Origin: SAR116 cluster bacterium AG-447-A06
GTDB taxonomy: Bacteria; Pseudomonadota; Alphaproteobacteria; Puniceispirillales; Puniceispirillaceae
Assembly (NCBI GenBank): GCA_003212345.1
Contig: QCPZ01000002.1
Location: 62,001-126,000 of the forward strand
Reading direction: 5' to 3'
DNA length: 64,000 nt
Numbering within the stretch: the stretch's first letter is position 1; the number at the start of each line of letters is the position of its first letter. The notes beneath the pieces were generated by a model, which had not been told where the DNA came from, searched no databases, and worked only from the letters and a program-made list of their open reading frames with translations. Shown piece after piece: positions 1 to 64,000 of the stretch. The position numbers were made by a program, and so were the translations under genes.

Positions 1-362
1 CATGGGTTCGCCATCCAAGTCTGCCTGATCATCCTGGACATGAATTGGCAAAACGAATGATGCCGCGCGGTGCCGGGTCAATTATTGTTTTCGGACTTAA
101 GGGTGGGCGTGATGCTGGCCGCGCCTTCATCGAGTCGGTGGAACTTGCATCCCACCTTGCCAATGTCGGGGATGCAAAAACATTAGTGATCCATCCCGCA
201 AGCACAACACATTCTCACATTTCAGCCGAGGCAATGGTTGAAGGCGGGCTGTCTGATGATATGATCAGAATTTCAGTGGGGCTCGAAGATTTTACAGATA
301 TTAAAGCTGATTTTGAGCTTGGATTCCTGGCCGCAGCCAAAAAACTCAAATTGAAAGAATGA
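1..362 (+). CDS. O-acetylhomoserine sulfhydrylase-type PLP enzyme, C-terminal part
   Basis: The reading frame is open from the window edge and stops at 360-362, so the 5' end lies outside. About 119 residues are visible. They start with a segment of the form VRHPSLPDHPGHELAKR followed by GAGSIIVFGLKGG, typical of the C-terminal domain of Cys/Met-metabolism PLP enzymes of the MetY branch. The stretch HPASTTHSHIS and the ending RISVGLEDFTDI match the usual C-terminal signature. Members make homocysteine or methionine precursors from O-acetyl- or O-succinylhomoserine and sulfide. The PLP lysine is not in view, so MetY, MetZ and cystathionine-type enzymes cannot be fully separated. Confidence 0.85.
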   Translation, partial: WVRHPSLPDHPGHELAKRMMPRGAGSIIVFGLKGGRDAGRAFIESVELASHLANVGDAKTLVIHPASTTHSHISAEAMVEGGLSDDMIRISVGLEDFTDIKADFELGFLAAAKKLKLKE

Positions 363-390
363 TTGCCCCGTCAGCGAGGAAGTCCAAACG

Positions 391-1197
391 ATGAAGCACC
401 AGCTTTTCGACACTAATGTTCATATTGCCACCGGTGGACGCACTTTTAATAATGATGGTGAAGTATTGGTATTTATCCATGGTAGTGGACAAAGCCATTT
501 AACTTGGATTTTGCAAAGTCGTTATTTTGCCTACCGCGGCTATCAGGTTTTAGCTCCTGATTTTCCAGGGCACGGTTTATCAGGTGGCACGCCCCTGGAC
601 TCAATCGAAGCTATGGCCGATTGGATAATTGCACTTCTTGACAGTCTGGACGTCAACGCCGCTTGTCTTGTTGGACATTCGCAAGGTTGTCTTGTCACAA
701 TTGATGCAGCTGCCCGCTATCCTGACCGCGTTGCGCGGGTTGGGCTCATTGCCGGTGCTCTAGCCATCCCGGTAAATGACCACTTACTGTCATTATCCGA
801 TAAAGCTCTCAGCAAAGCTATACAAGCCATGATAAGCTGGGGGCATGGCCCAATGGGCCACATGCATGATAACACGCAGCCGGGCCACTCATTTTTGGGA
901 TTTGGCAATCAATTGATGGCGGCTAACAACCAAAATGCGTTAAAAAATGATCTAATTGCCTGTAACAAATATAAAAATGGTGAAGATTCGGCATCAAAAA
1001 TTCAGCAACCAGCGCTTTGCATTCTTGCTGAAAAAGACAAGATGACTCCCTTAAAATTTGGGCAGCAAATGGCTAACACTCTAATTCGAGGGCAAGTTAC
1101 TGTAATAGAGTCCGCTGGACATATGCTGCCAGCAGAATTCCCCAATGAGGTTAATACAGCGTTACGCAATTTCCTGAATGAAACCGATAAGAGTTAG
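391..1197 (+). CDS. alpha/beta hydrolase
   Basis: A 268-residue alpha/beta-hydrolase fold protein. The oxyanion-hole motif HGSG is at residues 30-33, the nucleophile elbow G-H-S-Q-G puts Ser97 at the active site, an acid is plausible in AEKDKMTP, and the catalytic His lies in SAGHMLPAEFP near the C-terminus. A GAGGAAG ribosome site sits 9 bases before ATG 391. The next gene, a beta-oxidation fusion enzyme, begins 4 bases after the stop, so the two are probably co-transcribed. The substrate may be an ester or CoA thioester, but the sequence does not say. Confidence 0.85.
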   Translation: MKHQLFDTNVHIATGGRTFNNDGEVLVFIHGSGQSHLTWILQSRYFAYRGYQVLAPDFPGHGLSGGTPLDSIEAMADWIIALLDSLDVNAACLVGHSQGCLVTIDAAARYPDRVARVGLIAGALAIPVNDHLLSLSDKALSKAIQAMISWGHGPMGHMHDNTQPGHSFLGFGNQLMAANNQNALKNDLIACNKYKNGEDSASKIQQPALCILAEKDKMTPLKFGQQMANTLIRGQVTVIESAGHMLPAEFPNEVNTALRNFLNETDKS

Positions 1198-1201
1198 AAG
1201 A

Positions 1202-3553
1202 ATGACTAATACTGTTTTTAATAATATTGCCGTTATTGGGGCTGGCACAATGGGAAGTGGCATCGCAGCGCAAATTGCCAATGCGGGCTGTGATGTTTTG
1301 CTTCTTGACCTCGGATCAAAGGACCAAAATACTAAAACGCCGGCAGCAGCAGCCCTCGATAGGTTGTTGGCTTCGGACCCGCCTCAATTGATGCATAAAC
1401 GTAATGTAGAACGAATTACTACCGGCACAATCGATACCGATTTTAACAAACTTTCTGAATGTGATTGGATCATTGAGGCTGTTGTAGAGCGCCTCGATGT
1501 AAAAAAAGCTCTGTATAAACGTCTCGATAACGTAATAAGTGCAGATTGTATCGTTAGTTCCAATACCTCAACCATTCCAATTAAACTGCTAGTTGAAGAT
1601 ATGCCAACATCATTCAGGGAGAGGTTTGCAATCACGCATTATTTTAACCCAGTGCGTTATATGCGCCTTTTGGAATTAGTTCGCGGTAAAGATACAAGCA
1701 GTCGGGTCATAAGCAAATTAGCAGATTTCAATGATCGTTCTCTTGGTAAGGGTGTTGTGCGCTGTGCAGATACGCCCGGGTTCTTGGGCAATCGCGTTGG
1801 CGTATTTGCTTTGCAAGTGGGTATCGACGAGGCCATTAGCTGCGGACTTTCAGTCGAAGATGCTGACGCCTTGATGGGTCGACCAATGGGCATTCCAAAG
1901 ACTGGTGTGTTTGGTTTATACGATCTGATTGGCATAGATTTGATGGTGGATGTTGTAAAGTCACTAAATAATATTCTACCCGCTGGTGACGCCTTCCACG
2001 TTGTTGGAAAAGAAAATAAAACTATTACCTCAATGATTAAAAATGGCTTTACAGGAAACAAAGGAAGGGGCGGTTTTTACAAAACAGGCCCAGACGGCCT
2101 TTCACATACACTTCAGCTTGTTGGACACAAAGGGGGAAACCTTCCACCTTACGCAGCTGCAAAAAAGGAATTGCCAGAATTAGCAATTAAAGCAGCAGCT
2201 GCATTGGCTCAAAATAAAGAGCCACTCACCAAAATTATTGAAGGTAATTCAAACCACGCAAAATTTTGTCGTCGGGTGCTTGGGCGGGTCTTGTCTTACG
2301 CGGCAAGTCTCTTGCCTACTGTAACTGAAACTCCCCAAGACATCGATGACGCCATGAAGCTTGGGTTTAATTGGCAGCGGGGCCCCTTTGAGTTAATAGA
2401 TGCCATCGGCCACAGCAAAATGAAGGAATTGCTGAAAGAAGCTGGGGTGAAAACTCCAGATGCTCTTCAGCATGATCAACCCTTTTATAAAGTAGATGGA
2501 AGTGCCTTGACGGTCCGGCACGCCGATAAAAAATATAAGCCTTTTAGCTTGCCTCCCGGTGTAATCCGGTTCCAAATGAAACGTCGGACTATGACCCCAA
2601 TTTTGGAAAATGAAGCTGCTAGTCTTTTTGTCCTGAATGGCTTTGCTGAAGGCGTAAATGACCTGAGGCTGGTGGAATTTCACTCAAAAGCAAATGCACT
2701 TACAGACGCCTCAATGGAAATTGTTTCAGCAGCAGCTGAAGACCATGGGAGCGGCATCATTATCCACAACGACGCCCAACATTTTTCTGCTGGGGTGGAC
2801 CTTAATGCATTTCGGAATTACATCGAAAAAGAAGACTGGAATGGCATTGATGCCTTCCTAAGACGGTTTCAAGAGGCGGTTTGCAAACTCAAATATACCC
2901 CGGTTCCTGTAATTGGAGCACCGTCTGGCCTCGCTGCAGGTGGCGGTTTTGAAGTGCTTGCACATTGCGATAGATTAGTCGCCCATACCAATTCAGTTAT
3001 GGGACTCGTAGAGTCAGCGGTTGGTGTTGTTCCGGGTGGTGGTGGCATAAAGGAAACATACCTCAGATGGTTTAATGCCAAAAAATCCTGGGAAGATGCA
3101 GCCTGGAACACTTGGATGAATCTGGGTTATGCGGCCACAGGCTCATCTCCCGAACTTTCAGCAAAACTGCAATATTTTCTTGAGGGCCGCGATGAAACAG
3201 TCATGAACCGCGACCGCCTTCTCACACGCGCAATAACATTAGTCGGAGAAATGCAAGACAACTACTCGGCACCAGGAAAACCAAGCTTAAGATTTGCTAA
3301 TCATGGTTTACTTGAAAAAATGTCTGACTTTATGGAAGCGGGTGTCGAGCGCGGTGACTTTATGCCTCATGACAAAACAGTCGCGATGACCATAGCCGGC
3401 GTGATGATAGACGCAACCGGACAGAACGGTGAGGCTACTGAAAATATGCTATATGAACGGGAGCGCGAGGCCTTTATAAAGCTTGCCAAGACATCTGCCA
3501 CATATCAACGCATATCCACTATGCTGGATGATGGCGCACCGGTGCGCAACTAG
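1202..3553 (+). CDS. 3-hydroxyacyl-CoA dehydrogenase / enoyl-CoA hydratase fusion (FadN-like)
   Basis: A two-function beta-oxidation enzyme of 783 residues. The N-terminal Rossmann domain starts with VIGAGTMGSGIA. It is followed by the 3-hydroxyacyl-CoA dehydrogenase C-terminal domains (about residues 190-440; THYFNPVRYMRLLELV is characteristic) and by a C-terminal crotonase domain from about residue 480 (FSAGVDLN, GLAAGGGFE, LVESAVGVVPGGGG). This order, dehydrogenase then hydratase, is that of Bacillus FadN and the reverse of FadB. An upstream in-frame start at 1178 would overlap the hydrolase gene, so ATG 1202 is preferred. No thiolase gene is adjacent. Confidence 0.88.
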   Translation: MTNTVFNNIAVIGAGTMGSGIAAQIANAGCDVLLLDLGSKDQNTKTPAAAALDRLLASDPPQLMHKRNVERITTGTIDTDFNKLSECDWIIEAVVERLDVKKALYKRLDNVISADCIVSSNTSTIPIKLLVEDMPTSFRERFAITHYFNPVRYMRLLELVRGKDTSSRVISKLADFNDRSLGKGVVRCADTPGFLGNRVGVFALQVGIDEAISCGLSVEDADALMGRPMGIPKTGVFGLYDLIGIDLMVDVVKSLNNILPAGDAFHVVGKENKTITSMIKNGFTGNKGRGGFYKTGPDGLSHTLQLVGHKGGNLPPYAAAKKELPELAIKAAAALAQNKEPLTKIIEGNSNHAKFCRRVLGRVLSYAASLLPTVTETPQDIDDAMKLGFNWQRGPFELIDAIGHSKMKELLKEAGVKTPDALQHDQPFYKVDGSALTVRHADKKYKPFSLPPGVIRFQMKRRTMTPILENEAASLFVLNGFAEGVNDLRLVEFHSKANALTDASMEIVSAAAEDHGSGIIIHNDAQHFSAGVDLNAFRNYIEKEDWNGIDAFLRRFQEAVCKLKYTPVPVIGAPSGLAAGGGFEVLAHCDRLVAHTNSVMGLVESAVGVVPGGGGIKETYLRWFNAKKSWEDAAWNTWMNLGYAATGSSPELSAKLQYFLEGRDETVMNRDRLLTRAITLVGEMQDNYSAPGKPSLRFANHGLLEKMSDFMEAGVERGDFMPHDKTVAMTIAGVMIDATGQNGEATENMLYEREREAFIKLAKTSATYQRISTMLDDGAPVRN

Positions 3554-3568
3554 TTAGTAGCATGTAAT

Positions 3569-5116
3569 CTATAGTGAAATTTTAAACTGACTTCGCAATT
3601 CCGCGTCAAGCTCCTTTGAAATATGGTTTGGATGATAATTTTGCAAAATCTCTTCTTTGCGTTTTCGCGCATTATCTAAAAGATTAGGTTTACCCAGTTC
3701 TTCCCATTCCTTCGGGCTAGATCGATCAGAAATCTCAGGATAAATGTATTCGGTTTGCATTAAAGTGATTGTTTGGTCATGTCCAAGATAATGGCCAGGC
3801 CCACCCATACACACATCCTTCATAACCTGCACACCAAGCGTCGACTCATTTACTTCAATCCCCCGCACACATCGCAAACACTGACCAAGCATATCATTAT
3901 CAATAATCAGACTATCCAAACAAAATCCTAAAAGTGAGGCATGCATACCAGCTGCTTCATAAACCATATTCAGCCCCGACAGGCCTGCCATTACTAACGT
4001 GGAGCCCTTCTCATAACCTGATTGTGCATCAGGCATTTTAGAATCCGCCATGCCGGCCGCAGCACCGCCAGGTAAATCATAAAATTGCAGCATCTGTGCG
4101 CAGGCAGCGGTTAGCAGGCCCTGCTCGCCGGACCCGCCTGACATGGCCCCTGTTCGTAAATCCGATACAAATGGCCATGTTCCACAAATGCAAGGATGAC
4201 CGGCTTGCATTGCATTAACATAAATCAGACCTGCAATAACTTCCGATAGAGCTTGTGCAACAGCGCCGGCAATACTAGCCGGGGCAGTCGCGCCAGCTTG
4301 ACCAGCCGATAGTAATAAAACCGGCATGCCATTACGAACCGCTTCTTCCATAACAAGGCAGGACTCGGTTGCAAATCTTAGGGGAGGCACGACAAAGCAA
4401 TTACTATTGGATACAAATGGACGAGCTCGCCACTTTTCTTCACTGCCAGCAACTTGGTGCAGCATATCAAAAACAGGAGCCATATACTCAGCTTCAGTAA
4501 AACTGCACCCAACATGTTTGGTAGTGCCTTTGATCGATGCATAAACCGTATTGAAATCAAGGTCTGCGGGGTTGAGGATGTCTCGAGCAACCATTGGACG
4601 CTGGAAAAAATGGATGTTATCCATTTGGTCAACAATGCGGGCAGCATCGTAAATATCAGCAAGATAAGACTCGCGATATTCATTTTTTTCAACATCCACG
4701 ACGTGAACCGCCGCACCGGCCGTTCCGTAATGCACGCGGGATCCTGATAGCGATAAATCATGTTTTGAATTTTGCCCATACAGGTTGATATTTCGGGCAC
4801 ATTTTGAGAGCGTATCTTCGACCAATGCGCGGGGAAACCGGACCCGGCCATCATCCCCCAGAACCGCACCAGCATCAGTCATGTATTTTATCCCTGATTC
4901 CGGCGCCTGACTTAAGCCTATTTCTTCCAGAATCTGATAGACCGTTACATCAATAGATTTTACCGATTCTGCATCCAACGGTTTAAATTGCCCACCCTCA
5001 AGCCCTGCGCGGACCGGCCTCAGATCCCTTGCCAGTGGGGCAGCGCGTAAGGAGCGCCTTGCTTCACGGCCACCGCTACGTCGTGATGCATTTGGGATAT
5101 TTTTGTCATAGATCAT
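3569..5116 (-). CDS. Pyrrolysine-free MttB-family methyltransferase
   Basis: 515 residues of the trimethylamine methyltransferase (MttB/COG5598) superfamily. The N-terminal pattern APLARDLRPVRAGLEGGQFKPL, the central HPCICGTWPFVSDLRTGAMSGGSGEQ and the C-terminal CMGGPGHYLGHDQT are family hallmarks. The frame is complete without any in-frame UAG, so this is a non-Pyl member. Characterised non-Pyl members (for example Desulfitobacterium MtgB) move a methyl group from glycine betaine or another quaternary amine to a corrinoid protein. No corrinoid protein or activator is encoded nearby. It is last in an operon with two dimethylglycine/sarcosine dehydrogenase-type genes, 30 bases behind the previous one, which points to methylated amines. 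The exact substrate is not known. Confidence 0.88.
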   Translation of the reverse strand: MIYDKNIPNASRRSGGREARRSLRAAPLARDLRPVRAGLEGGQFKPLDAESVKSIDVTVYQILEEIGLSQAPESGIKYMTDAGAVLGDDGRVRFPRALVEDTLSKCARNINLYGQNSKHDLSLSGSRVHYGTAGAAVHVVDVEKNEYRESYLADIYDAARIVDQMDNIHFFQRPMVARDILNPADLDFNTVYASIKGTTKHVGCSFTEAEYMAPVFDMLHQVAGSEEKWRARPFVSNSNCFVVPPLRFATESCLVMEEAVRNGMPVLLLSAGQAGATAPASIAGAVAQALSEVIAGLIYVNAMQAGHPCICGTWPFVSDLRTGAMSGGSGEQGLLTAACAQMLQFYDLPGGAAAGMADSKMPDAQSGYEKGSTLVMAGLSGLNMVYEAAGMHASLLGFCLDSLIIDNDMLGQCLRCVRGIEVNESTLGVQVMKDVCMGGPGHYLGHDQTITLMQTEYIYPEISDRSSPKEWEELGKPNLLDNARKRKEEILQNYHPNHISKELDAELRSQFKISL

Positions 5117-5146
5117 CCGCCTTGTCTCCCCAACCGATATTCATGA

Positions 5147-7618
5147 TCAAAGTTTTACCTGCAGTGCTTTGGGATCGTAAAACGGGCGCAAACTTGCATC
5201 TGCGTCGAACAACTTACCCGCAACATCAATCTGGTAATGGGAGTTTAATTGAGCCTCAGCAGTTTCGCCAACAGCGCTGCACTTGACATAACCAAGGCCA
5301 ATGGCTCCGCCAAGATGGTGACCATAATTACCGCTGGTTAGATAGCCAATGACCACACCATCACGGTAAATTGCTTCATTGTGATACAACAGCGGATCCG
5401 GATCCTCCAAGCGGAACTGCATTAGGCGTTGCGAAAGGCCATCATTACGCTTTGCCTTTACCGCATCAGCGCCAATCATCGGGCCAAACTTGCCGGGCTG
5501 TTTATTTTCTTTTACGGCAAACCCCAAACCGGCTTCCAATACATGATCTTCATTTGAGATATCATGACCAAAATGGCGGAACCCCTTTTCAATGCGACAG
5601 CTATCAAGTGCATGGAGGCCGCACATGGCAAGCGGGTGGTCTTTGCGGCGAGCGGCAATTGTTTCAAACACATGGGCCGACATATCAGCTGATACATAAA
5701 TCTCCCACCCCAATTCACCAACATAACTGACACGGTGTGCCCTCGCGATGGCATGGCCAATCTCGATAGGCTGCATTGTCCCAAAGGGAAAATCCTTATT
5801 TTCTAGGCTTTGTGGAATTAATGGCTTCAGGAATGAACGCGCGTCTGGTCCCATCACCACAAAGACAGATTCAGACACGGTAATATCAACCGCAATAGCA
5901 TGAGATGAATCAGGAATGTGACCGTTGATCCAATGCAGGTCACGTCGAATAGTTGCAGCTGGAGTTACGATCAAAAATTCATCTGCGCTGAGCCTTGTAA
6001 TCGTGACATCAGCCTCGATATGACCCTCGGAATTAAGAAACTGCGTATAGACAATCTTGCCAACTGGCACAGCAACATCATTGGCCGCAATACGCTGAAG
6101 CACCGCCTCCGCATCACGCCCAATCAATTTGATTTTGCCAAAGCTGGACATGTCAAACATCCCCACCTTCCGCCGTACGGCCATATGTTCTGCTGCACTA
6201 TATTCAAACCAATTCTGACGACGCCAACTATAGTCGTATTCAGCTTTTTTGCCAGCATCCTTTGCAGCTTTTGGCAGGAACCAATTGGCCCTTTCCCAGC
6301 CAGAGATTTCGCCAAAACATGCACCTTCTGTTTTGAGGTAGCTGTGGATTGGTGAACGCCGAACACCACGCGCTGAGGCGAATTGGCGGTAAGGAAAATG
6401 ATCGGCATATAGCAGGCCAAGCGTTTCTGAGACGCGACTTTGTAAGTAGCTACGATTTGCTTGAAATGGCTGCATTCTTCGAATATCAACATCCCATAAA
6501 TCAATTGGTGCCTCGCCTCGATCCATCCAATCAGCAAGCACCATTCCCGCACCACCGGCCGATTGAATACCCACAGAATTAAACCCGGCTGCAACAAAGA
6601 AATTGCCCAGTTCTGGCGCCTCGCCAAGGACATACCGATCATCGGGGGTAAAACTCTCCGGGCCATTAAAAAAAGTCTGGATACCAGCTGAGGCGAGCAT
6701 TGGGAACCGTTCAACAGCCTTTTCTAGAATTGGTTCAAAATGATCAAAATCTTCGGGGAGCGAGTCAAATTCAAAATCTTCGGGAATACCCCCCATACCC
6801 CACGGCTTTGAGTTTGGTTCAAACGCCCCAAGCAAAATTTTACCAGCGTCTTCTTTGTAATAGGCGCATTCATCAGGCACTCTTAACACCGGTAGATTTG
6901 GCGATAAACCGGTCATTGCCTCGGTCACAATGTAAAAATGCTCGCATGCATGAAGCGGGACCGCCACACCTGCCATGGCACCAATTTCACGACCCCACAT
7001 GCCGCCAGCATTCACCACATAATCAGCATTGATAGGCCCACGATCCGTCTCAACACCGGTAACCCGGCCATTAGCCTGATTGACCCCCGTTACCTTAACA
7101 CCTTGAAGTATTGAGGCGCCAAAATTACGTGCCCCTTTTGCCAAAGCTTGAGTGATGTTCACGGGATCTGCCTGCCCGTCTTTTGGTAGCCACACACCGC
7201 CGACGGCATCATCAGTCATCAATCCTGGATATCGGCTTGCAATATCGCCGGGGCTAATCTCGTCAATTTCAACACCGAACGCACGCGCCATCGCAGCAGA
7301 TCGCCGCAGTTCCTCCATGCGTTCATCAGTAAGCGCAACCGTGATTGATCCATTGCGCTTAAACCCTGTGGCAACTCCTGTTTCAGCCTCAAGGCCGAAA
7401 TAAAGTTCCTGTGAATATTTGGCAAGTCGCGTCATGTTTTGTGTTGCCCGAAGTTGGGCAATCAGACCTGCCGCATGCCATGTGGTGCCACAGGTTAATT
7501 GCTTGCGTTCCAGCAGTACAACATCACGCCAGCCCAACTTGCCAAGATGATATGCAATTGAGCAACCAACGACACCGCCACCAATAATTACCGCACGCGC
7601 TCCTGATGGGATTTGCAT
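5147..7618 (-). CDS. FAD-dependent dimethylglycine/sarcosine dehydrogenase-type protein with GcvT domain (copy 1)
   Basis: 823 residues. An N-terminal DAO-type FAD domain carries VIIGGGVVGCSIAYHL, and its T-W-H-A-A-G motif near residue 48 holds the histidine that binds FAD covalently in DMGDH and SarDH. A middle FAO_M domain follows (ETFFNGPESFTPDDR-type region), then a GcvT-like tetrahydrofolate-binding half from about residue 440 (FDMSSFGKIKLIGRDA, VGELGWEIYV, KGFRHFGHDIS). Such enzymes demethylate N-methyl amino acids and pass the methyl carbon to tetrahydrofolate. The start ATG is 4 bases after the upstream paralogue's stop, with AAGGGG overlapping that stop. The choice between dimethylglycine, sarcosine or another N-methyl amine is open. 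Confidence 0.87.
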   Translation of the reverse strand: MQIPSGARAVIIGGGVVGCSIAYHLGKLGWRDVVLLERKQLTCGTTWHAAGLIAQLRATQNMTRLAKYSQELYFGLEAETGVATGFKRNGSITVALTDERMEELRRSAAMARAFGVEIDEISPGDIASRYPGLMTDDAVGGVWLPKDGQADPVNITQALAKGARNFGASILQGVKVTGVNQANGRVTGVETDRGPINADYVVNAGGMWGREIGAMAGVAVPLHACEHFYIVTEAMTGLSPNLPVLRVPDECAYYKEDAGKILLGAFEPNSKPWGMGGIPEDFEFDSLPEDFDHFEPILEKAVERFPMLASAGIQTFFNGPESFTPDDRYVLGEAPELGNFFVAAGFNSVGIQSAGGAGMVLADWMDRGEAPIDLWDVDIRRMQPFQANRSYLQSRVSETLGLLYADHFPYRQFASARGVRRSPIHSYLKTEGACFGEISGWERANWFLPKAAKDAGKKAEYDYSWRRQNWFEYSAAEHMAVRRKVGMFDMSSFGKIKLIGRDAEAVLQRIAANDVAVPVGKIVYTQFLNSEGHIEADVTITRLSADEFLIVTPAATIRRDLHWINGHIPDSSHAIAVDITVSESVFVVMGPDARSFLKPLIPQSLENKDFPFGTMQPIEIGHAIARAHRVSYVGELGWEIYVSADMSAHVFETIAARRKDHPLAMCGLHALDSCRIEKGFRHFGHDISNEDHVLEAGLGFAVKENKQPGKFGPMIGADAVKAKRNDGLSQRLMQFRLEDPDPLLYHNEAIYRDGVVIGYLTSGNYGHHLGGAIGLGYVKCSAVGETAEAQLNSHYQIDVAGKLFDADASLRPFYDPKALQVKL

Positions 7619-7622
7619 TCTA

Positions 7623-10118
7623 TTACCCCTTCATCTTGATATTTTTAGGATCGTAAAGTACATGCTCCTCAACCAGCGTGGCTCGGCGTGGACGGCCCAG
7701 CACATTCACCGATATGTCTGACCCACTTTTTACGGCCTTGCGATCGACAACCGCCATCGCAATTGATGCTCCTACTCGGTGCCCATAGCCGCTTGAGACA
7801 ACCAGCCCCGCATCGGCACCATCAATTAAAACACTACTTAAATAAACTGCCTCGCCAAATGGACCATCATCCTCAGGATCATCCACCACGAGGGTTACAA
7901 ATTCACGGCCGCTGCCTGTCTGACTTTCGCTTTTGAGCGCAGCCCGCCCGACAAAATCTTCCTTGTTGAAATTGACCCAACGGCCAAGCCCAGACTCCAG
8001 CATCGTATAGTCAGATGTCAAATCAGTTTTCCACGATCGATAGCCTTTTTCTAACCGCATCGAGTCAAGTGCCAGCATGCCAAAGGGTCGTAGCTGATGC
8101 GCCTCACCAGCTGCCAAAACAGAGTCATAAACCGAAACAACATCACTCATTTTGCAATGTAGCTCAAATCCAGCTTCACCGGCATATGACACACGGATTG
8201 CGGTCACCTCAAAGCCAGCAATTCTGACTTTCTGATGGCTTAGCCATGGAAAATCTTCAGTCGATGTTGTTTGGCCCATTACCGCCGCCAGAATGGCGGG
8301 CGCTTTTGGTCCAGTCACCAGCAAGGTGGCAAGGTCTCGCGTTACATCAGCGATATTAATACTTTTGTTTTTTGGCAGACTGGCATTCAGTAAATCACGA
8401 TCATGCCAATATGCACCTGCACCAGTCATCAACAAGAAGTCATTTTCAGCAAAGCGTGTCACAGTCATTTCGCTCAAAACCTTGCCTTTTGGTGAGGCAA
8501 AATAAACGAGACCAATGCGGCCAAAGAGTGGCAAATTACCAGTGATTTGCGTCTTCAACCAGTCATCTGCACCCACCCCAGTGACATGAAACCGAGAGAA
8601 TCCAGTCAACTCTATAATGCCAGCATGGGCTGCAACATGACGGCACTCATCCCCAACCGTATCAAACCAATGCTGGCGATCATAGCTATTAGCAGCCAGG
8701 CGGTCATCGTCATTTGATGGGAACCAGTCAGCTCGTTCCCAGCCACCATAGCTGCCGAATTCGGCTCCAGCTTCTGCAAGGCGATCGTAAAGCGGCGAGT
8801 ATTTAGCCTTACGCCCTGCTGGCCATTGGATCTGCGGAAAATGCATAGCGTATTCATGGCTATAGGTTTCAATAGCTTTGGCCGCCGTGTAGCGAACATC
8901 GACATGATCAGTAAATCTGCGCGGGTCAACCGCCCAGCTATCACTCTCGGTTTCGCCCTCAACAATCATCTCAGCAAGCAGCTTGCCAGCCCCGCCCGCC
9001 TGTACAATACCAAAGGTAAAGACACACGCCTCAAACGCGTTTGGCACACCCGGCATTGGCCCAATTAACGGGAGACCATCCGGTGTATATGGTATGGGCC
9101 CATTTACCACCCTTTTAATGCCCGCAGTACCAAGAAGTGGCACTCGCGCACAGGCATCTTCAATATACCACTCCAAACGATCAAGATCATCGTTATAGAG
9201 CTGAAAGGAAAAGTCATCTGGCATTGGATCATCAGCCTCCAGCCAATGTGCTCGGCAGTTCTTTTCATAGGGGCCAAGCAGTAGACCGTCTTTTTCCTGC
9301 CGCAGATAATAGGAGCTGTCCGGGTCCCGTATCAAGGGCAGCTTTTTATCACGCGCTGTCAATTCAGGAATAGGTTCGGTAATTAAATACTGATGCGCCA
9401 ATGATACGCATGGCACATCACGGCCAAACATCACACCAAGTTCACCAGCGCGGTACCCAGCTGCATTAATCACATATTCAGCACGAATTTCCCCATTTGG
9501 TGTGGCGATTTTCCATTCACCGTCAACATGTTCAACGCCCGTAACAGGACAAAAACGAACAATCTTCGCACCCATATCGCGCGCACCTTTGGCTAATGCT
9601 TGGGTCAATTGTGCCGGATCAATATCACCGTCCAGGGGATCCCACTGGCCACCATAAAGATCATGTGTCTCAAGAAAGGGATACATCGCCTGCATGTCAC
9701 TATTCGACATTTCCTCAAATTCTATGCCCATATGTCGACCCATTGCTTGAACATGCCGGAATTCTTCCATGCGCTGGCGACTGTGCGCCAAACGGATGGC
9801 ACCAGTGACATGATAATTCATGGGGTAACCCACCAGATCACCGAGCTTGCGATAAAGTTGGGTAGAATAGGACTGGATTTTCATCATCGTCCATGAGCCA
9901 ACAAAATTCGGGCAATTCCCTGCTGCATGCCATGTTGAACCTGACGTTAGTTCGCTCTTCTCCAACAAAACACAATCAGTCCAGCCCATTTCAGCCAAAT
10001 GATACAGAACTGAACAGCCAACAGCACCGCCACCAATCACGACCGCACGAGCGGACGACGGAAGTTTCGTCGTCGGCTGCGCCCCCACCTCTTTTGCCAA
10101 ATTCGCCTGATCTGTCAT
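7623..10118 (-). CDS. FAD-dependent dimethylglycine/sarcosine dehydrogenase-type protein with GcvT domain (copy 2)
   Basis: 831 residues, the first gene of the three-gene methylated-amine operon. It has the same architecture as its neighbour: a FAD domain (VVIGGGAVGCSVLYHL; covalent-FAD motif GSTWHAAG), FAO_M domain (PIPYTPDGLPLIGP), then GcvT and GcvT_C domains (FSRFHVTGVGADDWL, VSYAGEAGFELH, KGYRSWKTDL). The motif after the FAD histidine (NCPNFVG) differs from copy 1 (LIAQLRA), so the pair probably take different substrates, for instance consecutive N-methyl amines. The start is ATG 10118, because GGGGAGAG lies 7 bases upstream; a longer frame using TTG at 10136 would contain that ribosome site. 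Confidence 0.87.
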   Translation of the reverse strand: MTDQANLAKEVGAQPTTKLPSSARAVVIGGGAVGCSVLYHLAEMGWTDCVLLEKSELTSGSTWHAAGNCPNFVGSWTMMKIQSYSTQLYRKLGDLVGYPMNYHVTGAIRLAHSRQRMEEFRHVQAMGRHMGIEFEEMSNSDMQAMYPFLETHDLYGGQWDPLDGDIDPAQLTQALAKGARDMGAKIVRFCPVTGVEHVDGEWKIATPNGEIRAEYVINAAGYRAGELGVMFGRDVPCVSLAHQYLITEPIPELTARDKKLPLIRDPDSSYYLRQEKDGLLLGPYEKNCRAHWLEADDPMPDDFSFQLYNDDLDRLEWYIEDACARVPLLGTAGIKRVVNGPIPYTPDGLPLIGPMPGVPNAFEACVFTFGIVQAGGAGKLLAEMIVEGETESDSWAVDPRRFTDHVDVRYTAAKAIETYSHEYAMHFPQIQWPAGRKAKYSPLYDRLAEAGAEFGSYGGWERADWFPSNDDDRLAANSYDRQHWFDTVGDECRHVAAHAGIIELTGFSRFHVTGVGADDWLKTQITGNLPLFGRIGLVYFASPKGKVLSEMTVTRFAENDFLLMTGAGAYWHDRDLLNASLPKNKSINIADVTRDLATLLVTGPKAPAILAAVMGQTTSTEDFPWLSHQKVRIAGFEVTAIRVSYAGEAGFELHCKMSDVVSVYDSVLAAGEAHQLRPFGMLALDSMRLEKGYRSWKTDLTSDYTMLESGLGRWVNFNKEDFVGRAALKSESQTGSGREFVTLVVDDPEDDGPFGEAVYLSSVLIDGADAGLVVSSGYGHRVGASIAMAVVDRKAVKSGSDISVNVLGRPRRATLVEEHVLYDPKNIKMKG

Positions 10119-10228
10119 TTCAAACTCTCTCCCCAAAGGGTTTCATCTCTACTTTAAAAGTTTATGGTTTAAACCTACTATCTAATTGAAACTCCCATAA
10201 ACAAACCATCAACACCGCCCATTATAGA

Positions 10229-10570
10229 TTAAAGCCATGAGGCACATCCGATGCATAAGAATACAGCTGGATCAGCTGCAAGTCGGCCAGCAGATATTTC
10301 ATCATCACATTTCAGGCAATACCCGTAATCACCAGCCTTAATTCGCAGCAGTGCCGCAGCAAGCGACGTTAACCGCTGCTGGCGCCGATCCTCAGTGGCG
10401 AGCTCCATTGATTGCTGCTGTATGGCATCCATGCGCGATAATCGGCCAACCGATTGCTGATCTAGCCCAACAGGAGCTCGGCTCTCTTTTGCAGTTTCGC
10501 TCAGCACCTTTAGCTGACCCATCTCGGCGCGGATCACAGATGCAAAATGTGTGAAGTCAATTGTTGTCAT
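10229..10570 (-). CDS. DksA/TraR-family C4 zinc-finger protein
   Basis: 113 residues. The C-terminal half has a C4 zinc finger, C-L-K-C-D-D-E-I followed by F-L-C-I-G-C, with the family's YCLKCDDEIS-type approach and the A-A-D-P-A spacer. The N-terminal part is predominantly helical. DksA/TraR proteins bind RNA polymerase through the secondary channel and modulate promoter opening; this short, single-finger form is closer to the TraR/YbiI-type members than to full-length DksA. ATG 10570 is preferred over the TTG one codon upstream. It lies upstream of, and in the same direction as, the amine operon, with about 110 bases between. Confidence 0.8.
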   Translation of the reverse strand: MTTIDFTHFASVIRAEMGQLKVLSETAKESRAPVGLDQQSVGRLSRMDAIQQQSMELATEDRRQQRLTSLAAALLRIKAGDYGYCLKCDDEISAGRLAADPAVFLCIGCASWL

Positions 10571-10769
10571 CAACCGCTTGATTAAGCCTTTTCATAAAAT
10601 ACAAACGGTTGATGCTAACCCACGTTTAACATTTACGACAGAGGAAAATATCTTGTGCGTCGCGTTGCCACAGAAAAAGGTTGCCTCTTGTCACATGGAG
10701 CACAAACGCGTCATAATCGCTCCCAGAAATCATAAAACACGATCTATCACCCAGCATCTACCATAGGCT

Positions 10770-11936
10770 ATGACCGTCATGATAAATCAGGCCATGTTTT
10801 CCTTTACCGCAATAATTTTTGTGACCCACGACGTCGCCAAATCTTTTATCGCACCCCTCATAGCAATTATTTGGATATTCCTGGCCAGTATAACCACACC
10901 CACTACAGCAGCACCCCTTATTCAGCAAATCGGAGCCACATTATCGCACCCTTGGGGTATGGCTTTTTTGGATGATCAACATTTATTTGTTACTGAAAGA
11001 GGAGGCAATTTGTATCTTGTTAATCTGTTGACAGGCGAACGCGATACCATTGCAAATGTGCCGACTGTTCAGGCCACACGCCAAGGTGGAATGCTGGATG
11101 TTGCTGTGCATCAAAACCCTGATGATAATAGCGTAACAGTTTATCTTTGCTACAGCCTGCTTATCGGAGATAAAACGGTAACCGCGATTGATAAGGCCAA
11201 ATTTGGCGGTATTGATTTAACTGACAGGCAAACAATTTTCAAAGCGAATAATCAAGAAATAAGCGCCATCCATTATGGCTGTCGGTTGGCCATTGATCAG
11301 CAATATTTATATGCTAGTCTTGGAGACCGCGGTAACCGACATGATGCACAGAACCCATCACTTCATGGTGGCGCTGTCATTAGATTATTACATGATGGCA
11401 CCCCAGCTCCCAATAATCCAAACCTTCAAGGCTGGGCACCTGAAATACTATCCAAGGGTCATCGCAACCCCCAGGGATTGGCCATAAACCCGGAAACCGG
11501 CGAGCTCTGGGCCCATGAACATGGTCCACGCGGTGGGGATGAAATCAATATCATAAATGCTGGCCACAATTATGGTTGGCCCAAAGTCAGCCACGGCAAG
11601 GAGTATCTTGGGGGCAGCATCGGCAGCGGCACAAGTGCCCCTGGCCTAACGGATCCAGTATGGGTTTGGACACCCTCTATCGCGCCATCAGGAATGGCTT
11701 TTTACAAGGGTGATATGTTCCCATTCTTGAATGGGCATTTGCTTGTCGGCTCATTAAAGTTCAAGCAGCTCTATTTAGTAGTTCTTGAAAACGGTTTGCC
11801 AGCACGGGAATCTGTCATGATGGATGGTGCAATTGGCCGCGTCCGCGACGTAGCGATTGCGTATGACGGAAGTGTTCTTTTGCTGAGTGACGAAGAAGAA
11901 GGTGGGCTTTACCGCATCGCTGAGGCTGGGCATTAA
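10770..11936 (+). CDS. Secreted PQQ-dependent sugar dehydrogenase (soluble GDH family)
   Basis: 388 residues. An N-terminal hydrophobic segment (about residues 28-45, ending TPTTAAP) looks like a signal peptide, so the enzyme acts in the periplasm. The mature part is a beta-propeller of the GSDH/YliI type, with LSHPWGMAFLDDQHLFVTERGG at its start and the signature EHGPRGGDEINIINAGHNYGWP in the middle. Family members oxidise aldoses with PQQ and feed electrons to quinone or cytochrome. No PQQ synthesis genes are visible. Several ATGs (10770, 10779, 10794) could start it; the signal peptide is retained in each case. Confidence 0.85.
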   Translation: MTVMINQAMFSFTAIIFVTHDVAKSFIAPLIAIIWIFLASITTPTTAAPLIQQIGATLSHPWGMAFLDDQHLFVTERGGNLYLVNLLTGERDTIANVPTVQATRQGGMLDVAVHQNPDDNSVTVYLCYSLLIGDKTVTAIDKAKFGGIDLTDRQTIFKANNQEISAIHYGCRLAIDQQYLYASLGDRGNRHDAQNPSLHGGAVIRLLHDGTPAPNNPNLQGWAPEILSKGHRNPQGLAINPETGELWAHEHGPRGGDEINIINAGHNYGWPKVSHGKEYLGGSIGSGTSAPGLTDPVWVWTPSIAPSGMAFYKGDMFPFLNGHLLVGSLKFKQLYLVVLENGLPARESVMMDGAIGRVRDVAIAYDGSVLLLSDEEEGGLYRIAEAGH

Positions 11937-12059
11937 TGCGGCATATTACAGATTGCTACATATTGGCTTTCACTCAATTTTTTGTCACCTGAAGCCGTCC
12001 ATGAGCATTCCAACAAAAAGGACATTGATACCATCATCATTGAAGCGTATTGAGACGCC

Positions 12060-13466
12060 ATGACAAAAACATATGATTTAACAACTGGCTCGCTTGCAAA
12101 ACATTTTATGCGGTTGGCCGTTCCCGCTGCCATTGGAATGGTCTTTTCCACATTATACAATGTTGTCGACGTATTTTTTGCCGGCATGATTGGGACTGAT
12201 GCTCAGGCTGGTCTCGCCATTTCCTTCCAGGCCTTTTTTATTTTTGTGACAATTGGATTTGGCTTAAGCGCTGCGATGACCGCCCTTGTCGGTAATGCCA
12301 TAGGAGCAAAAAAGACTACAGATGCCAGCATCATTGCCGCCCAAGGCATTGGCTTTTCGATTGTAACGTCGGTCTTGCTGATTGTCGCGGCGCGCTATAT
12401 CGGCCCCCATCTGCTGGCAATTATTTCCACCGAAGGAGCATACCGTACGGCCGGAGAGGCCTATTTCATGATCTTAATTTTGAGCTTGCCCGGATTCATT
12501 ATGGGTTATGGTCTAAATGGAATTTTGCAGGCTCAAGGCGATACTGTTTCAATGCAATATGCGCTTATTGGGGCATTTTTTGCAAATATTGGACTGAATC
12601 CATTGATGATGTTTGGTATTCCCGGCATTTGGGGCGGGTTGGGTTTTGATGGCATCGCCGCTGCAACGGTAATAAGTCAAACCGGCGTAATGGTTTATAT
12701 TGGCTTTAGATTAATGCGATCAGGTTTACTTGATGCTAAAACCCTCAACAATATTTTACCAAATCTGGCTTTATATCGTCAAATTCTAGCACAGCTATTG
12801 CCAACAACATTCACCATGCTTGTTATGTTTACCGCCGGCTTCATTGTCCAATTTTATCTCAAAACATTCGGCACTCCAGCCGTAGCCGCCTATGGAGTTG
12901 CTTTGCGGGTAGAGCAGTTATTCTTATTGCCAGTTTTTGGATTGACAGGTGCATTACTACCTATCGCGGCCCAAAATTTTGGTGCTAACCAGTCCGAACG
13001 AGTGCGCATGGCCTTGCTTACTTGCTGGAAATTCGGCTGGGTTTTTATGTTTGTTGCATGCCCATTATTGTATTTTTCGGCTCCACTTTTAATGCGCAGT
13101 TTCACCTCTGACCGTGCAGTCATTGACATTGGGGTAAGCTATCTGCGCATCGATGTTTTTGTGCTGCCAATCTACATGATGCTGTTTGCCATAAACTCGT
13201 TCCTGCAAGCCCTGAAGAGGCCCATATGGACACTGCTTATCGGCATTTACCGGCAGGCTTTTGGCGTGGCTTTTTTTAGCTTTGTCTTTGTTTATGTCTG
13301 GGGTTTTGGCGTGGTTGGTGTGTGGTATGGAATTGCCACAAGTGTTTTAACCGGCATGATACTATCGCTGTTTATTGCCAACCAAGTTGCGCTGCCACTT
13401 GTTGGTGGAATCTTTAGCGGGCAAGAAACACGAAAAACAAATATCTCAAATAATCATCCTATTTGA
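12060..13466 (+). CDS. MATE-family multidrug/toxin efflux transporter
   Basis: 468 residues with about 12 hydrophobic segments in two similar halves, each opening with the MATE pattern (GSLAKHFMRLAVPAAIGM and VDVFFAGMIGTDAQAGLAISF in the first half; QILAQLLPTTFTMLVMF and AVAAYGVALRVEQLF in the second). It is an inner-membrane Na+ or H+ antiporter exporting cationic compounds or metabolites. It ends only 4 bases before the convergent mocA-like gene. No regulator is adjacent, so the exported compound is unknown. Confidence 0.9.
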   Translation: MTKTYDLTTGSLAKHFMRLAVPAAIGMVFSTLYNVVDVFFAGMIGTDAQAGLAISFQAFFIFVTIGFGLSAAMTALVGNAIGAKKTTDASIIAAQGIGFSIVTSVLLIVAARYIGPHLLAIISTEGAYRTAGEAYFMILILSLPGFIMGYGLNGILQAQGDTVSMQYALIGAFFANIGLNPLMMFGIPGIWGGLGFDGIAAATVISQTGVMVYIGFRLMRSGLLDAKTLNNILPNLALYRQILAQLLPTTFTMLVMFTAGFIVQFYLKTFGTPAVAAYGVALRVEQLFLLPVFGLTGALLPIAAQNFGANQSERVRMALLTCWKFGWVFMFVACPLLYFSAPLLMRSFTSDRAVIDIGVSYLRIDVFVLPIYMMLFAINSFLQALKRPIWTLLIGIYRQAFGVAFFSFVFVYVWGFGVVGVWYGIATSVLTGMILSLFIANQVALPLVGGIFSGQETRKTNISNNHPI

Positions 13467-13470
13467 ACGT

Positions 13471-14112
13471 TTATTGGAGATCCTTCTCAGCCTCACTGAC
13501 AATAGCGGCAAGCGCATCCACAGTATCGACATCGCGCAAAACACTCGAATGATCACATGCTATCAAATGTTGCGCAGCCTTATGGTCATTTAACAATTGT
13601 CGTCCACCACGATCACCGGCAAGGGTTATTAATTCGGGGAAAAAAGTCCTACCCCACAGCACCGGATTACCGCGTTGCCCCTCGAACGCCGGTACTGTAA
13701 TATTGCACGCATGTCCCTCACGACCAATGTGCGTGTGAATAAGAGAATCCAGCAATGTAGATGGCAACAGTGGCATGTCACCAAGCCCAATCATCGCATC
13801 AGTTACATTATTACCGAGAGCTTCTACACCAACTCCCACTGATGATCCCTGCCCGGTAGCATGGTCAGGGTTGAAAACCAATTGCACGGGTAACCCTTCA
13901 AGCGCGGCCGCAACCTTATCCGACTCATATCCAACCACTACAATGATTGGAGATAATGACGTAGCAACAAAGGACTCAACCGCATGCCGGACTAACGGCT
14001 TGCCAGCAATTGATGCCAGCAGCTTATTCACCGAGCCCATCCGGCGTGACGCACCAGCAGCGAGAATAATGCCCGCAACTTTTGCTTCTGCTGGCGGGCT
14101 ATCAACGAGCAT
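13471..14112 (-). CDS. MocA/MobA-like molybdenum cofactor nucleotidyltransferase
   Basis: 213 residues with the nucleotidyltransferase signature IILAAGASRRMGSVNKLL at residues 16-33 and the metal-binding GLGDMPLLP segment around residue 110. MocA adds CMP to molybdopterin to give the MCD cofactor used by xanthine dehydrogenase/CoxL-type enzymes. It lies 54 bases behind xdhC on the same strand, opposite to and facing away from the molybdenum hydroxylase subunits, so it most likely finishes the cofactor for the CoxL-type subunit encoded at 22.2 kb. Precise specificity (CTP or GTP) cannot be read by eye. Confidence 0.82.
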   Translation of the reverse strand: MLVDSPPAEAKVAGIILAAGASRRMGSVNKLLASIAGKPLVRHAVESFVATSLSPIIVVVGYESDKVAAALEGLPVQLVFNPDHATGQGSSVGVGVEALGNNVTDAMIGLGDMPLLPSTLLDSLIHTHIGREGHACNITVPAFEGQRGNPVLWGRTFFPELITLAGDRGGRQLLNDHKAAQHLIACDHSSVLRDVDTVDALAAIVSEAEKDLQ

Positions 14113-14166
14113 AGCGATGAACTAATGTCAGGCCATAGCGGCCCTCATCAGCAAAATTGGACAACT

Positions 14167-15159
14167 TCATTGCAGCGCCCTGCCGCGATAGGCCGCAACA
14201 AGTTCACCCAATACCGAAACCGCAATTTCAGCTGGTGTTTTTGCTCCAATATTTAGCCCTGCTGGCCCTTTAATCCTCGCTGTGTCTGCGTCAGAAAACC
14301 CAGCCTCTGACAATCGTTCAAGGCGCGCCGCATGAGTGCGCCGACTGCCAAGACAGGCAATGTGGAACAAGGGCTTTCCAAGCACCTGATGAAGAGCGGT
14401 ATCATCGATCTTAGGATCATGAGTGAGAGCGACAAGAGATGTCTCGCCATCAAGGCTAATATCACCAAGCGCAATATCAGGCCAATCAAAGACCAACTTT
14501 ATTCCCGGAAATCTCTCGGCAGTGGCAAAAGTGCGTCTTGGATCAATCACCGTAACATCAAAACCAGTTTGAATAGCCATTGAGGCGAGATGCTGGCTTA
14601 TATGAACCGCGCCGATGATTATTAAATGCGGTCGCGGAACCTGCACAAACAAGAACTCATCACCCTCAAGCTTACTTGCCTCGAACACTTTCTCTGACTT
14701 TTGAGCATACCCACCGTTAACAGGAAGGCGAAAACAAACCGTCTGTCGCTCCGCAAGAGATTCCACTCCACTAGTCAAAAGGTGCGGAGGAAACCCCGCC
14801 TCGGACACGGCCATCACCAAAACTGAAATCTTACCACCGCACGACAGCCCAACTTCCCAAGCTGTGGCATCGGCAATGCCAAAGTCCAACCGCTGCGACC
14901 CGCCATTTTTGATCAACTCTTGAGCTGAATCAATAACCGCAGCCTCCACACATCCCCCTGATACCGATCCAGCAATCTGCATATCACCCCGAACCAGCAT
15001 AAGACTGCCTATTTGACGAGGTGACGAGCCCCATGTGCTAATCACAAACGCCAGCGCAAGATCATGCCCAGCAGCGTGCCAGTTGGCTGCCAGCGCAAAC
15101 AACTCATCATCTGCAACCATCATTGCCACACCCGGTTTGCCAGTTGACTGATCACTCAT
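14167..15159 (-). CDS. XdhC/CoxI-family molybdenum hydroxylase maturation factor
   Basis: 330 residues. The N-terminal XdhC_CoxI domain has FVISTWGSSPRQIGSLMLV and AGSVSGGCVEAAVID. The C-terminal XdhC Rossmann domain has HLIIIGAVHISQHLASMA and VTVIDPRRTFATAERFPG, and ends with GPAGLNIGAKTPAEIAVSVLGE. XdhC proteins bind the molybdenum cofactor, promote its sulfuration and insert it into xanthine dehydrogenase-type enzymes. It is divergent from the small subunit gene at 15343, with a 183-base intergenic control region. AAGGAG lies 11 bases before ATG 15159. Confidence 0.88.
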   Translation of the reverse strand: MSDQSTGKPGVAMMVADDELFALAANWHAAGHDLALAFVISTWGSSPRQIGSLMLVRGDMQIAGSVSGGCVEAAVIDSAQELIKNGGSQRLDFGIADATAWEVGLSCGGKISVLVMAVSEAGFPPHLLTSGVESLAERQTVCFRLPVNGGYAQKSEKVFEASKLEGDEFLFVQVPRPHLIIIGAVHISQHLASMAIQTGFDVTVIDPRRTFATAERFPGIKLVFDWPDIALGDISLDGETSLVALTHDPKIDDTALHQVLGKPLFHIACLGSRRTHAARLERLSEAGFSDADTARIKGPAGLNIGAKTPAEIAVSVLGELVAAYRGRALQ

Positions 15160-15276
15160 AGGTTTCGGTCTCCTTTTTTCCGATATGTATGAACCTATCT
15201 TTTGTCGGCATCATCGGCACTTGTTCTCGAGGTACTATTTCGCTATTTTCTATGTTTACAAATACGGTATCCCCAC

Positions 15277-15291
15277 ACAAGATTTTCTTGT
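15277..15291. promoter_or_regulatory. AT-rich inverted repeat in the xdhC/coxS divergent region
   Basis: ACAAGA-ttt-TCTTGT is a perfect 6-base inverted repeat followed on the plus strand by TTTT. It lies between the divergent maturation genes and the small subunit gene, about 50 bases before the latter's start. It could be an operator for a dimeric regulator or a weak transcription stop; the sequence alone does not decide. Confidence 0.3.
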
Positions 15292-15342
15292 TTTTGATTT
15301 AGTTATCTGACGCTGGAAAGCAACCTATAAACGGAGACAATA

Positions 15343-15807
15343 TTGCTGACTGTATCAATGAACGTAAATGGAAACAGTGCAACCCATGAAGTGCCCGACA
15401 ATACGCTGCTGGTTACATTCCTCAGGGAAACATTAGGGCTAACGGGGACCCATGTTGGTTGCGACACCAGCCAATGCGGAGCCTGTATTGTACATCTAAA
15501 TGGCGAGTCTGTGAAATCCTGCAGTCTTTTTGCAGCGCAGGCTGATGGAGCCACAATTACAACTATTGAGGGTATAGCGGATGGTGACACGTTGCACCCG
15601 ATGCAGCAGGCCTTTCATGAAAATCATGGTTTGCAATGCGGTTTTTGTACCCCTGGTATGGTGATGAGCGCGATCGAACTTGTCACGAAAAATAAAAATC
15701 TGACTGAACGTGACATACGTGAGGGTCTTGAGGGCAATATCTGCAGATGTACTGGCTATCACAATATTGTCAAATCAATACAAGCTGCTGCCGAAAAAAT
15801 GAGCTGA
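15343..15807 (+). CDS. Molybdenum hydroxylase 2Fe-2S small subunit (CoxS-like), orphan pair
   Basis: 154 residues with both iron-sulfur clusters of the family: the plant-ferredoxin type ([10 protein letters not shown], then a Cys in VKSC) and the C-terminal four-helix cluster ([10 protein letters not shown] and [10 protein letters not shown]). It passes electrons from the molybdenum centre to the FAD subunit. The start is TTG 15343, because GGAGA lies 6-7 bases upstream; the first ATG (15358) would be too far from this site. The FAD subunit follows 32 bases later, but no large subunit follows. The next genes encode a binding-protein homologue and UbiD. Confidence 0.88.
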
Positions 15808-15839
15808 AAGACAAGGCGTCAATTAGTTAAGGATTGTAA

Positions 15840-16634
15840 ATGTATTCTACCAAATATGTTAAGGCAACGAATGTTAATAAGGCTGCTAGCATCATTGCCG
15901 ATGCCGAAGATGGCAAGTTCTTAGCTGGTGGGATGACATTGATTCCAACATTGAAGCAGCGTCTTGCAAGCCCTGATTTAATCATTGATCTGTCTGACTG
16001 CAAATTGACAGGCATCGAAGATGAAGGGGCCTCAATTCGCATAGGCGCCATGTCGCGCCATATTGATGTTGCCGAGTCTGTGCTTGTTCAAAATGCCATT
16101 CCAGCAATCGCTAATTTGGCATCACAGATTGGTGACCGACAGGTGCGCAACCGTGGCACTATCGGTGGTTCTCTTGCCAATAATGATCCAGCCGCATGCT
16201 ATCCATCTGCACTACTAGGTCTTGGCGGAACCATTCACACGCAGAACCGATCCATCTTAGCCGAGGATTTCTTAACTGGTATGTTCGAAACCGATTTAGA
16301 GGAAGACGAAATTATAATTGGTATAAGCTTTCCAAAACCGGATAAGGCAGCCTATGTGAAATTCCCAAACCCTGCATCACGCTATGCTATGGTTGGAGTG
16401 TTTGTTGCAAAATTCTCCGATGGGGTCAGGGTTGCTGTTACCGGTGCCGGTGAAGATGGTGTATTCCGCGCCAGCAATATTGAAGCGGCCCTTGATGAGA
16501 GCTTCAAAGCAAATTCCATTATCGATGGTTTGGTCTCAGCTGACAATTTAATGAGCGATATTCACGCGTCGGCAGAATATCGGGCGCATCTGATTGGTGA
16601 GATGACCCGCCGCGCCGTCATTGCCTGCGGGTAA
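15840..16634 (+). CDS. Molybdenum hydroxylase FAD-binding medium subunit (CoxM-like), orphan pair
   Basis: 264 residues of the FAD_binding_5/CO_deh_flav_C type. The FAD loops FLAGGMTLIPTLKQRL (about residues 29-44) and RNRGTIGGSLANNDPAACYPSALLGL (about residues 103-128) are conserved, and the C-terminal HASAEYRAHLIGEMTRRA is standard. It accepts electrons from the small subunit and passes them to oxygen, quinone or NAD. AAGGA lies a few bases before ATG. The sequence clearly differs from the second medium subunit at 20.8 kb, so the two are not a recent duplication. Confidence 0.88.
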   Translation: MYSTKYVKATNVNKAASIIADAEDGKFLAGGMTLIPTLKQRLASPDLIIDLSDCKLTGIEDEGASIRIGAMSRHIDVAESVLVQNAIPAIANLASQIGDRQVRNRGTIGGSLANNDPAACYPSALLGLGGTIHTQNRSILAEDFLTGMFETDLEEDEIIIGISFPKPDKAAYVKFPNPASRYAMVGVFVAKFSDGVRVAVTGAGEDGVFRASNIEAALDESFKANSIIDGLVSADNLMSDIHASAEYRAHLIGEMTRRAVIACG

Positions 16635-16648
16635 TTTTGGAGAGTTTT

Positions 16649-17380
16649 TTGACCGTATCGAGTGCCGTTAAACACCAACTCGCACCAAGCGGCATTTTAA
16701 GAGCTGGTATTAACCTTAGTAATTTTCTACTTGTCTCTGGCAGTGGGCCTGATGGAGCCCCTAAAGGGATTTCCCCTGACATTGCGAGGCGCGTTGCCAA
16801 TGCTCTTGACCTGCCTCTGGAGTTTGTCACTTTCGAACGGCCGGGCGAATTAGCCGATGCAGCCGGCAAAAATATTTGGGATATCGGCAACATCGCTTTT
16901 GAGGTTGACCGAGCACACGCTATAGATTTCAGTGATCCCTATGTGTTGATTGAGGCTAATTTCCTGGTTCGTGACAGTGCTAATTTTCATACCAACTCTG
17001 ACATTGACCGGCCTGGCATTAGCATCGGCGTGTCGGAACGCAGCGCTTATGATCTTTGGCTTTGTAATAACTTTAAATTAGCTAGAATTGTAAGATCCCC
17101 ATCAATCCAAATGTCTCACGCCTTATTTTTTGAAAACAAAGTTGATGTGCTAGCGAGCCTAAAACCAAAACTTCTTGAAGAGACAGAAAATAACGAGGGC
17201 ATAAGGCTTATTGACGAACCTTTCACTGCAATCAAACAGTCCATTGGCTTGCCAAAAGAAAAGCAAGACTCTGTTGCTTTCGTAAATGAAGTAATCAGGG
17301 GTTCCATTAGAGACGGCTGGCTTGCAGGTCGGCTTGAAAAACATGGGATGACGTCTAAGCTTAAAATGCCTGTTTATTAA
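16649..17380 (+). CDS. Solute-binding-protein family 3 homologue without signal peptide
   Basis: 243 residues resembling periplasmic amino-acid-binding proteins (SBP_bac_3): ILRAGINLSNFLLVSG, GISPDIARRVANAL, then DIGNIAFEVDRAHAIDFSDPY. There is no signal peptide or lipobox; the protein begins directly with a charged MTVSSAVKHQLAPSG stretch, so it should be cytoplasmic. No permease or ATPase is adjacent. Start TTG 16649 fits the TGGAGAG site 5 bases upstream. It sits between the orphan small/medium subunits and ubiD. Cytosolic relatives of binding proteins can be enzymes, cyclohexadienyl dehydratase being the known case, so an enzymatic role in this pathway is possible but unproven. Confidence 0.75.
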   Translation: MTVSSAVKHQLAPSGILRAGINLSNFLLVSGSGPDGAPKGISPDIARRVANALDLPLEFVTFERPGELADAAGKNIWDIGNIAFEVDRAHAIDFSDPYVLIEANFLVRDSANFHTNSDIDRPGISIGVSERSAYDLWLCNNFKLARIVRSPSIQMSHALFFENKVDVLASLKPKLLEETENNEGIRLIDEPFTAIKQSIGLPKEKQDSVAFVNEVIRGSIRDGWLAGRLEKHGMTSKLKMPVY

Positions 17381-17478
17381 GTTTGGTTGAACACAATGCC
17401 ATCACGCTCTAAAAAGTAAAGGCACTTGCACCCGACTTCTAGCTGTTATCTTGGTCTAATTTATGGAGTTTCAATCTC

Positions 17479-19122
17479 ATGGTCGTCCACCCACCATATA
17501 ATGATCTTCACCTCCACATAGAGGCATTGCGTCAGCATGACCTTCTTGTTGAAGTTGATCGTCCTATCGACAAGGACAGCGAGATGCATTCGCTTGTGCG
17601 CTGGCAATTTATTGGCGGCATGAAAGAAAGTGAGCGCAAAGCGTTTTTGTTTACCAATATACACGATGGCAAAGGGCGCAAATATAAAATGCCAGTTCTT
17701 GTTGGAGGCTTGGCCGCCAACCGGCAAATATACAGTGTTGGAATGGGATGCTCGATTGATGAATTGCAAGACAAATGGGATGAAGCTATCAAAAATCCTA
17801 TCACCCCAAAATTTGTAGATGCAGCACCATGTCATGAAATGATTGAAAAAGGTGTTACCCTATCCCAAGAGGGTAATGGCTTAGATGCATTACCAATACC
17901 AGTGTCAACACCAGGGTTCGATAGCGCCCCAACTTTAAGCGCTGGAAACGTTATCACAAAAGATCCCGAAACAGGGGTGCCAAACATGGGTACATACCGT
18001 TGTGCACTGAAGGCACCGGATCGCCTTGTCGTGCGCATGGCAACACGCGTTGGTGGAGCTGGTGGCTACCAGCACTATCAAAAATGTCAGGCAATGGGTA
18101 TGAAAGAAATGCCAGTTGCCATTGTTCTTGGCTGTCCACCATATGTTGCCTTTATGGGACCTCAGAAATTACCAATTGGTGTAGACGAATTTACCGTTGC
18201 TGGCGGCCTTGCGGGAAAGCCTATCAATGTGACCACTGGTAAAACCGTTGATTTAACGGTCCCAGCTGAAGCAGAGATTATTATTGAGGGTTTTATTGAT
18301 ACGACAAGGGTTGAGCCGGAAGGTCCATTTGGCGAATCACACGGGCATATAGCGCTTGAGGAATATAATATGCCAATGCGGATTACAGCCATTACGCGCC
18401 GAAAAAATGCAATCGTACCCTCTTACATAAGTCAAGTTGCTCCAAGCGAATCAAGCGTGATCAAGCGTATCGCGTATGAACCCCTTTTCCTCCGCCATCT
18501 ACGAAATGATAATAATATAAAGGGGGTGAAGAAAGTCTCGCTGCATGAGCCATTGACAGGATTATTGCGGGTAACTGTACTGACATGCGAGCAAGACATG
18601 CCACATACTGAAGTATGGCGCGCGCTCTACAGCGCAGCATTCTTTAAGGGTGACTGCAGCAAAATTACAATTGCAGTGAATGAAGACATTGATGCTGATA
18701 ACGCGGATGCATTGCTCTGGGCGATGTCTTATCGGACAAACCCGATTAAAGATATAAAAACGTTAGATTATCGTGGGCAAGGCCATGGACCAAAACGTGA
18801 GCATGGTGGTGAAGAAGACTCAACTTTGCTTATTGATGCAACAATGAAATCGCCAATGCCTCCCCTAGCACTTCCTGGAAAGGAACACATGTCCCGCGCC
18901 AAGGAAATCTGGGACGAAATGGGACTTCCAAAACTGAATGTACAGATGCCGTGGCATGGTTATTCTCTCGGTGCTTGGCACAAAATCTGGGATGAAGCTG
19001 GTCACCGTGCTGCAACCGGAGACTATTTAGAAAATGGTCGCATTTCCAAATCACTGTCCGTCGTGGGCTTAAAACCTGAAACCAAGCTTGATCCAGACAG
19101 CGGCAAACCATTCAAATCTTGA
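17479..19122 (+). CDS. UbiD-family prenylated-FMN-dependent decarboxylase
   Basis: 547 residues of the UbiD family. The prFMN/active-site triad is visible: Arg174 in MGTYR, and both glutamates of E-G-P-F-G-E at 281 and 286. The QKCQAMGMKEMPVAIVLGCPP and APSESSVIKRIAYEP segments are also typical. Members reversibly decarboxylate aromatic, heteroaromatic or unsaturated acids. The required cofactor is made by UbiX, encoded in the same island at 26.8 kb. Length and context argue against the ubiquinone pathway enzyme and for a catabolic role. The substrate is unknown; UbiD relatives act on protocatechuate, furan- and pyrrole-carboxylates and others. Confidence 0.88.
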   Translation: MVVHPPYNDLHLHIEALRQHDLLVEVDRPIDKDSEMHSLVRWQFIGGMKESERKAFLFTNIHDGKGRKYKMPVLVGGLAANRQIYSVGMGCSIDELQDKWDEAIKNPITPKFVDAAPCHEMIEKGVTLSQEGNGLDALPIPVSTPGFDSAPTLSAGNVITKDPETGVPNMGTYRCALKAPDRLVVRMATRVGGAGGYQHYQKCQAMGMKEMPVAIVLGCPPYVAFMGPQKLPIGVDEFTVAGGLAGKPINVTTGKTVDLTVPAEAEIIIEGFIDTTRVEPEGPFGESHGHIALEEYNMPMRITAITRRKNAIVPSYISQVAPSESSVIKRIAYEPLFLRHLRNDNNIKGVKKVSLHEPLTGLLRVTVLTCEQDMPHTEVWRALYSAAFFKGDCSKITIAVNEDIDADNADALLWAMSYRTNPIKDIKTLDYRGQGHGPKREHGGEEDSTLLIDATMKSPMPPLALPGKEHMSRAKEIWDEMGLPKLNVQMPWHGYSLGAWHKIWDEAGHRAATGDYLENGRISKSLSVVGLKPETKLDPDSGKPFKS

Positions 19123-19214
19123 TTCATTGCTTATCATATTTGATGGCGTCCCATAACTAACAGTGGACTGTACTCGCAAAACTAAGACACATTAGCATTG
19201 CAGGTTGAATGGCG

Positions 19215-19763
19215 CTAAGCTCTCTCAGCCTCTCGGTCGAGGATTGCATTGGCAATAAGTTGAATATTTTTCATATGTTCTGACGTCAAAGCTATTTTAC
19301 TTTGAGCATCAACTACCATTGTTAAAACAGCTGTCAAGTTAGACAGGTTGGGTGGGATATCGCTTGGGGGCACTTGCGCCGTAGCGTCCTCCATCATATT
19401 CAATTGGATCTTTTCAGCAGATAGCTCAGCTGCTTTAACACTCAGACGTAGTGCTTCCCCTTTATCAATCTGTACCGGATAGGACCCCGATTTTAATTTT
19501 TGGCGAACCACTCGTAAGGACTGAACAACATCACGTTGCCAAGGACTTGTCTGCTTTTGCAAAGCGCTGAGTATTGCGGGATCAAAACATTTACCGTTAA
19601 CCACCAAAAAACCAGCACAAAAAAGCAAAGGGACATCAACATCACAAGATTCTTGCAAAAACAAGCAAGCAGCTGATACGCCGTTTTTTTGATAAATGGA
19701 AACCGCAAAATTCCACAAACTAGATTCTAGAATCTCTTTATTATCAGCTATGTTTACATTCAC
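19215..19763 (-). CDS. TIGR02444/DUF2390-family protein
   Basis: 182 residues. The N-terminal part (SLWNFAVSIYQKNGVSAACLFLQESCDVDVPLLFCAGFL) matches the TIGR02444/DUF2390 pattern of a W-x-F start, a conserved LQ and D-V-x-x-L-L-F. No biochemical function is established for this family. GTG 19763 is chosen because AGGTGG lies 5 bases upstream. It is the only minus-strand gene within the catabolic island, so it is probably an unrelated insertion between two transcription units rather than part of the pathway. Confidence 0.65.
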   Translation of the reverse strand: MNVNIADNKEILESSLWNFAVSIYQKNGVSAACLFLQESCDVDVPLLFCAGFLVVNGKCFDPAILSALQKQTSPWQRDVVQSLRVVRQKLKSGSYPVQIDKGEALRLSVKAAELSAEKIQLNMMEDATAQVPPSDIPPNLSNLTAVLTMVVDAQSKIALTSEHMKNIQLIANAILDREAERA

Positions 19764-20154
19764 TATCCACCTGCCGAAAATATGATGTAAATAAATCTAA
19801 AAACTTTTTGATGTTAGGGTCTAAATCCAAGAGTGTCACTCTGAGAGATGGGTGAATTTGTTTTGGCCCGTAAGATCGACCACAGTATTTATTCTTTCAA
19901 GGATACCATGATGTAACCTTTCTTTTTGGTCTGTATCCAGAGAATTGGCTTTGTCTGAATTGTAAGTTAACATTTACAGCAATCTGACAACCTAGACGAA
20001 AATTCAAATTGCCAGATGTAACGTGAAGTTATCTTATTTATATTGAAACACACCCTTCTTGAGATTTAGAATTTTGGTAAATAATGGATTAAGGTTCTCA
20101 ATAAACTCATAAATCAACAATAGCAAATTTGATTAGCAAGACAGGGAGCAGACC
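19764..20154. promoter_or_regulatory. Divergent intergenic region with palindrome
   Basis: No open reading frame of interest was found in this 391-base AT-rich gap between the TIGR02444 gene and the cupin gene. It should carry the promoter for the second half of the catabolic island. An odd-length palindrome AGAGTG-T-CACTCT lies at 19830-19842 and is a candidate operator. No clear pair of -35 and -10 boxes could be fixed by eye. Confidence 0.35.
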
Positions 20155-20742
20155 ATGCACAGATCCTACCGCCGTGTTGTGACTGGCCATGACAAAAATG
20201 GCGCCGCAATCATTGAGAGTGATCAGGTTGCCACCCAGACCTTGGAACGATCAAACCGACCAGGCGTAAGGCTGACAAACTTCTGGATAACAGATCAAAC
20301 ACCAGCTGAATATGACGGACCAACTGAAACCTGCCTGGGTCCCCTAACTCTTAAACCACCGGCACGGGGTTCAGTATTCCGCTGTGTTGAATTCATGCCT
20401 GAAGATCCAGAAGTAATGGCGCAATTATCGAGTGAGGATGGGGCTGCTGCCTTTGCGGAAATGGGCGCCGGTGATAATGTTGTCCGAGGGGGTAGACACC
20501 CATGGATGCATCGGACAGACTCAGTAGATTACGGCATCGTCCTAAACGGAGAAATTTGGATGTTGATGGATAATGAGAAGAATGATGTTTTATTAAAAGC
20601 CGGTGATGTTGTTGTTCAGCGCGGAACAAATCACGCATGGGCAAACCGAGGGACTGAACCTTGTACTATTATGTTTGTTCTTATAGATGGAGTAACATCA
20701 AGTGGTGAGGGCAAAGGTACACCTCTGCGCAATGGCAACTAA
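20155..20742 (+). CDS. Cupin-domain protein
   Basis: 195 residues with a single C-terminal cupin_2 barrel (about residues 115-180). Motif 1 is H-P-W-M-H-R-T-D-S-V-D-Y with G-I-V-L-N-G-E after it; motif 2 is G-D-V-V-V-Q-R-G-T-N-H-A-W-A-N. Three histidines could bind a metal, though the usual motif-1 glutamate is replaced by Asp. AGGGAG lies 7 bases before ATG. It starts the second transcription unit of the island. Its role (isomerase, hydroxylase, dioxygenase or sensor) cannot be read from the sequence. Confidence 0.8.
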   Translation: MHRSYRRVVTGHDKNGAAIIESDQVATQTLERSNRPGVRLTNFWITDQTPAEYDGPTETCLGPLTLKPPARGSVFRCVEFMPEDPEVMAQLSSEDGAAAFAEMGAGDNVVRGGRHPWMHRTDSVDYGIVLNGEIWMLMDNEKNDVLLKAGDVVVQRGTNHAWANRGTEPCTIMFVLIDGVTSSGEGKGTPLRNGN

Positions 20743-20836
20743 ATAACACATCAATTCAATTTTCTAAATTAATGGCTGTAAATATGATTGCTTTAAAGAC
20801 CCCAGAATTTTTTATGGCTAACACAGGTAGTTTGTA

Positions 20837-21709
20837 ATGAAACCTGTGAATTTTGATTATGAACGACCGAGGACGATTGATGAGGCGTGTGAACTCCTTG
20901 CCAGCAATAGTAACGCACGCATTTTAGCTGGTGGCCAGTCATTGATACCAATGTTATCGATGCGCCTTTCGAGACCGTCTCTTCTGATTGATATTGCCCA
21001 CATTAAAGACTTAAGTGAAATTGTGGCGACGGACACTCATATTGAAATTGGCGCTATGGTAAGACAGGCCGTCGCGAAGAACGCCAAAATGATACAAGAA
21101 TATATACCACTTCTTTCAAAAGCGCTTCACCATGTTGGTCATCCGCCGACACGGGCACGTGGCACTATTGGCGGCTCGATTGCACACGCAGATCCATCTG
21201 CTGAAATTGCCCTTGTTGCTGTCACACTAGGAGCGGAAATTACATACCGAGTTGGTGACGATGACCATATGTTCGATGCAACTGAGTTCTTTATTGGCCC
21301 AATGCTTACTGTTGCTCCGCCTGATGGTTGTTTGGTAAAAGTTGGTTTCCCAAAGACCTCAAAAATTTGTGGCACCGGCTTTTACGAGGTGGCGCCGCGC
21401 AGAAGCGACTATGCGCTTGCATCCGCGGCGGCTCAAATTAATTTTGACTCGAAGGGAGCAGCAAAAACCATCCGTGTTGGCGTGGGATCTATTGGAGATT
21501 TTCCTGAGCGACTTGATGTTGATCACTTATTGAATACAGACCTAAACGATGAGTCGATCATTGCGACGGTTAAGACCGCAATAACTGAAATTGAGACCGT
21601 TGACGACCTCCATGCCAGTGCGGAATATCGTAAGCGAGTTGCCGCGCATTTGGCAGTCAAAGCTCTGCAGACCGCGCGAGATGAAGTCAGAGAGGCTCCA
21701 GCGAAATGA
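20837..21709 (+). CDS. Molybdenum hydroxylase FAD-binding medium subunit (CoxM-like), complete set
   Basis: 290 residues. FAD-binding loops ILAGGQSLIPMLSMRLSRP (about residues 30-48) and ARGTIGGSIAHADPSAEIAL (about residues 108-127) identify the medium subunit. It overlaps the small subunit gene by 4 bases (ATGA), so the two are translationally coupled, and the large subunit follows, giving the order M-S-L common in CO-dehydrogenase-type operons. It mediates electron transfer from the iron-sulfur subunit. Confidence 0.9.
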   Translation: MKPVNFDYERPRTIDEACELLASNSNARILAGGQSLIPMLSMRLSRPSLLIDIAHIKDLSEIVATDTHIEIGAMVRQAVAKNAKMIQEYIPLLSKALHHVGHPPTRARGTIGGSIAHADPSAEIALVAVTLGAEITYRVGDDDHMFDATEFFIGPMLTVAPPDGCLVKVGFPKTSKICGTGFYEVAPRRSDYALASAAAQINFDSKGAAKTIRVGVGSIGDFPERLDVDHLLNTDLNDESIIATVKTAITEIETVDDLHASAEYRKRVAAHLAVKALQTARDEVREAPAK

Positions 21710-22233
21710 TCCAAGTTTCAATAGAGGTTAATGGCAAGACAGTTACAGCTGAAGTAGAACCGCGCCTCACACTCCTGGACTTCATCAGGGATGTTGCTGG
21801 CCTTAAGGGCACCCACGCTGGATGTGAGCATGGTGTTTGCGGTGCATGCACCGTTTTAGTTGAAGGCAATGCGATCCGATCATGCCTTGTGCTTGCAGTG
21901 CAGGCTGATGAACAAGAGGTAATCAGCATAGAGGGCGTTGGCGGCGATCTAGGGCGTTCTGGCGAACTCAGCATTGTGCAAGACGCCTTTTGCGAGGCGC
22001 ACGGCCTTCAATGCGGTTATTGCACACCGGGAATGGTGCTCGTGGCCGAGGCGTTACTTGCTGACACGCCGAATCCAACCGAGGGTGATATACGCGAGGC
22101 CATTTCAGGCAACATTTGCCGTTGCACTGGTTATGTACAGATTGTCGAAGCAGTGATGTTGGCAGCAGATCGTCTTGCGAACCGCAATTATAAAAGCAAG
22201 CCAGGCCAACCTTCCGACCAGACGCTGGGCTGA
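21706..22233 (+). CDS. Molybdenum hydroxylase 2Fe-2S small subunit (CoxS-like), complete set
   Basis: 175 residues. Both clusters are intact: G-C-E-H-G-V-C-G-A-C-T-V with a downstream RSC, and LQCGYCTPGMV with [12 protein letters not shown] short unconserved tail after residue 160 carries extra basic residues. It is sandwiched between its medium and large partners (overlap 4 bases, then 8-base gap), so a 1:1:1 complex is expected in the cytoplasm. Confidence 0.92.
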   Translation: MIQVSIEVNGKTVTAEVEPRLTLLDFIRDVAGLKGTHAGCEHGVCGACTVLVEGNAIRSCLVLAVQADEQEVISIEGVGGDLGRSGELSIVQDAFCEAHGLQCGYCTPGMVLVAEALLADTPNPTEGDIREAISGNICRCTGYVQIVEAVMLAADRLANRNYKSKPGQPSDQTLG

Positions 22234-22241
22234 GGTAAAAA

Positions 22242-24620
22242 ATGGTCGAAAAAAAATACAAGTTCATCTCTCAACCGCGCCACCCGTCAGAGAATCGGCG
22301 CTTTGTTGCTGGCCGTGGTAACTTTGTTGCAGACATAGACCGCCCCAACATGTTGCACGTAGCACCTCTGTCATCGCACTACCCAGCTGCTATTATCAAC
22401 AATATCGACATATCGGAAGCAATGATGATGGACGGCGTCATTGACGTAATTACTGGTGCTGAAATTGGAGCTGCCATTCAACCATTAATGAACGGTCTCG
22501 ACACACCAAAGGTTCAACGCTTTCCGCTCGCGGTCAACCGTGTGAGGTACGCTGGTGAATGGGTCTGCGCGGTAGTGGCTGAATCCCGCGCGATTGCGGA
22601 GGATGCACTTGAAAAAATTATCATTGACGCAACTCCCCAACCATTTGTTTTGGATGCAGAAGAAGCACTTCTGCCCTCCAGCCCACCAGTGCATCCGGAA
22701 CATGGCAGCAATATACTTCTCGATCGGAAATTTGTTTGGGGAACGGTTGGTGAGGATTTTGTCAATGCCGAGCATAACCTGTCATTTAGTGTAATATGGG
22801 GACGTAATTCAACGGTCCCGATCGAGACCTTTGGTGTTGTCGCTGAATGGAATGGATGGGATAATATCCTCGACGTGTGGGCATCGGTTCAGATGCCAAA
22901 ATACTCAGACCAAATTGCGCGCTGCCTGAACCTTCCCGGCAATGCTGTGCGAGTTCATTACGATGTCGATGTTGGCGGTAGTTATGGAGTTAAACGCGGC
23001 ATAAAACACGCAACTTTGATTGGCTATATAGCGCGCAAGCTTGGACGGCCTATTCGCTTCATTGAGGATCGGTTAGAAAATATGCGAGCCGGTGATGCTC
23101 ATGGACCAGAACGGAAATTTAATGTAGAGGTCGCATTCGAGTCTGATGGGAATGTGCGATCAATGAGAATGCGAGCACTCGATAATGCTGGCGCTTATGC
23201 CGGACGTGCACCATTCCAGCTTGGCAAACCAATCAGTGCGATTGTTGGGCCCTATCAGATCAATTCGGTTTCCTATCATGCAATTTCAGTCACCTCCAAC
23301 AAAACTGTCCAAGAAGCAGTTCGTGGATTCGGCCAGGCACCAACGAATTACGCAATCGAAACAGCAATGGATCGAGTTGCTTCCTTTTTAAAAATGGATC
23401 GACTCGCTTTACGTCAGCGTAATTTGATCCGAAGTGACCAATTCCCCTATTTGATTCCGAGCGGAAGCACATACGACAGTGGTGACTATCACGCGGTGAT
23501 TGATAAAGTGCTGGCAGCTGCGGATTACAAGACACTTCTTGTAAAAAGAGACCATCTACGTGATGAGGGTATGATGGCAGGCATCGGCATTGCGGCTTGC
23601 CTTGAGCCAAGTGGGGGGAACTCCTCGTTCGAGCCCTTGCTTAATGAAGCGAACAAAACTTCGACTTGGATGGAGTCTTGTCAAATAAATGTTGATGGAC
23701 TGGGACATTTGACTGCACGAATTCATACTACCTCATCGGGACAGGGACATGAAACACTGGTATCAACTGTACTTGGCGAAGTTTTAGAAATTGATCCGTC
23801 TAACATTCGTATAACTCGACCGAACTCATTAGAAAGTCTGCCTGGAAACTCGCCTGTCGGCAGTCGGATGGCAATTATGCTCGGTGGTGCGGCAGCGCGG
23901 AGCGCAGAAAAACTAAAAGCAAAATTGATTAAGATCGCGGCGCATAGCCTTGGTATTGACGCAGAAAAACTAACCTATGCCGGAGGGAACGTTTTAGCAC
24001 CCGATGGACGGAAGCATACATGGCAGGATGCAGTTGAGCTTGCTCATCGACAGTTCCATAATTTGCCGGAAGGCATGGATCCAGGTCTGGCGGCGTTCGA
24101 CATCATGCAAGTGCCAACGGGAAATGCGCTACCAGTGGATGGAAAGGTACACATGTATCCATGCTATTCATTTGAGTTTCATCTGGTTTTGCTGGCTTTT
24201 GATCCAGTAATTGGCCGGCCAGAAATTCATTCTTATACGGTTGGGCATGATTGCGGCACTGTTATCAATCCTGCAATCGTCAGCGGCATGACTTATGGCG
24301 GTATTGCCCATGGAATTGGCGCTGCATTACTCGAGGAGTTTGCCTATGATCCTAACGGCCAGTTAATGACACAAAGCTTTCTTGATTATCTGATGCCATC
24401 ATCACACGAAGTACCACCAATTCAGATCGTCAAACATTGTACCCCTTCGCCACATACGGTTTTTGGGCAAAAAGGATCCGGTGAAAGTGGATACCTGGGA
24501 TCCCCAGCCGCAATATCGAGTGCAATCAATGACGCTGTTTCTGCGTTAGATATACGTTTTGAAAAACTGCCAATCCGAATGAGCGCAATTAGTGATGCAA
24601 TTGCCAACAAGTCAGCATAG
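22242..24620 (+). CDS. Molybdenum hydroxylase large subunit (xanthine dehydrogenase/CoxL family)
   Basis: 792 residues, carrying the molybdenum site. The loop corresponding to the CODH active site reads V-R-G-F-G-Q (360-365), not the AYxCSFR of form I CO dehydrogenase, so it is not a CODH. The catalytic glutamate is Glu748 in G-S-G-E-S-G-Y. Other conserved parts are GGSYGVKRGIKHATLIGYIA and SGQGHETLVSTVLGEVL. The enzyme should hydroxylate a carbon next to nitrogen or oxidise an aldehyde using water oxygen. It is the only large subunit in the window although two S/M pairs are present. Confidence 0.9.
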   Translation: MVEKKYKFISQPRHPSENRRFVAGRGNFVADIDRPNMLHVAPLSSHYPAAIINNIDISEAMMMDGVIDVITGAEIGAAIQPLMNGLDTPKVQRFPLAVNRVRYAGEWVCAVVAESRAIAEDALEKIIIDATPQPFVLDAEEALLPSSPPVHPEHGSNILLDRKFVWGTVGEDFVNAEHNLSFSVIWGRNSTVPIETFGVVAEWNGWDNILDVWASVQMPKYSDQIARCLNLPGNAVRVHYDVDVGGSYGVKRGIKHATLIGYIARKLGRPIRFIEDRLENMRAGDAHGPERKFNVEVAFESDGNVRSMRMRALDNAGAYAGRAPFQLGKPISAIVGPYQINSVSYHAISVTSNKTVQEAVRGFGQAPTNYAIETAMDRVASFLKMDRLALRQRNLIRSDQFPYLIPSGSTYDSGDYHAVIDKVLAAADYKTLLVKRDHLRDEGMMAGIGIAACLEPSGGNSSFEPLLNEANKTSTWMESCQINVDGLGHLTARIHTTSSGQGHETLVSTVLGEVLEIDPSNIRITRPNSLESLPGNSPVGSRMAIMLGGAAARSAEKLKAKLIKIAAHSLGIDAEKLTYAGGNVLAPDGRKHTWQDAVELAHRQFHNLPEGMDPGLAAFDIMQVPTGNALPVDGKVHMYPCYSFEFHLVLLAFDPVIGRPEIHSYTVGHDCGTVINPAIVSGMTYGGIAHGIGAALLEEFAYDPNGQLMTQSFLDYLMPSSHEVPPIQIVKHCTPSPHTVFGQKGSGESGYLGSPAAISSAINDAVSALDIRFEKLPIRMSAISDAIANKSA

Positions 24621-24655
24621 TTTTGTTCCCCATCAATTAGGAAACAACCGGTGAT

Positions 24656-25636
24656 ATGATTATAGACAGCCACGCGCATTTTGTCCCACCACGTCTTCTT
24701 GACGCTATCCGCGATATGAATTCGCAGTTTCCATCAATTGAGTTGATAAAAGGCGAAAATAATAGTTTTGGTTTTTCCTTTGCCGGCCATAAGTCAACGC
24801 GTCCAGTGAGTAAACTGCTGTCCGACACTGATGGCCGGCTAGACTGGATGAATACAAACGGAATTGATATGCAAGTCATTGGCGGCTGGCTTGACATGTT
24901 TGGCTATGAAATACCGGCTGATGAGGGGCAACGCTGGTCACAATTAATCAACCATCACTTAAAAGAATTTTGTGCTGAAAACCCCCGCTTTTTACCGCTT
25001 GCAAGTTTGCCAATGCAAAATGGCAAAGCGGCTGCGAAAGTTTTGGACTCTGCGCATTCTAGTGGGTTTAAGGGAGCAATGATAGGAACGCAGCCAAAGG
25101 GCAAGGGTGGAACGCTGGATGATCCAGATCTACAGCCATTTTGGGAGTCGGCGCATCGGAACGGCTCAATTCTGTTTATCCATCCAGTGTTTGATTCTGG
25201 TGATGAGCGAGTGAACGATTTTGGCATGAATAACGCTGTTGGCCGCATTACCGACACTTTAATCGCCATTTCAAGGATCATTTATTCAGGTCACGTTGAA
25301 ACTTATCACAATGCAAAAATCGTTATTGGTATCGGAGGGTCAGCATTGCCATTTGTGATTGGCCGGATGATGCGCAACTATGAATTGCACAAACACCAAC
25401 TTGCTGATCCATCAAAGGCACTATCGCTGCTTTATTATGATACTTTGGTACACGACTCATCGGCGCTAGCGTTGTTGATAAAAAAGGTTGGTGTTAACAG
25501 GATTATGCTTGGCTCGGATATGCCATTTCCAATCGGTGATCCTATGCCACGCAATATACTTGATCACGTTCAGTTGACTAAAACTGAGCGCTCTATGCTT
25601 GAGACCAATGTTGCAAAGGCACTTTTTGACCTTTAA
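24656..25636 (+). CDS. ACMSD-type amidohydrolase-2 family protein with altered metal site
   Basis: 326 residues of the amidohydrolase-2 family that includes ACMSD, gamma-resorcylate decarboxylase and LigW/LigJ. It has the N-terminal H-x-H (His6, His8), His176 in LFIHP and Asp288 in MLGSDMP. The position of the family's catalytic histidine in A-H-G-G-G-x-x-P-F is isoleucine here (Ile226 in I-G-I-G-G-S-A-L-P-F). The rest of that segment aligns well, so this is a true substitution. Catalysis must therefore differ, or the protein has another role. It follows the large subunit by 35 bases in one operon. Confidence 0.82.
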   Translation: MIIDSHAHFVPPRLLDAIRDMNSQFPSIELIKGENNSFGFSFAGHKSTRPVSKLLSDTDGRLDWMNTNGIDMQVIGGWLDMFGYEIPADEGQRWSQLINHHLKEFCAENPRFLPLASLPMQNGKAAAKVLDSAHSSGFKGAMIGTQPKGKGGTLDDPDLQPFWESAHRNGSILFIHPVFDSGDERVNDFGMNNAVGRITDTLIAISRIIYSGHVETYHNAKIVIGIGGSALPFVIGRMMRNYELHKHQLADPSKALSLLYYDTLVHDSSALALLIKKVGVNRIMLGSDMPFPIGDPMPRNILDHVQLTKTERSMLETNVAKALFDL

Positions 25637-25666
25637 CTATTCCACTATCAGAAAAAGCAATTCTTC

Positions 25667-26116
25667 ATGAACCTAAATTTAACTGGCACAGAATCCATCC
25701 AAACAAACCCCAGTCGGCTATGGGAGTCAGTGATTGATCCCGCTGTATTGCAACGGTCTATTCCTGGCTGTGTCAGCATGGATGAGCTAGCTCCCGGGGA
25801 ATATACCATTACGCTTGAATTAAAGGTTGCAGCCGTTGGCGGTAATTTTGAGGGCAGCGTGAAACTATCAGAGATGAACCCACCAAACAGTTGCCTTATC
25901 AATGTATCGGGAAATGGAACCCTTGGCGTCGGCAAGGGCACGGCCCGCGTTACGATCACCGCGAATGAAGATGATACCGCGCGAATCACCTATGAAGCAG
26001 ATGGCGAGGTTAGCGGCCTTGTGGCAGGTGTTGGACAGCGAGTTTTAATGGGTGTCGCTAAACATCTTGTCCGTCAGTTTTTTACAGCGCTTAAAAAAGA
26101 ATTTGAAGCGAATTAG
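25667..26116 (+). CDS. CoxG-like SRPBCC-fold protein (copy 1)
   Basis: 149 residues of the CoxG family (CO dehydrogenase subunit G, a START/SRPBCC fold). The pattern ESVIDPAVLQRSIPGCVSMDEL, the central SGNGTLGVGKGTARVTIT and YEADGEVSGLVAGVGQRVL are typical. CoxG proteins accompany molybdenum hydroxylases and help assembly or membrane association in CO oxidisers. It starts 30 bases after the amidohydrolase gene and has a paralogue next door. Confidence 0.85.
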   Translation: MNLNLTGTESIQTNPSRLWESVIDPAVLQRSIPGCVSMDELAPGEYTITLELKVAAVGGNFEGSVKLSEMNPPNSCLINVSGNGTLGVGKGTARVTITANEDDTARITYEADGEVSGLVAGVGQRVLMGVAKHLVRQFFTALKKEFEAN

Positions 26117-26306
26117 CCTTTAAAAAAATGCTATTCTTGAACTTCTTCTAAATTATTTCTTAATAGGAATATTCCAGTTTACCCAACAAAACATAAATTC
26201 TTTTCAGTTGCTTGAGACGCCTACAAGTATATTCTTAAGGGTAAATAAGCGGCTAGGATTGTTATTCGAACCGCCAGAAATAAAATTCGCAAACCAAGGA
26301 GTAACG

Positions 26307-26753
26307 ATGAACATAGCGGATGAACTCAGCATTCCAGGCAGAATTGAGACAGTTTATGCTAATCTAATCGATCCAGAGGTTCTCAAACGTTGCATTCCGG
26401 GCTGTCAAGAATTGGAAAAAACAAGTGATACCGATTATGCAGCGAAGGTTATTCTGAAAATTGGTCCAGTGAAGGCAAAATTTTCTGGCAATGTGACCTT
26501 GGATCTGAGTGCCGCCCCACGCAGTTTGTCGCTGGCGGGGGCTGGTGACGGCGGCCTCGCAGGTTTTGCTAAAGGCGGCGCAGATGTTGAACTCATTGAT
26601 GAGGGCAATGAGACCACTTTGCGTTACAAGGCCCGGGCCGAAACTGGCGGAAAAATTGCTCAGTTGGGAGCTAGGTTGATTGAAAGTACTGCAAAAAAAC
26701 TTTCAAAAAGTTTTTTCAGTAACTTTGAAAAAATTATGCTTAATGAGAAGTAA
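26307..26753 (+). CDS. CoxG-like SRPBCC-fold protein (copy 2)
   Basis: 148 residues when started at ATG 26307, which has AAGGAG 6 bases upstream; the frame can be extended to 26208 but that part is not conserved. ANLIDPEVLKRCIPGCQELEK, the AGAGDGGLAGFAKGGADVEL loop and YKARAETGGKIAQLGARLI are the family hallmarks. It is related to, but not a close copy of, the preceding gene. Two CoxG-like genes match the two small/medium subunit pairs in the island, which may mean one per complex (inference). Confidence 0.85.
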   Translation: MNIADELSIPGRIETVYANLIDPEVLKRCIPGCQELEKTSDTDYAAKVILKIGPVKAKFSGNVTLDLSAAPRSLSLAGAGDGGLAGFAKGGADVELIDEGNETTLRYKARAETGGKIAQLGARLIESTAKKLSKSFFSNFEKIMLNEK

Positions 26754-26826
26754 TTGTAAAAAATATCCGAGCGACGGATCACTGTAACTAATGTTTATCG
26801 TTTGGTAATGAAAGAGATAGAGAGAG

Positions 26827-27399
26827 ATGCGGCGACTAATTGTGGCAATAACTGGTGCTTCTGGCGTGATCTATGGGATCCGTGCGCTGGAACACCTGCG
26901 CCAAATTGAAGATGTTGAAACACATGTGATTGTCACACCGTCCGCATACCGCACAGCAATGGCCGAAGTAAATTATACCCCAGAACAAATCAAAGCGCTT
27001 GCAGATCACTTATATAACCACAAGGATATTGGTGCAGCGATTTCATCAGGTTCGTTTCGGACCAATGGCATGATTGTCGCACCCTGTTCGATAAAAACGT
27101 TGAGCGCAATCGCCAACTCTTTTAATGCTGAACTAATTGCGCGATCAGCCGATGTTTGCATGAAGGAACGTCGACGGGTTGTGCTGATGTTGCGCGAAAC
27201 ACCATTTCATGCAGGGCATATTCGGCTAATGGATCAAGCTACGCAAAGCGGTGCCATTATCATGCCACCCGTTCCCGGTTTTTACACCCGGCCGCAAACG
27301 CTAGACGATGTAATTGACCAAAGTGTTGGCCGTGCGTTGAATCTTCTTGATATCAATTTACCGTCTGTAAAAAGCTGGACAGGGTCTGGTGTTGAATAG
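26827..27399 (+). CDS. ubiX: UbiX-family flavin prenyltransferase
   Basis: 190 residues. The flavin-binding start LIVAITGASGVIYGIRALE, the S-G-S-F-R-T-N-G-M-I-V-A-P-C-S segment and the C-terminal R-R-V-V-L-M-L-R-E-T-P are all family signatures. UbiX joins dimethylallyl phosphate to FMN to make prenylated FMN, the cofactor of UbiD decarboxylases. Its location with the UbiD gene at 17.5 kb indicates a dedicated supply for this pathway. GAGAGAG lies directly before ATG. Confidence 0.9.
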   Translation: MRRLIVAITGASGVIYGIRALEHLRQIEDVETHVIVTPSAYRTAMAEVNYTPEQIKALADHLYNHKDIGAAISSGSFRTNGMIVAPCSIKTLSAIANSFNAELIARSADVCMKERRRVVLMLRETPFHAGHIRLMDQATQSGAIIMPPVPGFYTRPQTLDDVIDQSVGRALNLLDINLPSVKSWTGSGVE

Positions 27400-27527
27400 A
27401 GATCACAAATTGAAAAAAGCCAAGCCCGTTATCCCACCAGATGGGCCAAGGCCCGACTACACTACACCCAACTAACAATTACTCAAGCGGACACATCGGC
27501 TTGTTTCGGCTTTGCTATTCTTTTTAA

Positions 27528-28439
27528 ATGCTGGTAGGTCAAAAAACAAAACAACAAGCGATTATTTCGATGAAAAAGCAAAATTTATCAAATACTCCAT
27601 TAGATGCTGCGGCACGTCAGGCTGCTCCGGCTGTGATATGTTATCCCACCACTGACTTGCCTCAACCTGACATGGTCAATTTAGAGCGCGCGAGAATCAA
27701 TCTTACCAAAATTAGCGAAACCATTGTTCCACCCCGTGATGCTCGCTGTTTTGAAGTGCAAAAAGGCCATTTTTTTAGGATTAACAGTATCGATGGCCCC
27801 CAAGTCGGCGATTTAAACATCTGGTCAAAGACCAACCTTGCAGAACATTTTTACGCAGGAAAGACACGAGCAATACACGGAACGCACCTATCCACCGGCG
27901 ATCGTATGTGGTCCAGCTTTCCCTCTATGCGCCCCCTAGCGACAATCAGTCATGACACCCTAGACTGGTATGGATGGGACGATAGTGGCGGGTCGGTACA
28001 TGATGTTATTGGCACTCGATGTGACCCCTACACAGCGAAGCTTTTGAGTGGTATCGACTATCATCACTGCTGTCATTCGAATTTGATCCGCGCGCTTTCC
28101 GCACATTGTAAGCTTGATTATGCAAAGGCCGAGCCTTTGGTTCATGATGTATTGAATGTTTTTATGTGCACCGGCTTTACAAAAGACACACACCAATATT
28201 TCATGAAAGCAAGTCCAGTCAGGCCGGGCGATTTTATCGAATTCTTTGCTGAGACAGATTTAATTTGCGGCCTGTCTGCCTGTCCAGGTGGCGATTGTTC
28301 ATCCGAACACTCATCAGATAATGCTGTATGCTATCCACTTCTTGTTGAAGTTTTTCATTCCTCTAGCGCAGCGTTAAATGATTTTCCATATTTACCAAAA
28401 TCACAATATAAACTCTCACGCCCAGATGGTTCCAAATAA
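27528..28439 (+). CDS. DUF1989 (urea carboxylase-associated family) protein
   Basis: 303 residues with the DUF1989 domain from about residue 50: IVPPRDARCFEVQKGHFFRI, VGDLNIWSKTNLAEHF, then CDPYTAKLLSG, HHCCHSNLIRAL and FMCTGFTKD. The cysteines and histidines of these motifs could bind metal. Related DUF1989 proteins (CgdA/CgdB) act as carboxyguanidine deiminase in guanidine breakdown, and others lie near urea carboxylase. Its place behind ubiX hints that the pathway liberates a nitrogen compound, but this is inference. The first 40 or so residues are poorly conserved, and ATG 27570 is an alternative start. Confidence 0.78.
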   Translation: MLVGQKTKQQAIISMKKQNLSNTPLDAAARQAAPAVICYPTTDLPQPDMVNLERARINLTKISETIVPPRDARCFEVQKGHFFRINSIDGPQVGDLNIWSKTNLAEHFYAGKTRAIHGTHLSTGDRMWSSFPSMRPLATISHDTLDWYGWDDSGGSVHDVIGTRCDPYTAKLLSGIDYHHCCHSNLIRALSAHCKLDYAKAEPLVHDVLNVFMCTGFTKDTHQYFMKASPVRPGDFIEFFAETDLICGLSACPGGDCSSEHSSDNAVCYPLLVEVFHSSSAALNDFPYLPKSQYKLSRPDGSK

Positions 28440-28649
28440 GCCAAGGGTAGGACCAATCTCAACATTTATAATAAGCAGTTAAAACCCGCTCTAGTAACTT
28501 TAATTGACCGTAATTCCAAAGGTGACTTCAATAACTCAAACGAGACTTTCATTCTTATTACTAAAATCAACAATGCTAAGTGATAAAATCATCATTTTTG
28601 CTAAAATCGCAAAATAATTTTGATCCACCTTAATCAATTGAAAAAAATG

Positions 28650-28799
28650 TATAATTCCAGACATCTCCTTTCGTGTAGCTTTTTCATCTTGATTTAGGAA
28701 GAGAAAAAATCACTAATCGCTTCGGGCAAGCGGCATTATGCCACATTGGCTAGCCGTTTGTGGTGGGGAGTCGAGTAATACGTTAACGGAGGTACTCTG
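28650..28799 (+). promoter_or_regulatory. Predicted proteorhodopsin promoter and structured 5' leader
   Basis: The 360 bases before the opsin gene hold no reading frame. A perfect -10 box TATAAT lies at 28650-28655 without a good -35 partner. Three hairpins can form in the roughly 140-base leader: CGCTT/AAGCG at 28718-28732, CCACA/TGTGG enclosing the palindrome GGCTAGCC at 28741-28763, and GAGTA/TACTC at 28773-28797, whose loop holds the ribosome site GGAGG (28788-28792). The last one could hide or present the site. All of this is by eye; no folding was computed. Confidence 0.4.
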
Positions 28800-29579
28800 A
28801 TGAGTTTTCTAACTGCGAGAGGCGTAAAAGCTTCTTTGGCAACAGCGGCGCTGACATTATTACCAGTAAGCGCAAATGCTGCCACAACTATGCTCCAATC
28901 GAATGACTACGTGGGCATATCTTTCTGGACTATTTCAATGGCCATGGTTGCCGCTACCGTTTTCTTCCTGATGGAAGCCGGACGGATGGGTGGCAAATGG
29001 AGGACGTCGCTTACAGTTGGCGCCCTTGTCACTTTGGTTGCAGCTGTTCACTACTTCTACATGAGGGATGTCTGGGCATCCACCGGTGCTAGCCCGACCG
29101 TTTATCGGTATGTAGATTGGCTGATCACTGTTCCGCTTCAAATGGTCGAATTCTACTTCATTCTCGCGGCTGTCACCGTCGTCAGCTCAGGCGTCTTCTG
29201 GCGTTTGATGATTGGTTCTCTGGTGATGCTAGTAGCAGGCTACATGGGCGAAGCAGGTTTGGCTCCTGCGTGGCCAGCATTCATCGTGGGCATGTTGGGA
29301 TGGGGTTACATTCTATACGAAATCTTTGCCGGTGAAGCTGGCAGGGTTTCAGCCGAGTCAGCTCCAGCAGGGGTTCAGTCAGCCTTTGGCACCATGCGTT
29401 TGATCGTCACTGTAGGATGGGCAATCTATCCACTCGGTTACTTCTTAGGCTACCTAAATGGCTCTGTTGATGCTGTGACTTTGAACGTGATCTACAACGT
29501 CGCAGACGTTGTTAACAAGATCGCCTTCGTCGGCATTATCTGGGCTGCAGCAAACGCTGCAACTTCAGACAGCAAATAA
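28800..29579 (+). CDS. Proteorhodopsin, blue-tuned light-driven proton pump
   Basis: 259 residues with a signal peptide ending in SANA and seven membrane helices. Using green proteorhodopsin numbering (offset 9), the proton acceptor Asp97 is Asp106, Thr101 is Thr110, the donor Glu108 is Glu117 and the retinal lysine Lys231 is Lys240 in VADVVNK. His75 is His84. The spectral switch position 105 is Gln114, the residue of blue-absorbing types. These D-T-E residues mark an outward proton pump. It leads the retinal operon, with a strong GGAGG site 7 bases before ATG and a hairpin directly behind it. Confidence 0.97.
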   Translation: MSFLTARGVKASLATAALTLLPVSANAATTMLQSNDYVGISFWTISMAMVAATVFFLMEAGRMGGKWRTSLTVGALVTLVAAVHYFYMRDVWASTGASPTVYRYVDWLITVPLQMVEFYFILAAVTVVSSGVFWRLMIGSLVMLVAGYMGEAGLAPAWPAFIVGMLGWGYILYEIFAGEAGRVSAESAPAGVQSAFGTMRLIVTVGWAIYPLGYFLGYLNGSVDAVTLNVIYNVADVVNKIAFVGIIWAAANAATSDSK

Positions 29580-29585
29580 GAAATT

Positions 29586-29616
29586 GGGGGGGGGCTGGAA
29601 ATCCGGCCCCCCCTTT
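29586..29616 (+). terminator. GC-rich hairpin between proteorhodopsin and crtE
   Basis: Nine G, then CTGG-AAAT-CCGG and seven C form a stem of about 11 pairs (one G-U pair) with a four-base loop, followed by only three T. It begins 6 bases after the opsin stop and 63 bases before crtE. Its weak T tract suggests partial termination or a 3' stabiliser rather than a full stop, which would set opsin transcript above carotenoid enzyme transcript. Confidence 0.65.
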
Positions 29617-29648
29617 ACCACTATCAGCTTAATAGATAGAGGCATCCA

Positions 29649-30671
29649 ATGAATGAATTGTCGACATTGCGAAACCTTACCTATGAAAAATTGTTACTGT
29701 CTTCATCTATTTGCCTTGTCGATAAAAATACTGTTCAAAAGTTAATTGTTAGCCGCCTACCAACTCATGACCAGCCGTTGGGCAGAGCAGCTGCCCACCA
29801 CTTCAGCAAACCTGGGAAGATGCTTCGTGCCCAGATGGCGATGCATGGTGCTGACGCTCTGCAAATAAACCAAGCCGCAGCGATAAGATGGGCCGCTGCT
29901 GTTGAAGTGCTTCACAACGCATCATTGGTGCATGACGATATCTGTGATGGTGATAAACAACGCCGTGGTAATCAGGCCGTTTGGGCAAAATTTGGTCGCA
30001 ATGTTGCACTGACACTTGGTGATTGGCTGATTGCACAGTCTTTTGAATTTGCCGCCGAAGCTGCAGAAATTTCGAACACTCCCAGGCTAATGCGGATTCT
30101 AGCCCAACATATGTCCCGAACAACCGCCGGCGAAGCCATGGAATTGGAATGGGATGGTAGTCTTAGTTGGGATGCTTACCTGACCATCGCCGCTGATAAA
30201 ACTGCACCACTTTTAACTGCTCCGCTTCAAGGCATTGCAGTAATGGCTGGGGATCAACACGCCGAACAGACAATTTTTGCATATTTCCGTGATCTGGGTG
30301 AGGCCTACCAAATTGGCAATGACATCGCTAATTTTAATGGTAATGATGGCGCTAAATTGGTTGCTGGCGACCTCGCTCGTCGTGCTCCAAACGCTGTAAC
30401 GCTCTCGTTTGTTGACAAATTAGATGCTAATGAACGCGTTATTTTTGAGCAATGGTACAAAAGTGGCGACATAAAAGATTTAGCCGCATGGCGTGAACGT
30501 GTATTACATTCAGTTGCAATTAAAGCCGCCTCTCACCGAATGTTCGCAGCATTAGATCGAGCAGAAAAGAAGGCTGAACGCCTGTCTGTTGAGCTATCTG
30601 ATGTAACAACACCAGTTCAAAAGCTGATTAATCGGGCATGTACTGCAGCCTGCACCAATTCTGTCTCCTAG
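29649..30671 (+). CDS. crtE: Geranylgeranyl diphosphate synthase-type polyprenyl synthetase (CrtE)
   Basis: 340 residues of the trans-prenyltransferase family. The first aspartate-rich motif D-D-I-C-D (96-100) is followed by the R-R-G-N of the same helix. The KPGKMLRAQM segment supplies pyrophosphate-binding residues. The second aspartate-rich motif, normally D-D-x-x-D, reads N-D-I-A-N at 224-228 within AYQIGNDIANF, which is unusual for a catalytically normal enzyme. Context (opsin, crtI, crtB, crtY, blh) supports GGPP synthesis for beta-carotene. If the altered motif disables it, another GGPP synthase must exist in the genome. Confidence 0.88.
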   Translation: MNELSTLRNLTYEKLLLSSSICLVDKNTVQKLIVSRLPTHDQPLGRAAAHHFSKPGKMLRAQMAMHGADALQINQAAAIRWAAAVEVLHNASLVHDDICDGDKQRRGNQAVWAKFGRNVALTLGDWLIAQSFEFAAEAAEISNTPRLMRILAQHMSRTTAGEAMELEWDGSLSWDAYLTIAADKTAPLLTAPLQGIAVMAGDQHAEQTIFAYFRDLGEAYQIGNDIANFNGNDGAKLVAGDLARRAPNAVTLSFVDKLDANERVIFEQWYKSGDIKDLAAWRERVLHSVAIKAASHRMFAALDRAEKKAERLSVELSDVTTPVQKLINRACTAACTNSVS

Positions 30672-30710
30672 AGCGCTGTTTATGATCTTTGAAAATTTCC
30701 TTTCTGAAGA

Positions 30711-32249
30711 ATGGAGCCCAATACTTTGCTAAAAGCTGGAGGCAAGGTGATTGTGATTGGCGCTGGGTTTGGAGGTATCGCCGTCGCTTTGCGCATGCGC
30801 GCCCGTGGGTATGATGTGACGCTACTTGACCGGCTACCAGCAATTGGTGGTCGGGCCCAGGTATTTGAGCGTGGCGGCTTTCGCCATGATGCTGGCCCGA
30901 CCGTTATTACCGCACCTTTTTTATTCGATGAATTATTTGGCCTTTTTGGAGAAAAACGAGAAGATCATGTCGAGTTTCGTTCTCTGGATCCATGGTACCG
31001 ATTCTATTTTCATACTGGCGAGCAATTTGATTATCGCCCCTCGGTTGAAGACACCAACGCTGAAATAATGCGCTTTTCTCCTGATGATGTCGCTGGCTAT
31101 GCCAAGCTACTTCGCACCTCTAAAGCTATTTTTGAAATCGGCTTTGAAAAGTTAGCTGACAAGCCTTTTTCAAAATTCACTACCATGATTGCCCAAATTC
31201 CAAGCCTATTGCGGCTACAAAGTTATTATTCTGTTGCTGGCATTGTTAATAAATATATAAAGCACCCACTTTTGCGGCAGGCCTTTTCTATCCATCCATT
31301 GTTAGTTGGCGGCAATCCATTCAGCACTACATCGATATACGCCCTCATTCATTACCTTGAGCGGCGTTGGGGTGTTTTTTTTGCTATGGGGGGCACAGGC
31401 CAGCTAGTTTCGGCCTTGAATGCCCTATTGCAGCGCGCTGGGGTCAAAGTAGTTTTGGATACCGATATTACCAGCATTGATATACAGGATGGCAAAGCCG
31501 TTGGCGCGACCGCAAGCAACGGCAAATATTATCCGGCTGATCGCGTTATCTGTAATGGGGACCCACCAACGGTGTACCGGCAAATGATGCCCGCCAAACA
31601 CGCAAATAGAAAACGCTTGATGCCGGACAAATTGACTCAATACTCTATGGGCCTTTTTGTTTTGTTTTTTGGCACAAAAAAACGCTACGACAATATTGCC
31701 CACCACACAATCTGGATGGGGCCACGTTACAAGGAGTTACTGGCCGATATTTTTAATCGAAAAATCCTTGCTGATGATTTCTCGTTATATTTGCACCGAC
31801 CAACGGCCACTGATGAGAGTTTTGCCCCAAATGGCTGTGATAGCTTTTATGTTTTGTGTCCCGTGCCAAACTTGCGCGCGTCAATTAACTGGGATGAAAG
31901 CGGCCTTAAATTGCAGGATCGGATTATCAAGGCACTTGCTGATACGATCCTACCTGATCTGGATAAAGTCATTTCAGACCAGTTCTACATGACACCCGAA
32001 GATTTCAAGAATGACTACAGGTCGATGTATGGAGCTGGATTTTCAATTGCGCCTATCTTCATGCAGTCGGCGTGGTTTCGTTTTCACAATCGTGATCCAC
32101 ATATCCCCAATTTATATTTTGCGGCGGCCGGCGCGCACCCAGGCGCAGGTATACCCGGCGTTCTATGTTCAGCAAAAGTGGTGGAAAGTCTAGTTGATGA
32201 AGATGAAAAAAAACAAGCCATCGCCACGGCAAGGGTTGATGCGCTATAA
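30711..32249 (+). CDS. crtI: Phytoene desaturase (CrtI)
   Basis: 512 residues. N-terminal FAD motif VIVIGAGFGGIAVALRMRARG, then GGRAQVFERGGFRHDAGPTVI, and the C-terminal LYFAAAGAHPGAGIPGVL are CrtI hallmarks. Length and motif spacing fit a bacterial all-trans-lycopene-forming desaturase that converts phytoene in four steps. It starts 40 bases after crtE and ends 34 bases before crtB, within the retinal operon. The TIGR02734 family can also contain other carotenoid desaturases, but the downstream lycopene cyclase supports lycopene as product. Confidence 0.95.
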   Translation: MEPNTLLKAGGKVIVIGAGFGGIAVALRMRARGYDVTLLDRLPAIGGRAQVFERGGFRHDAGPTVITAPFLFDELFGLFGEKREDHVEFRSLDPWYRFYFHTGEQFDYRPSVEDTNAEIMRFSPDDVAGYAKLLRTSKAIFEIGFEKLADKPFSKFTTMIAQIPSLLRLQSYYSVAGIVNKYIKHPLLRQAFSIHPLLVGGNPFSTTSIYALIHYLERRWGVFFAMGGTGQLVSALNALLQRAGVKVVLDTDITSIDIQDGKAVGATASNGKYYPADRVICNGDPPTVYRQMMPAKHANRKRLMPDKLTQYSMGLFVLFFGTKKRYDNIAHHTIWMGPRYKELLADIFNRKILADDFSLYLHRPTATDESFAPNGCDSFYVLCPVPNLRASINWDESGLKLQDRIIKALADTILPDLDKVISDQFYMTPEDFKNDYRSMYGAGFSIAPIFMQSAWFRFHNRDPHIPNLYFAAAGAHPGAGIPGVLCSAKVVESLVDEDEKKQAIATARVDAL

Positions 32250-32282
32250 TCATGCATTGGCATGGTGAAGAATTGGTAAAAA

Positions 32283-33206
32283 ATGGTGACCGCAGCCCTT
32301 AGCGAAACATTGACACCTGATAAAACCCTTGCCGTATATGGCAAGAGCTTTAATTGGGCCAGGCGTTTTCTTGGCCAAAAAATGGGCGCCGATGCCGCTC
32401 GTCTTTATCAGTTTTGCCGCGTCCTTGATGATATGGCTGACGGAGACATTGAAAATGGACAACACCGGCTTCGGTCCATTCGTAGAGAGTTTGTATCCGT
32501 TGGTGGACCTCTTGATCCGCTGATGGTTGTCTTTAAGCCTTTTCTCCACAAACATCACTGCTCGCCTGATGTGGTCGTGGCATTAATTGATGGACTGTTA
32601 AGCGATCAAAAACCAGTACGAATTAAAACTGAAACGGAATTACTTGTATACGCCTATCGTGTTGCCGGCACAGTTGGTATTCTCATGTGTGATATCCTGA
32701 ACTGCCACCATAAAAACGCGCTGCATCATGCGATGGATCTAGGTATCGCTATGCAGCTAACCAATATTGCTCGTGATGTCCTAGAAGATGCTGAAATGGG
32801 CCGCCGCTACCTCCCTGAAAGCTGGGTTGGTGATCTGCAACCGTCGCGAATTGTTACCCTTGCCAAAACCCCATTAGCCAACGAAGCCGTCGCCGTCACC
32901 ACCGCCGTTGAAAAACTGCTTAACCTTGCTGATGATTATTACAAAAGTGGCATGGAGGGATTTTTATATCTGCCGCTTCGCGCTCATATCTCGATTGCTA
33001 TTGCGGCACACGTATATCGCCAGATTGGTATTCAGTTACGCCTTAAACAACATGGTTGGCATCGTGGGCGCGAGGTCACTAGCCGGTTTACGAAAATAAT
33101 TTGTAGCATAAAAGCACTCGGAAGTTTGGTTAAGCGCGGGCATCCTTATGCCCAGCATAATGCTGCGCTTCATGAACCTATTAAGGGGCTTCCCCATGTC
33201 AGGTAA
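32283..33206 (+). CDS. crtB: Phytoene synthase (CrtB)
   Basis: 307 residues of the squalene/phytoene synthase family. The two aspartate-rich motifs are D-D-M-A-D (in RVLDDMADGDIE) and D-V-L-E-D (in NIARDVLEDAEMGRRYLP). It condenses two GGPP to phytoene. Its stop lies within the next gene: crtY begins at 33196, so they overlap by 11 bases. Confidence 0.94.
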   Translation: MVTAALSETLTPDKTLAVYGKSFNWARRFLGQKMGADAARLYQFCRVLDDMADGDIENGQHRLRSIRREFVSVGGPLDPLMVVFKPFLHKHHCSPDVVVALIDGLLSDQKPVRIKTETELLVYAYRVAGTVGILMCDILNCHHKNALHHAMDLGIAMQLTNIARDVLEDAEMGRRYLPESWVGDLQPSRIVTLAKTPLANEAVAVTTAVEKLLNLADDYYKSGMEGFLYLPLRAHISIAIAAHVYRQIGIQLRLKQHGWHRGREVTSRFTKIICSIKALGSLVKRGHPYAQHNAALHEPIKGLPHVR

Positions 33207-34347
33207 GGCGTCAGACAATAGAGTTAACAGCGGGCAGGCTAAAATGCCTATTGCCGTTCTTGGAGCGGGCTGCGCTGCTCTATCGCTCGCCGCTAGAAGC
33301 AATGCGTTCTCGTCGCATCAGTTTACTATTATCGACCCAGAAACCCATGCGTCAGACGATCATATTTGGGGGTTCTGGGCAATGCCGTGGCTGGACCATG
33401 TAACAAGCGTTACCCGGAAAACATGGCATAATTGGCGCATTATCAGTCCCGATCTAATGTTAGACTTATCATCTAAAACCCATCCCTATTGCGCCCTCAA
33501 CCGACATGATTGGCTGACCCACTGCCGTCAACGGGCTAAAGATGCCGGGGTTACCATTGTGCATAGCCTAGATCATCTAAATCCTAAACAAATCCTTGAT
33601 AGTCGGCCACCTAAGTCCCCTCCAGGTGCTTTGTTGCAACATTTTTTAGGTTATGAAATCACAAGTAATCACGATGTGTTTAGCCCGGATACAGCCATTT
33701 TAATGGACTTCAGATGTGACCAAAGCCGTGGTGTTCATTTTATCTACTTCCTTCCTTTTACCCAGCGGCGCGCACTTGTTGAGTCTACATTATTTTCCAC
33801 CTCATTGGTGTCTGAAGATTTTTACGACAAAGCTATTAAGCATTATCTAGCTAACCATCTTGGGTGTACAGATTACACTATAAGGCGCCGTGAGCGAGGC
33901 GTAATTCCAATGGCTCGTTTGCAACAGCGCGATCCAGATCTAATCGGCATTGGCGCAAATGGAGGTGCCATCCGGCCATCTAGCGGTTATGCTTTTAGCT
34001 TCATCCAGAAGCAGATTGACGAGATGTCAAACAACGCAAAGCCCGGAAAACCGCTTCAGGTAAAAAGCCCCCACAGCCGTTTTGAACTTATGATGGACCA
34101 AATTTTTTTAAGGGTTATCCGCAGTCAACCCACTCTGGCACCGGTTATTTTCACGTCACTAGCGCGTCACCTAAACGGTGATGAATTTGCCTGTTTTTTA
34201 AGTGGAAAATCAAGCATGAAAATATGGTTAAAAGTTGTTTTTGCAATGCCAACATGGCCATTTTTATTCTCTTTGCTGCCACACAAAACAAAAAAATATC
34301 GAGAAAAACAAAACACCAGAGACCAAAACCTCGGGCAAAACAAATGA
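33196..34347 (+). CDS. crtY: Lycopene beta-cyclase (CrtY)
   Basis: 383 residues. The N-terminal dinucleotide motif (IAVLGAGCAALSLA), the HIWGFWAMPWLDHV segment and LMDFRCDQSRGVHFIYFLPF in the middle are typical of bacterial CrtY; the last includes the family's substrate-side region. It cyclises both ends of lycopene to give beta-carotene. ATG 33196 is chosen because upstream in-frame starts lie deep in crtB. Its stop overlaps the start of blh as ATGA, indicating coupled translation. Confidence 0.93.
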   Translation: MSGKASDNRVNSGQAKMPIAVLGAGCAALSLAARSNAFSSHQFTIIDPETHASDDHIWGFWAMPWLDHVTSVTRKTWHNWRIISPDLMLDLSSKTHPYCALNRHDWLTHCRQRAKDAGVTIVHSLDHLNPKQILDSRPPKSPPGALLQHFLGYEITSNHDVFSPDTAILMDFRCDQSRGVHFIYFLPFTQRRALVESTLFSTSLVSEDFYDKAIKHYLANHLGCTDYTIRRRERGVIPMARLQQRDPDLIGIGANGGAIRPSSGYAFSFIQKQIDEMSNNAKPGKPLQVKSPHSRFELMMDQIFLRVIRSQPTLAPVIFTSLARHLNGDEFACFLSGKSSMKIWLKVVFAMPTWPFLFSLLPHKTKKYREKQNTRDQNLGQNK

Positions 34348-35177
34348 TAGAGCAATTCATCACACTTGATATTATCAATCTCTGTGCATTGCTATTTGTG
34401 ATTTTAATAGGTTTGCCACATGGTGCGTTTGATGGAGCCATTGCAGCCCATCTTGGCGCCGGAAAATCCGCTTACACTGCAGCGAAATTCATTATTTACT
34501 ACGGCCTTACATCAGCAACAATCATTGCCTTATGGATTGCCTTACCAGGCGAAATGCTGGCGCTGTTTTTGATAATATCAGTTATCCATTTCGGTTGGGG
34601 CGATGCCAGCGCCAAGACCGGCTTACCATTTTTTGTGCAAATTGTTCTCCATGGTGGAGTTCCTGTCTTCGGCGTTATCTATTTTCATCCAGATGAGGTG
34701 GCGTCGTTATTTTCTATTTTAACCTTTGGCGCACCGGACCTAGCTATGCGTTTAGGCCAGCTTGCAGCCCCAATATTGCTATGCCTTGGCGTTCTTTATG
34801 CGGTGCTTGCATTACATGAATCAGCTCTGCGAAGAAGGTTCATAGAGATAATAATCATCACCGCTCTTTTGGCAGCTTTACCACCGCTTGTTGGTTTTGC
34901 ATTATATTTCTGTATCATTCACACCAGCAGGCATATGCGAAGGATTTGGCATATCTTGACAGCTACAGCGGCGCCAAAGCGCCTCATAATGCAAGCCACG
35001 GGCTACACCATTGCCAGTTGGCTGTTTGGCGCGGTAGCATTTTTCTGGCTGAATGAGAGCACATTAGAAGCCGAACTTATACAAATTATTTTCATTGGCC
35101 TTGCGGCATTAACGGTGCCACATATGATACTTGTTGACGGGTTTTTTCGAACTGAAAGAAAGGACCGCTCAGAATGA
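34344..35177 (+). CDS. blh: Beta-carotene 15,15'-dioxygenase (Blh)
   Basis: 277 residues with about seven or eight membrane helices. Conserved histidines that bind the active-site iron in this family are seen in L-P-H-G-A-F-D (His26), V-I-H-F-G-W-G-D, I-I-H-T-S-R-H and V-P-H-M-I-L-V-D. It splits beta-carotene into two retinal molecules, providing the chromophore for the opsin. ATG 34344 overlaps the crtY stop by 4 bases. A longer frame from 34224 would overlap crtY by 124 bases and lacks conservation. Confidence 0.93.
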   Translation: MIEQFITLDIINLCALLFVILIGLPHGAFDGAIAAHLGAGKSAYTAAKFIIYYGLTSATIIALWIALPGEMLALFLIISVIHFGWGDASAKTGLPFFVQIVLHGGVPVFGVIYFHPDEVASLFSILTFGAPDLAMRLGQLAAPILLCLGVLYAVLALHESALRRRFIEIIIITALLAALPPLVGFALYFCIIHTSRHMRRIWHILTATAAPKRLIMQATGYTIASWLFGAVAFFWLNESTLEAELIQIIFIGLAALTVPHMILVDGFFRTERKDRSE

Positions 35178-36220
35178 CACCTAACCCAATTCGAGCTTCA
35201 TCACGGAAAGATGCACATATTGACTTAGCACTTGATCCTGAAACAAATTCTGAAGGCACAAATTCATTTGATCGCATGCGTTTTACACATTGTGCCTTGC
35301 CGGAACTTGACATTGCAGCGATTGATCTTACCACGTCATTTTGTGGCCGGCGCCTAAGCGCACCAATGATGATTGGCGCTATGACCGGCGGAACCGTGCG
35401 CGCCGAAGCTATTAACAGGGCACTTGCCACTGTTGCGCAAGAACAAAAGGTTGCCTTTGCCGTTGGGTCGCAACGCGCGGCTCTAGAAAGTGGTCAAACC
35501 GCGGCTTATTTGCGAGACCTTGCACCCGATATTCCGATTATTGGGAATCTAGGCGGCATCCAACTGGCCCGATCTAACGGCCTTGATCTTGCCAAAGCTG
35601 CGATTGATGATTTGCAGGCTGATGCAATTGCAATTCATCTGAACCCACTCCAAGAGACCGTGCAACCTGAGGGCGAAAACGACTGGCGTGGTGTGCGGGA
35701 CGCCATTGCTAAACTTGTTAGAACTGATATGGCACCGGTGATTGTTAAAGAAGTTGGTGCAGGCATTTCTGTTCAAGTTGCCAAAGAGCTGTTTGATTGC
35801 GGTGTCATGGCTGTTGATGTCGCAGGCTTTGGCGGCACAAATTGGGCCAGAATTGAGGCTGCACGCCGCGATTATGACACCAATCTTTTTATCCCGTTTT
35901 TGGATTGGGGCATACCAACACTTGACTGTCTACTAAACATGCGTGGGTTATTTCCGGGCCAACATATTATTGCGTCGGGTGGAGTGCGGAATGGATTGGA
36001 CGCCATGCGCGCTTACTGGCTCGGGGCGGAAACGATTTCACTTGCTGGGCCATTGCTGGCTCAGCTTCTCAGACATAATAAAACGCCATCGCCAGACAGC
36101 CTCTCAGGCCTCGTTGGCCAGTTGCAACGGCAAATGGCACTAACGCTGTTTCTCACCGGAGCACCAGACCTCGCAGCTTTTCGTAGCAAAGAAGCCTTGA
36201 TTGACAATAAATTTATATGA
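35174..36220 (+). CDS. fni: Type 2 isopentenyl-diphosphate delta-isomerase (Fni)
   Basis: 348 residues with the FMN-binding TIM barrel of type 2 isomerases: [19 protein letters not shown], the lysine in [12 protein letters not shown], and [12 protein letters not shown] and [11 protein letters not shown] near the C-terminus. It interconverts IPP and DMAPP, balancing precursors for crtE. It overlaps blh by 4 bases and is the last gene of the retinal operon. Confidence 0.95.
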
Positions 36221-36297
36221 GATCTCAGTCGGTTAAGTCAATATTTTACCTCGGTGAAAACCTGCCATCCAAAGATAATAGTTAAAGGGGTAAACCC

Positions 36298-37215
36298 ATG
36301 ACAAAACCAAAACAGGTAAACACTATCGCTATTCTTATGCCCGGAGATATGGGACATGGCTGCGCACTAGTTTTCCGGCAAAACGGATTCCGGGTTGTCA
36401 CTTGCCTCGCTGGTAGAAGTCAACGCACAAGAAATCTGGCCAAAAAAGCAGGACTTGAGATTACGCCTAACCTCAGCGCGCTAGTTAAAACGGCAGATTT
36501 AATCTTGTCGATACTCCCACCAGAATACGCTGTTGAACAAGCTATTCATGTTGCAGCAGCAATGAAAGCCGCGAACATTTTCCCCGATTACGTTGATTGC
36601 AACGCCATCTCACCTGCTACTGCAAAAAAGGTTGCTGCCACCTTTGATGGTTTGACAACGAACTTTATTGATGGGGGAATTATTGGGCTAAACCCACTAA
36701 AAGAGGCAGGATCGACCAGACTATATGTCAGCGGCGCAAAAACCACTCTTGTGCGTCAATTAAATGGCCGAGGAATGATTGTAAGGGATCTGGGACCGGA
36801 AATTGGCCGAGCGTCAGCAATGAAAATGGTTTATGCCAGCAGCACTAAAGGCGCATTTTCACTTTTTGCCGCCGTCGCAGTGATGGCTGAATTAACTGGT
36901 CTTCGTGATGAGTTATTTCAAGAACTTTCCGAAAGCCAACCAAACACGCTGGCCACTATTAAGAGAATGGTACCGCGCATCCCGCTGGACGCACATCGCT
37001 GGATTTTTGAAATGGCGGAAATTGCTAGCACATATGAGTCTTTTGGCGTAACGCCCCATTTTCACAAAGGTGCTGGGGAAATCATGCAACTTGCTAACCG
37101 TACGCCACTTGCCGCCGAAACACGCGAAACAGCCGGTGATGATCTGGCACTAACCGATATATTGCAACATTATGTAGACGCAATGGGCCACAGCGAGAAC
37201 CAGACAAAAAAATAA
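36298..37215 (+). CDS. NAD(P)-dependent oxidoreductase with DUF1932 domain
   Basis: 305 residues. The N-terminal Rossmann fold (IAILMPGDMGHGCALVF) resembles 6-phosphogluconate/3-hydroxyisobutyrate dehydrogenases, with S-I-L-P-P at the end of the nucleotide site. The C-terminal half carries the DUF1932 helical domain (KMVYASSTKGAFSLFAAVAVMAE). The catalytic lysine is plausible in SAMKMVYASS. The substrate is not known. AAAGGGG precedes the ATG. It begins 77 bases after the retinal operon, without a clear terminator between. Confidence 0.82.
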   Translation: MTKPKQVNTIAILMPGDMGHGCALVFRQNGFRVVTCLAGRSQRTRNLAKKAGLEITPNLSALVKTADLILSILPPEYAVEQAIHVAAAMKAANIFPDYVDCNAISPATAKKVAATFDGLTTNFIDGGIIGLNPLKEAGSTRLYVSGAKTTLVRQLNGRGMIVRDLGPEIGRASAMKMVYASSTKGAFSLFAAVAVMAELTGLRDELFQELSESQPNTLATIKRMVPRIPLDAHRWIFEMAEIASTYESFGVTPHFHKGAGEIMQLANRTPLAAETRETAGDDLALTDILQHYVDAMGHSENQTKK

Positions 37216-37239
37216 AAAACTGCCAAATAAAAATTTGGC
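37206..37239 (-). terminator. Intrinsic terminator behind msrA
   Basis: On the minus strand, GCCAAAT-TTTT-ATTTGGC forms a perfect 7-pair hairpin (37239-37222), followed by AG and a T tract of 13 T interrupted by one A (37219-37206). This is a good intrinsic terminator for msrA transcription. Its T tract overlaps the last codons of the convergent DUF1932 gene. Confidence 0.75.
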
Positions 37240-37326
37240 GGACTTTATTAGAAAACTTTTGAGGAAGTTCAAACCCTGAAACCTTAACCTGAATCAAGTT
37301 ATCAGGAACTCACATCAGGACCATGA

Positions 37327-37875
37327 TTATTTCGCCAATTCCTTTATACGCTGATCTCGTCCACATCGGTTCCGGTAGAATTTATAGCGCATTGGGTTTT
37401 TCTTATAATACCCTTGATGCTCGGCGCGCACGGGATAAAACTTTGTTTCTGGCTCTATCGGCACCACTGATGATGCGGGGGCCAGTTTCTGTATGGCAAA
37501 TTTTTCTGCTTTGCTTTTATAATATATTGCTGGCGAATATGATCGACCCCGATCGCAGAATTGGCCATCACGGTCTTCATAATCAATGGTTGCATAAACA
37601 TGCGTGACTAACTCGTCAAAACTGATTATGGCAGGGTCATAAATGACTTGTGCAGCCTCGCGGTGATCACCCCACTTGCCCACCCGGTAAACCGGGTTTG
37701 CAGTTGTACCGCCAGTAAAGCCGCTGATCACGTCAGATACACCCTCCAGCTTTTCACTATCTGCCTCAGTGCACCAAAAGCACCCACCAGAGTAAACAAA
37801 TGTTTCGGCAGCTAAATTAGCCGGGACGATTGCTACCAATGATAAAATAAACGCACCATGTAGTTTACTGATCAT
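37327..37875 (-). CDS. msrA: Exported peptide methionine sulfoxide reductase A
   Basis: 182 residues. The catalytic motif G-G-C-F-W-C near residue 35 and the family's SGFTGGTTANPVYRVG, EVIYDPA-like and EHQGYY parts are present. An N-terminal signal peptide (KLHGAFILSLVAIVPANLAAET) places it in the periplasm, where it reduces methionine-S-sulfoxide in oxidised envelope proteins; cytoplasmic MsrA lacks this. The start is ATG 37875, with GGAGG 8 bases upstream. A resolving Cys may be one of the two cysteines in FCDRGR and NRCGRD. Confidence 0.92.
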   Translation of the reverse strand: MISKLHGAFILSLVAIVPANLAAETFVYSGGCFWCTEADSEKLEGVSDVISGFTGGTTANPVYRVGKWGDHREAAQVIYDPAIISFDELVTHVYATIDYEDRDGQFCDRGRSYSPAIYYKSKAEKFAIQKLAPASSVVPIEPETKFYPVRAEHQGYYKKNPMRYKFYRNRCGRDQRIKELAK

Positions 37876-38069
37876 GATAATACCTCCCAAATTGAGAAAA
37901 CATGAAATTTCAATGTGTGTCCATCGTGAAAACTATTAGGTTGTGTTAACGAGTCTCGCTATGATCAATACTGCAGAACTTTATGCCATTTATTTTTCGA
38001 AATATTTTTAGGTGTTTGTCTAGGGTTCATCTATCATTTCGATACTATTGTTAATTGGAACGATTGATA

Positions 38070-38726
38070 ATGTCACAAGCTATTTGGATTTTACAATATG
38101 ACCTAACAAGTGGCTCAGAAAACGAATACCTCAATTGGTTTCACAATATACATATCCCAGAAAAATTAGCACGGCCCGGTTATTTATGGGCAGTTCATTA
38201 CCAGGGACAGATTGGGGTTCTTGACCACAGTGGAAATAGAAGGTCTTATCTAGCACTTTTTGGGGGAATTTCGACTAGAACCTTTCTTGACCCAAGCCCT
38301 GCTGAACTGCGTGGCATGCAGGATGACTCAACTAGAAAAATGATGGGGAAACGTCTCTCGTCTAAAGGAGATGTCTTCGCTCTTGAGTGGTGCGTAAATG
38401 GATCAAAAAACATGCAAGAGCCAAGGAGCCTACAATTAGATTTTTTTTCCATCCGTGCCGATGGCAATGATGAAGAGGTCGGAGCCTGGGCAGCAAAAAG
38501 TCTATCATCATTGTCTAAGAATCCTGAGTTGAATGGCTCAAAAACATATAAGCTAATCAGTGTAACCGGTGGCCATTTTCACGGCATCCTGCACGACGCG
38601 GATTCTTATCATCCGATTGATCCAAATAAAAAGGTTTTTAAGTCTCAAACATCAGAAGTTTTCAAAGATTTAGTAGTAGAACACTTTAATGGGCAGCGTA
38701 TTTGGCCAGTGGAAAATAGCCAATAA
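38070..38726 (+). CDS. Hypothetical protein, EthD/dimeric alpha-beta barrel-like
   Basis: 218 residues from ATG 38070 (TTG 38055 is in frame but less likely). The first part, WILQYDLTSGSENEYLNWFHNIHIPEKLARPG, looks like ferredoxin-like dimeric barrel proteins of the EthD/NIPSNAP sort, where an E-Y-x-x-W-x-x-x-x-H-I-P-E motif recurs. The second half (LDFFSIRADGNDEEVGAW) may be a second, weaker copy of the same fold. No signal or membrane segment. No function can be assigned. It stands alone between msrA and the D-aminoacylase. Confidence 0.6.
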   Translation: MSQAIWILQYDLTSGSENEYLNWFHNIHIPEKLARPGYLWAVHYQGQIGVLDHSGNRRSYLALFGGISTRTFLDPSPAELRGMQDDSTRKMMGKRLSSKGDVFALEWCVNGSKNMQEPRSLQLDFFSIRADGNDEEVGAWAAKSLSSLSKNPELNGSKTYKLISVTGGHFHGILHDADSYHPIDPNKKVFKSQTSEVFKDLVVEHFNGQRIWPVENSQ

Positions 38727-38793
38727 CCAACTGATATTCGTGACCTTACCGAAGCAAAGAGATTGTTTTACACAATAACCATGGTTTGAATAC

Positions 38794-40239
38794 TTACTTT
38801 TCACCGTCACGCCGCTTCAAAACTTTGCCCTGGCCTGCGCCAACACATTTCCCATCGATCCATGCGGTCTTGCCGTTGACAATCACCTGCTCGACACCGA
38901 CAGATTTTTGTTTTGGCTTGTCGAAGGTTGCGAGGTCAATGATTGTGCCATGATTGAATATGGTTACGTCGGCAAAAAACCCAGGTTTAAGCATTCCTCT
39001 ACCAAAGAGATGGAAATTCTTTGCGGGTAAACCTGTCATCCGGTTGACGGCGTCATGCATTGGCATCAATTGCCTGTCACGCGCATAATGGCCCAAAACG
39101 CGTGGAAACGTTCCCCACAATCTTGGATGTGGATGGGCGTCTTCAGGCAAACCGTCTGACCCTATCATTGCATTGTCTGATGTCATTATTCGCTCAATGT
39201 CACCTTCATCCATCATAAAATAAATAGCACCGCCCGGTAATAGTTTTTGCATTGCCTCTAACTTTGAAACACCAAATTCTGTAGCTATAGACTCAAGATC
39301 GCGCCCACTTACTTCAGGGTATGGATCAGACCAAGTCACAATTGTTTTCTCTGCACGCAAAACACTAACTTCGTTGAGAACAGTGGAGGATGCAGCATAG
39401 GGATAGATGTCCAAAGCAATTGACTGTGTTTTCCGGGCTTTAGCCATAGCTTGAAGTGTAACAACACTTTTCCCATGATTATGCTGACCTTGACATTTGT
39501 GATGGGAAATTATTATGGGGACCTCTGCCTCGGAACCAATTCTTATAGCCTCCTCAACGCTCTCAATCACAAAGTCAGCTTCATCACGCATATGCGTTGC
39601 ATAAATACCGCCATAAGACTCCAAAACCTTTGCCAACTCAACAACCTCAGTTGTTGGCGCAGCATTCGCTGGCTCATAAAACAATCCAGTAGATAGACCA
39701 ATCGAACCTTGGCATAGCGCCAGTTCGAGCTGCTCCTTCATAATATCAATTTCCTTTTTAGTTGCAGCTCGATCCAGATTTTCTCCCATAGCATTCAATC
39801 TGAGCGTCGTGTGACCTGTAAAAAAAGCGGAATTCACAGAGGGTTTAGCCTCTTCAACTTTTGATAAATAAGACTCAAAATCCTTGGCGACAAAGTCTTC
39901 TGACTTGAAAATTAGTCTTAGCAACCCAGGAGGTTCACATGTTAAATCATATGGAGCCCCGCTGATTCCGCAATTGCCACAGATCACTGTGGTAACGCCT
40001 TGACTGAGCTTAGCCTCCATATCAGGTCGAATAATAAGCGAAGCATCATCATGGGTATGAGCATCGATAAAGCCCGGCGCAACACTTAGGCCTGAAGCAT
40101 CAATCACATCAACTGCATCAGAATCAACAAGGTCGCCAACTGCAATTATTAAATCACCTTTGATTCCAATGTCAGCTTTGACAGGAGGATTACTGGTTCC
40201 ATCAAACACTAGTCCTTTTTTAATTAAAATATCAAACAT
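38794..40239 (-). CDS. D-aminoacylase / N-acyl-D-amino-acid deacylase
   Basis: 481 residues from ATG 40239 of the amidohydrolase superfamily. The H-T-H-D-D metal motif is in [11 protein letters not shown], the family cysteine in [13 protein letters not shown], and further metal ligands in [15 protein letters not shown] and [15 protein letters not shown]. These are the D-aminoacylase signatures; N-acyl-D-amino acids are hydrolysed to the free D-amino acid. It begins inside the truncated end of a PLP-enzyme remnant (40232-40399), overlapping 8 bases, with no strong ribosome site, so its translation may rely on coupling. Confidence 0.85.
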
Positions 40240-40399
40240 TTTTGTTGCCAAAAGTCAGACCAGTAAGATCATCACGCTTTACCCATAAATCGATGTCACA
40301 ATGCTCAGACAATCGGTTGAGACGTGTCAAAGGCGTTGGGCTGTCAATCACAAAATGTCGGGGAAAAGTCTCAACAGTTTTATTTAAGCTTAAAGTCAT
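40232..40399 (-). pseudogene. Remnant of a D-cysteine desulfhydrase / ACC deaminase-type PLP enzyme
   Basis: Only the first 55 residues of a gene that is normally about 330 long. The readable part contains [11 protein letters not shown], then [14 protein letters not shown], and the frame stops a few codons later at the point where the PLP lysine motif G-G-N-K would start. A good ribosome site (GGGG, spacing 8) remains at the start. The stop lies inside the next gene's start, so a deletion seems to have joined this gene directly to the D-aminoacylase. It might now act only as a leader for translation of that gene. Confidence 0.75.
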
Positions 40400-40447
40400 C
40401 AATGCATCCCCACCTAGAGTCATCTTCATAACATATCAATGTTTAAA

Positions 40448-41179
40448 TCATGATCTACAAAGGAGGGCTTGCGGGCAATCACTCATTACCATGTCGACAC
40501 CAATAGCAATCAGTGCGGATGCAGTTTGCAAATCATTTACTGTCCAAGCGCGCACGTCGAGACCTTGATTGTGAAATTCTTGAACAGAGCCTTTTGACAG
40601 GACAAAATCACTTTCCAAGTGCACCGCCTCTAAACCGAGTGTCCCAGTCAAATACTCAAAATCTTTCGGCATGCTGTTGTGGATGCTAGCAAGACGCATT
40701 TTAGGTGCAGCCTTCCTGAACTGATAAAGAAAATCGATGTCAAAACTCGAAATTATCAGTTGTTCTTTTTGCCATGCGCTCAAAAAACTTGCCATAACTT
40801 CTGCTAAACGCGTCTGCCGAGCGCCGTGACATTTCATCTCGAGAATTAACGTTACATCATTTTTTTCTGCCCATGACAGTGCATCAAACAAACGGAGAAG
40901 CTTTTCTCCCGTATACTTCTCATCCTTCCATATACCGGCATCGGCATTGGCTAACTCTGCCCATACACAATCAGAAATGTTTTTTTTCCCTGATACCGTG
41001 CGACCAAGGGCCTCATCGTGAAATACAATTAGTTCCTCATCCTTGAGCATACTAATGTCTGTTTCAATCCAATCAACACCTGCGTTCTTTGCCGCTTCAA
41101 ACGCTACAAGGGTATTTTCTGGGTAGCTATCAGATAGGCCTCGATGCGCAATTATTTGCTCTCTAAACAGTTGGGTCAT
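40448..41179 (-). CDS. Glycerophosphodiester phosphodiesterase
   Basis: 243 residues. The GDPD metal and catalytic residues are present: H-R-G at residues 12-14, N-T-L-V-A-F, E-T-D, and the F-H-D-E motif around residue 53, plus the C-terminal WTVNDLQTASALIAIGVDMVMSDCP. There is no signal peptide, so it acts in the cytoplasm like UgpQ. It cleaves glycerophosphodiesters such as glycerophosphocholine to glycerol-3-phosphate and the alcohol. It is divergent from choline dehydrogenase, which would use released choline. AAGGGA precedes its ATG. Confidence 0.9.
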   Translation of the reverse strand: MTQLFREQIIAHRGLSDSYPENTLVAFEAAKNAGVDWIETDISMLKDEELIVFHDEALGRTVSGKKNISDCVWAELANADAGIWKDEKYTGEKLLRLFDALSWAEKNDVTLILEMKCHGARQTRLAEVMASFLSAWQKEQLIISSFDIDFLYQFRKAAPKMRLASIHNSMPKDFEYLTGTLGLEAVHLESDFVLSKGSVQEFHNQGLDVRAWTVNDLQTASALIAIGVDMVMSDCPQALLCRS

Positions 41180-41346
41180 ATTATTCCCTTAATTTATGGA
41201 CGATAGTTTTCCAACTCATTTATTTCAGCGAAAAATTGTTGTGAGCTAGTTGATAAACAACCCTATTGATGTGTTAAAATCAAACAAAAATATTTGTAGC
41301 GGTAACAATTAAATGTTTACCTAAGTTTTTGCCGCGAGGATTACAG

Positions 41347-43005
41347 ATGCGAGCTGATTACGTAATTGTAGGCGCAGGAAGTGCTGGATGCGCGATGGCG
41401 TATCGCCTTTCGGAAGCTGGCAAATCTGTAATAATTGTTGAGTTTGGTGGGACTGATGCTGGACCATTCATTCAAATGCCCGCCGCCTTGTCCTACCCGA
41501 TGAATATGAAAAGGTATGATTGGGGCTATTACTCCGAACCCGAGCCCTACCTCGGCGGAAGACGCATGGCAACACCTCGAGGAAAGGTCATTGGAGGGTC
41601 TTCATCGATAAATGGCATGGTCTATGTCAGGGGTCACGCCTTAGATTATGAATTTTGGTCCGAAAGTGGAGCCTCTGGATGGAGTTATGCGGACGTGTTG
41701 CCCTACTTTAAACGAATGGAATGTTGGCACGATGGTGGGCACGGGGGAGAACAATCCTGGCGTGGAAGCACTGGTCCTTTGCATATATCAAGAGGTCCTC
41801 GAAAAAACCCATTAACAAAGGCATTTGTTGAGGCAGGGCATCAGGCTGGCTACCCTCTAACTGCAGATTACAACGGTTCACAACAAGAGGGGTTTGGCCC
41901 CTTCGATGCTACCATATGGAACGGCCGGCGTTGGTCTGCTGCAACGGCATATCTCAGGCCAGCTTTAAAGCGGAACAATTGCCACCTGATACATGGGCTT
42001 GCTGAGAGAGTAATAATCGAAAATGGGAGAGCTATTGGCATAAGAATTCTAAGGGATAAGAAATCAGAGAGCATTTTTGCAAACAAAGAAGTTATTCTTG
42101 CGGCATCATCTATCAACTCGCCTAAAATCCTGATGCTTTCTGGAATTGGGCCAGCCAATCATCTCGTAAAACATGACATACCGATAGTAGCAAATCGACC
42201 GGGGGTTGGACAAAACCTCCAAGATCATCTGGAGATTTATATTCAAATGGAGGCAATTCAACCTGTCAGCCTCAGTAAGTATTGGAACATTGTGATGAAA
42301 GGGTTAATAGGCACACAGTGGCTTTTTACAAAAAAAGGGGTGGGAGCCTCCAATCAGTTTGAAAGCGCTGCATTCATTCGTTCAGCTGCTGGTATAGAAT
42401 ACCCGGACATCCAGTATCATTTTCTTCCGATAGCGATGCAATATGATGGCTCAACTGCTTCTGTTGGGCATAGTTTCCAAGCACACGTGGGACCAATGCG
42501 ATCTCCATCACGCGGCTTCGTCAAGCTAAATAGTAATAACCCAATTCACGACCCAAAAATCCAGTTCAATTATATGTCCCATGAAAAGGATTGGAAAGAC
42601 TTTCGAAATTGTATTCGTTTAACTCGCGAAATTTTCGCACAAAAAGCCTTTCAGCCATTTGTCGGAAAAGAAATACAGCCAAGCGCAGACTGCCAAAGTG
42701 ATGATGAGTTAGACGACTTCACTCGAAATAACGTTGAGTCAGCTTACCATCCATGCGGCACATGCAAGATGGGCGCTATAAACGATCCCATGTCGGTTGT
42801 TGACCCAAAATGCAGTGTTATCGGTGTTGAGCGTCTCAGGGTAGCGGACAGTTCAGTTTTCCCGCGTATTACCAATGGTAACCTAAATGCGCCGTCAATT
42901 ATGATCGGTGAAAAAGCGGCAGATCATATTTTACAACGAGCCCCACTTCCTGCTGAAAATTCCGAGCCCTGGATACACCCATCATGGGAAACAGATCAAA
43001 GATAA
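41347..43005 (+). CDS. betA: Choline dehydrogenase (GMC oxidoreductase)
   Basis: 552 residues. The N-terminal FAD motif is [18 protein letters not shown]. The GMC signature [26 protein letters not shown] and the C-terminal active-site region [13 protein letters not shown] follow. It matches the E. coli BetA pattern over long stretches, for example [14 protein letters not shown] and [13 protein letters not shown]. It oxidises choline to betaine aldehyde, possibly on to betaine. ATG 41347 is chosen as GAGGA lies 8 bases upstream; TTG 41329 is further out. No betB or betI is adjacent. Other GMC alcohol oxidases remain possible. Confidence 0.9.
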
Positions 43006-43097
43006 CAAAAGTGAAGAGCAGAGTATAATAATGCAGAGTTGAGCCGCAGCACACCTTATCCCCAATATCCAATCAAAGTTCAACAACTGTCATTTTC

Positions 43098-43235
43098 TTA
43101 GCCATCTTTTAATAAAATAAAAGTTATTATTATTAACCAAACTACCCCATAATATTTCAGACGATTACGGTGGAAAGACATCGCTATTTTAGGTTCACGC
43201 CAACCATCATAGTCCGAGCCTTTATTTTTTAGCAT
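43098..43235 (-). CDS. Very small membrane protein (45 aa)
   Basis: A short frame starting 4 bases behind the stop of the 72-residue gene, with GAGGG about 9 bases before ATG 43235. It encodes a polar N-terminal half (SDYDGWREPKIAMSF) and one hydrophobic helix (YYGVVWLIIITFILL) near the C-terminus. The close coupling to the upstream small membrane gene supports a real two-gene unit. No family could be recognised. Confidence 0.5.
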   Translation of the reverse strand: MLKNKGSDYDGWREPKIAMSFHRNRLKYYGVVWLIIITFILLKDG

Positions 43236-43239
43236 TTGT

Positions 43240-43458
43240 TTAGCCCTCAATCTTCAGACGAAGTTTTATATATTCAGCGCTATACCAATCAAAAATTAGA
43301 ATACATAATATTGCAAGAAATATGAAAACAGCAAAGTGCAGCATCCGCTGTGTTTTATTTGATAGTGGATATTTTTCGGCAAAACGTAAAATGAGAAAAG
43401 CCAGTCCCGAAATAAAAATAAATCCCACGCCGCACAGCAGAACTAAAAAATGGTTCAC
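43240..43458 (-). CDS. Small membrane protein (72 aa), two helices
   Basis: 72 residues with two hydrophobic helices (about residues 3-25 and 42-60) separated by a basic loop (FAEKYPLSNKTQR) and ending in a charged tail (YIKLRLKIEG). It starts at GTG 43458, with only a weak ribosome site. It is followed at 4 bases by a 45-residue membrane frame, and the pair lies between betA and gst. No function is assigned. The ordinary codon use and the membrane pattern make it more likely than not to be a gene. Confidence 0.55.
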   Translation of the reverse strand: MNHFLVLLCGVGFIFISGLAFLILRFAEKYPLSNKTQRMLHFAVFIFLAILCILIFDWYSAEYIKLRLKIEG

Positions 43459-43549
43459 CTTACCGACCCCTCGAAATAAATTCTATAAAAAGCACAATCA
43501 ATAGGGTATCAAAATTTTTGTTCGAGGTGACACTTTTTAACACGTTTTG

Positions 43550-43690
43550 GGGTGAGGCAGCGCTTGGGTTTGAACTATAAAGCTCAGCGCAACGCACTAC
43601 GTATATATCTCAGTGCCAATATCAAGATAAAAAAACATAACAGAAAAACCCTCTTGAGGTCTGCCTTACCTAAGCAGATCAGCCTCACCC
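43550..43690. ncRNA. Candidate structured RNA in the 43.5-43.9 kb gap
   Basis: The 447-base gap before gst holds no convincing reading frame. It contains a long-range perfect inverted repeat, GGGTGAGGC at 43550-43558 and GCCTCACCC at 43682-43690. Between these arms four more local hairpins can be drawn: GCGCT/AGCGC, GCACT/AGTGC, CCTC-TT-GAGG and TCTGC(C)TTA/TAAGCAGA. Such nested and multi-branch pairing suggests an RNA. Neither strand shows a clear promoter and terminator, and it does not match tmRNA, SRP RNA or a riboswitch consensus recognised by eye. Confidence 0.35.
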
Positions 43691-43905
43691 AGCGAAAAGC
43701 ATCCAATTAAAGGCAAAAGAGATATTGTCGAACTATAGCCTCAGAACGGTTGCTCAAACTTAAAAGAACAAAGCATTCCGTTGCGGCGCACAGTTGAACG
43801 GGACGATTATCCAAGGCTTTTGTTAAGATAAGAAAAACGATATGGTTGAAACTGGAGCGTTGAGGAAAAGAGACTCCCTTAACAGGAAAACTATAGAGGA
43901 AGCTC

Positions 43906-44508
43906 ATGAAAGTTTATTTTGCACCTGAATCACGTGCTGTACGAACTGTGTGGCTGTTGGAGGAAATTGGCCTGCCGTATGAACTTGAAAGATTCCAGCT
44001 GGGTCAAAAAGAAATGCGTGCGCCTGACTATATGGCTATAAACCCCAATGGCCGAGTGCCGACGCTAGTCGACACCGATGTCACAATTACCGAGAGCACC
44101 GCAATTGCGCAATATCTAGCTGCCAAATATGCGCCGAATTTGGCGCCCAACCCCGACGCGCCGAATTTTGCTGATTACCTGCAATGGCTGCATTATGCCG
44201 AGGGTATGATCATGCCACCAATTAATAATTACGTCGTTGAAACCATTCTGTTGCCGCCAGAGCGCCGCAATGACGAAATTGCTATGCGCGCGCTCAAGCT
44301 CCTGAATCGCACCCTCTTGGCGGTCGAAAAACATATGAAAGAACGGGAATTTCTCGCTGACCATTTTACAATTGCAGACACGATCACGGGGCACGCCGTT
44401 ATCATGGCGCGAAGGTTTGATGCGGATTTTTCCACACTACCGAACCTGTCAAACTATGCCGATCGACTGGAAATTAGACCCGCCTTTCAACGGGCAGAGG
44501 CAGCATAG
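43906..44508 (+). CDS. Glutathione S-transferase family protein
   Basis: 200 residues. The N-terminal thioredoxin-like domain has SRAVRTVWLLEEIGLPYELE, the cis-proline region NGRVPTLVD and the glutathione-binding ESTAIAQYL. An all-helical C-terminal domain follows, with the N-capping ADHFTIADTITGHA. It may detoxify electrophiles or isomerise a substrate. It starts a two-gene unit with an SDR gene 9 bases downstream. GGAAG precedes the ATG. Confidence 0.9.
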   Translation: MKVYFAPESRAVRTVWLLEEIGLPYELERFQLGQKEMRAPDYMAINPNGRVPTLVDTDVTITESTAIAQYLAAKYAPNLAPNPDAPNFADYLQWLHYAEGMIMPPINNYVVETILLPPERRNDEIAMRALKLLNRTLLAVEKHMKEREFLADHFTIADTITGHAVIMARRFDADFSTLPNLSNYADRLEIRPAFQRAEAA

Positions 44509-44517
44509 GATGACGGT

Positions 44518-45255
44518 ATGACCTCAAAACCGATCTGTTTGATCATCGGCGCCGGAGACTATATTGGCGCCGCAATTGCGAGGCGTTTTGCTAAAGGTGG
44601 GTTTCACATCGTCATGGGCCGCCGCCACGGCAAAAAGCTTGCGCCGGTGATTGCTGAAATAGAAACAGCAGGAGGCAGCGCGCAAGGTTTCACATGGGAT
44701 GCCCGTAAAGAAGAGACTGCAACCAAAATGTTTGCGCATGTCGAGGATGAGATTGGCCCGATAGAAATTTGCATCTTCAATGTTGGTGGTAATGTATATT
44801 TTCCCTTTCTGGAAACAACCGAGCGGGTTTTTCGCAAGGTCTGGGAAATGTGCTCATACGCAGCGTTTCTGTCTGGACGCGAGGCTGCAAAATACATGGT
44901 AGAGCGGCAAAAAGGTTCGATCTTTTTCACCGGAGCCACCGCCTCGGTACGAGGCAGCTTGGGATATGCCGCCTTTGCCTCGGGAAAATTCGGCCTGCGG
45001 GGGCTAGCACAGTCAATGGCCCGAGAGCTAGCGCCAAAAAACATTCATGTGGCACACCTCATTATTGATGCGGGCGTTAACACCGAATTCGTGCGCGACC
45101 GGCTGCGAAAGGCGGGAACAGACCCCGACCATCTGCCGCCGGACACCTTAATGAATCCGGCCAGCATTGCCGAAACCTATTGGAACTTGCATCACCAACA
45201 GCGTGATGGCTGGACCCACGAACTGGACATCCGTCCTTTCGCCGAAACATGGTGA
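44518..45255 (+). CDS. SDR-fold protein lacking the catalytic tyrosine
   Basis: 245 residues, a short-chain dehydrogenase/reductase. The nucleotide motif is GAGDYIGAAIA (a variant of GxxxGxG), and N-V-G-G (89-92) replaces the usual N-N-A-G. The usual Y-x-x-x-K pair reads F-A-S-G-K, putting Phe153 in place of tyrosine, while Lys157 is kept. I recall an SDR subgroup with such a degenerate active site (cd05373, SDR_c10), whose activity is not established. Its pairing with a GST suggests a joint role. It could be a reductase using another acid or a non-catalytic binder. Confidence 0.82.
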   Translation: MTSKPICLIIGAGDYIGAAIARRFAKGGFHIVMGRRHGKKLAPVIAEIETAGGSAQGFTWDARKEETATKMFAHVEDEIGPIEICIFNVGGNVYFPFLETTERVFRKVWEMCSYAAFLSGREAAKYMVERQKGSIFFTGATASVRGSLGYAAFASGKFGLRGLAQSMARELAPKNIHVAHLIIDAGVNTEFVRDRLRKAGTDPDHLPPDTLMNPASIAETYWNLHHQQRDGWTHELDIRPFAETW

Positions 45256-45460
45256 AATAGATAGGCATTCATTTTGGCAAAGATTTTGTTTTTATATCAA
45301 CAACAGGGCAGGATTTGGCTATGATATCAATCTGGTTTTTAGAGCTAATATCTTATAGATCAATTCTACTCGAACGACCATTAAAACCAGCTTGATGATA
45401 TCACCCATTCGCTTCATATTTTTGTCCATTTCAGCAAGCTAAGGAGTATAGAGGCTAATT

Positions 45461-45634
45461 ATGAACGAGACTTTGTTTGGATCTCCTCTGTTTGCGTCAG
45501 CACTTTTTGGAGTAGCCATGTTTTTCTTCTTCCGTTGGGTTTTTGTGGAGAGATATTCAGCCGAGGAAGCTAAAAACTATGCAATTCTGATTGCCTTTGT
45601 GTGTGCAGTCATTACATGGGGGGCCTTCGGTTGA
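45461..45634 (+). CDS. Very small membrane protein (57 aa)
   Basis: A frame of 57 codons from ATG 45461, with AGAGG 7 bases upstream (and AAGGAG further up). It has two hydrophobic helices: FASALFGVAMFFFFRWVFV and NYAILIAFVCAVITWGAF, joined by a short charged loop (ERYSAEEAK). The good ribosome site and a regular membrane pattern make it a probable gene. No known family was recognised. Confidence 0.6.
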   Translation: MNETLFGSPLFASALFGVAMFFFFRWVFVERYSAEEAKNYAILIAFVCAVITWGAFG

Positions 45635-45680
45635 GTAGCGCGGAAATTTTTGAATAATGTTAGTGTCGAAAAAGTTCACG

Positions 45681-45708
45681 TTGACAGTAATACAATGCTC
45701 TCTAAAAT
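45681..45708 (+). promoter_or_regulatory. Predicted sigma-70 promoter for the cNMP-binding gene
   Basis: A perfect -35 box TTGACA (45681-45686) and a -10 box TAAAAT (45703-45708) with 16-base spacing. The start codon of the cyclic-nucleotide-binding gene lies about 80 bases downstream. It is the best promoter match seen in the window. Confidence 0.55.
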
Positions 45709-45796
45709 TGCAAAGGCGTGAGCGCACTATATAACTGTTTTGACTAACAGACCATCAGCCTCGTCATGATTAATGACGCTTGTGGAAACTTAATCC

Positions 45797-46273
45797 ATGA
45801 AAAATAGTGATGAATTATCAATAAAAACTTGGGAGCCAAACGCTCTAATTTATGATTATGACACACCCTCATTCAATGCTTATTACATAATTGAGGGTGA
45901 AGTTGATATCTTTACCCCGCGGGGGCTCAAGCTTAATACCATTGGCCCTTCCGAAGTTTTTGGTGAGGCTTCACTGTTATTAGACAAAAAACGGTCCGTC
46001 ACTGCTCGCGCAGGAAACGGTGGTGTAAAAACTCAATTGGTTCCCAAAACATATATTGCACATTTACAGGAAGGTTCACCCATACTCTCCGCTCTGCTGC
46101 GAAATGTCCAAATGCGGCTTATTGATTCAAACGAACAAAGTGCGCGATATGCGAGGGATATTGAGAAGCTAATACAGTTAGCAAAGGAACAAAATGAGGT
46201 TTCCAGAGCGGTAACAGATAAACTGGAAACAATCCAAAAACGCATTGAAAATGATTTTTTCTCAGATTACTAA
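45797..46273 (+). CDS. Cyclic-nucleotide-binding domain protein
   Basis: 158 residues with a CRP-type beta-barrel: AYYIIEGEVDIFTPRGLKLNTIG, then the phosphate-binding cassette V-F-G-E-A-S-L-L-L-D-K-K-R-S-V-T-A-R-A. The cassette is FGEASLL plus R-S-V-T-A, near the canonical form, so it could bind cAMP or cGMP. The C-terminal third is a long helix (ARYARDIEKLIQLAKEQNEV) without a helix-turn-helix, so it is not a DNA-binding regulator. It may be a stand-alone sensor that acts through a partner. Confidence 0.8.
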   Translation: MKNSDELSIKTWEPNALIYDYDTPSFNAYYIIEGEVDIFTPRGLKLNTIGPSEVFGEASLLLDKKRSVTARAGNGGVKTQLVPKTYIAHLQEGSPILSALLRNVQMRLIDSNEQSARYARDIEKLIQLAKEQNEVSRAVTDKLETIQKRIENDFFSDY

Positions 46274-46286
46274 GTCATCGTTGTCA

Positions 46287-46409
46287 TTACCAATTCTCTA
46301 GCCAGGCAATTAGACTATCTCTGATACCTGACTCCACCATGAGTGACTGAATATCTGAAGCAAATATAACTAAAATTAATGTTATAACTATTCCAAAGAA
46401 AAAACCCAT
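46287..46409 (-). CDS. Possible very small membrane protein (40 aa)
   Basis: A 40-codon frame: MGFFFGIVITLILVIFAS forms one hydrophobic helix, followed by an amphipathic tail with D-I-Q-S-L-M-V-E-S and ending in W-L-E-N-W. GGAA lies before ATG 46409. It sits between the cNMP gene and tRNA-Ser in a 350-base gap; the remainder of that gap (46410-46623) shows only AT-rich sequence and T-rich runs. It could be a chance frame, because it is so short. Confidence 0.35.
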   Translation of the reverse strand: MGFFFGIVITLILVIFASDIQSLMVESGIRDSLIAWLENW

Positions 46410-46623
46410 ACTTGTTCCATAAAGCCTGATTATCGGGAGAGCTTAGTTTAAGCACATTTTTTGTTAATTACCAAAGTCAACCTACCTACACGGAATACCT
46501 TTTTAATCATTACTGAGTGTCTCAAATCTTTACGTCAAAGCTTTTTGGAGTTTTTTTAGGCAAGGAAAAGCGTCGTCTGATTTTTTTGCGGTAACTAACT
46601 GCTTTTAAAAACAGTAAAAGATA

Positions 46624-46713
46624 TGGCGGAGGGACGGGGATTCGAACCCCGGTGAGGTTTTACCCTCAACACGCTTTCCAAGCGTGCGCCTTAAGCCACT
46701 CGGCCACCCCTCC
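46624..46713 (-). tRNA. tRNA-Ser (anticodon GGA)
   Basis: 90 bases read on the minus strand. The acceptor stem GGAGGGG pairs with TCCCTCC (last pair G-U), the discriminator is G and CCA is encoded. The anticodon stem CACGC/GCGTG holds the loop TTGGAAA with anticodon GGA. A long variable arm, TTGAGGGTAAAACCTCA, and the T arm CGGGG-TTCGAAT-CCCCG complete a class II serine tRNA. It reads UCU and UCC codons. A TATAAT box about 32 bases upstream (46750-46745, minus strand) may be its -10. Confidence 0.97.
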
Positions 46714-46943
46714 AACTTTGAAACGAAATTAACAGGAAGATCTTATTATATTAAACAAATGAATTCAATTTATCTGCCCTCTTTGGTCATTCAACTTTCT
46801 TGCAAGATCATTAAAACTGTACCTACCCAATTAGCAAATTTAAACTCGGTCTTTTTGCTAAGATTTTTGACAATCATAAAGCAAACCTGACATTTTATAA
46901 TTTTCTTGTGTTCAACGAAATATGCAAACATTATGCTTTAGTT

Positions 46944-47312
46944 ATGAAATATGTTTTTAACATCTTCGCCATATTTTTTTTCATCGGAGCAGGCTATGCA
47001 ATCTGGCAGGATTTAACAAACGTTTATACTGCCAGCGTACCACTTGGCAAATTATGGTATTCAAACAACCCCGGATCGTTACAGTTTGCTGAAGCCATTG
47101 TTAGCCGCTACATTGACCCTTGCAGTCTTATCATTGCCCTCGATTGCTCTCCTTTTTTATGGCACCCACTTGTGTCGACAGTTTTAAATTGGCCGGCCGC
47201 GCTTGTCCTATTCGGGCTATGCCTGATCTTCTATTGGTTATCCCGTTCCCAAGAGCGCCCACCTGGACGTAAGGGCAGGGCGCGTGTCTTAAAGCGACAC
47301 GGTGAAAAATAA
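46944..47312 (+). CDS. Conserved-looking hypothetical membrane protein
   Basis: 122 residues if started at ATG 46944. Helix 1 is YVFNIFAIFFFIGAGYAIW, then a loop with LGKLWYSNNPGSLQFAEAIVSRYIDPCSL, and helix 2 lies in WPAALVLFGLCLIFYWLS, followed by a strongly basic tail (PPGRKGRARVLKRH). The ordered NPGSLQFAEA region and two cysteines in the loop suggest conserved function. No ribosome site is clear; GTG 46908 is an alternative start. It is convergent with lepA, 45 bases away. Function unknown. Confidence 0.65.
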   Translation: MKYVFNIFAIFFFIGAGYAIWQDLTNVYTASVPLGKLWYSNNPGSLQFAEAIVSRYIDPCSLIIALDCSPFLWHPLVSTVLNWPAALVLFGLCLIFYWLSRSQERPPGRKGRARVLKRHGEK

Positions 47313-47357
47313 CCTGAATATCTCGAGAGCAACCTTCTCAAACAGCCAGATAATCGC

Positions 47358-49161
47358 TCAATTATCCCCCATCTTCAAGGCCTCAAAAAATGCATTCTGT
47401 GGGATTTCCACCTTACCAAACTGCCGCATCTTTTTTTTCCCCTCTTTCTGCTTTTCGAGTAACTTTTTCTTGCGACTTATATCCCCACCATAACATTTCG
47501 CGGTTACATCTTTTCGCAAAGCCGCAATGGTTTCACGGGCGATCACCTTGCCGCCAATCGCCGCTTGGAGCGCGACCTTGAACATTTGGCGTGGGACGAG
47601 GTCTTTTAGCCGGACGCAAATGGCCCTACCTTTTCCCTCAGCTTGGTCACGATGCACAATCATTGACAAAGCATCCACGGGGTCACCGTTAACAAGAATC
47701 GACACCTTTACGAGGTCACCGACTCGATAGGAGTCAAGGGCGTAATCAAAGCTAGCATAGCCTCGGGTGATTGATTTCAATCGATCATAAAAATCAAACA
47801 CAACCTCGTTGAGCGGTAAACGGTAAACGGCCATTGCCCGATTACCCGCATAAGTCAGATCTATCTGTTCGCCGCGACGTTCGGTACATAGGGTTAAAAC
47901 TGGTCCTAGAAAGTCATCTGGCGTCATAATGGTGGCTTTGATCCATGGCTCTTCAATTGACGATAGACGAGTGACCTCGGGCATGTCGGCAGGGTTGTGA
48001 AGATCCAACTTTTTGCCATCTGTTAGTGTCATTTGATAGACCACCGAGGGGGCAGTTGAAATAAGATCTAAATTAAACTCCCGGGTCAATCGTTCACGAA
48101 TTACTTCCATGTGCAACAATCCCAAAAACCCGCACCGAAAGCCAAAGCCCAACGCCGCAGATGTTTCCGCCTCAAAGGAGAATGACGCATCATTTAATGA
48201 TAATTTCTCAAGGGCCTCACGTAGGCCACTAAAATCATTTGTATCAACAGGAAATAAGCCGCAGAACACCACCTGCACCGAGGGCGCAAAACCGGGCAAC
48301 ACCTCATCAGTTTGACGCCTCTCTTCGGTTATTGTGTCGCCAACTTTCGCATCGGCAACGCGTTTCACCCCGGCATTAATAAAACCAATCTCCCCCGGCC
48401 CGAGCTGATCAAGGGCTATCGGCTTTGGAGCAAACACCCCAACTCGTTCGATCACATGGGTGGCTCCAGTTGCCATCATTCGAATTTTCATGCCTTTTTT
48501 GATTACCCCTTTACGCACTCGAACCAATGTCATGACACCCAAATAAGCGTCGTACCAACTATCAACCAGCAACGCTTGCAACGGCGCATCAGCATCGCCT
48601 TGTGGCGGTGGTAATTTGGTTACAAGAGCTTCAAGAATATCGTTGATACCGTCGCCAGTTTTTGCCGAAGCCGCGATTGCATCACCAGCTGGCAGGCCAA
48701 TTACTTCCTCAATTTGCGTCTTAACCCTCTCAGGTTCGGCAGCTGGAAGATCAATCTTGTTCAGGACAGGAACAATCTCATGGTCAGCATCAATCGCTTG
48801 ATAGACATTGGCCAGCGTTTGCGCTTCAACACCCTGACTGGCATCAACAATAAGGAGGGATCCTTCGCAAGCAGATAAGGATCGTGATACTTCGTAACCA
48901 AAATCAACGTGACCCGGGGTGTCCATTAAATTGAGCACATATTCAATGCCGTCTTGCGCCTTATATTCCAGACGAACTGTCTGCGCTTTAATGGTAATAC
49001 CGCGCTCGCGCTCAATATCCATACTATCAAGAACCTGCTCCTTCATTTCACGGTCACTCAACCCCCCCACAGACCTGAATCAATCTGTCAGCTATCGTTG
49101 ACTTGCCGTGATCAATGTGCGCGATGATTGAGAAATTACGGATTTTTTCAATTTTGGTCAT
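47358..49161 (-). CDS. lepA: Elongation factor 4 (LepA), frameshifted near the N-terminus
   Basis: A translational GTPase that acts on stalled or mispositioned ribosomes. The C-terminal 570 residues are intact in one frame, including [39 protein letters not shown] and a LepA-type C-terminal end. The first 31-33 residues ([16 protein letters not shown], the P-loop) run in another frame from ATG 49161. The frames meet in a run of seven G (minus strand; 49062-49068); with six, the protein would be 600 residues, the usual LepA length. So one extra base breaks the gene or was introduced by sequencing. The listed span covers both parts. Confidence 0.92.
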
Positions 49162-49237
49162 GATTTATGACGCAGTCCCACAAATTGGCTAAAAATGACT
49201 TTTAAGGCATTTCTATACAACAATTTCTTGCGAATTA

Positions 49238-49257
49238 CCGCATTTAATCAAATGCGG
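49238..49257. repeat. Perfect hairpin between lepA and leuA
   Basis: CCGCATTT-AATC-AAATGCGG, an 8-pair perfect stem with a 4-base loop, in the 211-base divergent gap between lepA (minus) and leuA (plus). A run of six T lies 16 bases further on the plus strand, and a TATAAT at 49306-49311 may be the leuA -10. It might be an operator or a weak stop that insulates the divergent promoters. Confidence 0.45.
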
Positions 49258-49372
49258 GAATGAAGATTTAGGATCTTTTTTCTGTTTCCTATTGTTAGTT
49301 GCGCTTATAATCGGATTGTGTACCCTTTGGGGCATTATAAAAAACTTCAGAATTAGGGATTAAGAAAAGCTG

Positions 49373-51055
49373 ATGCCCAGTCTGCGTCATGAAAAATACC
49401 AACCATTTATCGGTCCCGATCTCAGCGACCGGCAATGGCCTAATCAACAGATCAAATCAGCACCTGTTTGGTGTTCGGTCGATTTGCGCGACGGCAACCA
49501 AGCGCTCATCGAGCCCATGGATAGTGTCCGCAAGATGAAAATGTTCGAAATGCTGGTGGCGATGGGCTTTAAAGAAATTGAAGTTGGCTTCCCCGCTGCA
49601 TCAGATACTGATTTCAATTTCCTGCGGGAATTGATTGAAGGTGGTCACGTGCCGGCTGATGTGACGATCCAAGTGCTTACACAAGCACGCGAACATCTGA
49701 TTGATCGGACCGTTGACTCATTACGTGGCGCTCCCAATGCCATTTTGCATCTTTATAATTCGACAAGCACCTTGCAACGGCGGGTTGTCTTTAAAGCAGA
49801 TCGTGACGGCGTTAAGCAAATAGCGACCGACGGAGCAAAGATGGTGGCGGACCGTTTGGCAAATGCTGGAGCAGACAACCTGCGCTTACAATATAGCCCC
49901 GAGAGTTTCACTGGCACTGAACTTGATTACGCGCTTGATGTGTGTGAATCAGTAATGGAGATCTGGCAATCAACCCCTGAAAATCCTACGATTATCAACC
50001 TACCTGCCACAGTTGAAATGTCAGCACCGAATATTTACGCAGACCAAATAGAATGGATGGGCCGCAATTTTAGTGACCGAAAGTCAGTTATTTTGTCACT
50101 GCACCCGCATAATGATCGGGGCTGCGCGGTTGCAGCAACTGAACTTGGGCTAATGGCGGGGGCAGACCGTGTTGAAGGAACTCTATTTGGCAATGGCGAA
50201 CGCACTGGCAATGTAGATCTGGTCACACTTGGTTTAAACATGTTTACTCAAGGTGTTAATCCAAATCTGGACTTTTCTAACATAAATAATTTGATTGAAA
50301 CAGCCGAATTTTGCAACCAATTACCGGTTCACGAACGTCATCCCTATGCCGGAAAATTAGTCCACACCGCATTTTCAGGCAGCCATCAAGATGCAATCCG
50401 AAAAGGTATAGAAGCTCTAGCAGAGGCAAATGACGATGTATGGGAGGTCCCCTATTTACCCATTGATCCCGCGGATATTGGCCGTACATTTGAAGCTATT
50501 ATTCGAGTGAACTCACAATCAGGGAAAGCTGGTGCAGCCTATCTACTTGAAGCGGATCACCACGTACGATTGCCCCGCAAAGCTGAAATTGAATTTTCTA
50601 GCATTGTTCAGAATGAGGCTGACACGACTGGAAAAGAAATTACCAGTCAACGCATCTGGGAACTAGCCGAAGAGCATTACATCAACCCACATGGCCCCTT
50701 TGAGCTTTTGAATTTTGAATCTGGCCGGGCCAGCCGAGCCAGCGAGGCTGAACGTATCACTGCGACGCTGCTGCATGACGGTAGGAAAGTTGACATTAGC
50801 GCTACTGGTAACGGACCGATATCGGCTTTTGTTAATGCCATGCGCAATGAATTTGGGCTTAGCTTCAGGCTTGCTGATTTTGGTCAAAACACCCGTTCAG
50901 CCACATCTAAGGCTGAAGCTGCCGCCTATGTGGAACTGGTACATGACGTAAATGAAACGCAACATTCAGTCTTCGGAGTTGGAATTGATACATCAATTAC
51001 ACTCGCGCCGATCCGTGCTGTGGTTAGTGCCATCAATAAACTAGCAACCCAATAA
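49373..51055 (+). CDS. leuA: 2-isopropylmalate synthase (LeuA type 2)
   Basis: 560 residues, the length of the type 2 enzyme (Corynebacterium-like) rather than the roughly 510-residue E. coli type. The N-terminal catalytic region has WCSVDLRDGNQALIEPM with the metal-binding R-D-G-N-Q, then LHPHNDRGCAVAATELGLMAGADRVEGTLFGNGERTGNVDL, ending in the leucine-binding regulatory domain. It makes the first committed intermediate of leucine synthesis from acetyl-CoA and 2-ketoisovalerate. It stands alone, apart from other leu genes. No leucine-rich leader peptide was seen upstream. Confidence 0.96.
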   Translation: MPSLRHEKYQPFIGPDLSDRQWPNQQIKSAPVWCSVDLRDGNQALIEPMDSVRKMKMFEMLVAMGFKEIEVGFPAASDTDFNFLRELIEGGHVPADVTIQVLTQAREHLIDRTVDSLRGAPNAILHLYNSTSTLQRRVVFKADRDGVKQIATDGAKMVADRLANAGADNLRLQYSPESFTGTELDYALDVCESVMEIWQSTPENPTIINLPATVEMSAPNIYADQIEWMGRNFSDRKSVILSLHPHNDRGCAVAATELGLMAGADRVEGTLFGNGERTGNVDLVTLGLNMFTQGVNPNLDFSNINNLIETAEFCNQLPVHERHPYAGKLVHTAFSGSHQDAIRKGIEALAEANDDVWEVPYLPIDPADIGRTFEAIIRVNSQSGKAGAAYLLEADHHVRLPRKAEIEFSSIVQNEADTTGKEITSQRIWELAEEHYINPHGPFELLNFESGRASRASEAERITATLLHDGRKVDISATGNGPISAFVNAMRNEFGLSFRLADFGQNTRSATSKAEAAAYVELVHDVNETQHSVFGVGIDTSITLAPIRAVVSAINKLATQ

Positions 51056-51070
51056 ACTCACATCATCCCC

Positions 51071-51883
51071 CTATTTGCCCTGCCACTCGGGTTTTCGCTT
51101 TTCTAAAAAGGCACGAACCCCTTCAGCAAAATCAGCACTAACATAGCTGCGTTTTATCAAATCCCGATCATTTGGCAAGGGAACGGCATTACGCAGACGG
51201 CGTAGCCCTTCTAAGCTGGCCTGAATAGTCAAAGGAGCCATCGTTTTCATGCGGTCAGCAATCTCTGTAGCGCGCGCCATCAACGCATGTTGATCAGTTA
51301 GAATCTCATGAACAAAGCCACTTGCAAGCAAGCCATCAGCATCGATTAGTTCAGCAGTCAAAATCATATGAGCAACGCGGGACTCGCCAAATAACGCTGT
51401 GAGGCGCCGCAAATTTGATATTGCTAGGCAATTGCCAAGGGTGCGGGCAATTGGCATCCCTACAACCGCGGCAGTACTGGCAACTCGAACATGGGCTGCA
51501 GATGCAATCACCAGTCCACCTCCCGTCACAGCACCGTGAAGCGCGGCTATCACCGGCACTTTGCATGTCTCAATATGACTGATTACAGTCTCCATCTGGG
51601 CTTCGTAAGCCTGCCCGTCCTCGGCACTGGTAAAATCAGTAAATTGGCCAATATCAGTCCCCGCGGCAAAGGCTTTGTCGCCAGCACCTGAAATGATAAT
51701 GGCTTTAATATGTCTGCTATCATCAGCCGTGCCAGCTATGGAGCAAATCTCCGCGAGATTTTCATACATATTGAACGTTAGAGAATTGCGAGAATTCGGC
51801 CGGTTCAAAATCACATGGGCAATATGATTGTTAATATGAACAAGTAGTTCATCACAATCAGTGTGCATGTTATTGGTACTCAT
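51071..51883 (-). CDS. Enoyl-CoA hydratase/isomerase family protein
   Basis: 270 residues with the crotonase fold: ILNRPNSRNSLT, the oxyanion-hole segment AFAAGTDIGQF, and VIAALHGAVTGGGLVIASAAHVRVAS. In place of the usual second glutamate region it reads GMPIARTLGNCLAI, so the catalytic acids of a classic hydratase (E-G-T-x-x-G at the second site) are not obvious. It may thus act as an isomerase, hydrolase or lyase. It is convergent with leuA, 15 bases apart. CoA-ester substrate is likely; its identity is unknown. Confidence 0.82.
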   Translation of the reverse strand: MSTNNMHTDCDELLVHINNHIAHVILNRPNSRNSLTFNMYENLAEICSIAGTADDSRHIKAIIISGAGDKAFAAGTDIGQFTDFTSAEDGQAYEAQMETVISHIETCKVPVIAALHGAVTGGGLVIASAAHVRVASTAAVVGMPIARTLGNCLAISNLRRLTALFGESRVAHMILTAELIDADGLLASGFVHEILTDQHALMARATEIADRMKTMAPLTIQASLEGLRRLRNAVPLPNDRDLIKRSYVSADFAEGVRAFLEKRKPEWQGK

Positions 51884-51947
51884 GTTGCCGCCCTCTCAAT
51901 CACAACCTAGCCTGGTGTGCGCTTGCAACGCCAGCGCTTTGCCCCAT

Positions 51948-53120
51948 CTAATCACCTTTAAGTATATTCATCGCCGCATCAACGCCACCTTTTTGGTGCG
52001 GTATATCCGCTTTCGAGAGGCCCATTTCAACCCCGCTTAAAGTACCGAGCAGCATTAGATCATTAAAATCACCAAGATGGCCAATCCGGAAAACCTTTCC
52101 AGCCAACCGTGATAAACCATTACCAAGCGACATATTAAAGTGTTTTAGAACACCGGCACGAAATGCATCAGCATCGTATCCATCCGGAAGAAGCACCGCA
52201 GTCAACGAGCTAGAAAAATCTTTTGGTTCCTGACATAGCACTTCAAGCCCCCATGCCTGCACCGCTTTTCGCGTGGCAGCGGCATGCCGATCATGCCGCC
52301 GGAACACATTTTCGAGCCCCTCCTCATGCAACATATCGATAGCTTCGGCTAGTCCGTATAAAAGGTTGGTTGCGGGAGTGTAGGGAAAAGCGCCTTCCTT
52401 GTTAGCAGCAATCTGGTCTTCCCAATCCCAATAACTTCGGCGCATGCCACCTTTGCGGGCCAAAGCCAACGCCTTTTCCGATACGGCATTAAATGACAGT
52501 CCGGGCGGCAGCATTAGCCCCTTTTGCGAACCGGCAACCGTAACATCCACGCCCCATTCATCGTGTCGGTAATCAATCGAACCCAAGGATGAGATTGTAT
52601 CGACAAGTAGTAGTGCGGTATGATCAGCATTATCCATTGCCAAACGAACATCAGCAATCCGCGAGGTTGATCCAGTTGAAGTTTCATTATGTACAACACA
52701 AACGGCTTTGATGCGTTGGTCCATATCCTGCCTAAGTCGATCTTCGATTTGCTGCGGATCAACCCCACGGCGCCAATCCGTCGTAAGAAACTCGGTCTCA
52801 ATACCAAGTCGTGTCGCCATCTTGTGCCACAGACTCGCAAAATGGCCAGTCTCAACCATGAGCACTAAATCGCCATCTTGCAAACAATTTACCAAAGCTG
52901 ACTCCCACGCCCCAGTCCCAGATGCCGGAAAAATTACGGTATGGCTTTTTGTTTTGAAGATAGTTTTCATACCAGCAAGACATTTTGTGCCAATTTCAGA
53001 AAATTGCGGTCCACGGTGATCAATCGTCGGGTAATCCATTGCCCGAAGGATGCGATCTGGCACATTCGTGGGACCAGGTATCTGAAGAAAATGGCGGCCA
53101 GCATTGTAAGATTTGGACAT
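51948..53120 (-). CDS. Serine-glyoxylate-type class V aminotransferase
   Basis: 390 residues. The opening FLQIPGPTNVPDRILRAMDYPTIDHRGPQF is the hallmark of serine/alanine-glyoxylate aminotransferases. The PLP lysine is in VTVAGSQKGLMLPPGLSF, and PATNLLYGLAEAIDMLHEEG follows. It converts serine and glyoxylate to hydroxypyruvate and glycine, or alanine in the AGAT variant. ATG 53120 is preferred, since GGAG lies 9-10 bases upstream; an extra start at 53135 would include it. It is divergent from a 2-hydroxyacid oxidase with a GntR site between them. Confidence 0.88.
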   Translation of the reverse strand: MSKSYNAGRHFLQIPGPTNVPDRILRAMDYPTIDHRGPQFSEIGTKCLAGMKTIFKTKSHTVIFPASGTGAWESALVNCLQDGDLVLMVETGHFASLWHKMATRLGIETEFLTTDWRRGVDPQQIEDRLRQDMDQRIKAVCVVHNETSTGSTSRIADVRLAMDNADHTALLLVDTISSLGSIDYRHDEWGVDVTVAGSQKGLMLPPGLSFNAVSEKALALARKGGMRRSYWDWEDQIAANKEGAFPYTPATNLLYGLAEAIDMLHEEGLENVFRRHDRHAAATRKAVQAWGLEVLCQEPKDFSSSLTAVLLPDGYDADAFRAGVLKHFNMSLGNGLSRLAGKVFRIGHLGDFNDLMLLGTLSGVEMGLSKADIPHQKGGVDAAMNILKGD

Positions 53121-53234
53121 AAAGCAATTCTCCATTTCAAAATGATGGCCTGCTTATCGAAAGAGCCTTTTATTTAGTTGCTTCAAACACGCAAGATTGT
53201 GTTTGAGTATTTCTTTGTATAACTATAAAATATA

Positions 53235-53246
53235 ATTGTATACAAT
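53235..53246. promoter_or_regulatory. GntR/FCD-type operator
   Basis: ATTGTATACAAT is a perfect 12-base palindrome in the gap between the aminotransferase and the FAD/Fe-S oxidase, 17 bases before the oxidase ATG. It fits the T-x-G-T-x-x-A-C-x-A consensus bound by FadR/FCD-class GntR regulators. A regulator of that class is encoded at the end of the same operon. The site would overlap the oxidase promoter or leader and could control both divergent genes. Confidence 0.65.
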
Positions 53247-53262
53247 ATTCTAGGTGTCTCTT

Positions 53263-56200
53263 ATGGCAGGTGGCAGGAAATTACCAAGTTTTAAAAATTT
53301 ACAACGATCACTAAAAGGGGAACTCCATGATGATGGCTTTACCTGTGGCCGTTACGCCACCGATGCATCAATCTATCAAATGATGCCGCATGGTGTCGTC
53401 GTTCCTAAAACTAACGATGACATCAAAGCTGCCATTGCATTTTGCAAAGATCAAGGCATGGCTCTTCTGCCACGCGGCGGGGGTACATCCCAATGCGGGC
53501 AAACCGTCAATCATGCGCTGGTTCTTGATAATACAAAATATCTGAATTCAATATTGGAACTCGACGTCAAAAACCAGCGTTGCGTGGTACAACCGGGCAT
53601 AGTGCTTGATGAATTAAACCGCCAACTGAAACCGCATGGGCTTTGGTTCCCAGTTGATGTTTCAACATCTAGCCGTGCAACAATTGGCGGCATGGCGGCG
53701 AATAACAGCTGTGGAGGCCGCTCAATCCGTTATGGTATCATGCGGGATAATGTCCATGCCATTGATGCGTTTCTTGCCGATGGTAGTCATGCCCATTTTG
53801 GTGCTTATGATCCAACAAAATTGCCACCCGCAGGCAGGCTTGGCAAGGTTCTGCCGGATTTATTAAAGCTAGGCGCAACACATAAAGATGATATCCTATC
53901 CAGCTTTCCAAAAGTTCTCCGCCGGGTCGGGGGGTATAACATTGATGCACTGATTCCGGATGCGATGGCCCTACGCCCATATGGCAAAACAGGCGACGGC
54001 ATCAATCTTGCTCACCTTCTAGTCGGCTCAGAGGGCACCCTTGCCTATTCGACTGCAATCACCTTGAAACTATCGCCCTTGCCCATACGCAAAGTTATGG
54101 GACTGTGTCATTTTCCTACCTTTTACAAGGCCATGGACGCAGCACAGCACCTTGTCACGCTTGATCCAGTTGCTGTTGAACTAATTGATAACACGATGCT
54201 TGATCTGGCGAGATCGATCGCACTGTTCCGGCCCACAGTTGAAAAATATATTAAGGGGCAACCTGCCGCTATTCTAGTGGTTGAATTTGCCGAAAACGAA
54301 GAAGCAGAGAACACTCAGCGCCTTGCTGCATTAGAGTCGATGATGGCTGACCTTGGCTTTGGCTGGGAAAATCAAGAAGACTTTAATGGTGGCACCGTTA
54401 TCCTTACCGAAGGAGATGATCAGGCACGGATTAGCGAGATGCGGAAATCTGGCCTTAATATCATGATGTCGATGAAAACATCGGCCAAACCAGTTTCTTT
54501 CGTCGAAGATTGCGCGGTCGACTTGACGGACCTTGCGGAATATACTGATAAGCTCACTAAAATTTTTACCAAATATAAAACCACAGGCACATGGTATGCG
54601 CACGCTTCCGTTGGGTGCCTACATGTCCGGCCTGTTCTTGACATGAAGAGTGGCGATGACGTGGCTACAATGCGCAAAATCGCAGAAGAAGCCTTCCAAT
54701 TGGTCAAAGATTATGGGGGATCACACTCAGGTGAGCATGGCGATGGCATTGCCCGATCAGAATTTAATGAAGTGATGTTTGGAAAAAAGATGGCAGCTTT
54801 GTTTCAGCAAGTGAAACAAATACTTGACCCACAGTCCATTTTTAACCCCGGCAAAATTACCAACTCCCCAAAAATGGACGATCGTTCATTATTCCGCTTT
54901 GCACCCGGCTATAAAATTGATGACTTTCCAACAAGATTAAATTGGAATGCATGGCCCGGAGCGGCCGGCGGGCTCCAAGGTGCTGTGGAAATGTGCAATA
55001 ACAATGGTGCCTGCCGTAAACTAGAAGGGGGAGTGATGTGCCCTTCATTTCGAGCAACACACGACGAGCGAGACTCCACCCGCGGACGGGCTAATAGCCT
55101 ACGTCTCGCATTATCGGGTCAGCTTGGTCAAGACGCTCTTGTAAGTGACGCAATGGATGAAACAATGAAGCTATGCGTGTCGTGCAAGGCCTGCAAACGC
55201 GAATGTCCCACCGGCGTTGATATGGCACGAATGAAGGTTGAGATTACAGCCCTGCGCACCGAGGCGAAAGGCCTCTCATTCCATGATTGGCTCATCGCTC
55301 ATCTGCCTCGCTACGCCCCCTATATGGCTGCGATGGCCCCTTTAATCCGCCTGCGCGACATTGTTCCAGGAGCCGCATGGCTAAGCGAAAAGCTTACCGG
55401 ATTTACCGCCCGCCGTCCCCTACCTCGCTGGCAACGCAGGTGGTTCCGCGATAATGAACTACCTCAAACCCCAAATAAGGGCGTCATATCGACAACAAAA
55501 AAGCCTCCCCTTTTACTATTTATAGACAGCTTTAACCGCTATTTTGAGCCTGAAAACCTGCGCGCAGCTATACGGGTATTTCAGGCCACTGGTTATGATG
55601 TCTTTGTTCCCTCAACTCCCGACAGCGGCCGGCCTCTCTGTTGCGGGCGAACCTATCTGTCAACTGGCCTAATTGATCTTGCTCGTGAGGAAGCTGGACG
55701 GTTAGCAGCGACTCTTGCCCCATTTGCACGGGTAGGCATACCTATTGTGGGACTTGAGCCATCCTGTACATTGGCGCTTCGCGATGAAATTCCCGCCTTA
55801 TTGAATAATCAAGATTCCAAAGATGTTGCGTCAGCAACCTTGACGTTCGAAGAATTGCTTGCTCGTGACAAGCCGAGTTTGTCATTGAGATCCACCAAAT
55901 CTAGGGCACTATTGCATGGCCATTGCCACCAGAAAGCCTTTGATGCGGTGAGGCCCATAGAGGAAGTTTTATCATGGATCGAAGGACTAGAAGTCGAAAA
56001 AATTGAGACAAGCTGCTGCGGCATGGCTGGAGCGTTTGGCTACGGCGCGGACAATTTTGACATTTCAATGAAAATGGCAAACGCCAATCTTCTTCCGCGA
56101 ATTCTTGAAGCCTCCCCGGAGACCATGATTATCGCTGACGGTACGTCATGTCGTTGCCAGATCAAGGATGGAACAGCGCGCGAGGCAAAGCATGTTGCAA

Positions 56201-56268
56201 TTCTCCTCGACGAATTGATGAAAGCGGCTAATAATAATCTTAAAACTCAGAGTGAAAAAAGGCTATGA
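53263..56268 (+). CDS. FAD-linked 2-hydroxyacid oxidase fused to Fe-S (CCG) domain, YdiJ-like
   Basis: 1001 residues combining a GlcD-like FAD part and a GlcF-like part. FAD_binding_4 has LPRGGGTSQCGQTV (about residues 68-80) and FAD-oxidase_C ends with HSGEHGDGIARSE. Two 4Fe-4S motifs follow, C-N-N-N-G-A-C-R-K and C-V-S-C-K-A-C-K-R-E-C-P, then CCG motifs in RPLCCGRTY and ETSCCGMAG. Such proteins oxidise D-2-hydroxyacids (lactate, glycolate, 2-hydroxyglutarate) at the membrane and pass electrons to quinone. The divergent glyoxylate aminotransferase argues for a glycolate- or hydroxypyruvate-linked role. ATG 53263 is preferred over GTG 53254. Confidence 0.87.
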   Translation: MAGGRKLPSFKNLQRSLKGELHDDGFTCGRYATDASIYQMMPHGVVVPKTNDDIKAAIAFCKDQGMALLPRGGGTSQCGQTVNHALVLDNTKYLNSILELDVKNQRCVVQPGIVLDELNRQLKPHGLWFPVDVSTSSRATIGGMAANNSCGGRSIRYGIMRDNVHAIDAFLADGSHAHFGAYDPTKLPPAGRLGKVLPDLLKLGATHKDDILSSFPKVLRRVGGYNIDALIPDAMALRPYGKTGDGINLAHLLVGSEGTLAYSTAITLKLSPLPIRKVMGLCHFPTFYKAMDAAQHLVTLDPVAVELIDNTMLDLARSIALFRPTVEKYIKGQPAAILVVEFAENEEAENTQRLAALESMMADLGFGWENQEDFNGGTVILTEGDDQARISEMRKSGLNIMMSMKTSAKPVSFVEDCAVDLTDLAEYTDKLTKIFTKYKTTGTWYAHASVGCLHVRPVLDMKSGDDVATMRKIAEEAFQLVKDYGGSHSGEHGDGIARSEFNEVMFGKKMAALFQQVKQILDPQSIFNPGKITNSPKMDDRSLFRFAPGYKIDDFPTRLNWNAWPGAAGGLQGAVEMCNNNGACRKLEGGVMCPSFRATHDERDSTRGRANSLRLALSGQLGQDALVSDAMDETMKLCVSCKACKRECPTGVDMARMKVEITALRTEAKGLSFHDWLIAHLPRYAPYMAAMAPLIRLRDIVPGAAWLSEKLTGFTARRPLPRWQRRWFRDNELPQTPNKGVISTTKKPPLLLFIDSFNRYFEPENLRAAIRVFQATGYDVFVPSTPDSGRPLCCGRTYLSTGLIDLAREEAGRLAATLAPFARVGIPIVGLEPSCTLALRDEIPALLNNQDSKDVASATLTFEELLARDKPSLSLRSTKSRALLHGHCHQKAFDAVRPIEEVLSWIEGLEVEKIETSCCGMAGAFGYGADNFDISMKMANANLLPRILEASPETMIIADGTSCRCQIKDGTAREAKHVAILLDELMKAANNNLKTQSEKRL

Positions 56269-56272
56269 ACAG

Positions 56273-56935
56273 ATGGACAAACTGCCATCGGCAAAAATCA
56301 GAGACTCCCTAGAGCAGCGTATCATCGAGGGAGAACTCGGCAATGGCAAGCGCCTTGATGAAAATGAGTTGTCTAACTTTTATGGCGTTTCGCGAACACC
56401 TGTACGAGAAGCATTGCAACGACTTGCCGAGTCTGGCCTTGCTGAACATATACCGCGCCGAGGTACATTTATTCGGTCACCAAGTCTAAGCCAACTTGTT
56501 GAAATGTTTGAAGTGATGACAGAACTTGAATGTATGGCGATCAGACTTGCCGCCCGTAGGGCATCCTCTAATGATATTAATGCCCTTGAACGCGAAAATG
56601 AAACCTGCCGTGAAGCTGTTTTTGCAAATGACCAGAAGAAATATTACGAGGTGAACGCCCGCTTACATGGTCGAATCTACGAAATGTCTGGCAATAATTT
56701 TCTTGCAAATGAGGCCCGCCGCCTACATGACCGACTGCGTCCATTTCGTCGCCTTCAATTGCGGGTAAGGGGCCGGATGGAAGAGTCAATGGCCGAGCAT
56801 GACATTATTTTGGAGGCGCTGCGTGCTGGGGACGCTAATCGTGCGATGGAAACGATGAAAAAACATATCACTATCGTTGGTGTCCGCTTTAATGATCTTG
56901 TATCCAATTTTAATATGATCATGGGCAACAAATAA
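56273..56935 (+). CDS. GntR-family transcriptional regulator (FCD/FadR subfamily)
   Basis: 220 residues. The N-terminal winged helix has GELGNGKRLDENELSNFYGVSRTPVREALQRLAESGL and IPRRGTFIRSP. The C-terminal FCD domain holds Asp/His metal ligands (EVNARLHGRIYEMSGN, AEHDIILEALRAGDANRA). It begins 4 bases after the oxidase stop, so it belongs to the same operon. ATG 56273 is in frame, with AAGG 10 bases before; GTG 56252 is less likely. It probably senses a 2-hydroxyacid or related metabolite and binds the palindrome at 53235. Confidence 0.9.
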   Translation: MDKLPSAKIRDSLEQRIIEGELGNGKRLDENELSNFYGVSRTPVREALQRLAESGLAEHIPRRGTFIRSPSLSQLVEMFEVMTELECMAIRLAARRASSNDINALERENETCREAVFANDQKKYYEVNARLHGRIYEMSGNNFLANEARRLHDRLRPFRRLQLRVRGRMEESMAEHDIILEALRAGDANRAMETMKKHITIVGVRFNDLVSNFNMIMGNK

Positions 56936-57100
56936 ACGTGGCTCATCTTTTACGATAACTTAACGATATATCGGCCATTCCCCTAGGCGAATGTTCCCCA
57001 AAATGGGCCTCTTGGATAACACAGCGGATTATGTCAATATTTATCGACGAATCAAGGCCACGCATAGAAAGCACGTCCAATTAGGTCGGGAGCAAAATCA

Positions 57101-58900
57101 ATGCCAGACTCCAATGAATTGAATGGCGGACAGGTTATCATTGATTATTTGATTAAGGAAAAAGTGCCTTACGTGTTTGGCCTTTGCGGACATGGCAACA
57201 TTGGCCTTATAGATGCGATGCACGAACGTCAGGACGATATTGCAACAATCTCGGTTCATCATGAGAGTGTTGCTGGTTTTATGGCTGATGTTTATTACCG
57301 GGTATCCGGCCAGCCCACAGCAACATTTACATCATGTGGCCCTGGTTCAGCAAACTTGCCCATTAGCCTTGGTAATGCTTTTTTTGACTCGGTTCCGTTT
57401 TTAGCCATTACCGGCAACGTCCCGACCACGCAGTTTAACCGTGGTGCATTTCAAGAAACCTATCGTCATTACCAGGCAGATTTTCCATCTACTGTTCAAG
57501 CTTATTGCAAACGTGTTTATCAACCGACAAGAGGCGAACAAATGCCATTGATGGTTCGGCAAGCATGGAAAACAATGATAACTGGCAGACCTGGACCAGT
57601 TGTACTTGATGTCCCTTTTGACATTTTTAAGGAAACCGCGGCAAGTGAAGCACCCAATCCTGCTTTATGGTCAGCAAATATTTCGTCTCGCTGCGGGGCT
57701 GACCCAGAAGGTGTAATTAGGGCAGTCGATATGCTGCTGGCTGCGAAAAAACCAGCCATTGTAATTGGTCAAGGCGTTCGATATGGCGGTGCCACGATGG
57801 AACTGCGGGCTCTATCTGAGAGATTACAAATCCCTGTAGCCTCATCAGCAAGTGGGCTTGGTGCAATTCCAGTTGATCATCCCTTATCACTTGGACTGGT
57901 TCAGCGAGGCGGCACTTATCAAGCAAACCATGCCTGCCGTCAAGCTGATGTATTGATGGCTCTTGGTGTTAGGTTTGACGACCGCACTTCCAGCTCCTGG
58001 ATCCCAGGCTATTCCTTCACAATCCCGCCAACAAAATTGATTCATGTTGATATTGATCCAGAAGAAATCGGACGAAATTACCCGGTTGCACTTGGTTTGA
58101 TGGCTGATGTTCGGACGTTTTTACGGCAAGTTTTAGCCGAACTAGACCGCCGCGGTCACTCCAAAGAACCAACTGCTGACAGCCAAAAATGGCTGGCAAT
58201 GATCGATAGCTATCGTAACGAATGGAATGAATTTACCGCTCCCGGTTTTGTTGATGATAGCTCACCCATCAATCCACAGCGGGCGGCTGTGGAAATCGAC
58301 AAGGCTCTTCCCGAGGATGCCATTTTAGTCAGTGATATTGGCGTGCACCATAACTGGCTGTTACAATTTTGCACCCCAACCCGACCAGACTCGTTGATTG
58401 GATCTATGGGATTTGGTCCAATGGGATTTGGCGTTGCTGGTGTGATGGGCGCCAAGTTGGCAGCCCCAGAACGACCCTGCGTATCTGTGTGTGGAGATGG
58501 CGCTTTTTTCATGCACGCCAATGTTTTAGGCACTGCAGTCGAGTATAATATTCCCGTAGTGTGGGTGGTTTGGAACAATTATGCCTATGGGTCTATCCGT
58601 GGGCTCCAACGGGGCTATCTAGATAGTCGTGAACTAGCAACTGATTTTCATCATCCAGAAACTGGAAAACCATATAATCCAGATTTTGCCGCAATGGCCC
58701 AATCAGCGGGCGTTGACGGTGTGAGCATCGACCATCCAGGTGATTTAGGCGATGCAATTTTAGCAGGAATTAATAGCAATCGGCCCTATTTGATTGATGC
58801 AAAAATCAATGGTGATTTAAATCCGCCCGGTGCAGGTGTTTGGGAAATTCCGGGCCTTGGGATAAACCAACCAGCAATAGGTAAACGCTTTATTCCCTGA
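57101..58900 (+). CDS. Thiamine diphosphate-dependent enzyme (acetolactate synthase-like)
   Basis: 599 residues with the three ThDP domains. The N-terminal Pyr domain has GLCGHGNIGLIDAM and the catalytic Glu55 (HHESVAGF). The central domain contains PGPVVLDVPFD, and the PP domain has the metal motif VCGDGAFFMHANVLG with the closing W-V-V-W-N-N. Glyoxylate carboligase has Val in place of this Glu, so this is not a Gcl. It resembles decarboxylases/carboligases of the ilvB-like superfamily of uncertain substrate. Position behind the glyoxylate/GntR locus suggests a 2-oxoacid substrate. GGGAG precedes ATG by 9 bases. Confidence 0.85.
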   Translation: MPDSNELNGGQVIIDYLIKEKVPYVFGLCGHGNIGLIDAMHERQDDIATISVHHESVAGFMADVYYRVSGQPTATFTSCGPGSANLPISLGNAFFDSVPFLAITGNVPTTQFNRGAFQETYRHYQADFPSTVQAYCKRVYQPTRGEQMPLMVRQAWKTMITGRPGPVVLDVPFDIFKETAASEAPNPALWSANISSRCGADPEGVIRAVDMLLAAKKPAIVIGQGVRYGGATMELRALSERLQIPVASSASGLGAIPVDHPLSLGLVQRGGTYQANHACRQADVLMALGVRFDDRTSSSWIPGYSFTIPPTKLIHVDIDPEEIGRNYPVALGLMADVRTFLRQVLAELDRRGHSKEPTADSQKWLAMIDSYRNEWNEFTAPGFVDDSSPINPQRAAVEIDKALPEDAILVSDIGVHHNWLLQFCTPTRPDSLIGSMGFGPMGFGVAGVMGAKLAAPERPCVSVCGDGAFFMHANVLGTAVEYNIPVVWVVWNNYAYGSIRGLQRGYLDSRELATDFHHPETGKPYNPDFAAMAQSAGVDGVSIDHPGDLGDAILAGINSNRPYLIDAKINGDLNPPGAGVWEIPGLGINQPAIGKRFIP

Positions 58901-58939
58901 ATGACCATTTTATTTTGACAAAGCCCAGATCCGACCAAG

Positions 58940-60586
58940 CTATTTAACTTCTTTGGCTGTTTCACGAAGCACGTTTTTCTGAATTTTACCGGTTTGAGTT
59001 TTTGGAAGAGCAGAAAAAACAAAGTGACTTGGTAGCTTATAAGCCGCTAAATGTTCACGGCAGAAAGCCCGTAAATCATCAGAAGTAGGAGCATCAATGC
59101 CAGGCTTTAATGTGATGAAGGCACAGGGTGTTTCACCCCACTTATCATCGGGACGGGCCACTACAGCGGCTTCCATAATATTGGGGTGCTGATAGAGCGC
59201 TTCCTCAACTTCCAAACTGGAAATATTCTCACCGCCCGAGATAATGATGTCTTTCGACCGGTCTTTCACTTCGGCGTAACCATCGGGATGCATAACTGCA
59301 AGGTCGCCGCTGTGGAACCAACCACCCGCTGATGCTTTTGCCGTATCTTTTGGATTTTTTAAATACCCCTTCATAACCGTATTCCCGCGGAGCATAATCT
59401 CTCCGATAGTTTTGCCATCTGCTGGCACTGGCTGCATTGTCTCAGGGTCGACCACCTGGCAATCACCCGCCAAAACGTGTGGCACACCCTGACGAGCCAT
59501 TTTCTGGGCGCGAGTTGAGAGCGGTAAACTTGCCCAATCCTCCTGCATTTCACAGATAAGTGACGGGCCATAAGATTCCGTCAACCCATAGAGATGGGTG
59601 ATTTTAAACCCCATTGTTTCCATATCGTCAATCACCTTGCTTGGTGGGGCTGCGCCACCAGTTGCTACTTGTACCGGAACAGACCTAACGGTTCGTGGCT
59701 TCGCGTCATCAGGCGCATGAATCAGCATTGACAATACAATTGGCGCTGCTGCCATGTGGGTCACGTCCTCAGCATCAATGAGACGGAACACCTCAACAGG
59801 GTCTATCGCCCTCAGGCAGACATGCGTTCCACCAACCAAGGTTACTGACCAAGGATGGGTCCATCCGTCGCAATGAAAAAGCGGCAAGGTCCACAAATAA
59901 GTGCTACTCGAGCTCAGCCCTATCGCCAACACATTGCCGAGCGCGTTCAAGGCCGCCCCGCGATGTGAATAGACAACACCTTTAGGATTGCCCGTTGTGC
60001 CGGATGTATAACTAAGCGATATAGGCATTGTTTCATCCCGCAAATCGAACAAGGGCTCTTCTACATTACCGCTAGCAAGAAATGTCTCATAATCTGTCCC
60101 ACCGATCATTCGGCCAATATCAACTGCCGGGTCATCGATACCAATAACTTGGATTTTGCGGTCGCACATCGCCAATGCTGCCTCGGCAACATCCGCATAT
60201 TCCCTATCAACAAAAAGCATTTGGCTTTCACCATGACTTAGAATAGTTGCAATGGTTTTGGCATCAAGCCGGGTATTAATCGTGTTAAGGACAGCCCCCG
60301 TCATTGGCACAGCAAAATGCAGCTCTAGCATTTCAGGCACATTCGGACACAGAACAGAGACAGTGGTTTGTGGCTCTATACCAGCACCGATAATGGCCGC
60401 AGCAAGCTGCCGGCAGCGCGATCCAAATTCGGCGTAACTGATACGACGCTCGCCGTAGACAATCGCCGTTTTTTTGGCAAAAACATAACTAACTCTCTGG
60501 ATGAAATGAATTGGTGACAAGGGTTGTATATCAGCACCTTGCATATCCAGATTAGAATATAGTGAGTCAGTTTGTACATCAGACAT
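58940..60586 (-). CDS. Acyl-CoA synthetase (AMP-forming), LvaE-like
   Basis: 548 residues of the ANL superfamily: adenylate motif SYTSGTTGNPKGVVYSHRG, TLPLFHCDGWTHPW, the HLYGLTESYGP loop, and the hinge GDLAVMHPDGYAEVKDRSKD. The C-terminal catalytic lysine is in T-Q-T-G-K-I-Q-K. It activates a carboxylic acid with CoA. The size and motifs also fit DmdB-like medium-chain ligases, but the neighbours (acyl-CoA dehydrogenase, SDR, kinase) match LvaE of the levulinate operon. AAGGGG lies 8 bases before ATG. It is the last gene of a three-gene minus-strand unit. Confidence 0.88.
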   Translation of the reverse strand: MSDVQTDSLYSNLDMQGADIQPLSPIHFIQRVSYVFAKKTAIVYGERRISYAEFGSRCRQLAAAIIGAGIEPQTTVSVLCPNVPEMLELHFAVPMTGAVLNTINTRLDAKTIATILSHGESQMLFVDREYADVAEAALAMCDRKIQVIGIDDPAVDIGRMIGGTDYETFLASGNVEEPLFDLRDETMPISLSYTSGTTGNPKGVVYSHRGAALNALGNVLAIGLSSSSTYLWTLPLFHCDGWTHPWSVTLVGGTHVCLRAIDPVEVFRLIDAEDVTHMAAAPIVLSMLIHAPDDAKPRTVRSVPVQVATGGAAPPSKVIDDMETMGFKITHLYGLTESYGPSLICEMQEDWASLPLSTRAQKMARQGVPHVLAGDCQVVDPETMQPVPADGKTIGEIMLRGNTVMKGYLKNPKDTAKASAGGWFHSGDLAVMHPDGYAEVKDRSKDIIISGGENISSLEVEEALYQHPNIMEAAVVARPDDKWGETPCAFITLKPGIDAPTSDDLRAFCREHLAAYKLPSHFVFSALPKTQTGKIQKNVLRETAKEVK

Positions 60587-60611
60587 GGCTTAATCCCCTT
60601 CAGTCTAAACT

Positions 60612-61820
60612 TCAGTCTTGGCCAACACCCCATTCCCAAAACTCTTCGTTCGCTTGCTGTAAAAATCGACTTATGACCATTTGATGGACTTCGGTTGCAC
60701 CATCGACAAGCAAGGCCTGCCTGCCATAACGATAAATCCACTCAAGCACGGTATCCGTTGAATAACCTCGCGCACCACAGATCTGGATCGCATCACTTGT
60801 AACACGATTTAACAACTGTGAGACATGAATTTTTGCCATTGAAATGTCTTGCCGCGCCTTTGAACCCTGTTCGATCCGCCATGCCGCACGCATAACCATG
60901 ACCCGACCAATTTCTATATCCATTGCCGCTTGCCCAAGTTTCATTTGAATTGATTCGCGATCAATTAGCTTGATACCAAAACCACTTCGGTTGCTAGCAT
61001 AATCACTGGCAATATTAACGGCCCGCTTCGCGAGACCTAACCAGCGCATACAATGCGTCAACCTCGCAAGTCCAAGCCGGACCTGAGTTACTTTGAGTCC
61101 TTTTCCTTCACCCATAAGCACACGGTCATCATCTAATTCCATTTTATCAAAAATTAATTCGCAGTGCCCGCCGTGCTCCTCCGGTCCCATAATGCCAATT
61201 CGCCGCTCTATATGCCAACCCGGATCATCACGGTGAAACAAAAAAGCCGTTAGCCCATCGCGGGCAGCATCGCCAGTTTTTGCCACTAGAATAAAATGTG
61301 CAGCCTCACCTGCTCCAGTAATATACCATTTACGCCCATTGATGACCCATTTTCCGTTCACCCTTTTTGCGGTTGTCCTTATCATGCTCGGATCGGAGCC
61401 ACCACCCGGTGCAGGCTCGGTCATGGCAAAGGATGACCGAACGTCACCATTGATAATCGGTTGAAGCCAACGGTCTTTTTGCTCCTTGGTTGCGACCTTG
61501 TTTAAAATATACATGTTCCCATCATCGGGAGCCGCACAATTGAACGCTGCTGGTCCAAAAATAGAATAATTCATCGCTTCATATAAAACAGCCATACCGG
61601 TTGGCCCATAGCCAAGCCCACCCTGTTCAATTGGGATTTGTGGCGCCCATAGGCCAGCCTGTTTAACCTTTGCACGAAGGCTTTGCAGCACGGCTAAATC
61701 GATATTACCGTATGCATCAAAATTTTTTTCATCAGCCTCCAGTGGCACGATATGTTTCGTCACAAAGGCCTGAAGCCGAGCGTGATCCGCCTCTAATTTG
61801 GAATCAATTGAAAAATCCAT
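60612..61820 (-). CDS. Acyl-CoA dehydrogenase family, ACAD10/11/LvaC-like
   Basis: 402 residues. The flavin-binding parts FAMTEPAPGGGSDPSM and GRKWYITGAGEA are as in acyl-CoA dehydrogenases. At the catalytic base position (Y-E-G-T in normal ones) it has V-D-G-A-T-E-V-H, so the base is Asp373, the form seen in ACAD10/11. Those enzymes do not act as simple dehydrogenases: with an APH-type kinase they remove phosphate from 4-phosphoacyl-CoA to give an enoyl-CoA. The kinase is encoded just divergent at 62.8 kb. The CoA ligase follows by 26 bases. Confidence 0.87.
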   Translation of the reverse strand: MDFSIDSKLEADHARLQAFVTKHIVPLEADEKNFDAYGNIDLAVLQSLRAKVKQAGLWAPQIPIEQGGLGYGPTGMAVLYEAMNYSIFGPAAFNCAAPDDGNMYILNKVATKEQKDRWLQPIINGDVRSSFAMTEPAPGGGSDPSMIRTTAKRVNGKWVINGRKWYITGAGEAAHFILVAKTGDAARDGLTAFLFHRDDPGWHIERRIGIMGPEEHGGHCELIFDKMELDDDRVLMGEGKGLKVTQVRLGLARLTHCMRWLGLAKRAVNIASDYASNRSGFGIKLIDRESIQMKLGQAAMDIEIGRVMVMRAAWRIEQGSKARQDISMAKIHVSQLLNRVTSDAIQICGARGYSTDTVLEWIYRYGRQALLVDGATEVHQMVISRFLQQANEEFWEWGVGQD

Positions 61821-61865
61821 AAATGGCCAGTCCCTTTTTCTTGTGCTGTATTTGTTGTGCTAATG

Positions 61866-62600
61866 TTAAAGACCAGAGCTCATACCTCCGTCAATGGTCA
61901 GAGTTTCACCAGTCATATAGCTATTGGCCGGATCAAGAAGAAATAGGAGTGCAGGCATCAACTCTTTAGGTGTTGCAAAGCGGTGTAAAGCGGTGCGTTT
62001 TTGCAGCTTTACACCAGCGTCGCTCTCCAGAAACTCACGATTCAAATCTGTTATCACATAGCCCGGTGCAAGTGCATTAACTCGAATACCCTCACGCGCC
62101 AGTTCGATGGCAGCAGCCTTCGTAATTTGCATAACCGCCGCCTTGCTGGCCGCATAAATGCCAGTATGCGGCAATGGACGGTGTCCAAGCACCGAAGCGA
62201 CATTTACAATCACTCCGTCACCTGCCGCCTTCAAGGCCGGAACCGCAGCCTGTATTGTCCATAAGCTACCTAGGAAATTCGTATCGATTAGCTGCCTTAC
62301 CTCATCTTCATCACTTGAATGAATGGCAGCCGTCATAGCAATGCCAGCATTATTCACCAGAGCATTAAATTGGCGGCCAAATAGCTGCTCTTTTAAGGCT
62401 TGGCTATCTCTTACATCAGCAATGATTACTCCATGATTGTCACCTGGCAAATCAGCCAGCATCGCCGTAAGCGCCTCCTTTTTACGGCCTAACGCGAGAA
62501 CTGAGCCACCTGCCCTAGCAATTTCCCGACAAAACAAAGCCCCCAGCCCGCGCGCCGCACCAGTTACAAGAAACGACTTCCCATCAAGTAGTCTAGTCAT
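61866..62600 (-). CDS. SDR family oxidoreductase, LvaD-like
   Basis: 244 residues. The nucleotide motif T-G-A-A-R-G-L-G (13-20), N-N-A-G at 83-86, and the catalytic Ser136, Tyr149 and Lys153 (Y-A-A-S-K) are all present. So it is a normal, active short-chain dehydrogenase. In the levulinate operon LvaD reduces the 4-oxoacyl-CoA to 4-hydroxyacyl-CoA; the same role is inferred here from the neighbours. GGAGG precedes the ATG. It is the first gene of the minus-strand unit, and shares its control region with the divergent kinase gene. Confidence 0.85.
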   Translation of the reverse strand: MTRLLDGKSFLVTGAARGLGALFCREIARAGGSVLALGRKKEALTAMLADLPGDNHGVIIADVRDSQALKEQLFGRQFNALVNNAGIAMTAAIHSSDEDEVRQLIDTNFLGSLWTIQAAVPALKAAGDGVIVNVASVLGHRPLPHTGIYAASKAAVMQITKAAAIELAREGIRVNALAPGYVITDLNREFLESDAGVKLQKRTALHRFATPKELMPALLFLLDPANSYMTGETLTIDGGMSSGL

Positions 62601-62825
62601 GCAATTCCTCCGAAACCAAAATCATTGCAGGGCAGAATCTTTGCGCGCCATTTAGGCCCCATGCGCGTTTATTACGTATGTCTTTTTTGTTTCAACACCT
62701 GAAACTGCATAGTAAACTTACGCTAGCTGGGCCAAAATGGTCAAAACAATCTTGTCATGATTGGCCAACTCAGCACCGCTATTTGTTGTTTGAGTCAATA
62801 TCGATAGTAAAGCAAGGCAGTTTCC

Positions 62826-63899
62826 ATGTCAGAAAGCGACAGTAACGAAGACATCACAGCCGAAAAAACCATCATTGAACCGCTGGCAGATTGGTTACAA
62901 CAAGCGGCTCCGCATATCGGCACTCCCATCAGCCTTAGCAAATTTTCTACCGGCCAGTCCAACCCCACTTACCGGCTTCAGACCAGCCATGGTGGCAAGG
63001 TTGGCCGGTTCGTTCTTCGGACCCAGCCGAGTGGCGTGTTACTCAAATCAGCACATGCGGTTGATCGAGAATATCGCATAATGAAAGCATTAGGATCGAG
63101 CGCTGTACCGGTTCCTGACATGATTGCTATGTGTGATGATCCAAAAATCATTGGCGTGAAGTTTTTTATTATGCGCGAAGTCGATGGCAAAACTATCTTC
63201 AGCCCCACCCTTGATGGATATAATATGGCGGACCGAGGCACCCTGTTCTTTGGCCAAATTAGTATCCTGGCGGCCCTAGCCAAGCTTGATCCATTTTCGC
63301 TTAGCCTTAAAGATTTTGGTAAAACATCAGGCTATATTGAACGCCAACTGAGAACATGGACACGCCAATATCGTGCCTGTGAAACCGACACAATTACGGG
63401 AATGGAATTTTTGCTCAAACAATTACCTGCCTGCCTCGCAACTGAACTTCCAGGACTTTGCGTTATTCATGGTGATTTTCGACTAGATAATCTTCTGATC
63501 TCCAATCAGATCGATATTGCTGCATTAATTGATTGGGAATTAAGCACGCTCGGCCCAACTTTCGTTGATCTTAGCTATTGGTGCGCCATGCTACGGATGG
63601 ACTCGGGTTGGCCAATTGGTGGGCTTGGCGGTGTAGACAGAGCCAACCTTGGCATTCCTGAAGAGGCCACACTAGTTGACGCCTTTTGTGAGGAAACCGG
63701 CCTTCATCGTCCAGATAATTGGGATGCACTCATCGCGTTTCAGTGTTTCCGTTTTGCCGCTATTTTGCAAGGTGTGCTGAAGCGCCACCTCGATGGCAAT
63801 GCCTCAGCAAACAACGCGGCCTCAGTAGGGTCCCAAGCAAAGCTAGTCGCAGAGCTCGGTGCCAATGTTCTCTTGCAGTATTTGTCATCAAACCGTTAA
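62826..63899 (+). CDS. APH-type phosphotransferase, LvaA-like hydroxyacyl-CoA kinase
   Basis: 357 residues with the aminoglycoside-phosphotransferase fold: N-terminal FSTGQSNPTYRL, the catalytic loop H-G-D-F-R-L-D-N (215-222) and the metal site D-W-E (236-238) in ALIDWELSTLG. In ACAD10/11-type systems such a kinase phosphorylates the 4-hydroxy group of an acyl-CoA. Its genomic partner (the acyl-CoA dehydrogenase with Asp373) is 1 kb away in divergent orientation. AAGG precedes the ATG by 9 bases. The remaining bases to the window end show no gene. Confidence 0.88.
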   Translation: MSESDSNEDITAEKTIIEPLADWLQQAAPHIGTPISLSKFSTGQSNPTYRLQTSHGGKVGRFVLRTQPSGVLLKSAHAVDREYRIMKALGSSAVPVPDMIAMCDDPKIIGVKFFIMREVDGKTIFSPTLDGYNMADRGTLFFGQISILAALAKLDPFSLSLKDFGKTSGYIERQLRTWTRQYRACETDTITGMEFLLKQLPACLATELPGLCVIHGDFRLDNLLISNQIDIAALIDWELSTLGPTFVDLSYWCAMLRMDSGWPIGGLGGVDRANLGIPEEATLVDAFCEETGLHRPDNWDALIAFQCFRFAAILQGVLKRHLDGNASANNAASVGSQAKLVAELGANVLLQYLSSNR

Positions 63900-64000
63900 C
63901 GATATAAACTCAGCATCCACTCATGCAGTCTTTTACCATCGTGTTTAGCGCCATCCGAAATGCAATCAACCAAATTAAAATGATGCAAACCACCGCATAC

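Follow-up and report, generated by a model that had tools for sequence, protein, structure and literature searches.

Putative pairing of a molybdenum hydroxylase with UbiD/UbiX for a heteroaromatic acid in a composite locus of a SAR116 bacterium

Positions 13471–28439 of the window (the entire 64,000 nt stretch analyzed) encode a composite island, in which a gene cassette is located inside an older Cox/proteorhodopsin locus that no longer has a large subunit of its own. The host belongs to SAR116 (Ca. Puniceispirillum group) and its assembly is 80% complete. The cassette is read as a CoxMSL/ACMSD-like core with a UbiD/UbiX feeder acting on a heteroaromatic acid, a reading to which we give a probability of about 0.5. 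The gene set probably breaks down a ring acid by adding oxygen derived from water and removing carbon dioxide.

Gene content and composite structure of the island

The island has the following open reading frames:

13471–14112, minus strand: MobA/MocA-like molybdenum cofactor nucleotidyltransferase (PF12804, 2.2e-37), assigned to the older locus
14167–15159, minus strand: XdhC/CoxI-type maturation protein (PF13478 and PF02625), assigned to the older locus by comparison with sister genomes
15343–15807, plus strand: CoxS1, the [2Fe-2S] subunit (Fer2/Fer2_2) of a second hydroxylase; the corresponding large subunit is missing
15840–16634, plus strand: CoxM1, FAD subunit of the orphan CoxS1/CoxM1 pair (FAD_binding_5/CO_deh_flav_C)
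16637–17380, plus strand: SBP_bac_3 protein (PF00497)
17479–19122, plus strand: UbiD-family prFMN decarboxylase (PF01977, 5.5e-50)
19215–19763, minus strand: DUF2390/TIGR02444 protein, candidate UbiX/prFMN-associated protein (DUF2390 and TIGR02444 models)
20155–20742, plus strand: small cupin (Cupin_2, PF07883)
20837–21709, plus strand: CoxM2, FAD subunit of the conserved hydroxylase (FAD_binding_5/CO_deh_flav_C)
21706–22233, plus strand: CoxS2, [2Fe-2S] subunit of the conserved hydroxylase (Fer2/Fer2_2)
22242–24620, plus strand: CoxL, molybdenum subunit without the CO dehydrogenase loop (MoCoBD_1/MoCoBD_2)
24656–25636, plus strand: ACMSD-fold Amidohydro_2 enzyme with Ile where ACMSD has its active-site His
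25667–26116, plus strand: CoxGa, CoxG-like member of the conserved operon and probably a link to the membrane (PF06240, 2e-25)
26208–26753, plus strand: CoxGb, a second CoxG (PF06240, 1.3e-29)
26827–27399, plus strand: UbiX flavin prenyltransferase (NF004685, 255.7 bits, cut-off 188; TIGR00421 above cut-off)
27528–28439, plus strand: DUF1989 protein (PF09347, 2.6e-46), assigned to the older locus beside proteorhodopsin and not to the cassette

Each Pfam match is above Pfam's gathering score, and all gene families named in the original prediction are present. The DUF2390/TIGR02444 gene is the one gene that was absent from its list. The island proteins fall short of most NCBIfam equivalog cut-offs, e.g. 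TIGR03310, the top model for the MobA/MocA-like protein, scores under its cut-off; the UbiX and TIGR02444 models do reach theirs. The genome (80% complete) has one PF01977 protein and five MoCoBD_1 proteins. Intergenic spacings from CoxM2 through CoxS2 and CoxL to the ACMSD-like gene are −4, 8 and 35 bp, which is an operon-like arrangement. The minus-strand DUF2390 gene sits between the upstream UbiD and this gene series, thus the island appears to form more than one transcript.

The corresponding locus of sister genomes (MATE...DUF1989-proteorhodopsin) contains a different Cox operon and lacks the cassette; a MobA/MocA-like ortholog is found there at the same place. CoxS1 flanks another CoxL in genomes G019, G021 and G029 (loop AYRGAGR, as read in G019), i.e. 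the large subunit of CoxS1/CoxM1 is retained at the locus in relatives and is missing here. In G025 (locus L107), another cassette groups CoxGb with UbiX and CoxS1/CoxM1, and an ortholog of the DUF1989 gene is near this CoxL in only one other locus, L021, which is from a near-identical genome. Since the sister-genome locus carries its other Cox operon without the cassette, the DUF1989, CoxS1/CoxM1, XdhC and MocA-like genes are no evidence for the pathway, although the XdhC and MocA-like proteins may continue to serve CoxL in cofactor maturation. The nitrogen step previously proposed for DUF1989 is therefore not supported, and the two CoxS/CoxM pairs do not form a single system. Dropping these inherited neighbors takes away genes that are misleading for substrate prediction.

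Linkage and conserved residues of the cassette enzymes

The CoxM-CoxS-CoxL core with the ACMSD-fold amidohydrolase occurs repeatedly among alpha- and betaproteobacteria. CoxL (at least 53% identity) is near an orthologous UbiD in 31 of 59 UbiD loci, within the fetched stretch of each locus, and the adjacency is found repeatedly, in distant lineages. In a class-wide sample of 385 alphaproteobacterial genomes, with UbiD counted at 60% identity or more, all seven UbiD genomes also have this CoxL (hypergeometric p = 1.5e-11, kinship ignored); with the home genus excluded the count is 5/5 (p = 7e-9, kinship again ignored). Across 35 loci (595 pairs), the pairwise distances between UbiD sequences correlate with those between CoxL sequences (r = 0.77). 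The predicted pairing of UbiD with a hydroxylase is thus supported as an evolutionary link with the molybdenum hydroxylase and amidohydrolase.

Counting against a tight pairing, 7 of the 14 CoxL genomes in the same sample are without this UbiD. In the home genus the two genes are apart in 9 of the 12 genomes having both (on different contigs in eight, 267 kb apart in one); CoxL occurs without UbiD in G024 (100% complete) and G028, and UbiD without CoxL in G022. The separation within the genus goes part of the way towards the unrelated positions that the original prediction named as evidence against it. Other SAR116 UbiD genes have MmgE/PrpD and TauE as neighbors. Eleven of the 59 UbiD loci are from outside SAR116 and lack CoxMSL, ACMSD-like, CoxG, UbiX and other CoxL genes; five of these eleven are shorter than 8 kb. 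Cupin relatives (by tblastn) are near UbiD in L039, L046, L048, L058 and L077.

CoxL and its partners display the features of a xanthine oxidase-type molybdenum hydroxylase, i.e. MoCoBD domains, FAD and 2x[2Fe-2S] subunits, and a catalytic Glu, E748, which is invariant (17/17) and aligns with that of quinoline 2-oxidoreductase (Qor). The CoxL family profile has its best match with Qor (1t3q, 3.9e-146), narrowly ahead of CO dehydrogenase, an order that is reversed with the single window sequence (CO dehydrogenase 8uem 3.3e-100, Qor 4.5e-96). The profile likeness is consistent with a heteroaromatic substrate. The loop is YRGVGF in 1t3q, whereas it is VRGFGQ here (17/17). An aerobic CO dehydrogenase is not supported, as the Cys-containing active-site loop CSFR, present at this position in CO dehydrogenases 8uem and 1ffu, is absent.

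The E-R-E catalytic motif is a hallmark of UbiD prFMN decarboxylases. UbiD displays R174, E281 and E286, together with N169, in 26/26 sequences, and its PF01977 match is over cut-off, as expected of the family. Its nearest solved relative is 6h6x (3.8e-48), which we take to be HmfF; Tyr333 (26/26) aligns with R304 of 6h6x. In the available portion of PMC7976604 the HmfF specificity residue is H297. This is His296 of chain 6h6x by our own count, and it aligns with Ser325 of UbiD (26/26). This replacement speaks against identity with the HmfF furandicarboxylate decarboxylase.

The amidohydrolase is similar to ACMSD (2-amino-3-carboxymuconate-6-semialdehyde decarboxylase) in fold (Foldseek 1.1e-27), in four metal ligands (H6, H8, H176, D288) and in two substrate arginines (R49, R237), all conserved in 23/23 sequences. 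For human ACMSD, the accessible part of PMC9021598 describes the metal ligands and Arg47/Arg235 and lists His224 among the zinc ligands. Unlike ACMSD, the window protein has Ile226 at this active-site position (H228 in Pf, His224 in human), and in the alignment the ACMSD tryptophan is replaced by Tyr, Phe or Lys. Ile is found in 24 of 44 loci and His in 20. CoxG occurs at 21 of these 44 loci, every one of which encodes the Ile form, and at none of the 20 His-bearing loci. This restriction suggests that the chemistry or the electron route has changed.

The SBP_bac_3 protein, previously noted as a binding-protein homolog, does belong to the PF00497 family, but it is closer to cyclohexadienyl dehydratases (best PDB match 5jos, 2.9e-14) than to binding proteins (best 4f3p, 6.2e-5). 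No obvious signal peptide was seen by eye, and no permease gene is beside it.

Proposed reactions and alternative explanations

The gene content, conserved linkage, composite locus and catalytic residues of UbiD and CoxL are observed, and from these a set of reactions, their order, a ring opening and a membrane link can be proposed. UbiD, with prFMN made by UbiX, would form the feeder module, taking one carboxylate off a heteroaromatic acid that carries more of them. CoxM2-CoxS2-CoxL and the ACMSD-fold amidohydrolase would be the conserved unit, a molybdenum hydroxylase with a metal-dependent lyase or hydrolase. CoxMSL would then hydroxylate a ring carbon beside the heteroatom, taking the oxygen from water, and CoxG would help its electrons on their way towards the membrane. 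The product, a lactone/lactam tautomer, would be opened hydrolytically, in some relatives putatively by a PcaD-like enol-lactonase and in one putatively by an enamidase homolog. No ring-opening enzyme was identified in the window. Among 49 CoxL loci, 10 have a PcaD-like hydrolase (that of L032 scores 227.9 bits with TIGR02427, under the 255.85 cut-off) and 7 have TctC/TctAB relatives. L101 has the enamidase homolog (2vun, 5.3e-106) and PF06684, and L099 and L100 have TRZ/ATZ-type amidohydrolases. As a guess, the substrate is a pyridine, pyrrole or furan di- or tricarboxylate.

A pyridine-carboxylate pathway resembling that of picolinate, where PicA is a Mo enzyme, is possible but somewhat unlikely; UbiD would here take the extra carboxylate off a pyridine dicarboxylate. 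The sections of PMC10142695 available describe cooperation of the dehydrogenase PicA with the amidohydrolase-family decarboxylase PicC in Alcaligenes faecalis JQ135, a precedent for two such enzymes on a heteroaromatic acid, and mention no UbiD. The Qor likeness of CoxL and the L099–L101 genes agree with this route, however an enamidase-type gene is in only 1 of 49 CoxL loci, the ACMSD-like amidohydrolase of this branch is without the active-site His, later pic steps are not recognized here, and 2,5-dihydroxypyridine dioxygenase was not recognized in the operons read by eye. The hmf-type furan-2,5-dicarboxylate/2-furoate route appears less probable still. It shares its logic with the island, since hmfABCDE/hmfFGH of Cupriavidus basilensis HMF14 combine a three-subunit Mo-type dehydrogenase core with a UbiD/UbiX feeder, the core being reported as the better conserved of the two (PMC6604932, PMC12064950, both in part). 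A molybdenum hydroxylase with UbiD/UbiX is thus already described for furans; the present gene set is conserved and still uncharacterized. The 6h6x relationship fits a furan, but Ser325 and Tyr333 do not; ACMSD-fold and CoxG proteins are added here, and the hmf gene table, as far as the sources were available, has no amidohydrolase of the ACMSD-like kind. No CoA ligase or furoyl-CoA synthetase was recognized by eye in the window or in eight UbiD-linked loci (L029, L032, L059, L074, L043, L046, L051, L069). CoA-related genes do adjoin some loci, which agrees with an hmf-type route and makes a CoA route for the acid possible: AMP-binding ligases are near CoxM2 in L095 and L097, which lack UbiD, CoA_transf_3 genes are neighbors in L093, L084 and L027, and in L099 an ECH_1 gene is between CoxL and the ACMSD-like gene.

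UbiD/UbiX and the molybdenum hydroxylase could also act on different substrates and share only a regulon or a cassette-collecting catabolic hot spot. The locus does behave as a hot spot, with other CoxL and UbiD paralogs there in G025 and G017, and the separations in the genus and the CoxL genomes without UbiD agree; the adjacency repeated in distant lineages and the 7/7 co-occurrence argue against this, and we consider it somewhat unlikely. That UbiD/UbiX serve ubiquinone synthesis and are in the island by chance is highly improbable. This is the sole UbiD found in the (80% complete) genome, but of the 61 genomes in the taxonomic family 48 lack PF01977, which suggests indirectly that ubiquinone synthesis there does without this UbiD, and Rhodobacter capsulatus makes ubiquinone aerobically without UbiD, according to the portion of PMC10626278 available.

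The DUF2390 protein and significance of the module

DUF2390 co-occurs with UbiX in 118 of 123 genomes and is less than 500 bp from it in 38. It is a candidate prFMN accessory protein. The same role is held by LpdD, a small UbiX/UbiD-associated protein described, in the part of PMC10865409 available, as a prFMNH2-binding chaperone resembling Pba3/4. By that description the two may differ, as the DUF2390 predicted model is helical (pLDDT 94.4); it has no Foldseek PDB match with E < 0.001. The authors of the same source suggest that further, as yet unidentified prFMN chaperones exist, and the DUF2390-UbiX link, if functional, bears on this question.

The core-and-feeder reading may tentatively be extended to an undescribed alpha-/betaproteobacterial pathway, in which a heteroaromatic polycarboxylate would be broken down by a Qor-like hydroxylase together with a prFMN decarboxylase, the His-less ACMSD-fold enzyme of the CoxG branch would do new chemistry, and DUF2390 would be a dedicated UbiX/UbiD accessory protein, the second kind of prFMN chaperone after LpdD. 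The long gene list is reduced to a conserved module, which is testable in the cultured relatives Aquabacter spiritensis DSM 9035, Arsenicitalea aurantiaca 42-50 and Lutibaculum baratangense AMV1.

Gene content and the conserved core

Every gene that the original prediction listed for positions 13471–28439 is found there, as judged from open reading frames and profile matches. A DUF2390 gene was missing from that list. The genome around the window is 2.0 Mb in 69 contigs and is 80% complete. Its closest named relatives are SAR116/Ca. Puniceispirillum records, and the UbiD protein is 99% identical to that of AG-390-P06. Additional features are:

7623–10136, minus strand: large DAO + GCV_T fusion of the dimethylglycine/sarcosine dehydrogenase type (Pfam), upstream of the island
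19215–19763, minus strand: DUF2390, whose gene in many alphaproteobacteria lies next to UbiX in convergent orientation (also at L111:8182–8721 and L027:5857–6390 in relatives)
28800–33206: proteorhodopsin (Bac_rhodopsin, 6.7e-43), then the carotenoid genes crtE, crtI and crtB (crt names read by eye)

A scan with UbiD peptide patterns, at one genome per species, gave 59 loci. The patterns restrict the set to close relatives, and several of the loci are short. A CoxL ortholog (at least 53% identity) is inside the fetched stretch of 31 of the 59. Three further loci (L034, L040, L070) have other parts of the cassette, i.e. of CoxMSL, the ACMSD-like amidohydrolase, CoxG, UbiD and UbiX, and four (L031, L036, L064, L065) have a different Mo hydroxylase large subunit (27%–29% identity). 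Ten of the remaining 21 are SAR116 or SAR116-like by identity; in these the cassette is at another place or was not observed. CoxMSL, ACMSD-like, CoxG and UbiX sequences are all absent from the stretches of the other 11, five of which are shorter than 8 kb; a cupin relative is present in two of these 11 (L058, L077). Gene calls in high-GC records are rough, and gene names at relatives' loci were read by eye unless Pfam-based.

Nine loci (L028, L029, L030, L032, L033, L035, L059, L068, L075) share the order CoxM/CoxS/CoxL, ACMSD-like, CoxG, PcaD-like hydrolase, UbiX, UbiD, with NIPSNAP upstream and, in most, genes for a MocR-type regulator, a transporter, a ThDP enzyme and DUF2390 around them. 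By record title they are mostly Rhodobacterales and Rhizobiales; L028 is labelled Halothiobacillus. Plasmid records display UbiD relatives in 11 cases, every one below 60% identity, and no CoxL at E 1e-150, thus the close orthologs have no plasmid copy in that collection.

Among 385 alphaproteobacterial genomes, UbiD (at least 60% identity) is found in seven, all of which have CoxL, and CoxL is found in 14 overall. Six of the seven carry the two genes on a single contig, no more than about 12 kb from each other; 267 kb separates them in G019, a genome of the window's genus. The original prediction treated the island as one catabolic unit for hydroxylation and decarboxylation of an aromatic or N-heterocyclic acid. 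Synteny at the 31 loci with CoxL near UbiD supports a link between these two enzymes, but less so in the genus, where 12 of 16 genomes have both genes and only three (G000, G017, G027) have them together, although in these drafts genes on different contigs are no proof of distance. On these co-occurrence and linkage counts we take CoxL and the ACMSD-like protein to be the core and UbiD an optional partner. This resembles the hmf furan pathway, where hmfFGH is less conserved than hmfABCDE according to an excerpt of PMC6604932.

Several loci show other arrangements. The UbiD of a SAR116 MAG is split across two frames (L066:10001–11639), a possible frameshift or assembly error. L101:13714–18857 has three tandem UbiD paralogs; their contig also carries the CoxMSL/ACMSD-like operon described above, together with genes for an FAD monooxygenase and an enamidase homolog. 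In G025 (L084:207–6307) and G019 (L085:723–6807) the CoxMSL-ACMSD-like-CoxG operon adjoins an apparent thiosulfate-oxidation (Sox-like) set, with a ThDP enzyme after the operon; Pfam shows Oxidored_molyb and 5′-nucleotidase-like proteins in the set.

DUF2390 and UbiX

In the same 385 genomes DUF2390 is found in 123, UbiX in 167 and both in 118 (Fisher p 8.5e-52, ignoring phylogeny). DUF2390 occurs without UbiX in only five genomes. Less than 500 bp separates the two in at least 38 genomes, which span 22 families, and in 36 of these they are convergent; gaps run between profile matches, not gene ends, and adjacency counts are lower bounds. The distance in the window is 7 kb. This linkage to UbiX suggests that DUF2390 may be a prFMN accessory protein. 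The proposal is weakened by the 49 genomes with UbiX and no DUF2390, by the 14 control genomes (UbiX matches in nine, DUF2390 in one), and by the 106 genomes that have both positions among the matches listed, 55 of which have no linkage within 12 kb (different contigs in 47, one contig but more than 12 kb apart in eight).

Nine residues are invariant in 32 sequences of the family: W17, Y24, C33, Q37, W75, R84, R87, E113 and E117. The predicted model is confident and helical, and has no clear relative in the PDB (Foldseek best E 0.58); VIA-align gives a Z of about 8, a value that by the tool's own guidance is frequent among helical models. LpdD, the prFMNH2-binding chaperone, and other prFMN proteins are not among the matches listed by either program. 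A PADLOC check for a defence gene gave no match for DUF2390, and literature searches for DUF2390/TIGR02444/PF09523 returned two papers, both with unrelated titles.

Enzymes and proposed chemistry

For the CoxL family profile the top match is quinoline 2-oxidoreductase (3.9e-146), followed by CO dehydrogenase (1.3e-142); the single window sequence reverses the order (8uem, 3.3e-100, then 1t3q, 4.5e-96). The protein does not have the CSFR loop typical of CO dehydrogenase. The ACMSD-like amidohydrolase has the ACMSD fold (E 1.1e-27). In 23 of 23 sequences it keeps the four metal ligands and the two substrate arginines, and 13 of the 23 have Ile in place of the active-site His. In a count of 44 loci, all 21 with CoxG have the Ile form and all 20 with the His form lack CoxG; three carry Ile and have no CoxG in the stretch examined. 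L020 and L112 are one contig in this count. Other loci also overlap between collections: L023/L091 and L027/L092 have contigs of equal length, and L021 is probably G027. L093, which has stops in the matched stretch, was excluded from the count and from the alignment (A1). The SBP_bac_3 protein shows a likeness to cyclohexadienyl dehydratase; checked by PADLOC as a defence gene, it gave no match.

A PcaD-like hydrolase neighbours CoxL in 10 of 49 CoxL loci (the L032 copy scores 227.9 bits with TIGR02427, below the cut-off) and an enamidase homolog in one (2vun, 5.3e-106); the window encodes neither. Enzymes of both families open hydroxylated-ring tautomers, thus we favour a route in which ring hydroxylation would be followed by hydrolytic opening. 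A CoA-thioester variant may also apply, since CoA-related genes are near some relatives (CoA_transf_3 in L093, L084 and L027, AMP-binding proteins in L095 and L097, ECH_1 in L099). The CoA ligases and CoA-transferases encoded close to certain relatives would also fit an hmf-type furan pathway, which is nevertheless unlikely. The best solved match of UbiD is 6h6x (3.8e-48), which we take to be HmfF, the decarboxylase of that pathway. Ser325 and Tyr333 of UbiD align with His296 and Arg304 of the 6h6x chain in 26 of 26 sequences. In HmfF this histidine, numbered H297, has a role in furan specificity according to an excerpt of PMC7976604, whereas UbiD here has Ser325.

Any substrate named for this route is a guess. 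Homarine was considered and dropped, there being no homarine degradation paper among the literature matches listed. Searches found no paper on SAR116 with UbiD, no title describing a UbiD and molybdenum hydroxylase module among the matches listed, and no title on a module of UbiD, xanthine dehydrogenase and amidohydrolase. CoxG homologs serve as membrane anchors (excerpt of PMC11962113), so the hydroxylase may be linked to the membrane via CoxG.

The locus in SAR116 genomes

The MATE-to-proteorhodopsin stretch (window 12060–28800; L104, L105, L106, L107, L112) displays different Cox/UbiD cassettes across SAR116 genomes. Sister genomes G019, G021 and G029 have the order MATE, MocA-like, XdhC, (other genes), CoxS1, another CoxL, CoxM1, (others), DUF1989, proteorhodopsin, crtE, crtI, crtB, and the cassette is absent from this locus in all three. 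The CoxL at this locus in G019 has an AYRGAGR loop and matches CO dehydrogenase best (6.7e-179). Its identity to the CoxL of the window is 28%; of the five large subunits found in the window's 80%-complete genome, the closest to it reaches 38%. Further CoxL and UbiD paralogs are at the same spot in G025 and G017.

Because sister genomes show other contents at the same locus, the island looks like a hot spot, with the cassette now inside an older Cox operon whose own large-subunit gene has been lost. We infer that change ran in this direction, and that DUF1989, which had been placed at the nitrogen end of the predicted route, would be an older resident of the island together with CoxS1, CoxM1, XdhC and the MocA-like gene.

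Follow-up and report, generated by a model that had tools for sequence, protein, structure and literature searches.

Four neighbouring genes of a SAR116 bacterium (Ca. Puniceispirillum; genome 80% complete) very probably form an lva-type module which feeds 4-oxo or 4-hydroxy acids, probably short ones of about C4-C6, into beta-oxidation via an ACAD10/11-type (K1) kinase needing no LvaB (probability about 0.82). According to the best reading, this one-protein kinase takes the place of LvaAB, while the remaining steps to 2-enoyl-CoA resemble the lva route. Phosphorylation followed by an elimination of the acyl-CoA dehydrogenase (ACAD) type was tied to genes only in 2017 for bacteria and in 2024-25 for mammals. 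The genes are located in the analysed DNA stretch of 64,000 nucleotides, termed the window in the following. The bacterial reference is the levulinate operon lvaABCDE of Pseudomonas putida KT2440 (Rand et al., 2017, following the account in PMC6692424), with comparisons to LvaC, LvaD and LvaE being made to its annotated counterpart on a plasmid of P. aeruginosa (L123).

Gene arrangement and genomic context

An AMP-forming, LvaE-like acyl-CoA ligase (548 aa; 58940-60586), the ACAD (402 aa; 60612-61820) and an LvaD-like SDR (244 aa; 61866-62600) are encoded on the reverse strand, and an APH-fold kinase (357 aa; 62826-63899) on the forward strand, with the intergenic stretch between the divergent SDR and kinase genes (62601-62825) as putative control region. 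All four were found as intact neighbouring ORFs by an ORF check of the window and were assigned, far above cut-off, to the Pfam families AMP-binding, Acyl-CoA_dh, adh_short and APH (PF01636, 130 bits), respectively, which bears out the original observation of an APH kinase divergent from an SDR and accompanied by an Asp-type ACAD and a CoA ligase. In a genus sample of 16 genomes (that of the window and 15 others, one of them a complete single-contig chromosome), the gene order is kept in the relatives with enough sequence, and the arrangement is therefore not due to chance. The genome further features the beta-oxidation genes for a FadB-like protein (window 1178-3553), a hydratase (window 51071-51883) and a thiolase. 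A metallo-beta-lactamase-fold protein is encoded 3.5 kb beyond the kinase.

Within the control region, a block at about 62710-62754 is kept in eight of the nine aligned intergenic regions of the genus. The arms of an inverted repeat, GTTTCA-N5-TGAAAC (62689-62705), are exact in four of these regions and show one mismatch in a fifth. Regarded as unlikely is the alternative that the module represents an arm of a larger, genus-specific pathway, together with a convergent ThDP enzyme, a 2-hydroxyacid dehydrogenase-like FAD/Fe-S protein, a GntR regulator and a class-V aminotransferase, with the 4-oxo acid being made intracellularly. The ThDP-GntR-FAD/Fe-S block indeed comes after the ligase in the genus, and the ThDP gene is present in 11 of the 16 genus genomes, nearly all of which also carry the module, but absent from the other relatives searched; nevertheless, the same co-occurrence is expected from physical linkage alone. 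Likewise, GntR and a ThDP protein adjoin lva-like genes on an Azoarcus plasmid, but the Azoarcus ThDP protein is only 28% identical, and the ThDP protein falls below every NCBIfam cut-off among the families shown. Moreover, no operator common to the control regions of the module and of the convergent ThDP/GntR block was found. Elsewhere in the window, the repeat recurs once, inside a gene.

Residues, clade and fold of the acyl-CoA dehydrogenase

Ordinary ACADs feature Glu as the base residue. The ACAD of the window has Asp373 instead, within a DGATEVH motif aligned with DGPDEVH of ACAD11 and of the Mycobacterium protein 4hr3. With Arg248 and HCMR at 256-259 (His256-Cys-Met-Arg259), it carries the full residue set of phosphate-eliminating ACADs (LvaC, ACAD10/11), which is kept in 107 of 107 distinct ACADs of its own clade, here termed clade X, and not in five paralogs of the same genome. 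For an ordinary dehydrogenase, no function of these residues is known. In mouse ACAD11, the corresponding residues R626, H634 and R637 of HCMR, and D753 were shown to matter (PMC12440821), and equal R248, H256-C-M-R259 and D373 of the window enzyme.

Clade X (SH-aLRT 100) stands beside the LvaC clade and a separate clade of ACAD11 and 4hr3, with the window enzyme lying outside both and apart from its five paralogs. Identity amounts to 42% over 387 aa for LvaC and to 32% for ACAD11, the enzyme thus being nearer to LvaC. For LvaC and ACAD11/10, 56-62% identity was published (PMC11342911), whereas LvaC (L123) and ACAD11 were found to be 36% identical and 54% similar over 324 residues, so that the published value may describe similarity or another protein. 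The predicted structure (pLDDT 94.6) matches the folds of ACAD11 and 4hr3 best, with Z 46.5-47.8 vs. 43.6 for the next; alignments for structure models were built without plasmid-derived rows. An identity as ordinary Glu-type dehydrogenase is ruled out by Asp373, the other residues and the tree. This grouping with LvaC and ACAD11, rather than among Glu-type enzymes, and the presence of all their diagnostic residues support the 4-oxo- or 4-hydroxyacid route that had been proposed for the locus. Identity to the characterised kinds amounts to only 32-42%, and the substrate range of the ACAD could therefore differ.

A kinase of the ACAD10/11 type

Searches with phmmer related the kinase to 3dxp (E 3e-72) and to the ACAD11 kinase domain (E 4e-54). 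It is 26% identical to LvaA vs. 33-39% to ACAD10/11-like kinases, and the kinase tree splits at SH-aLRT 100 into two clades, K1 (ACAD10/11 type) and K2 (LvaA type), with the window kinase placed in K1. Its catalytic residues are intact, and all residues invariant across both clades are present (G43, R65, E82, H215, D217, N222, D236, W237, E238 and D248). Orthology to LvaA is ruled out by the low identity and the placement in the other clade. Accordingly, the LvaA/C/D/E-like module envisaged originally holds for the LvaC-, LvaD- and LvaE-like proteins (42%, 39% and 54.5% identity) and fails for LvaA. Apart from the module kinase, the genome has a single PF01636 gene, which is homoserine-kinase-like and located far away.

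A role of the ACAD as ordinary electron-transferring dehydrogenase that uses an Asp base, along with a kinase serving something else, e.g., a steroid or isoprenoid alcohol, appears very improbable. APH-fold kinases are diverse, and a 25-hydroxy steroid kinase (PMC8449060) ranks second among the folds matching the kinase model (pLDDT 93), but with Z 28.7 and 18% identity it is far more distant than the best match, 3dxp (Z 38.4, 36%), which speaks against membership of that kinase group; to the ACAD11 kinase, identity is 35% over the aligned part. The residues kept throughout clade X and the adjacency of kinase and ACAD genes across many lineages further argue against this explanation.

Comparison with known systems

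With the lvaABCDE operon, the locus shares LvaC-, LvaD- and LvaE-like proteins, the predicted phosphorylation-elimination logic and an ACAD with Asp, HCMR and Arg. In contrast to the operon, its kinase belongs to another clade, comes without LvaB/DUF6285 and is divergent from the other module genes, its ACAD belongs to the separate clade X, and no sigma-54 regulator or symporter genes adjoin. Mammalian ACAD10/ACAD11 (PMC12440821, PMC11342911; PDB 8v3u, 8v3v, 2wbi) resemble the window proteins by the K1 kinase, all diagnostic ACAD residues and the predicted fold (ACAD Z 47.8 and 46.5). Unlike these fused proteins, kinase and ACAD of the window are encoded separately, on opposite strands and on either side of the SDR gene, and SDR and ligase genes of their own lie alongside. 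Separate bacterial proteins, Q63VL0/Q63VL1 of Burkholderia pseudomallei, replaced the ACAD10 domains in vitro without added LvaB; by their published description, this kinase and ACAD lie nearer to ACAD10 than those of P. putida do (PMC11342911). Clade-X loci of Cycloclasticus (L081), Amylibacter (L083) and Kiloniellaceae (L087) encode an ACAD about 60% identical to that of the window, clustered with an SDR and an LvaE-like ligase, but their kinase is LvaA-type and followed by DUF6285 (LvaB).

At an identity of at least 54%, about 35 of 240 sampled Alphaproteobacteria carry clade X. Of 57 clade-X representatives, 38 have a K1 or K2 kinase encoded within 5 kb, 27 of these 38 having an SDR above 200 bits as well; for the remaining 19, with some stretches being short, no kinase was found nearby. 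Clade X is partnered by either kinase type, and six independent pairs, all on supported branches, show a difference in this type.

Absence of LvaB and its tie to kinase type

LvaB, which is needed for the growth of KT2440 on levulinate, falls in Pfam DUF6285 (PF19802), a family for which a literature search revealed no paper. The genome of the window (80% complete) and the 15 other genus genomes, including the complete chromosome, gave no match to PF19802, which confirms the reported lack of an LvaB-like small protein and speaks against a hidden copy elsewhere in the genome. Very divergent LvaB-like ORFs are able to escape PF19802 (e.g., L220); no such gene was found beside the window kinase.

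DUF6285 was encoded near the kinase in 31 of 40 K2 loci and in none of 57 K1 loci, i.e., K1 kinases and DUF6285 are mutually exclusive, and a genome-wide search detected the family in three related genomes carrying the K2 version. In a phylogeny-aware test on the six independent pairs, DUF6285 accompanied the LvaA type in 3.8 (mean) and never the reverse, with p 0.125 and too few pairs for significance. ACAD10/11 and a Burkholderia kinase are active without added LvaB (PMC11342911, PMC12440821). Together with the tie of DUF6285 to LvaA-type kinases only, this supports the earlier suggestion that LvaB may be dispensable for the kinase.

Proposed pathway and substrate

By analogy with the published enzymes, the ligase would convert the acid to its CoA thioester, the SDR would reduce 4-oxoacyl-CoA to 4-hydroxyacyl-CoA, and the kinase, as a 4-hydroxyacyl-CoA 4-kinase independent of LvaB, would transfer phosphate onto the 4-hydroxyl. 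In the ACAD, Asp373 would act as base and remove the C2 proton, with Arg248, His256 and Arg259 surrounding the phosphate; FAD would serve as internal redox relay, and expulsion of phosphate would yield 2-enoyl-CoA with no need of an outside electron acceptor. In vitro, this reaction is performed by ACAD10/11 and by a Burkholderia pair (PMC11342911). Hydratase, dehydrogenase and thiolase of beta-oxidation would complete the breakdown.

The substrates would be 4-hydroxy or 4-oxo acids, perhaps of C4-C6, with levulinate itself being one candidate. The ligase is 54.5% identical to LvaE, both proteins exceed the NF006020 cut-off, and it is the best LvaE match of the genome; a second paralog elsewhere reaches 50%, and therefore the match does not fix the substrate. 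The SDR, with about 39-40% identity, is likewise the best LvaD match, with the next paralog at 38%; by sequence comparison its match appears only slightly higher, and SDR families are promiscuous. A tentative alternative retains the chemistry with another substrate, i.e., medium- or long-chain 4-hydroxy fatty acids (products of lipid peroxidation or algal oxylipins) or gamma-lactone-derived acids, with the SDR acting at another carbon (e.g., on 3-hydroxyacyl-CoA) or in reverse. Besides the modest SDR match, this possibility is favoured by the metallo-beta-lactamase-fold protein past the kinase and by the preference of ACAD11 for longer and of ACAD10 for shorter chains (PMC12440821), which means that chain length cannot be read from the kinase type. 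Furthermore, no SDR or ligase was found adjoining kinase and ACAD at two related loci (L049 and L224), and therefore the substrates of this core may be 4-hydroxy acids instead of 4-oxo acids. On the other hand, the KT2440 member of the LvaE family acts on C4-C6 acids (PMC6692424), SDR, ACAD and ligase are kept together in the genus, and an SDR adjoins clade-X ACADs in many other lineages, all of which favours short 4-oxo or 4-hydroxy acids.

Implications

The SAR116 module combines an LvaC/D/E-like set with an ACAD10/11-type kinase in one bacterial lineage, and associates DUF6285, a family without a name, with LvaB and exclusively with LvaA-type kinases. Both observations together make a question testable, namely that of the role of LvaB with which K1 kinases dispense. 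A literature search revealed no paper of bearing on SAR116 and levulinate, and the gene set offers a means of finding the use of 4-hydroxy and 4-oxo acids among abundant marine bacteria. With moderate confidence, the kinase step can be considered modular in bacterial 4-hydroxyacid degradation: the clade-X ACAD lineage would repeatedly have swapped the two-part LvaA and DUF6285/LvaB for the one-part ACAD10/11-type kinase, or the reverse, and SAR116 would consume 4-oxo or 4-hydroxy acids in surface seawater with the one-part version.

Gene Arrangement and Surroundings

The four open reading frames of the original prediction proved intact and belong to the Pfam families AMP-binding (CoA ligase, 58940-60586, minus strand), Acyl-CoA_dh (acyl-CoA dehydrogenase, ACAD, 60612-61820, minus strand), adh_short (SDR, 61866-62600, minus strand) and APH (kinase, 62826-63899, plus strand). 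The minus-strand genes follow each other as SDR, ACAD and ligase with gaps of 45 and 25 bp, and the kinase diverges from them at a distance of 225 bp. Gene order was identical in genus relatives having enough sequence, and a conserved block in the SDR-kinase control region was kept in eight of nine aligned copies. The host genome comprises 2.0 Mb (80% complete); its nearest named relative is SAR116 cluster bacterium AG-325-I21 (98% at the ACAD); other group members are Candidatus Puniceispirillum.

Convergent with the module lies a genus-specific block (51071-58900) encoding an enoyl-CoA hydratase, a BhcA-like class-V aminotransferase (446 bits, below the cut-off of 650), a YdiJ/GlcD-like FAD/Fe-S protein of 1004 aa, a GntR/FCD regulator and an acetolactate synthase-like ThDP enzyme, whose score stays below all cut-offs shown. 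This last gene occurs in 11 of the 16 genus genomes and in none of the other relatives searched. A LeuA-type synthase with regulatory dimerisation domain (49373-51055) adjoins the block. Just beyond the window (L003, 7897-12176), an alpha/beta hydrolase, a molybdopterin oxidoreductase and a metallo-beta-lactamase-fold protein, which could be a lactonase, are encoded, and ORFs of similar size adjoin the module in the genus.

The Acyl-CoA Dehydrogenase

ACAD10/11 and LvaC are jointly set off from other ACADs by a catalytic Asp (D753), an HCMR motif (H634, R637) and R626 (Rashan et al., PMC12440821), the counterparts in the window ACAD being Asp373, His256-Cys257-Met258-Arg259 and Arg248. Across 158 aligned ACADs, this set was present in 107/107 distinct members of the window ACAD clade and absent from five same-genome paralogs; for HCMR scoring, the six-letter alignment strings start one residue early (Thr255), with the Arg259 column tabulated separately. 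The tree (quick search, SH-aLRT only) places Asp/HCMR ACADs in three clades: one with ACAD11, one with LvaC, and clade X, which includes the window enzyme (support 100). Beyond these clades, one ACAD has the Asp without Arg and HCM; elimination points to L006, which comes from the same genome and is 30% identical. Identity to LvaC of the annotated lva operon on a P. aeruginosa plasmid (L123) amounts to 42% over 387 residues. The closest solved structures are Mycobacterium 4hr3 and ACAD11, which were also the best fold matches of the predicted model (pLDDT 94.6, first Met missing; Z 46.5-47.8), followed by a short-chain ACAD (Z 43.6).

The clade-X ACAD of another SAR116 family is directly followed by a convergent gene for a HAD-like hydrolase (L023, 2703-3368; L050, 9203-9868). 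Mammalian ACAD10 features a HAD domain, and the resemblance may be coincidence.

Kinase Type and LvaB

The kinase, predicted to be LvaA-like, had to be reassigned to the ACAD10/11 type, as it shares only 26% identity with LvaA (39% with the structure 3dxp, 33% with the ACAD11 kinase domain) and falls within the ACAD11-type clade (K1), separated from the LvaA-type clade (K2) at support 100. The fold search agrees with this tree (3dxp, Z 38.4, vs. 25-hydroxy steroid kinase, Z 28.7). All residues invariant across K1 and K2 are retained, including H215, D217, N222, D236 and R65. The only other PF01636 gene of the genome adjoins an ispH-like gene and looks like a homoserine kinase. Several ACADs near the ACAD11 clade (L116, L208, L213, also L117 and L118) keep Asp and HCM, with no K1 or K2 kinase found within 5 kb.

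In Pseudomonas putida KT2440, LvaA is bound by LvaB, and levulinate use needs both (PMC6692424). The small gene of L123, named '4-hydroxypentanoyl-CoA kinase subunit LvaB' by NCBI, belongs to Pfam family DUF6285 (PF19802). Among the fetched loci, DUF6285 was located near the kinase in 31 of 40 K2 loci and in 0 of 57 K1 loci, these counts being of related sequences; a phylogeny-aware test pointed in the same direction, but comprised too few pairs. In L221 as well, K2 is followed by a divergent LvaB-like ORF with a weak PF19802 match, and L220 has a look-alike ORF with no such match. Genome-wide, DUF6285 was not found in any of the 16 genomes of the genus, and it is present in three related genomes carrying the K2 version (G024, G028, G036).

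Exchange of the Kinase Partner

Clade-X ACADs are accompanied by K1 in SAR116, on Rhodobacterales plasmids (L120, L121, L127) and in Chelatococcus (L122), and by K2 together with DUF6285 in Cycloclasticus (L081), Amylibacter (L083), Kiloniellaceae (L087) and Paroceanicella (L126). The best ACAD tree implies at least seven changes of kinase type; on its supported branches, six independent pairs differ in this respect. The K1 partners of clade X occupy three separate places in the kinase tree. The kinase partner was therefore swapped around a conserved ACAD, in one direction or the other.

MED-G04 (L049, 3466-8456) features a kinase and ACAD only (80% identical); their neighbours are a GMC oxidoreductase and an alpha/beta hydrolase, and SDR and ligase were not found beside this pair. 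On an Azoarcus plasmid (L124, 4993-13292), a single stretch holds LvaC/D/A/B-like genes, a histidine phosphatase, a GntR regulator, a ThDP-binding protein and a ligase; the P. citronellolis lva cluster likewise contains a histidine phosphatase (PMC6692424).

Proposed Route

The ligase shares 54.5% identity with LvaE, whose substrates in KT2440 are C4-C6 acids (PMC6692424), and belongs to the same NCBIfam family, over cut-off. Because another ligase of the genome also reaches 50% identity to LvaE, this match leaves the substrate unfixed. LvaD has its best genomic match in the SDR (40%; next 38%). With the ACAD10/11 mechanism (PMC11342911) as template, thioester formation would be followed by reduction of the 4-oxo group, where present, and by phosphorylation at position 4; Asp373 would then deprotonate C2, a hydride would pass transiently to FAD, phosphate would be lost, the hydride would return and 2-enoyl-CoA would be released. 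Genes for later steps are available, namely a FadB-like protein and a hydratase within the window and a thiolase elsewhere in the genome. Levulinate itself as the substrate is a guess. Apart from the kinase type, the originally predicted route is supported, and the locus is a variant of a known pathway.
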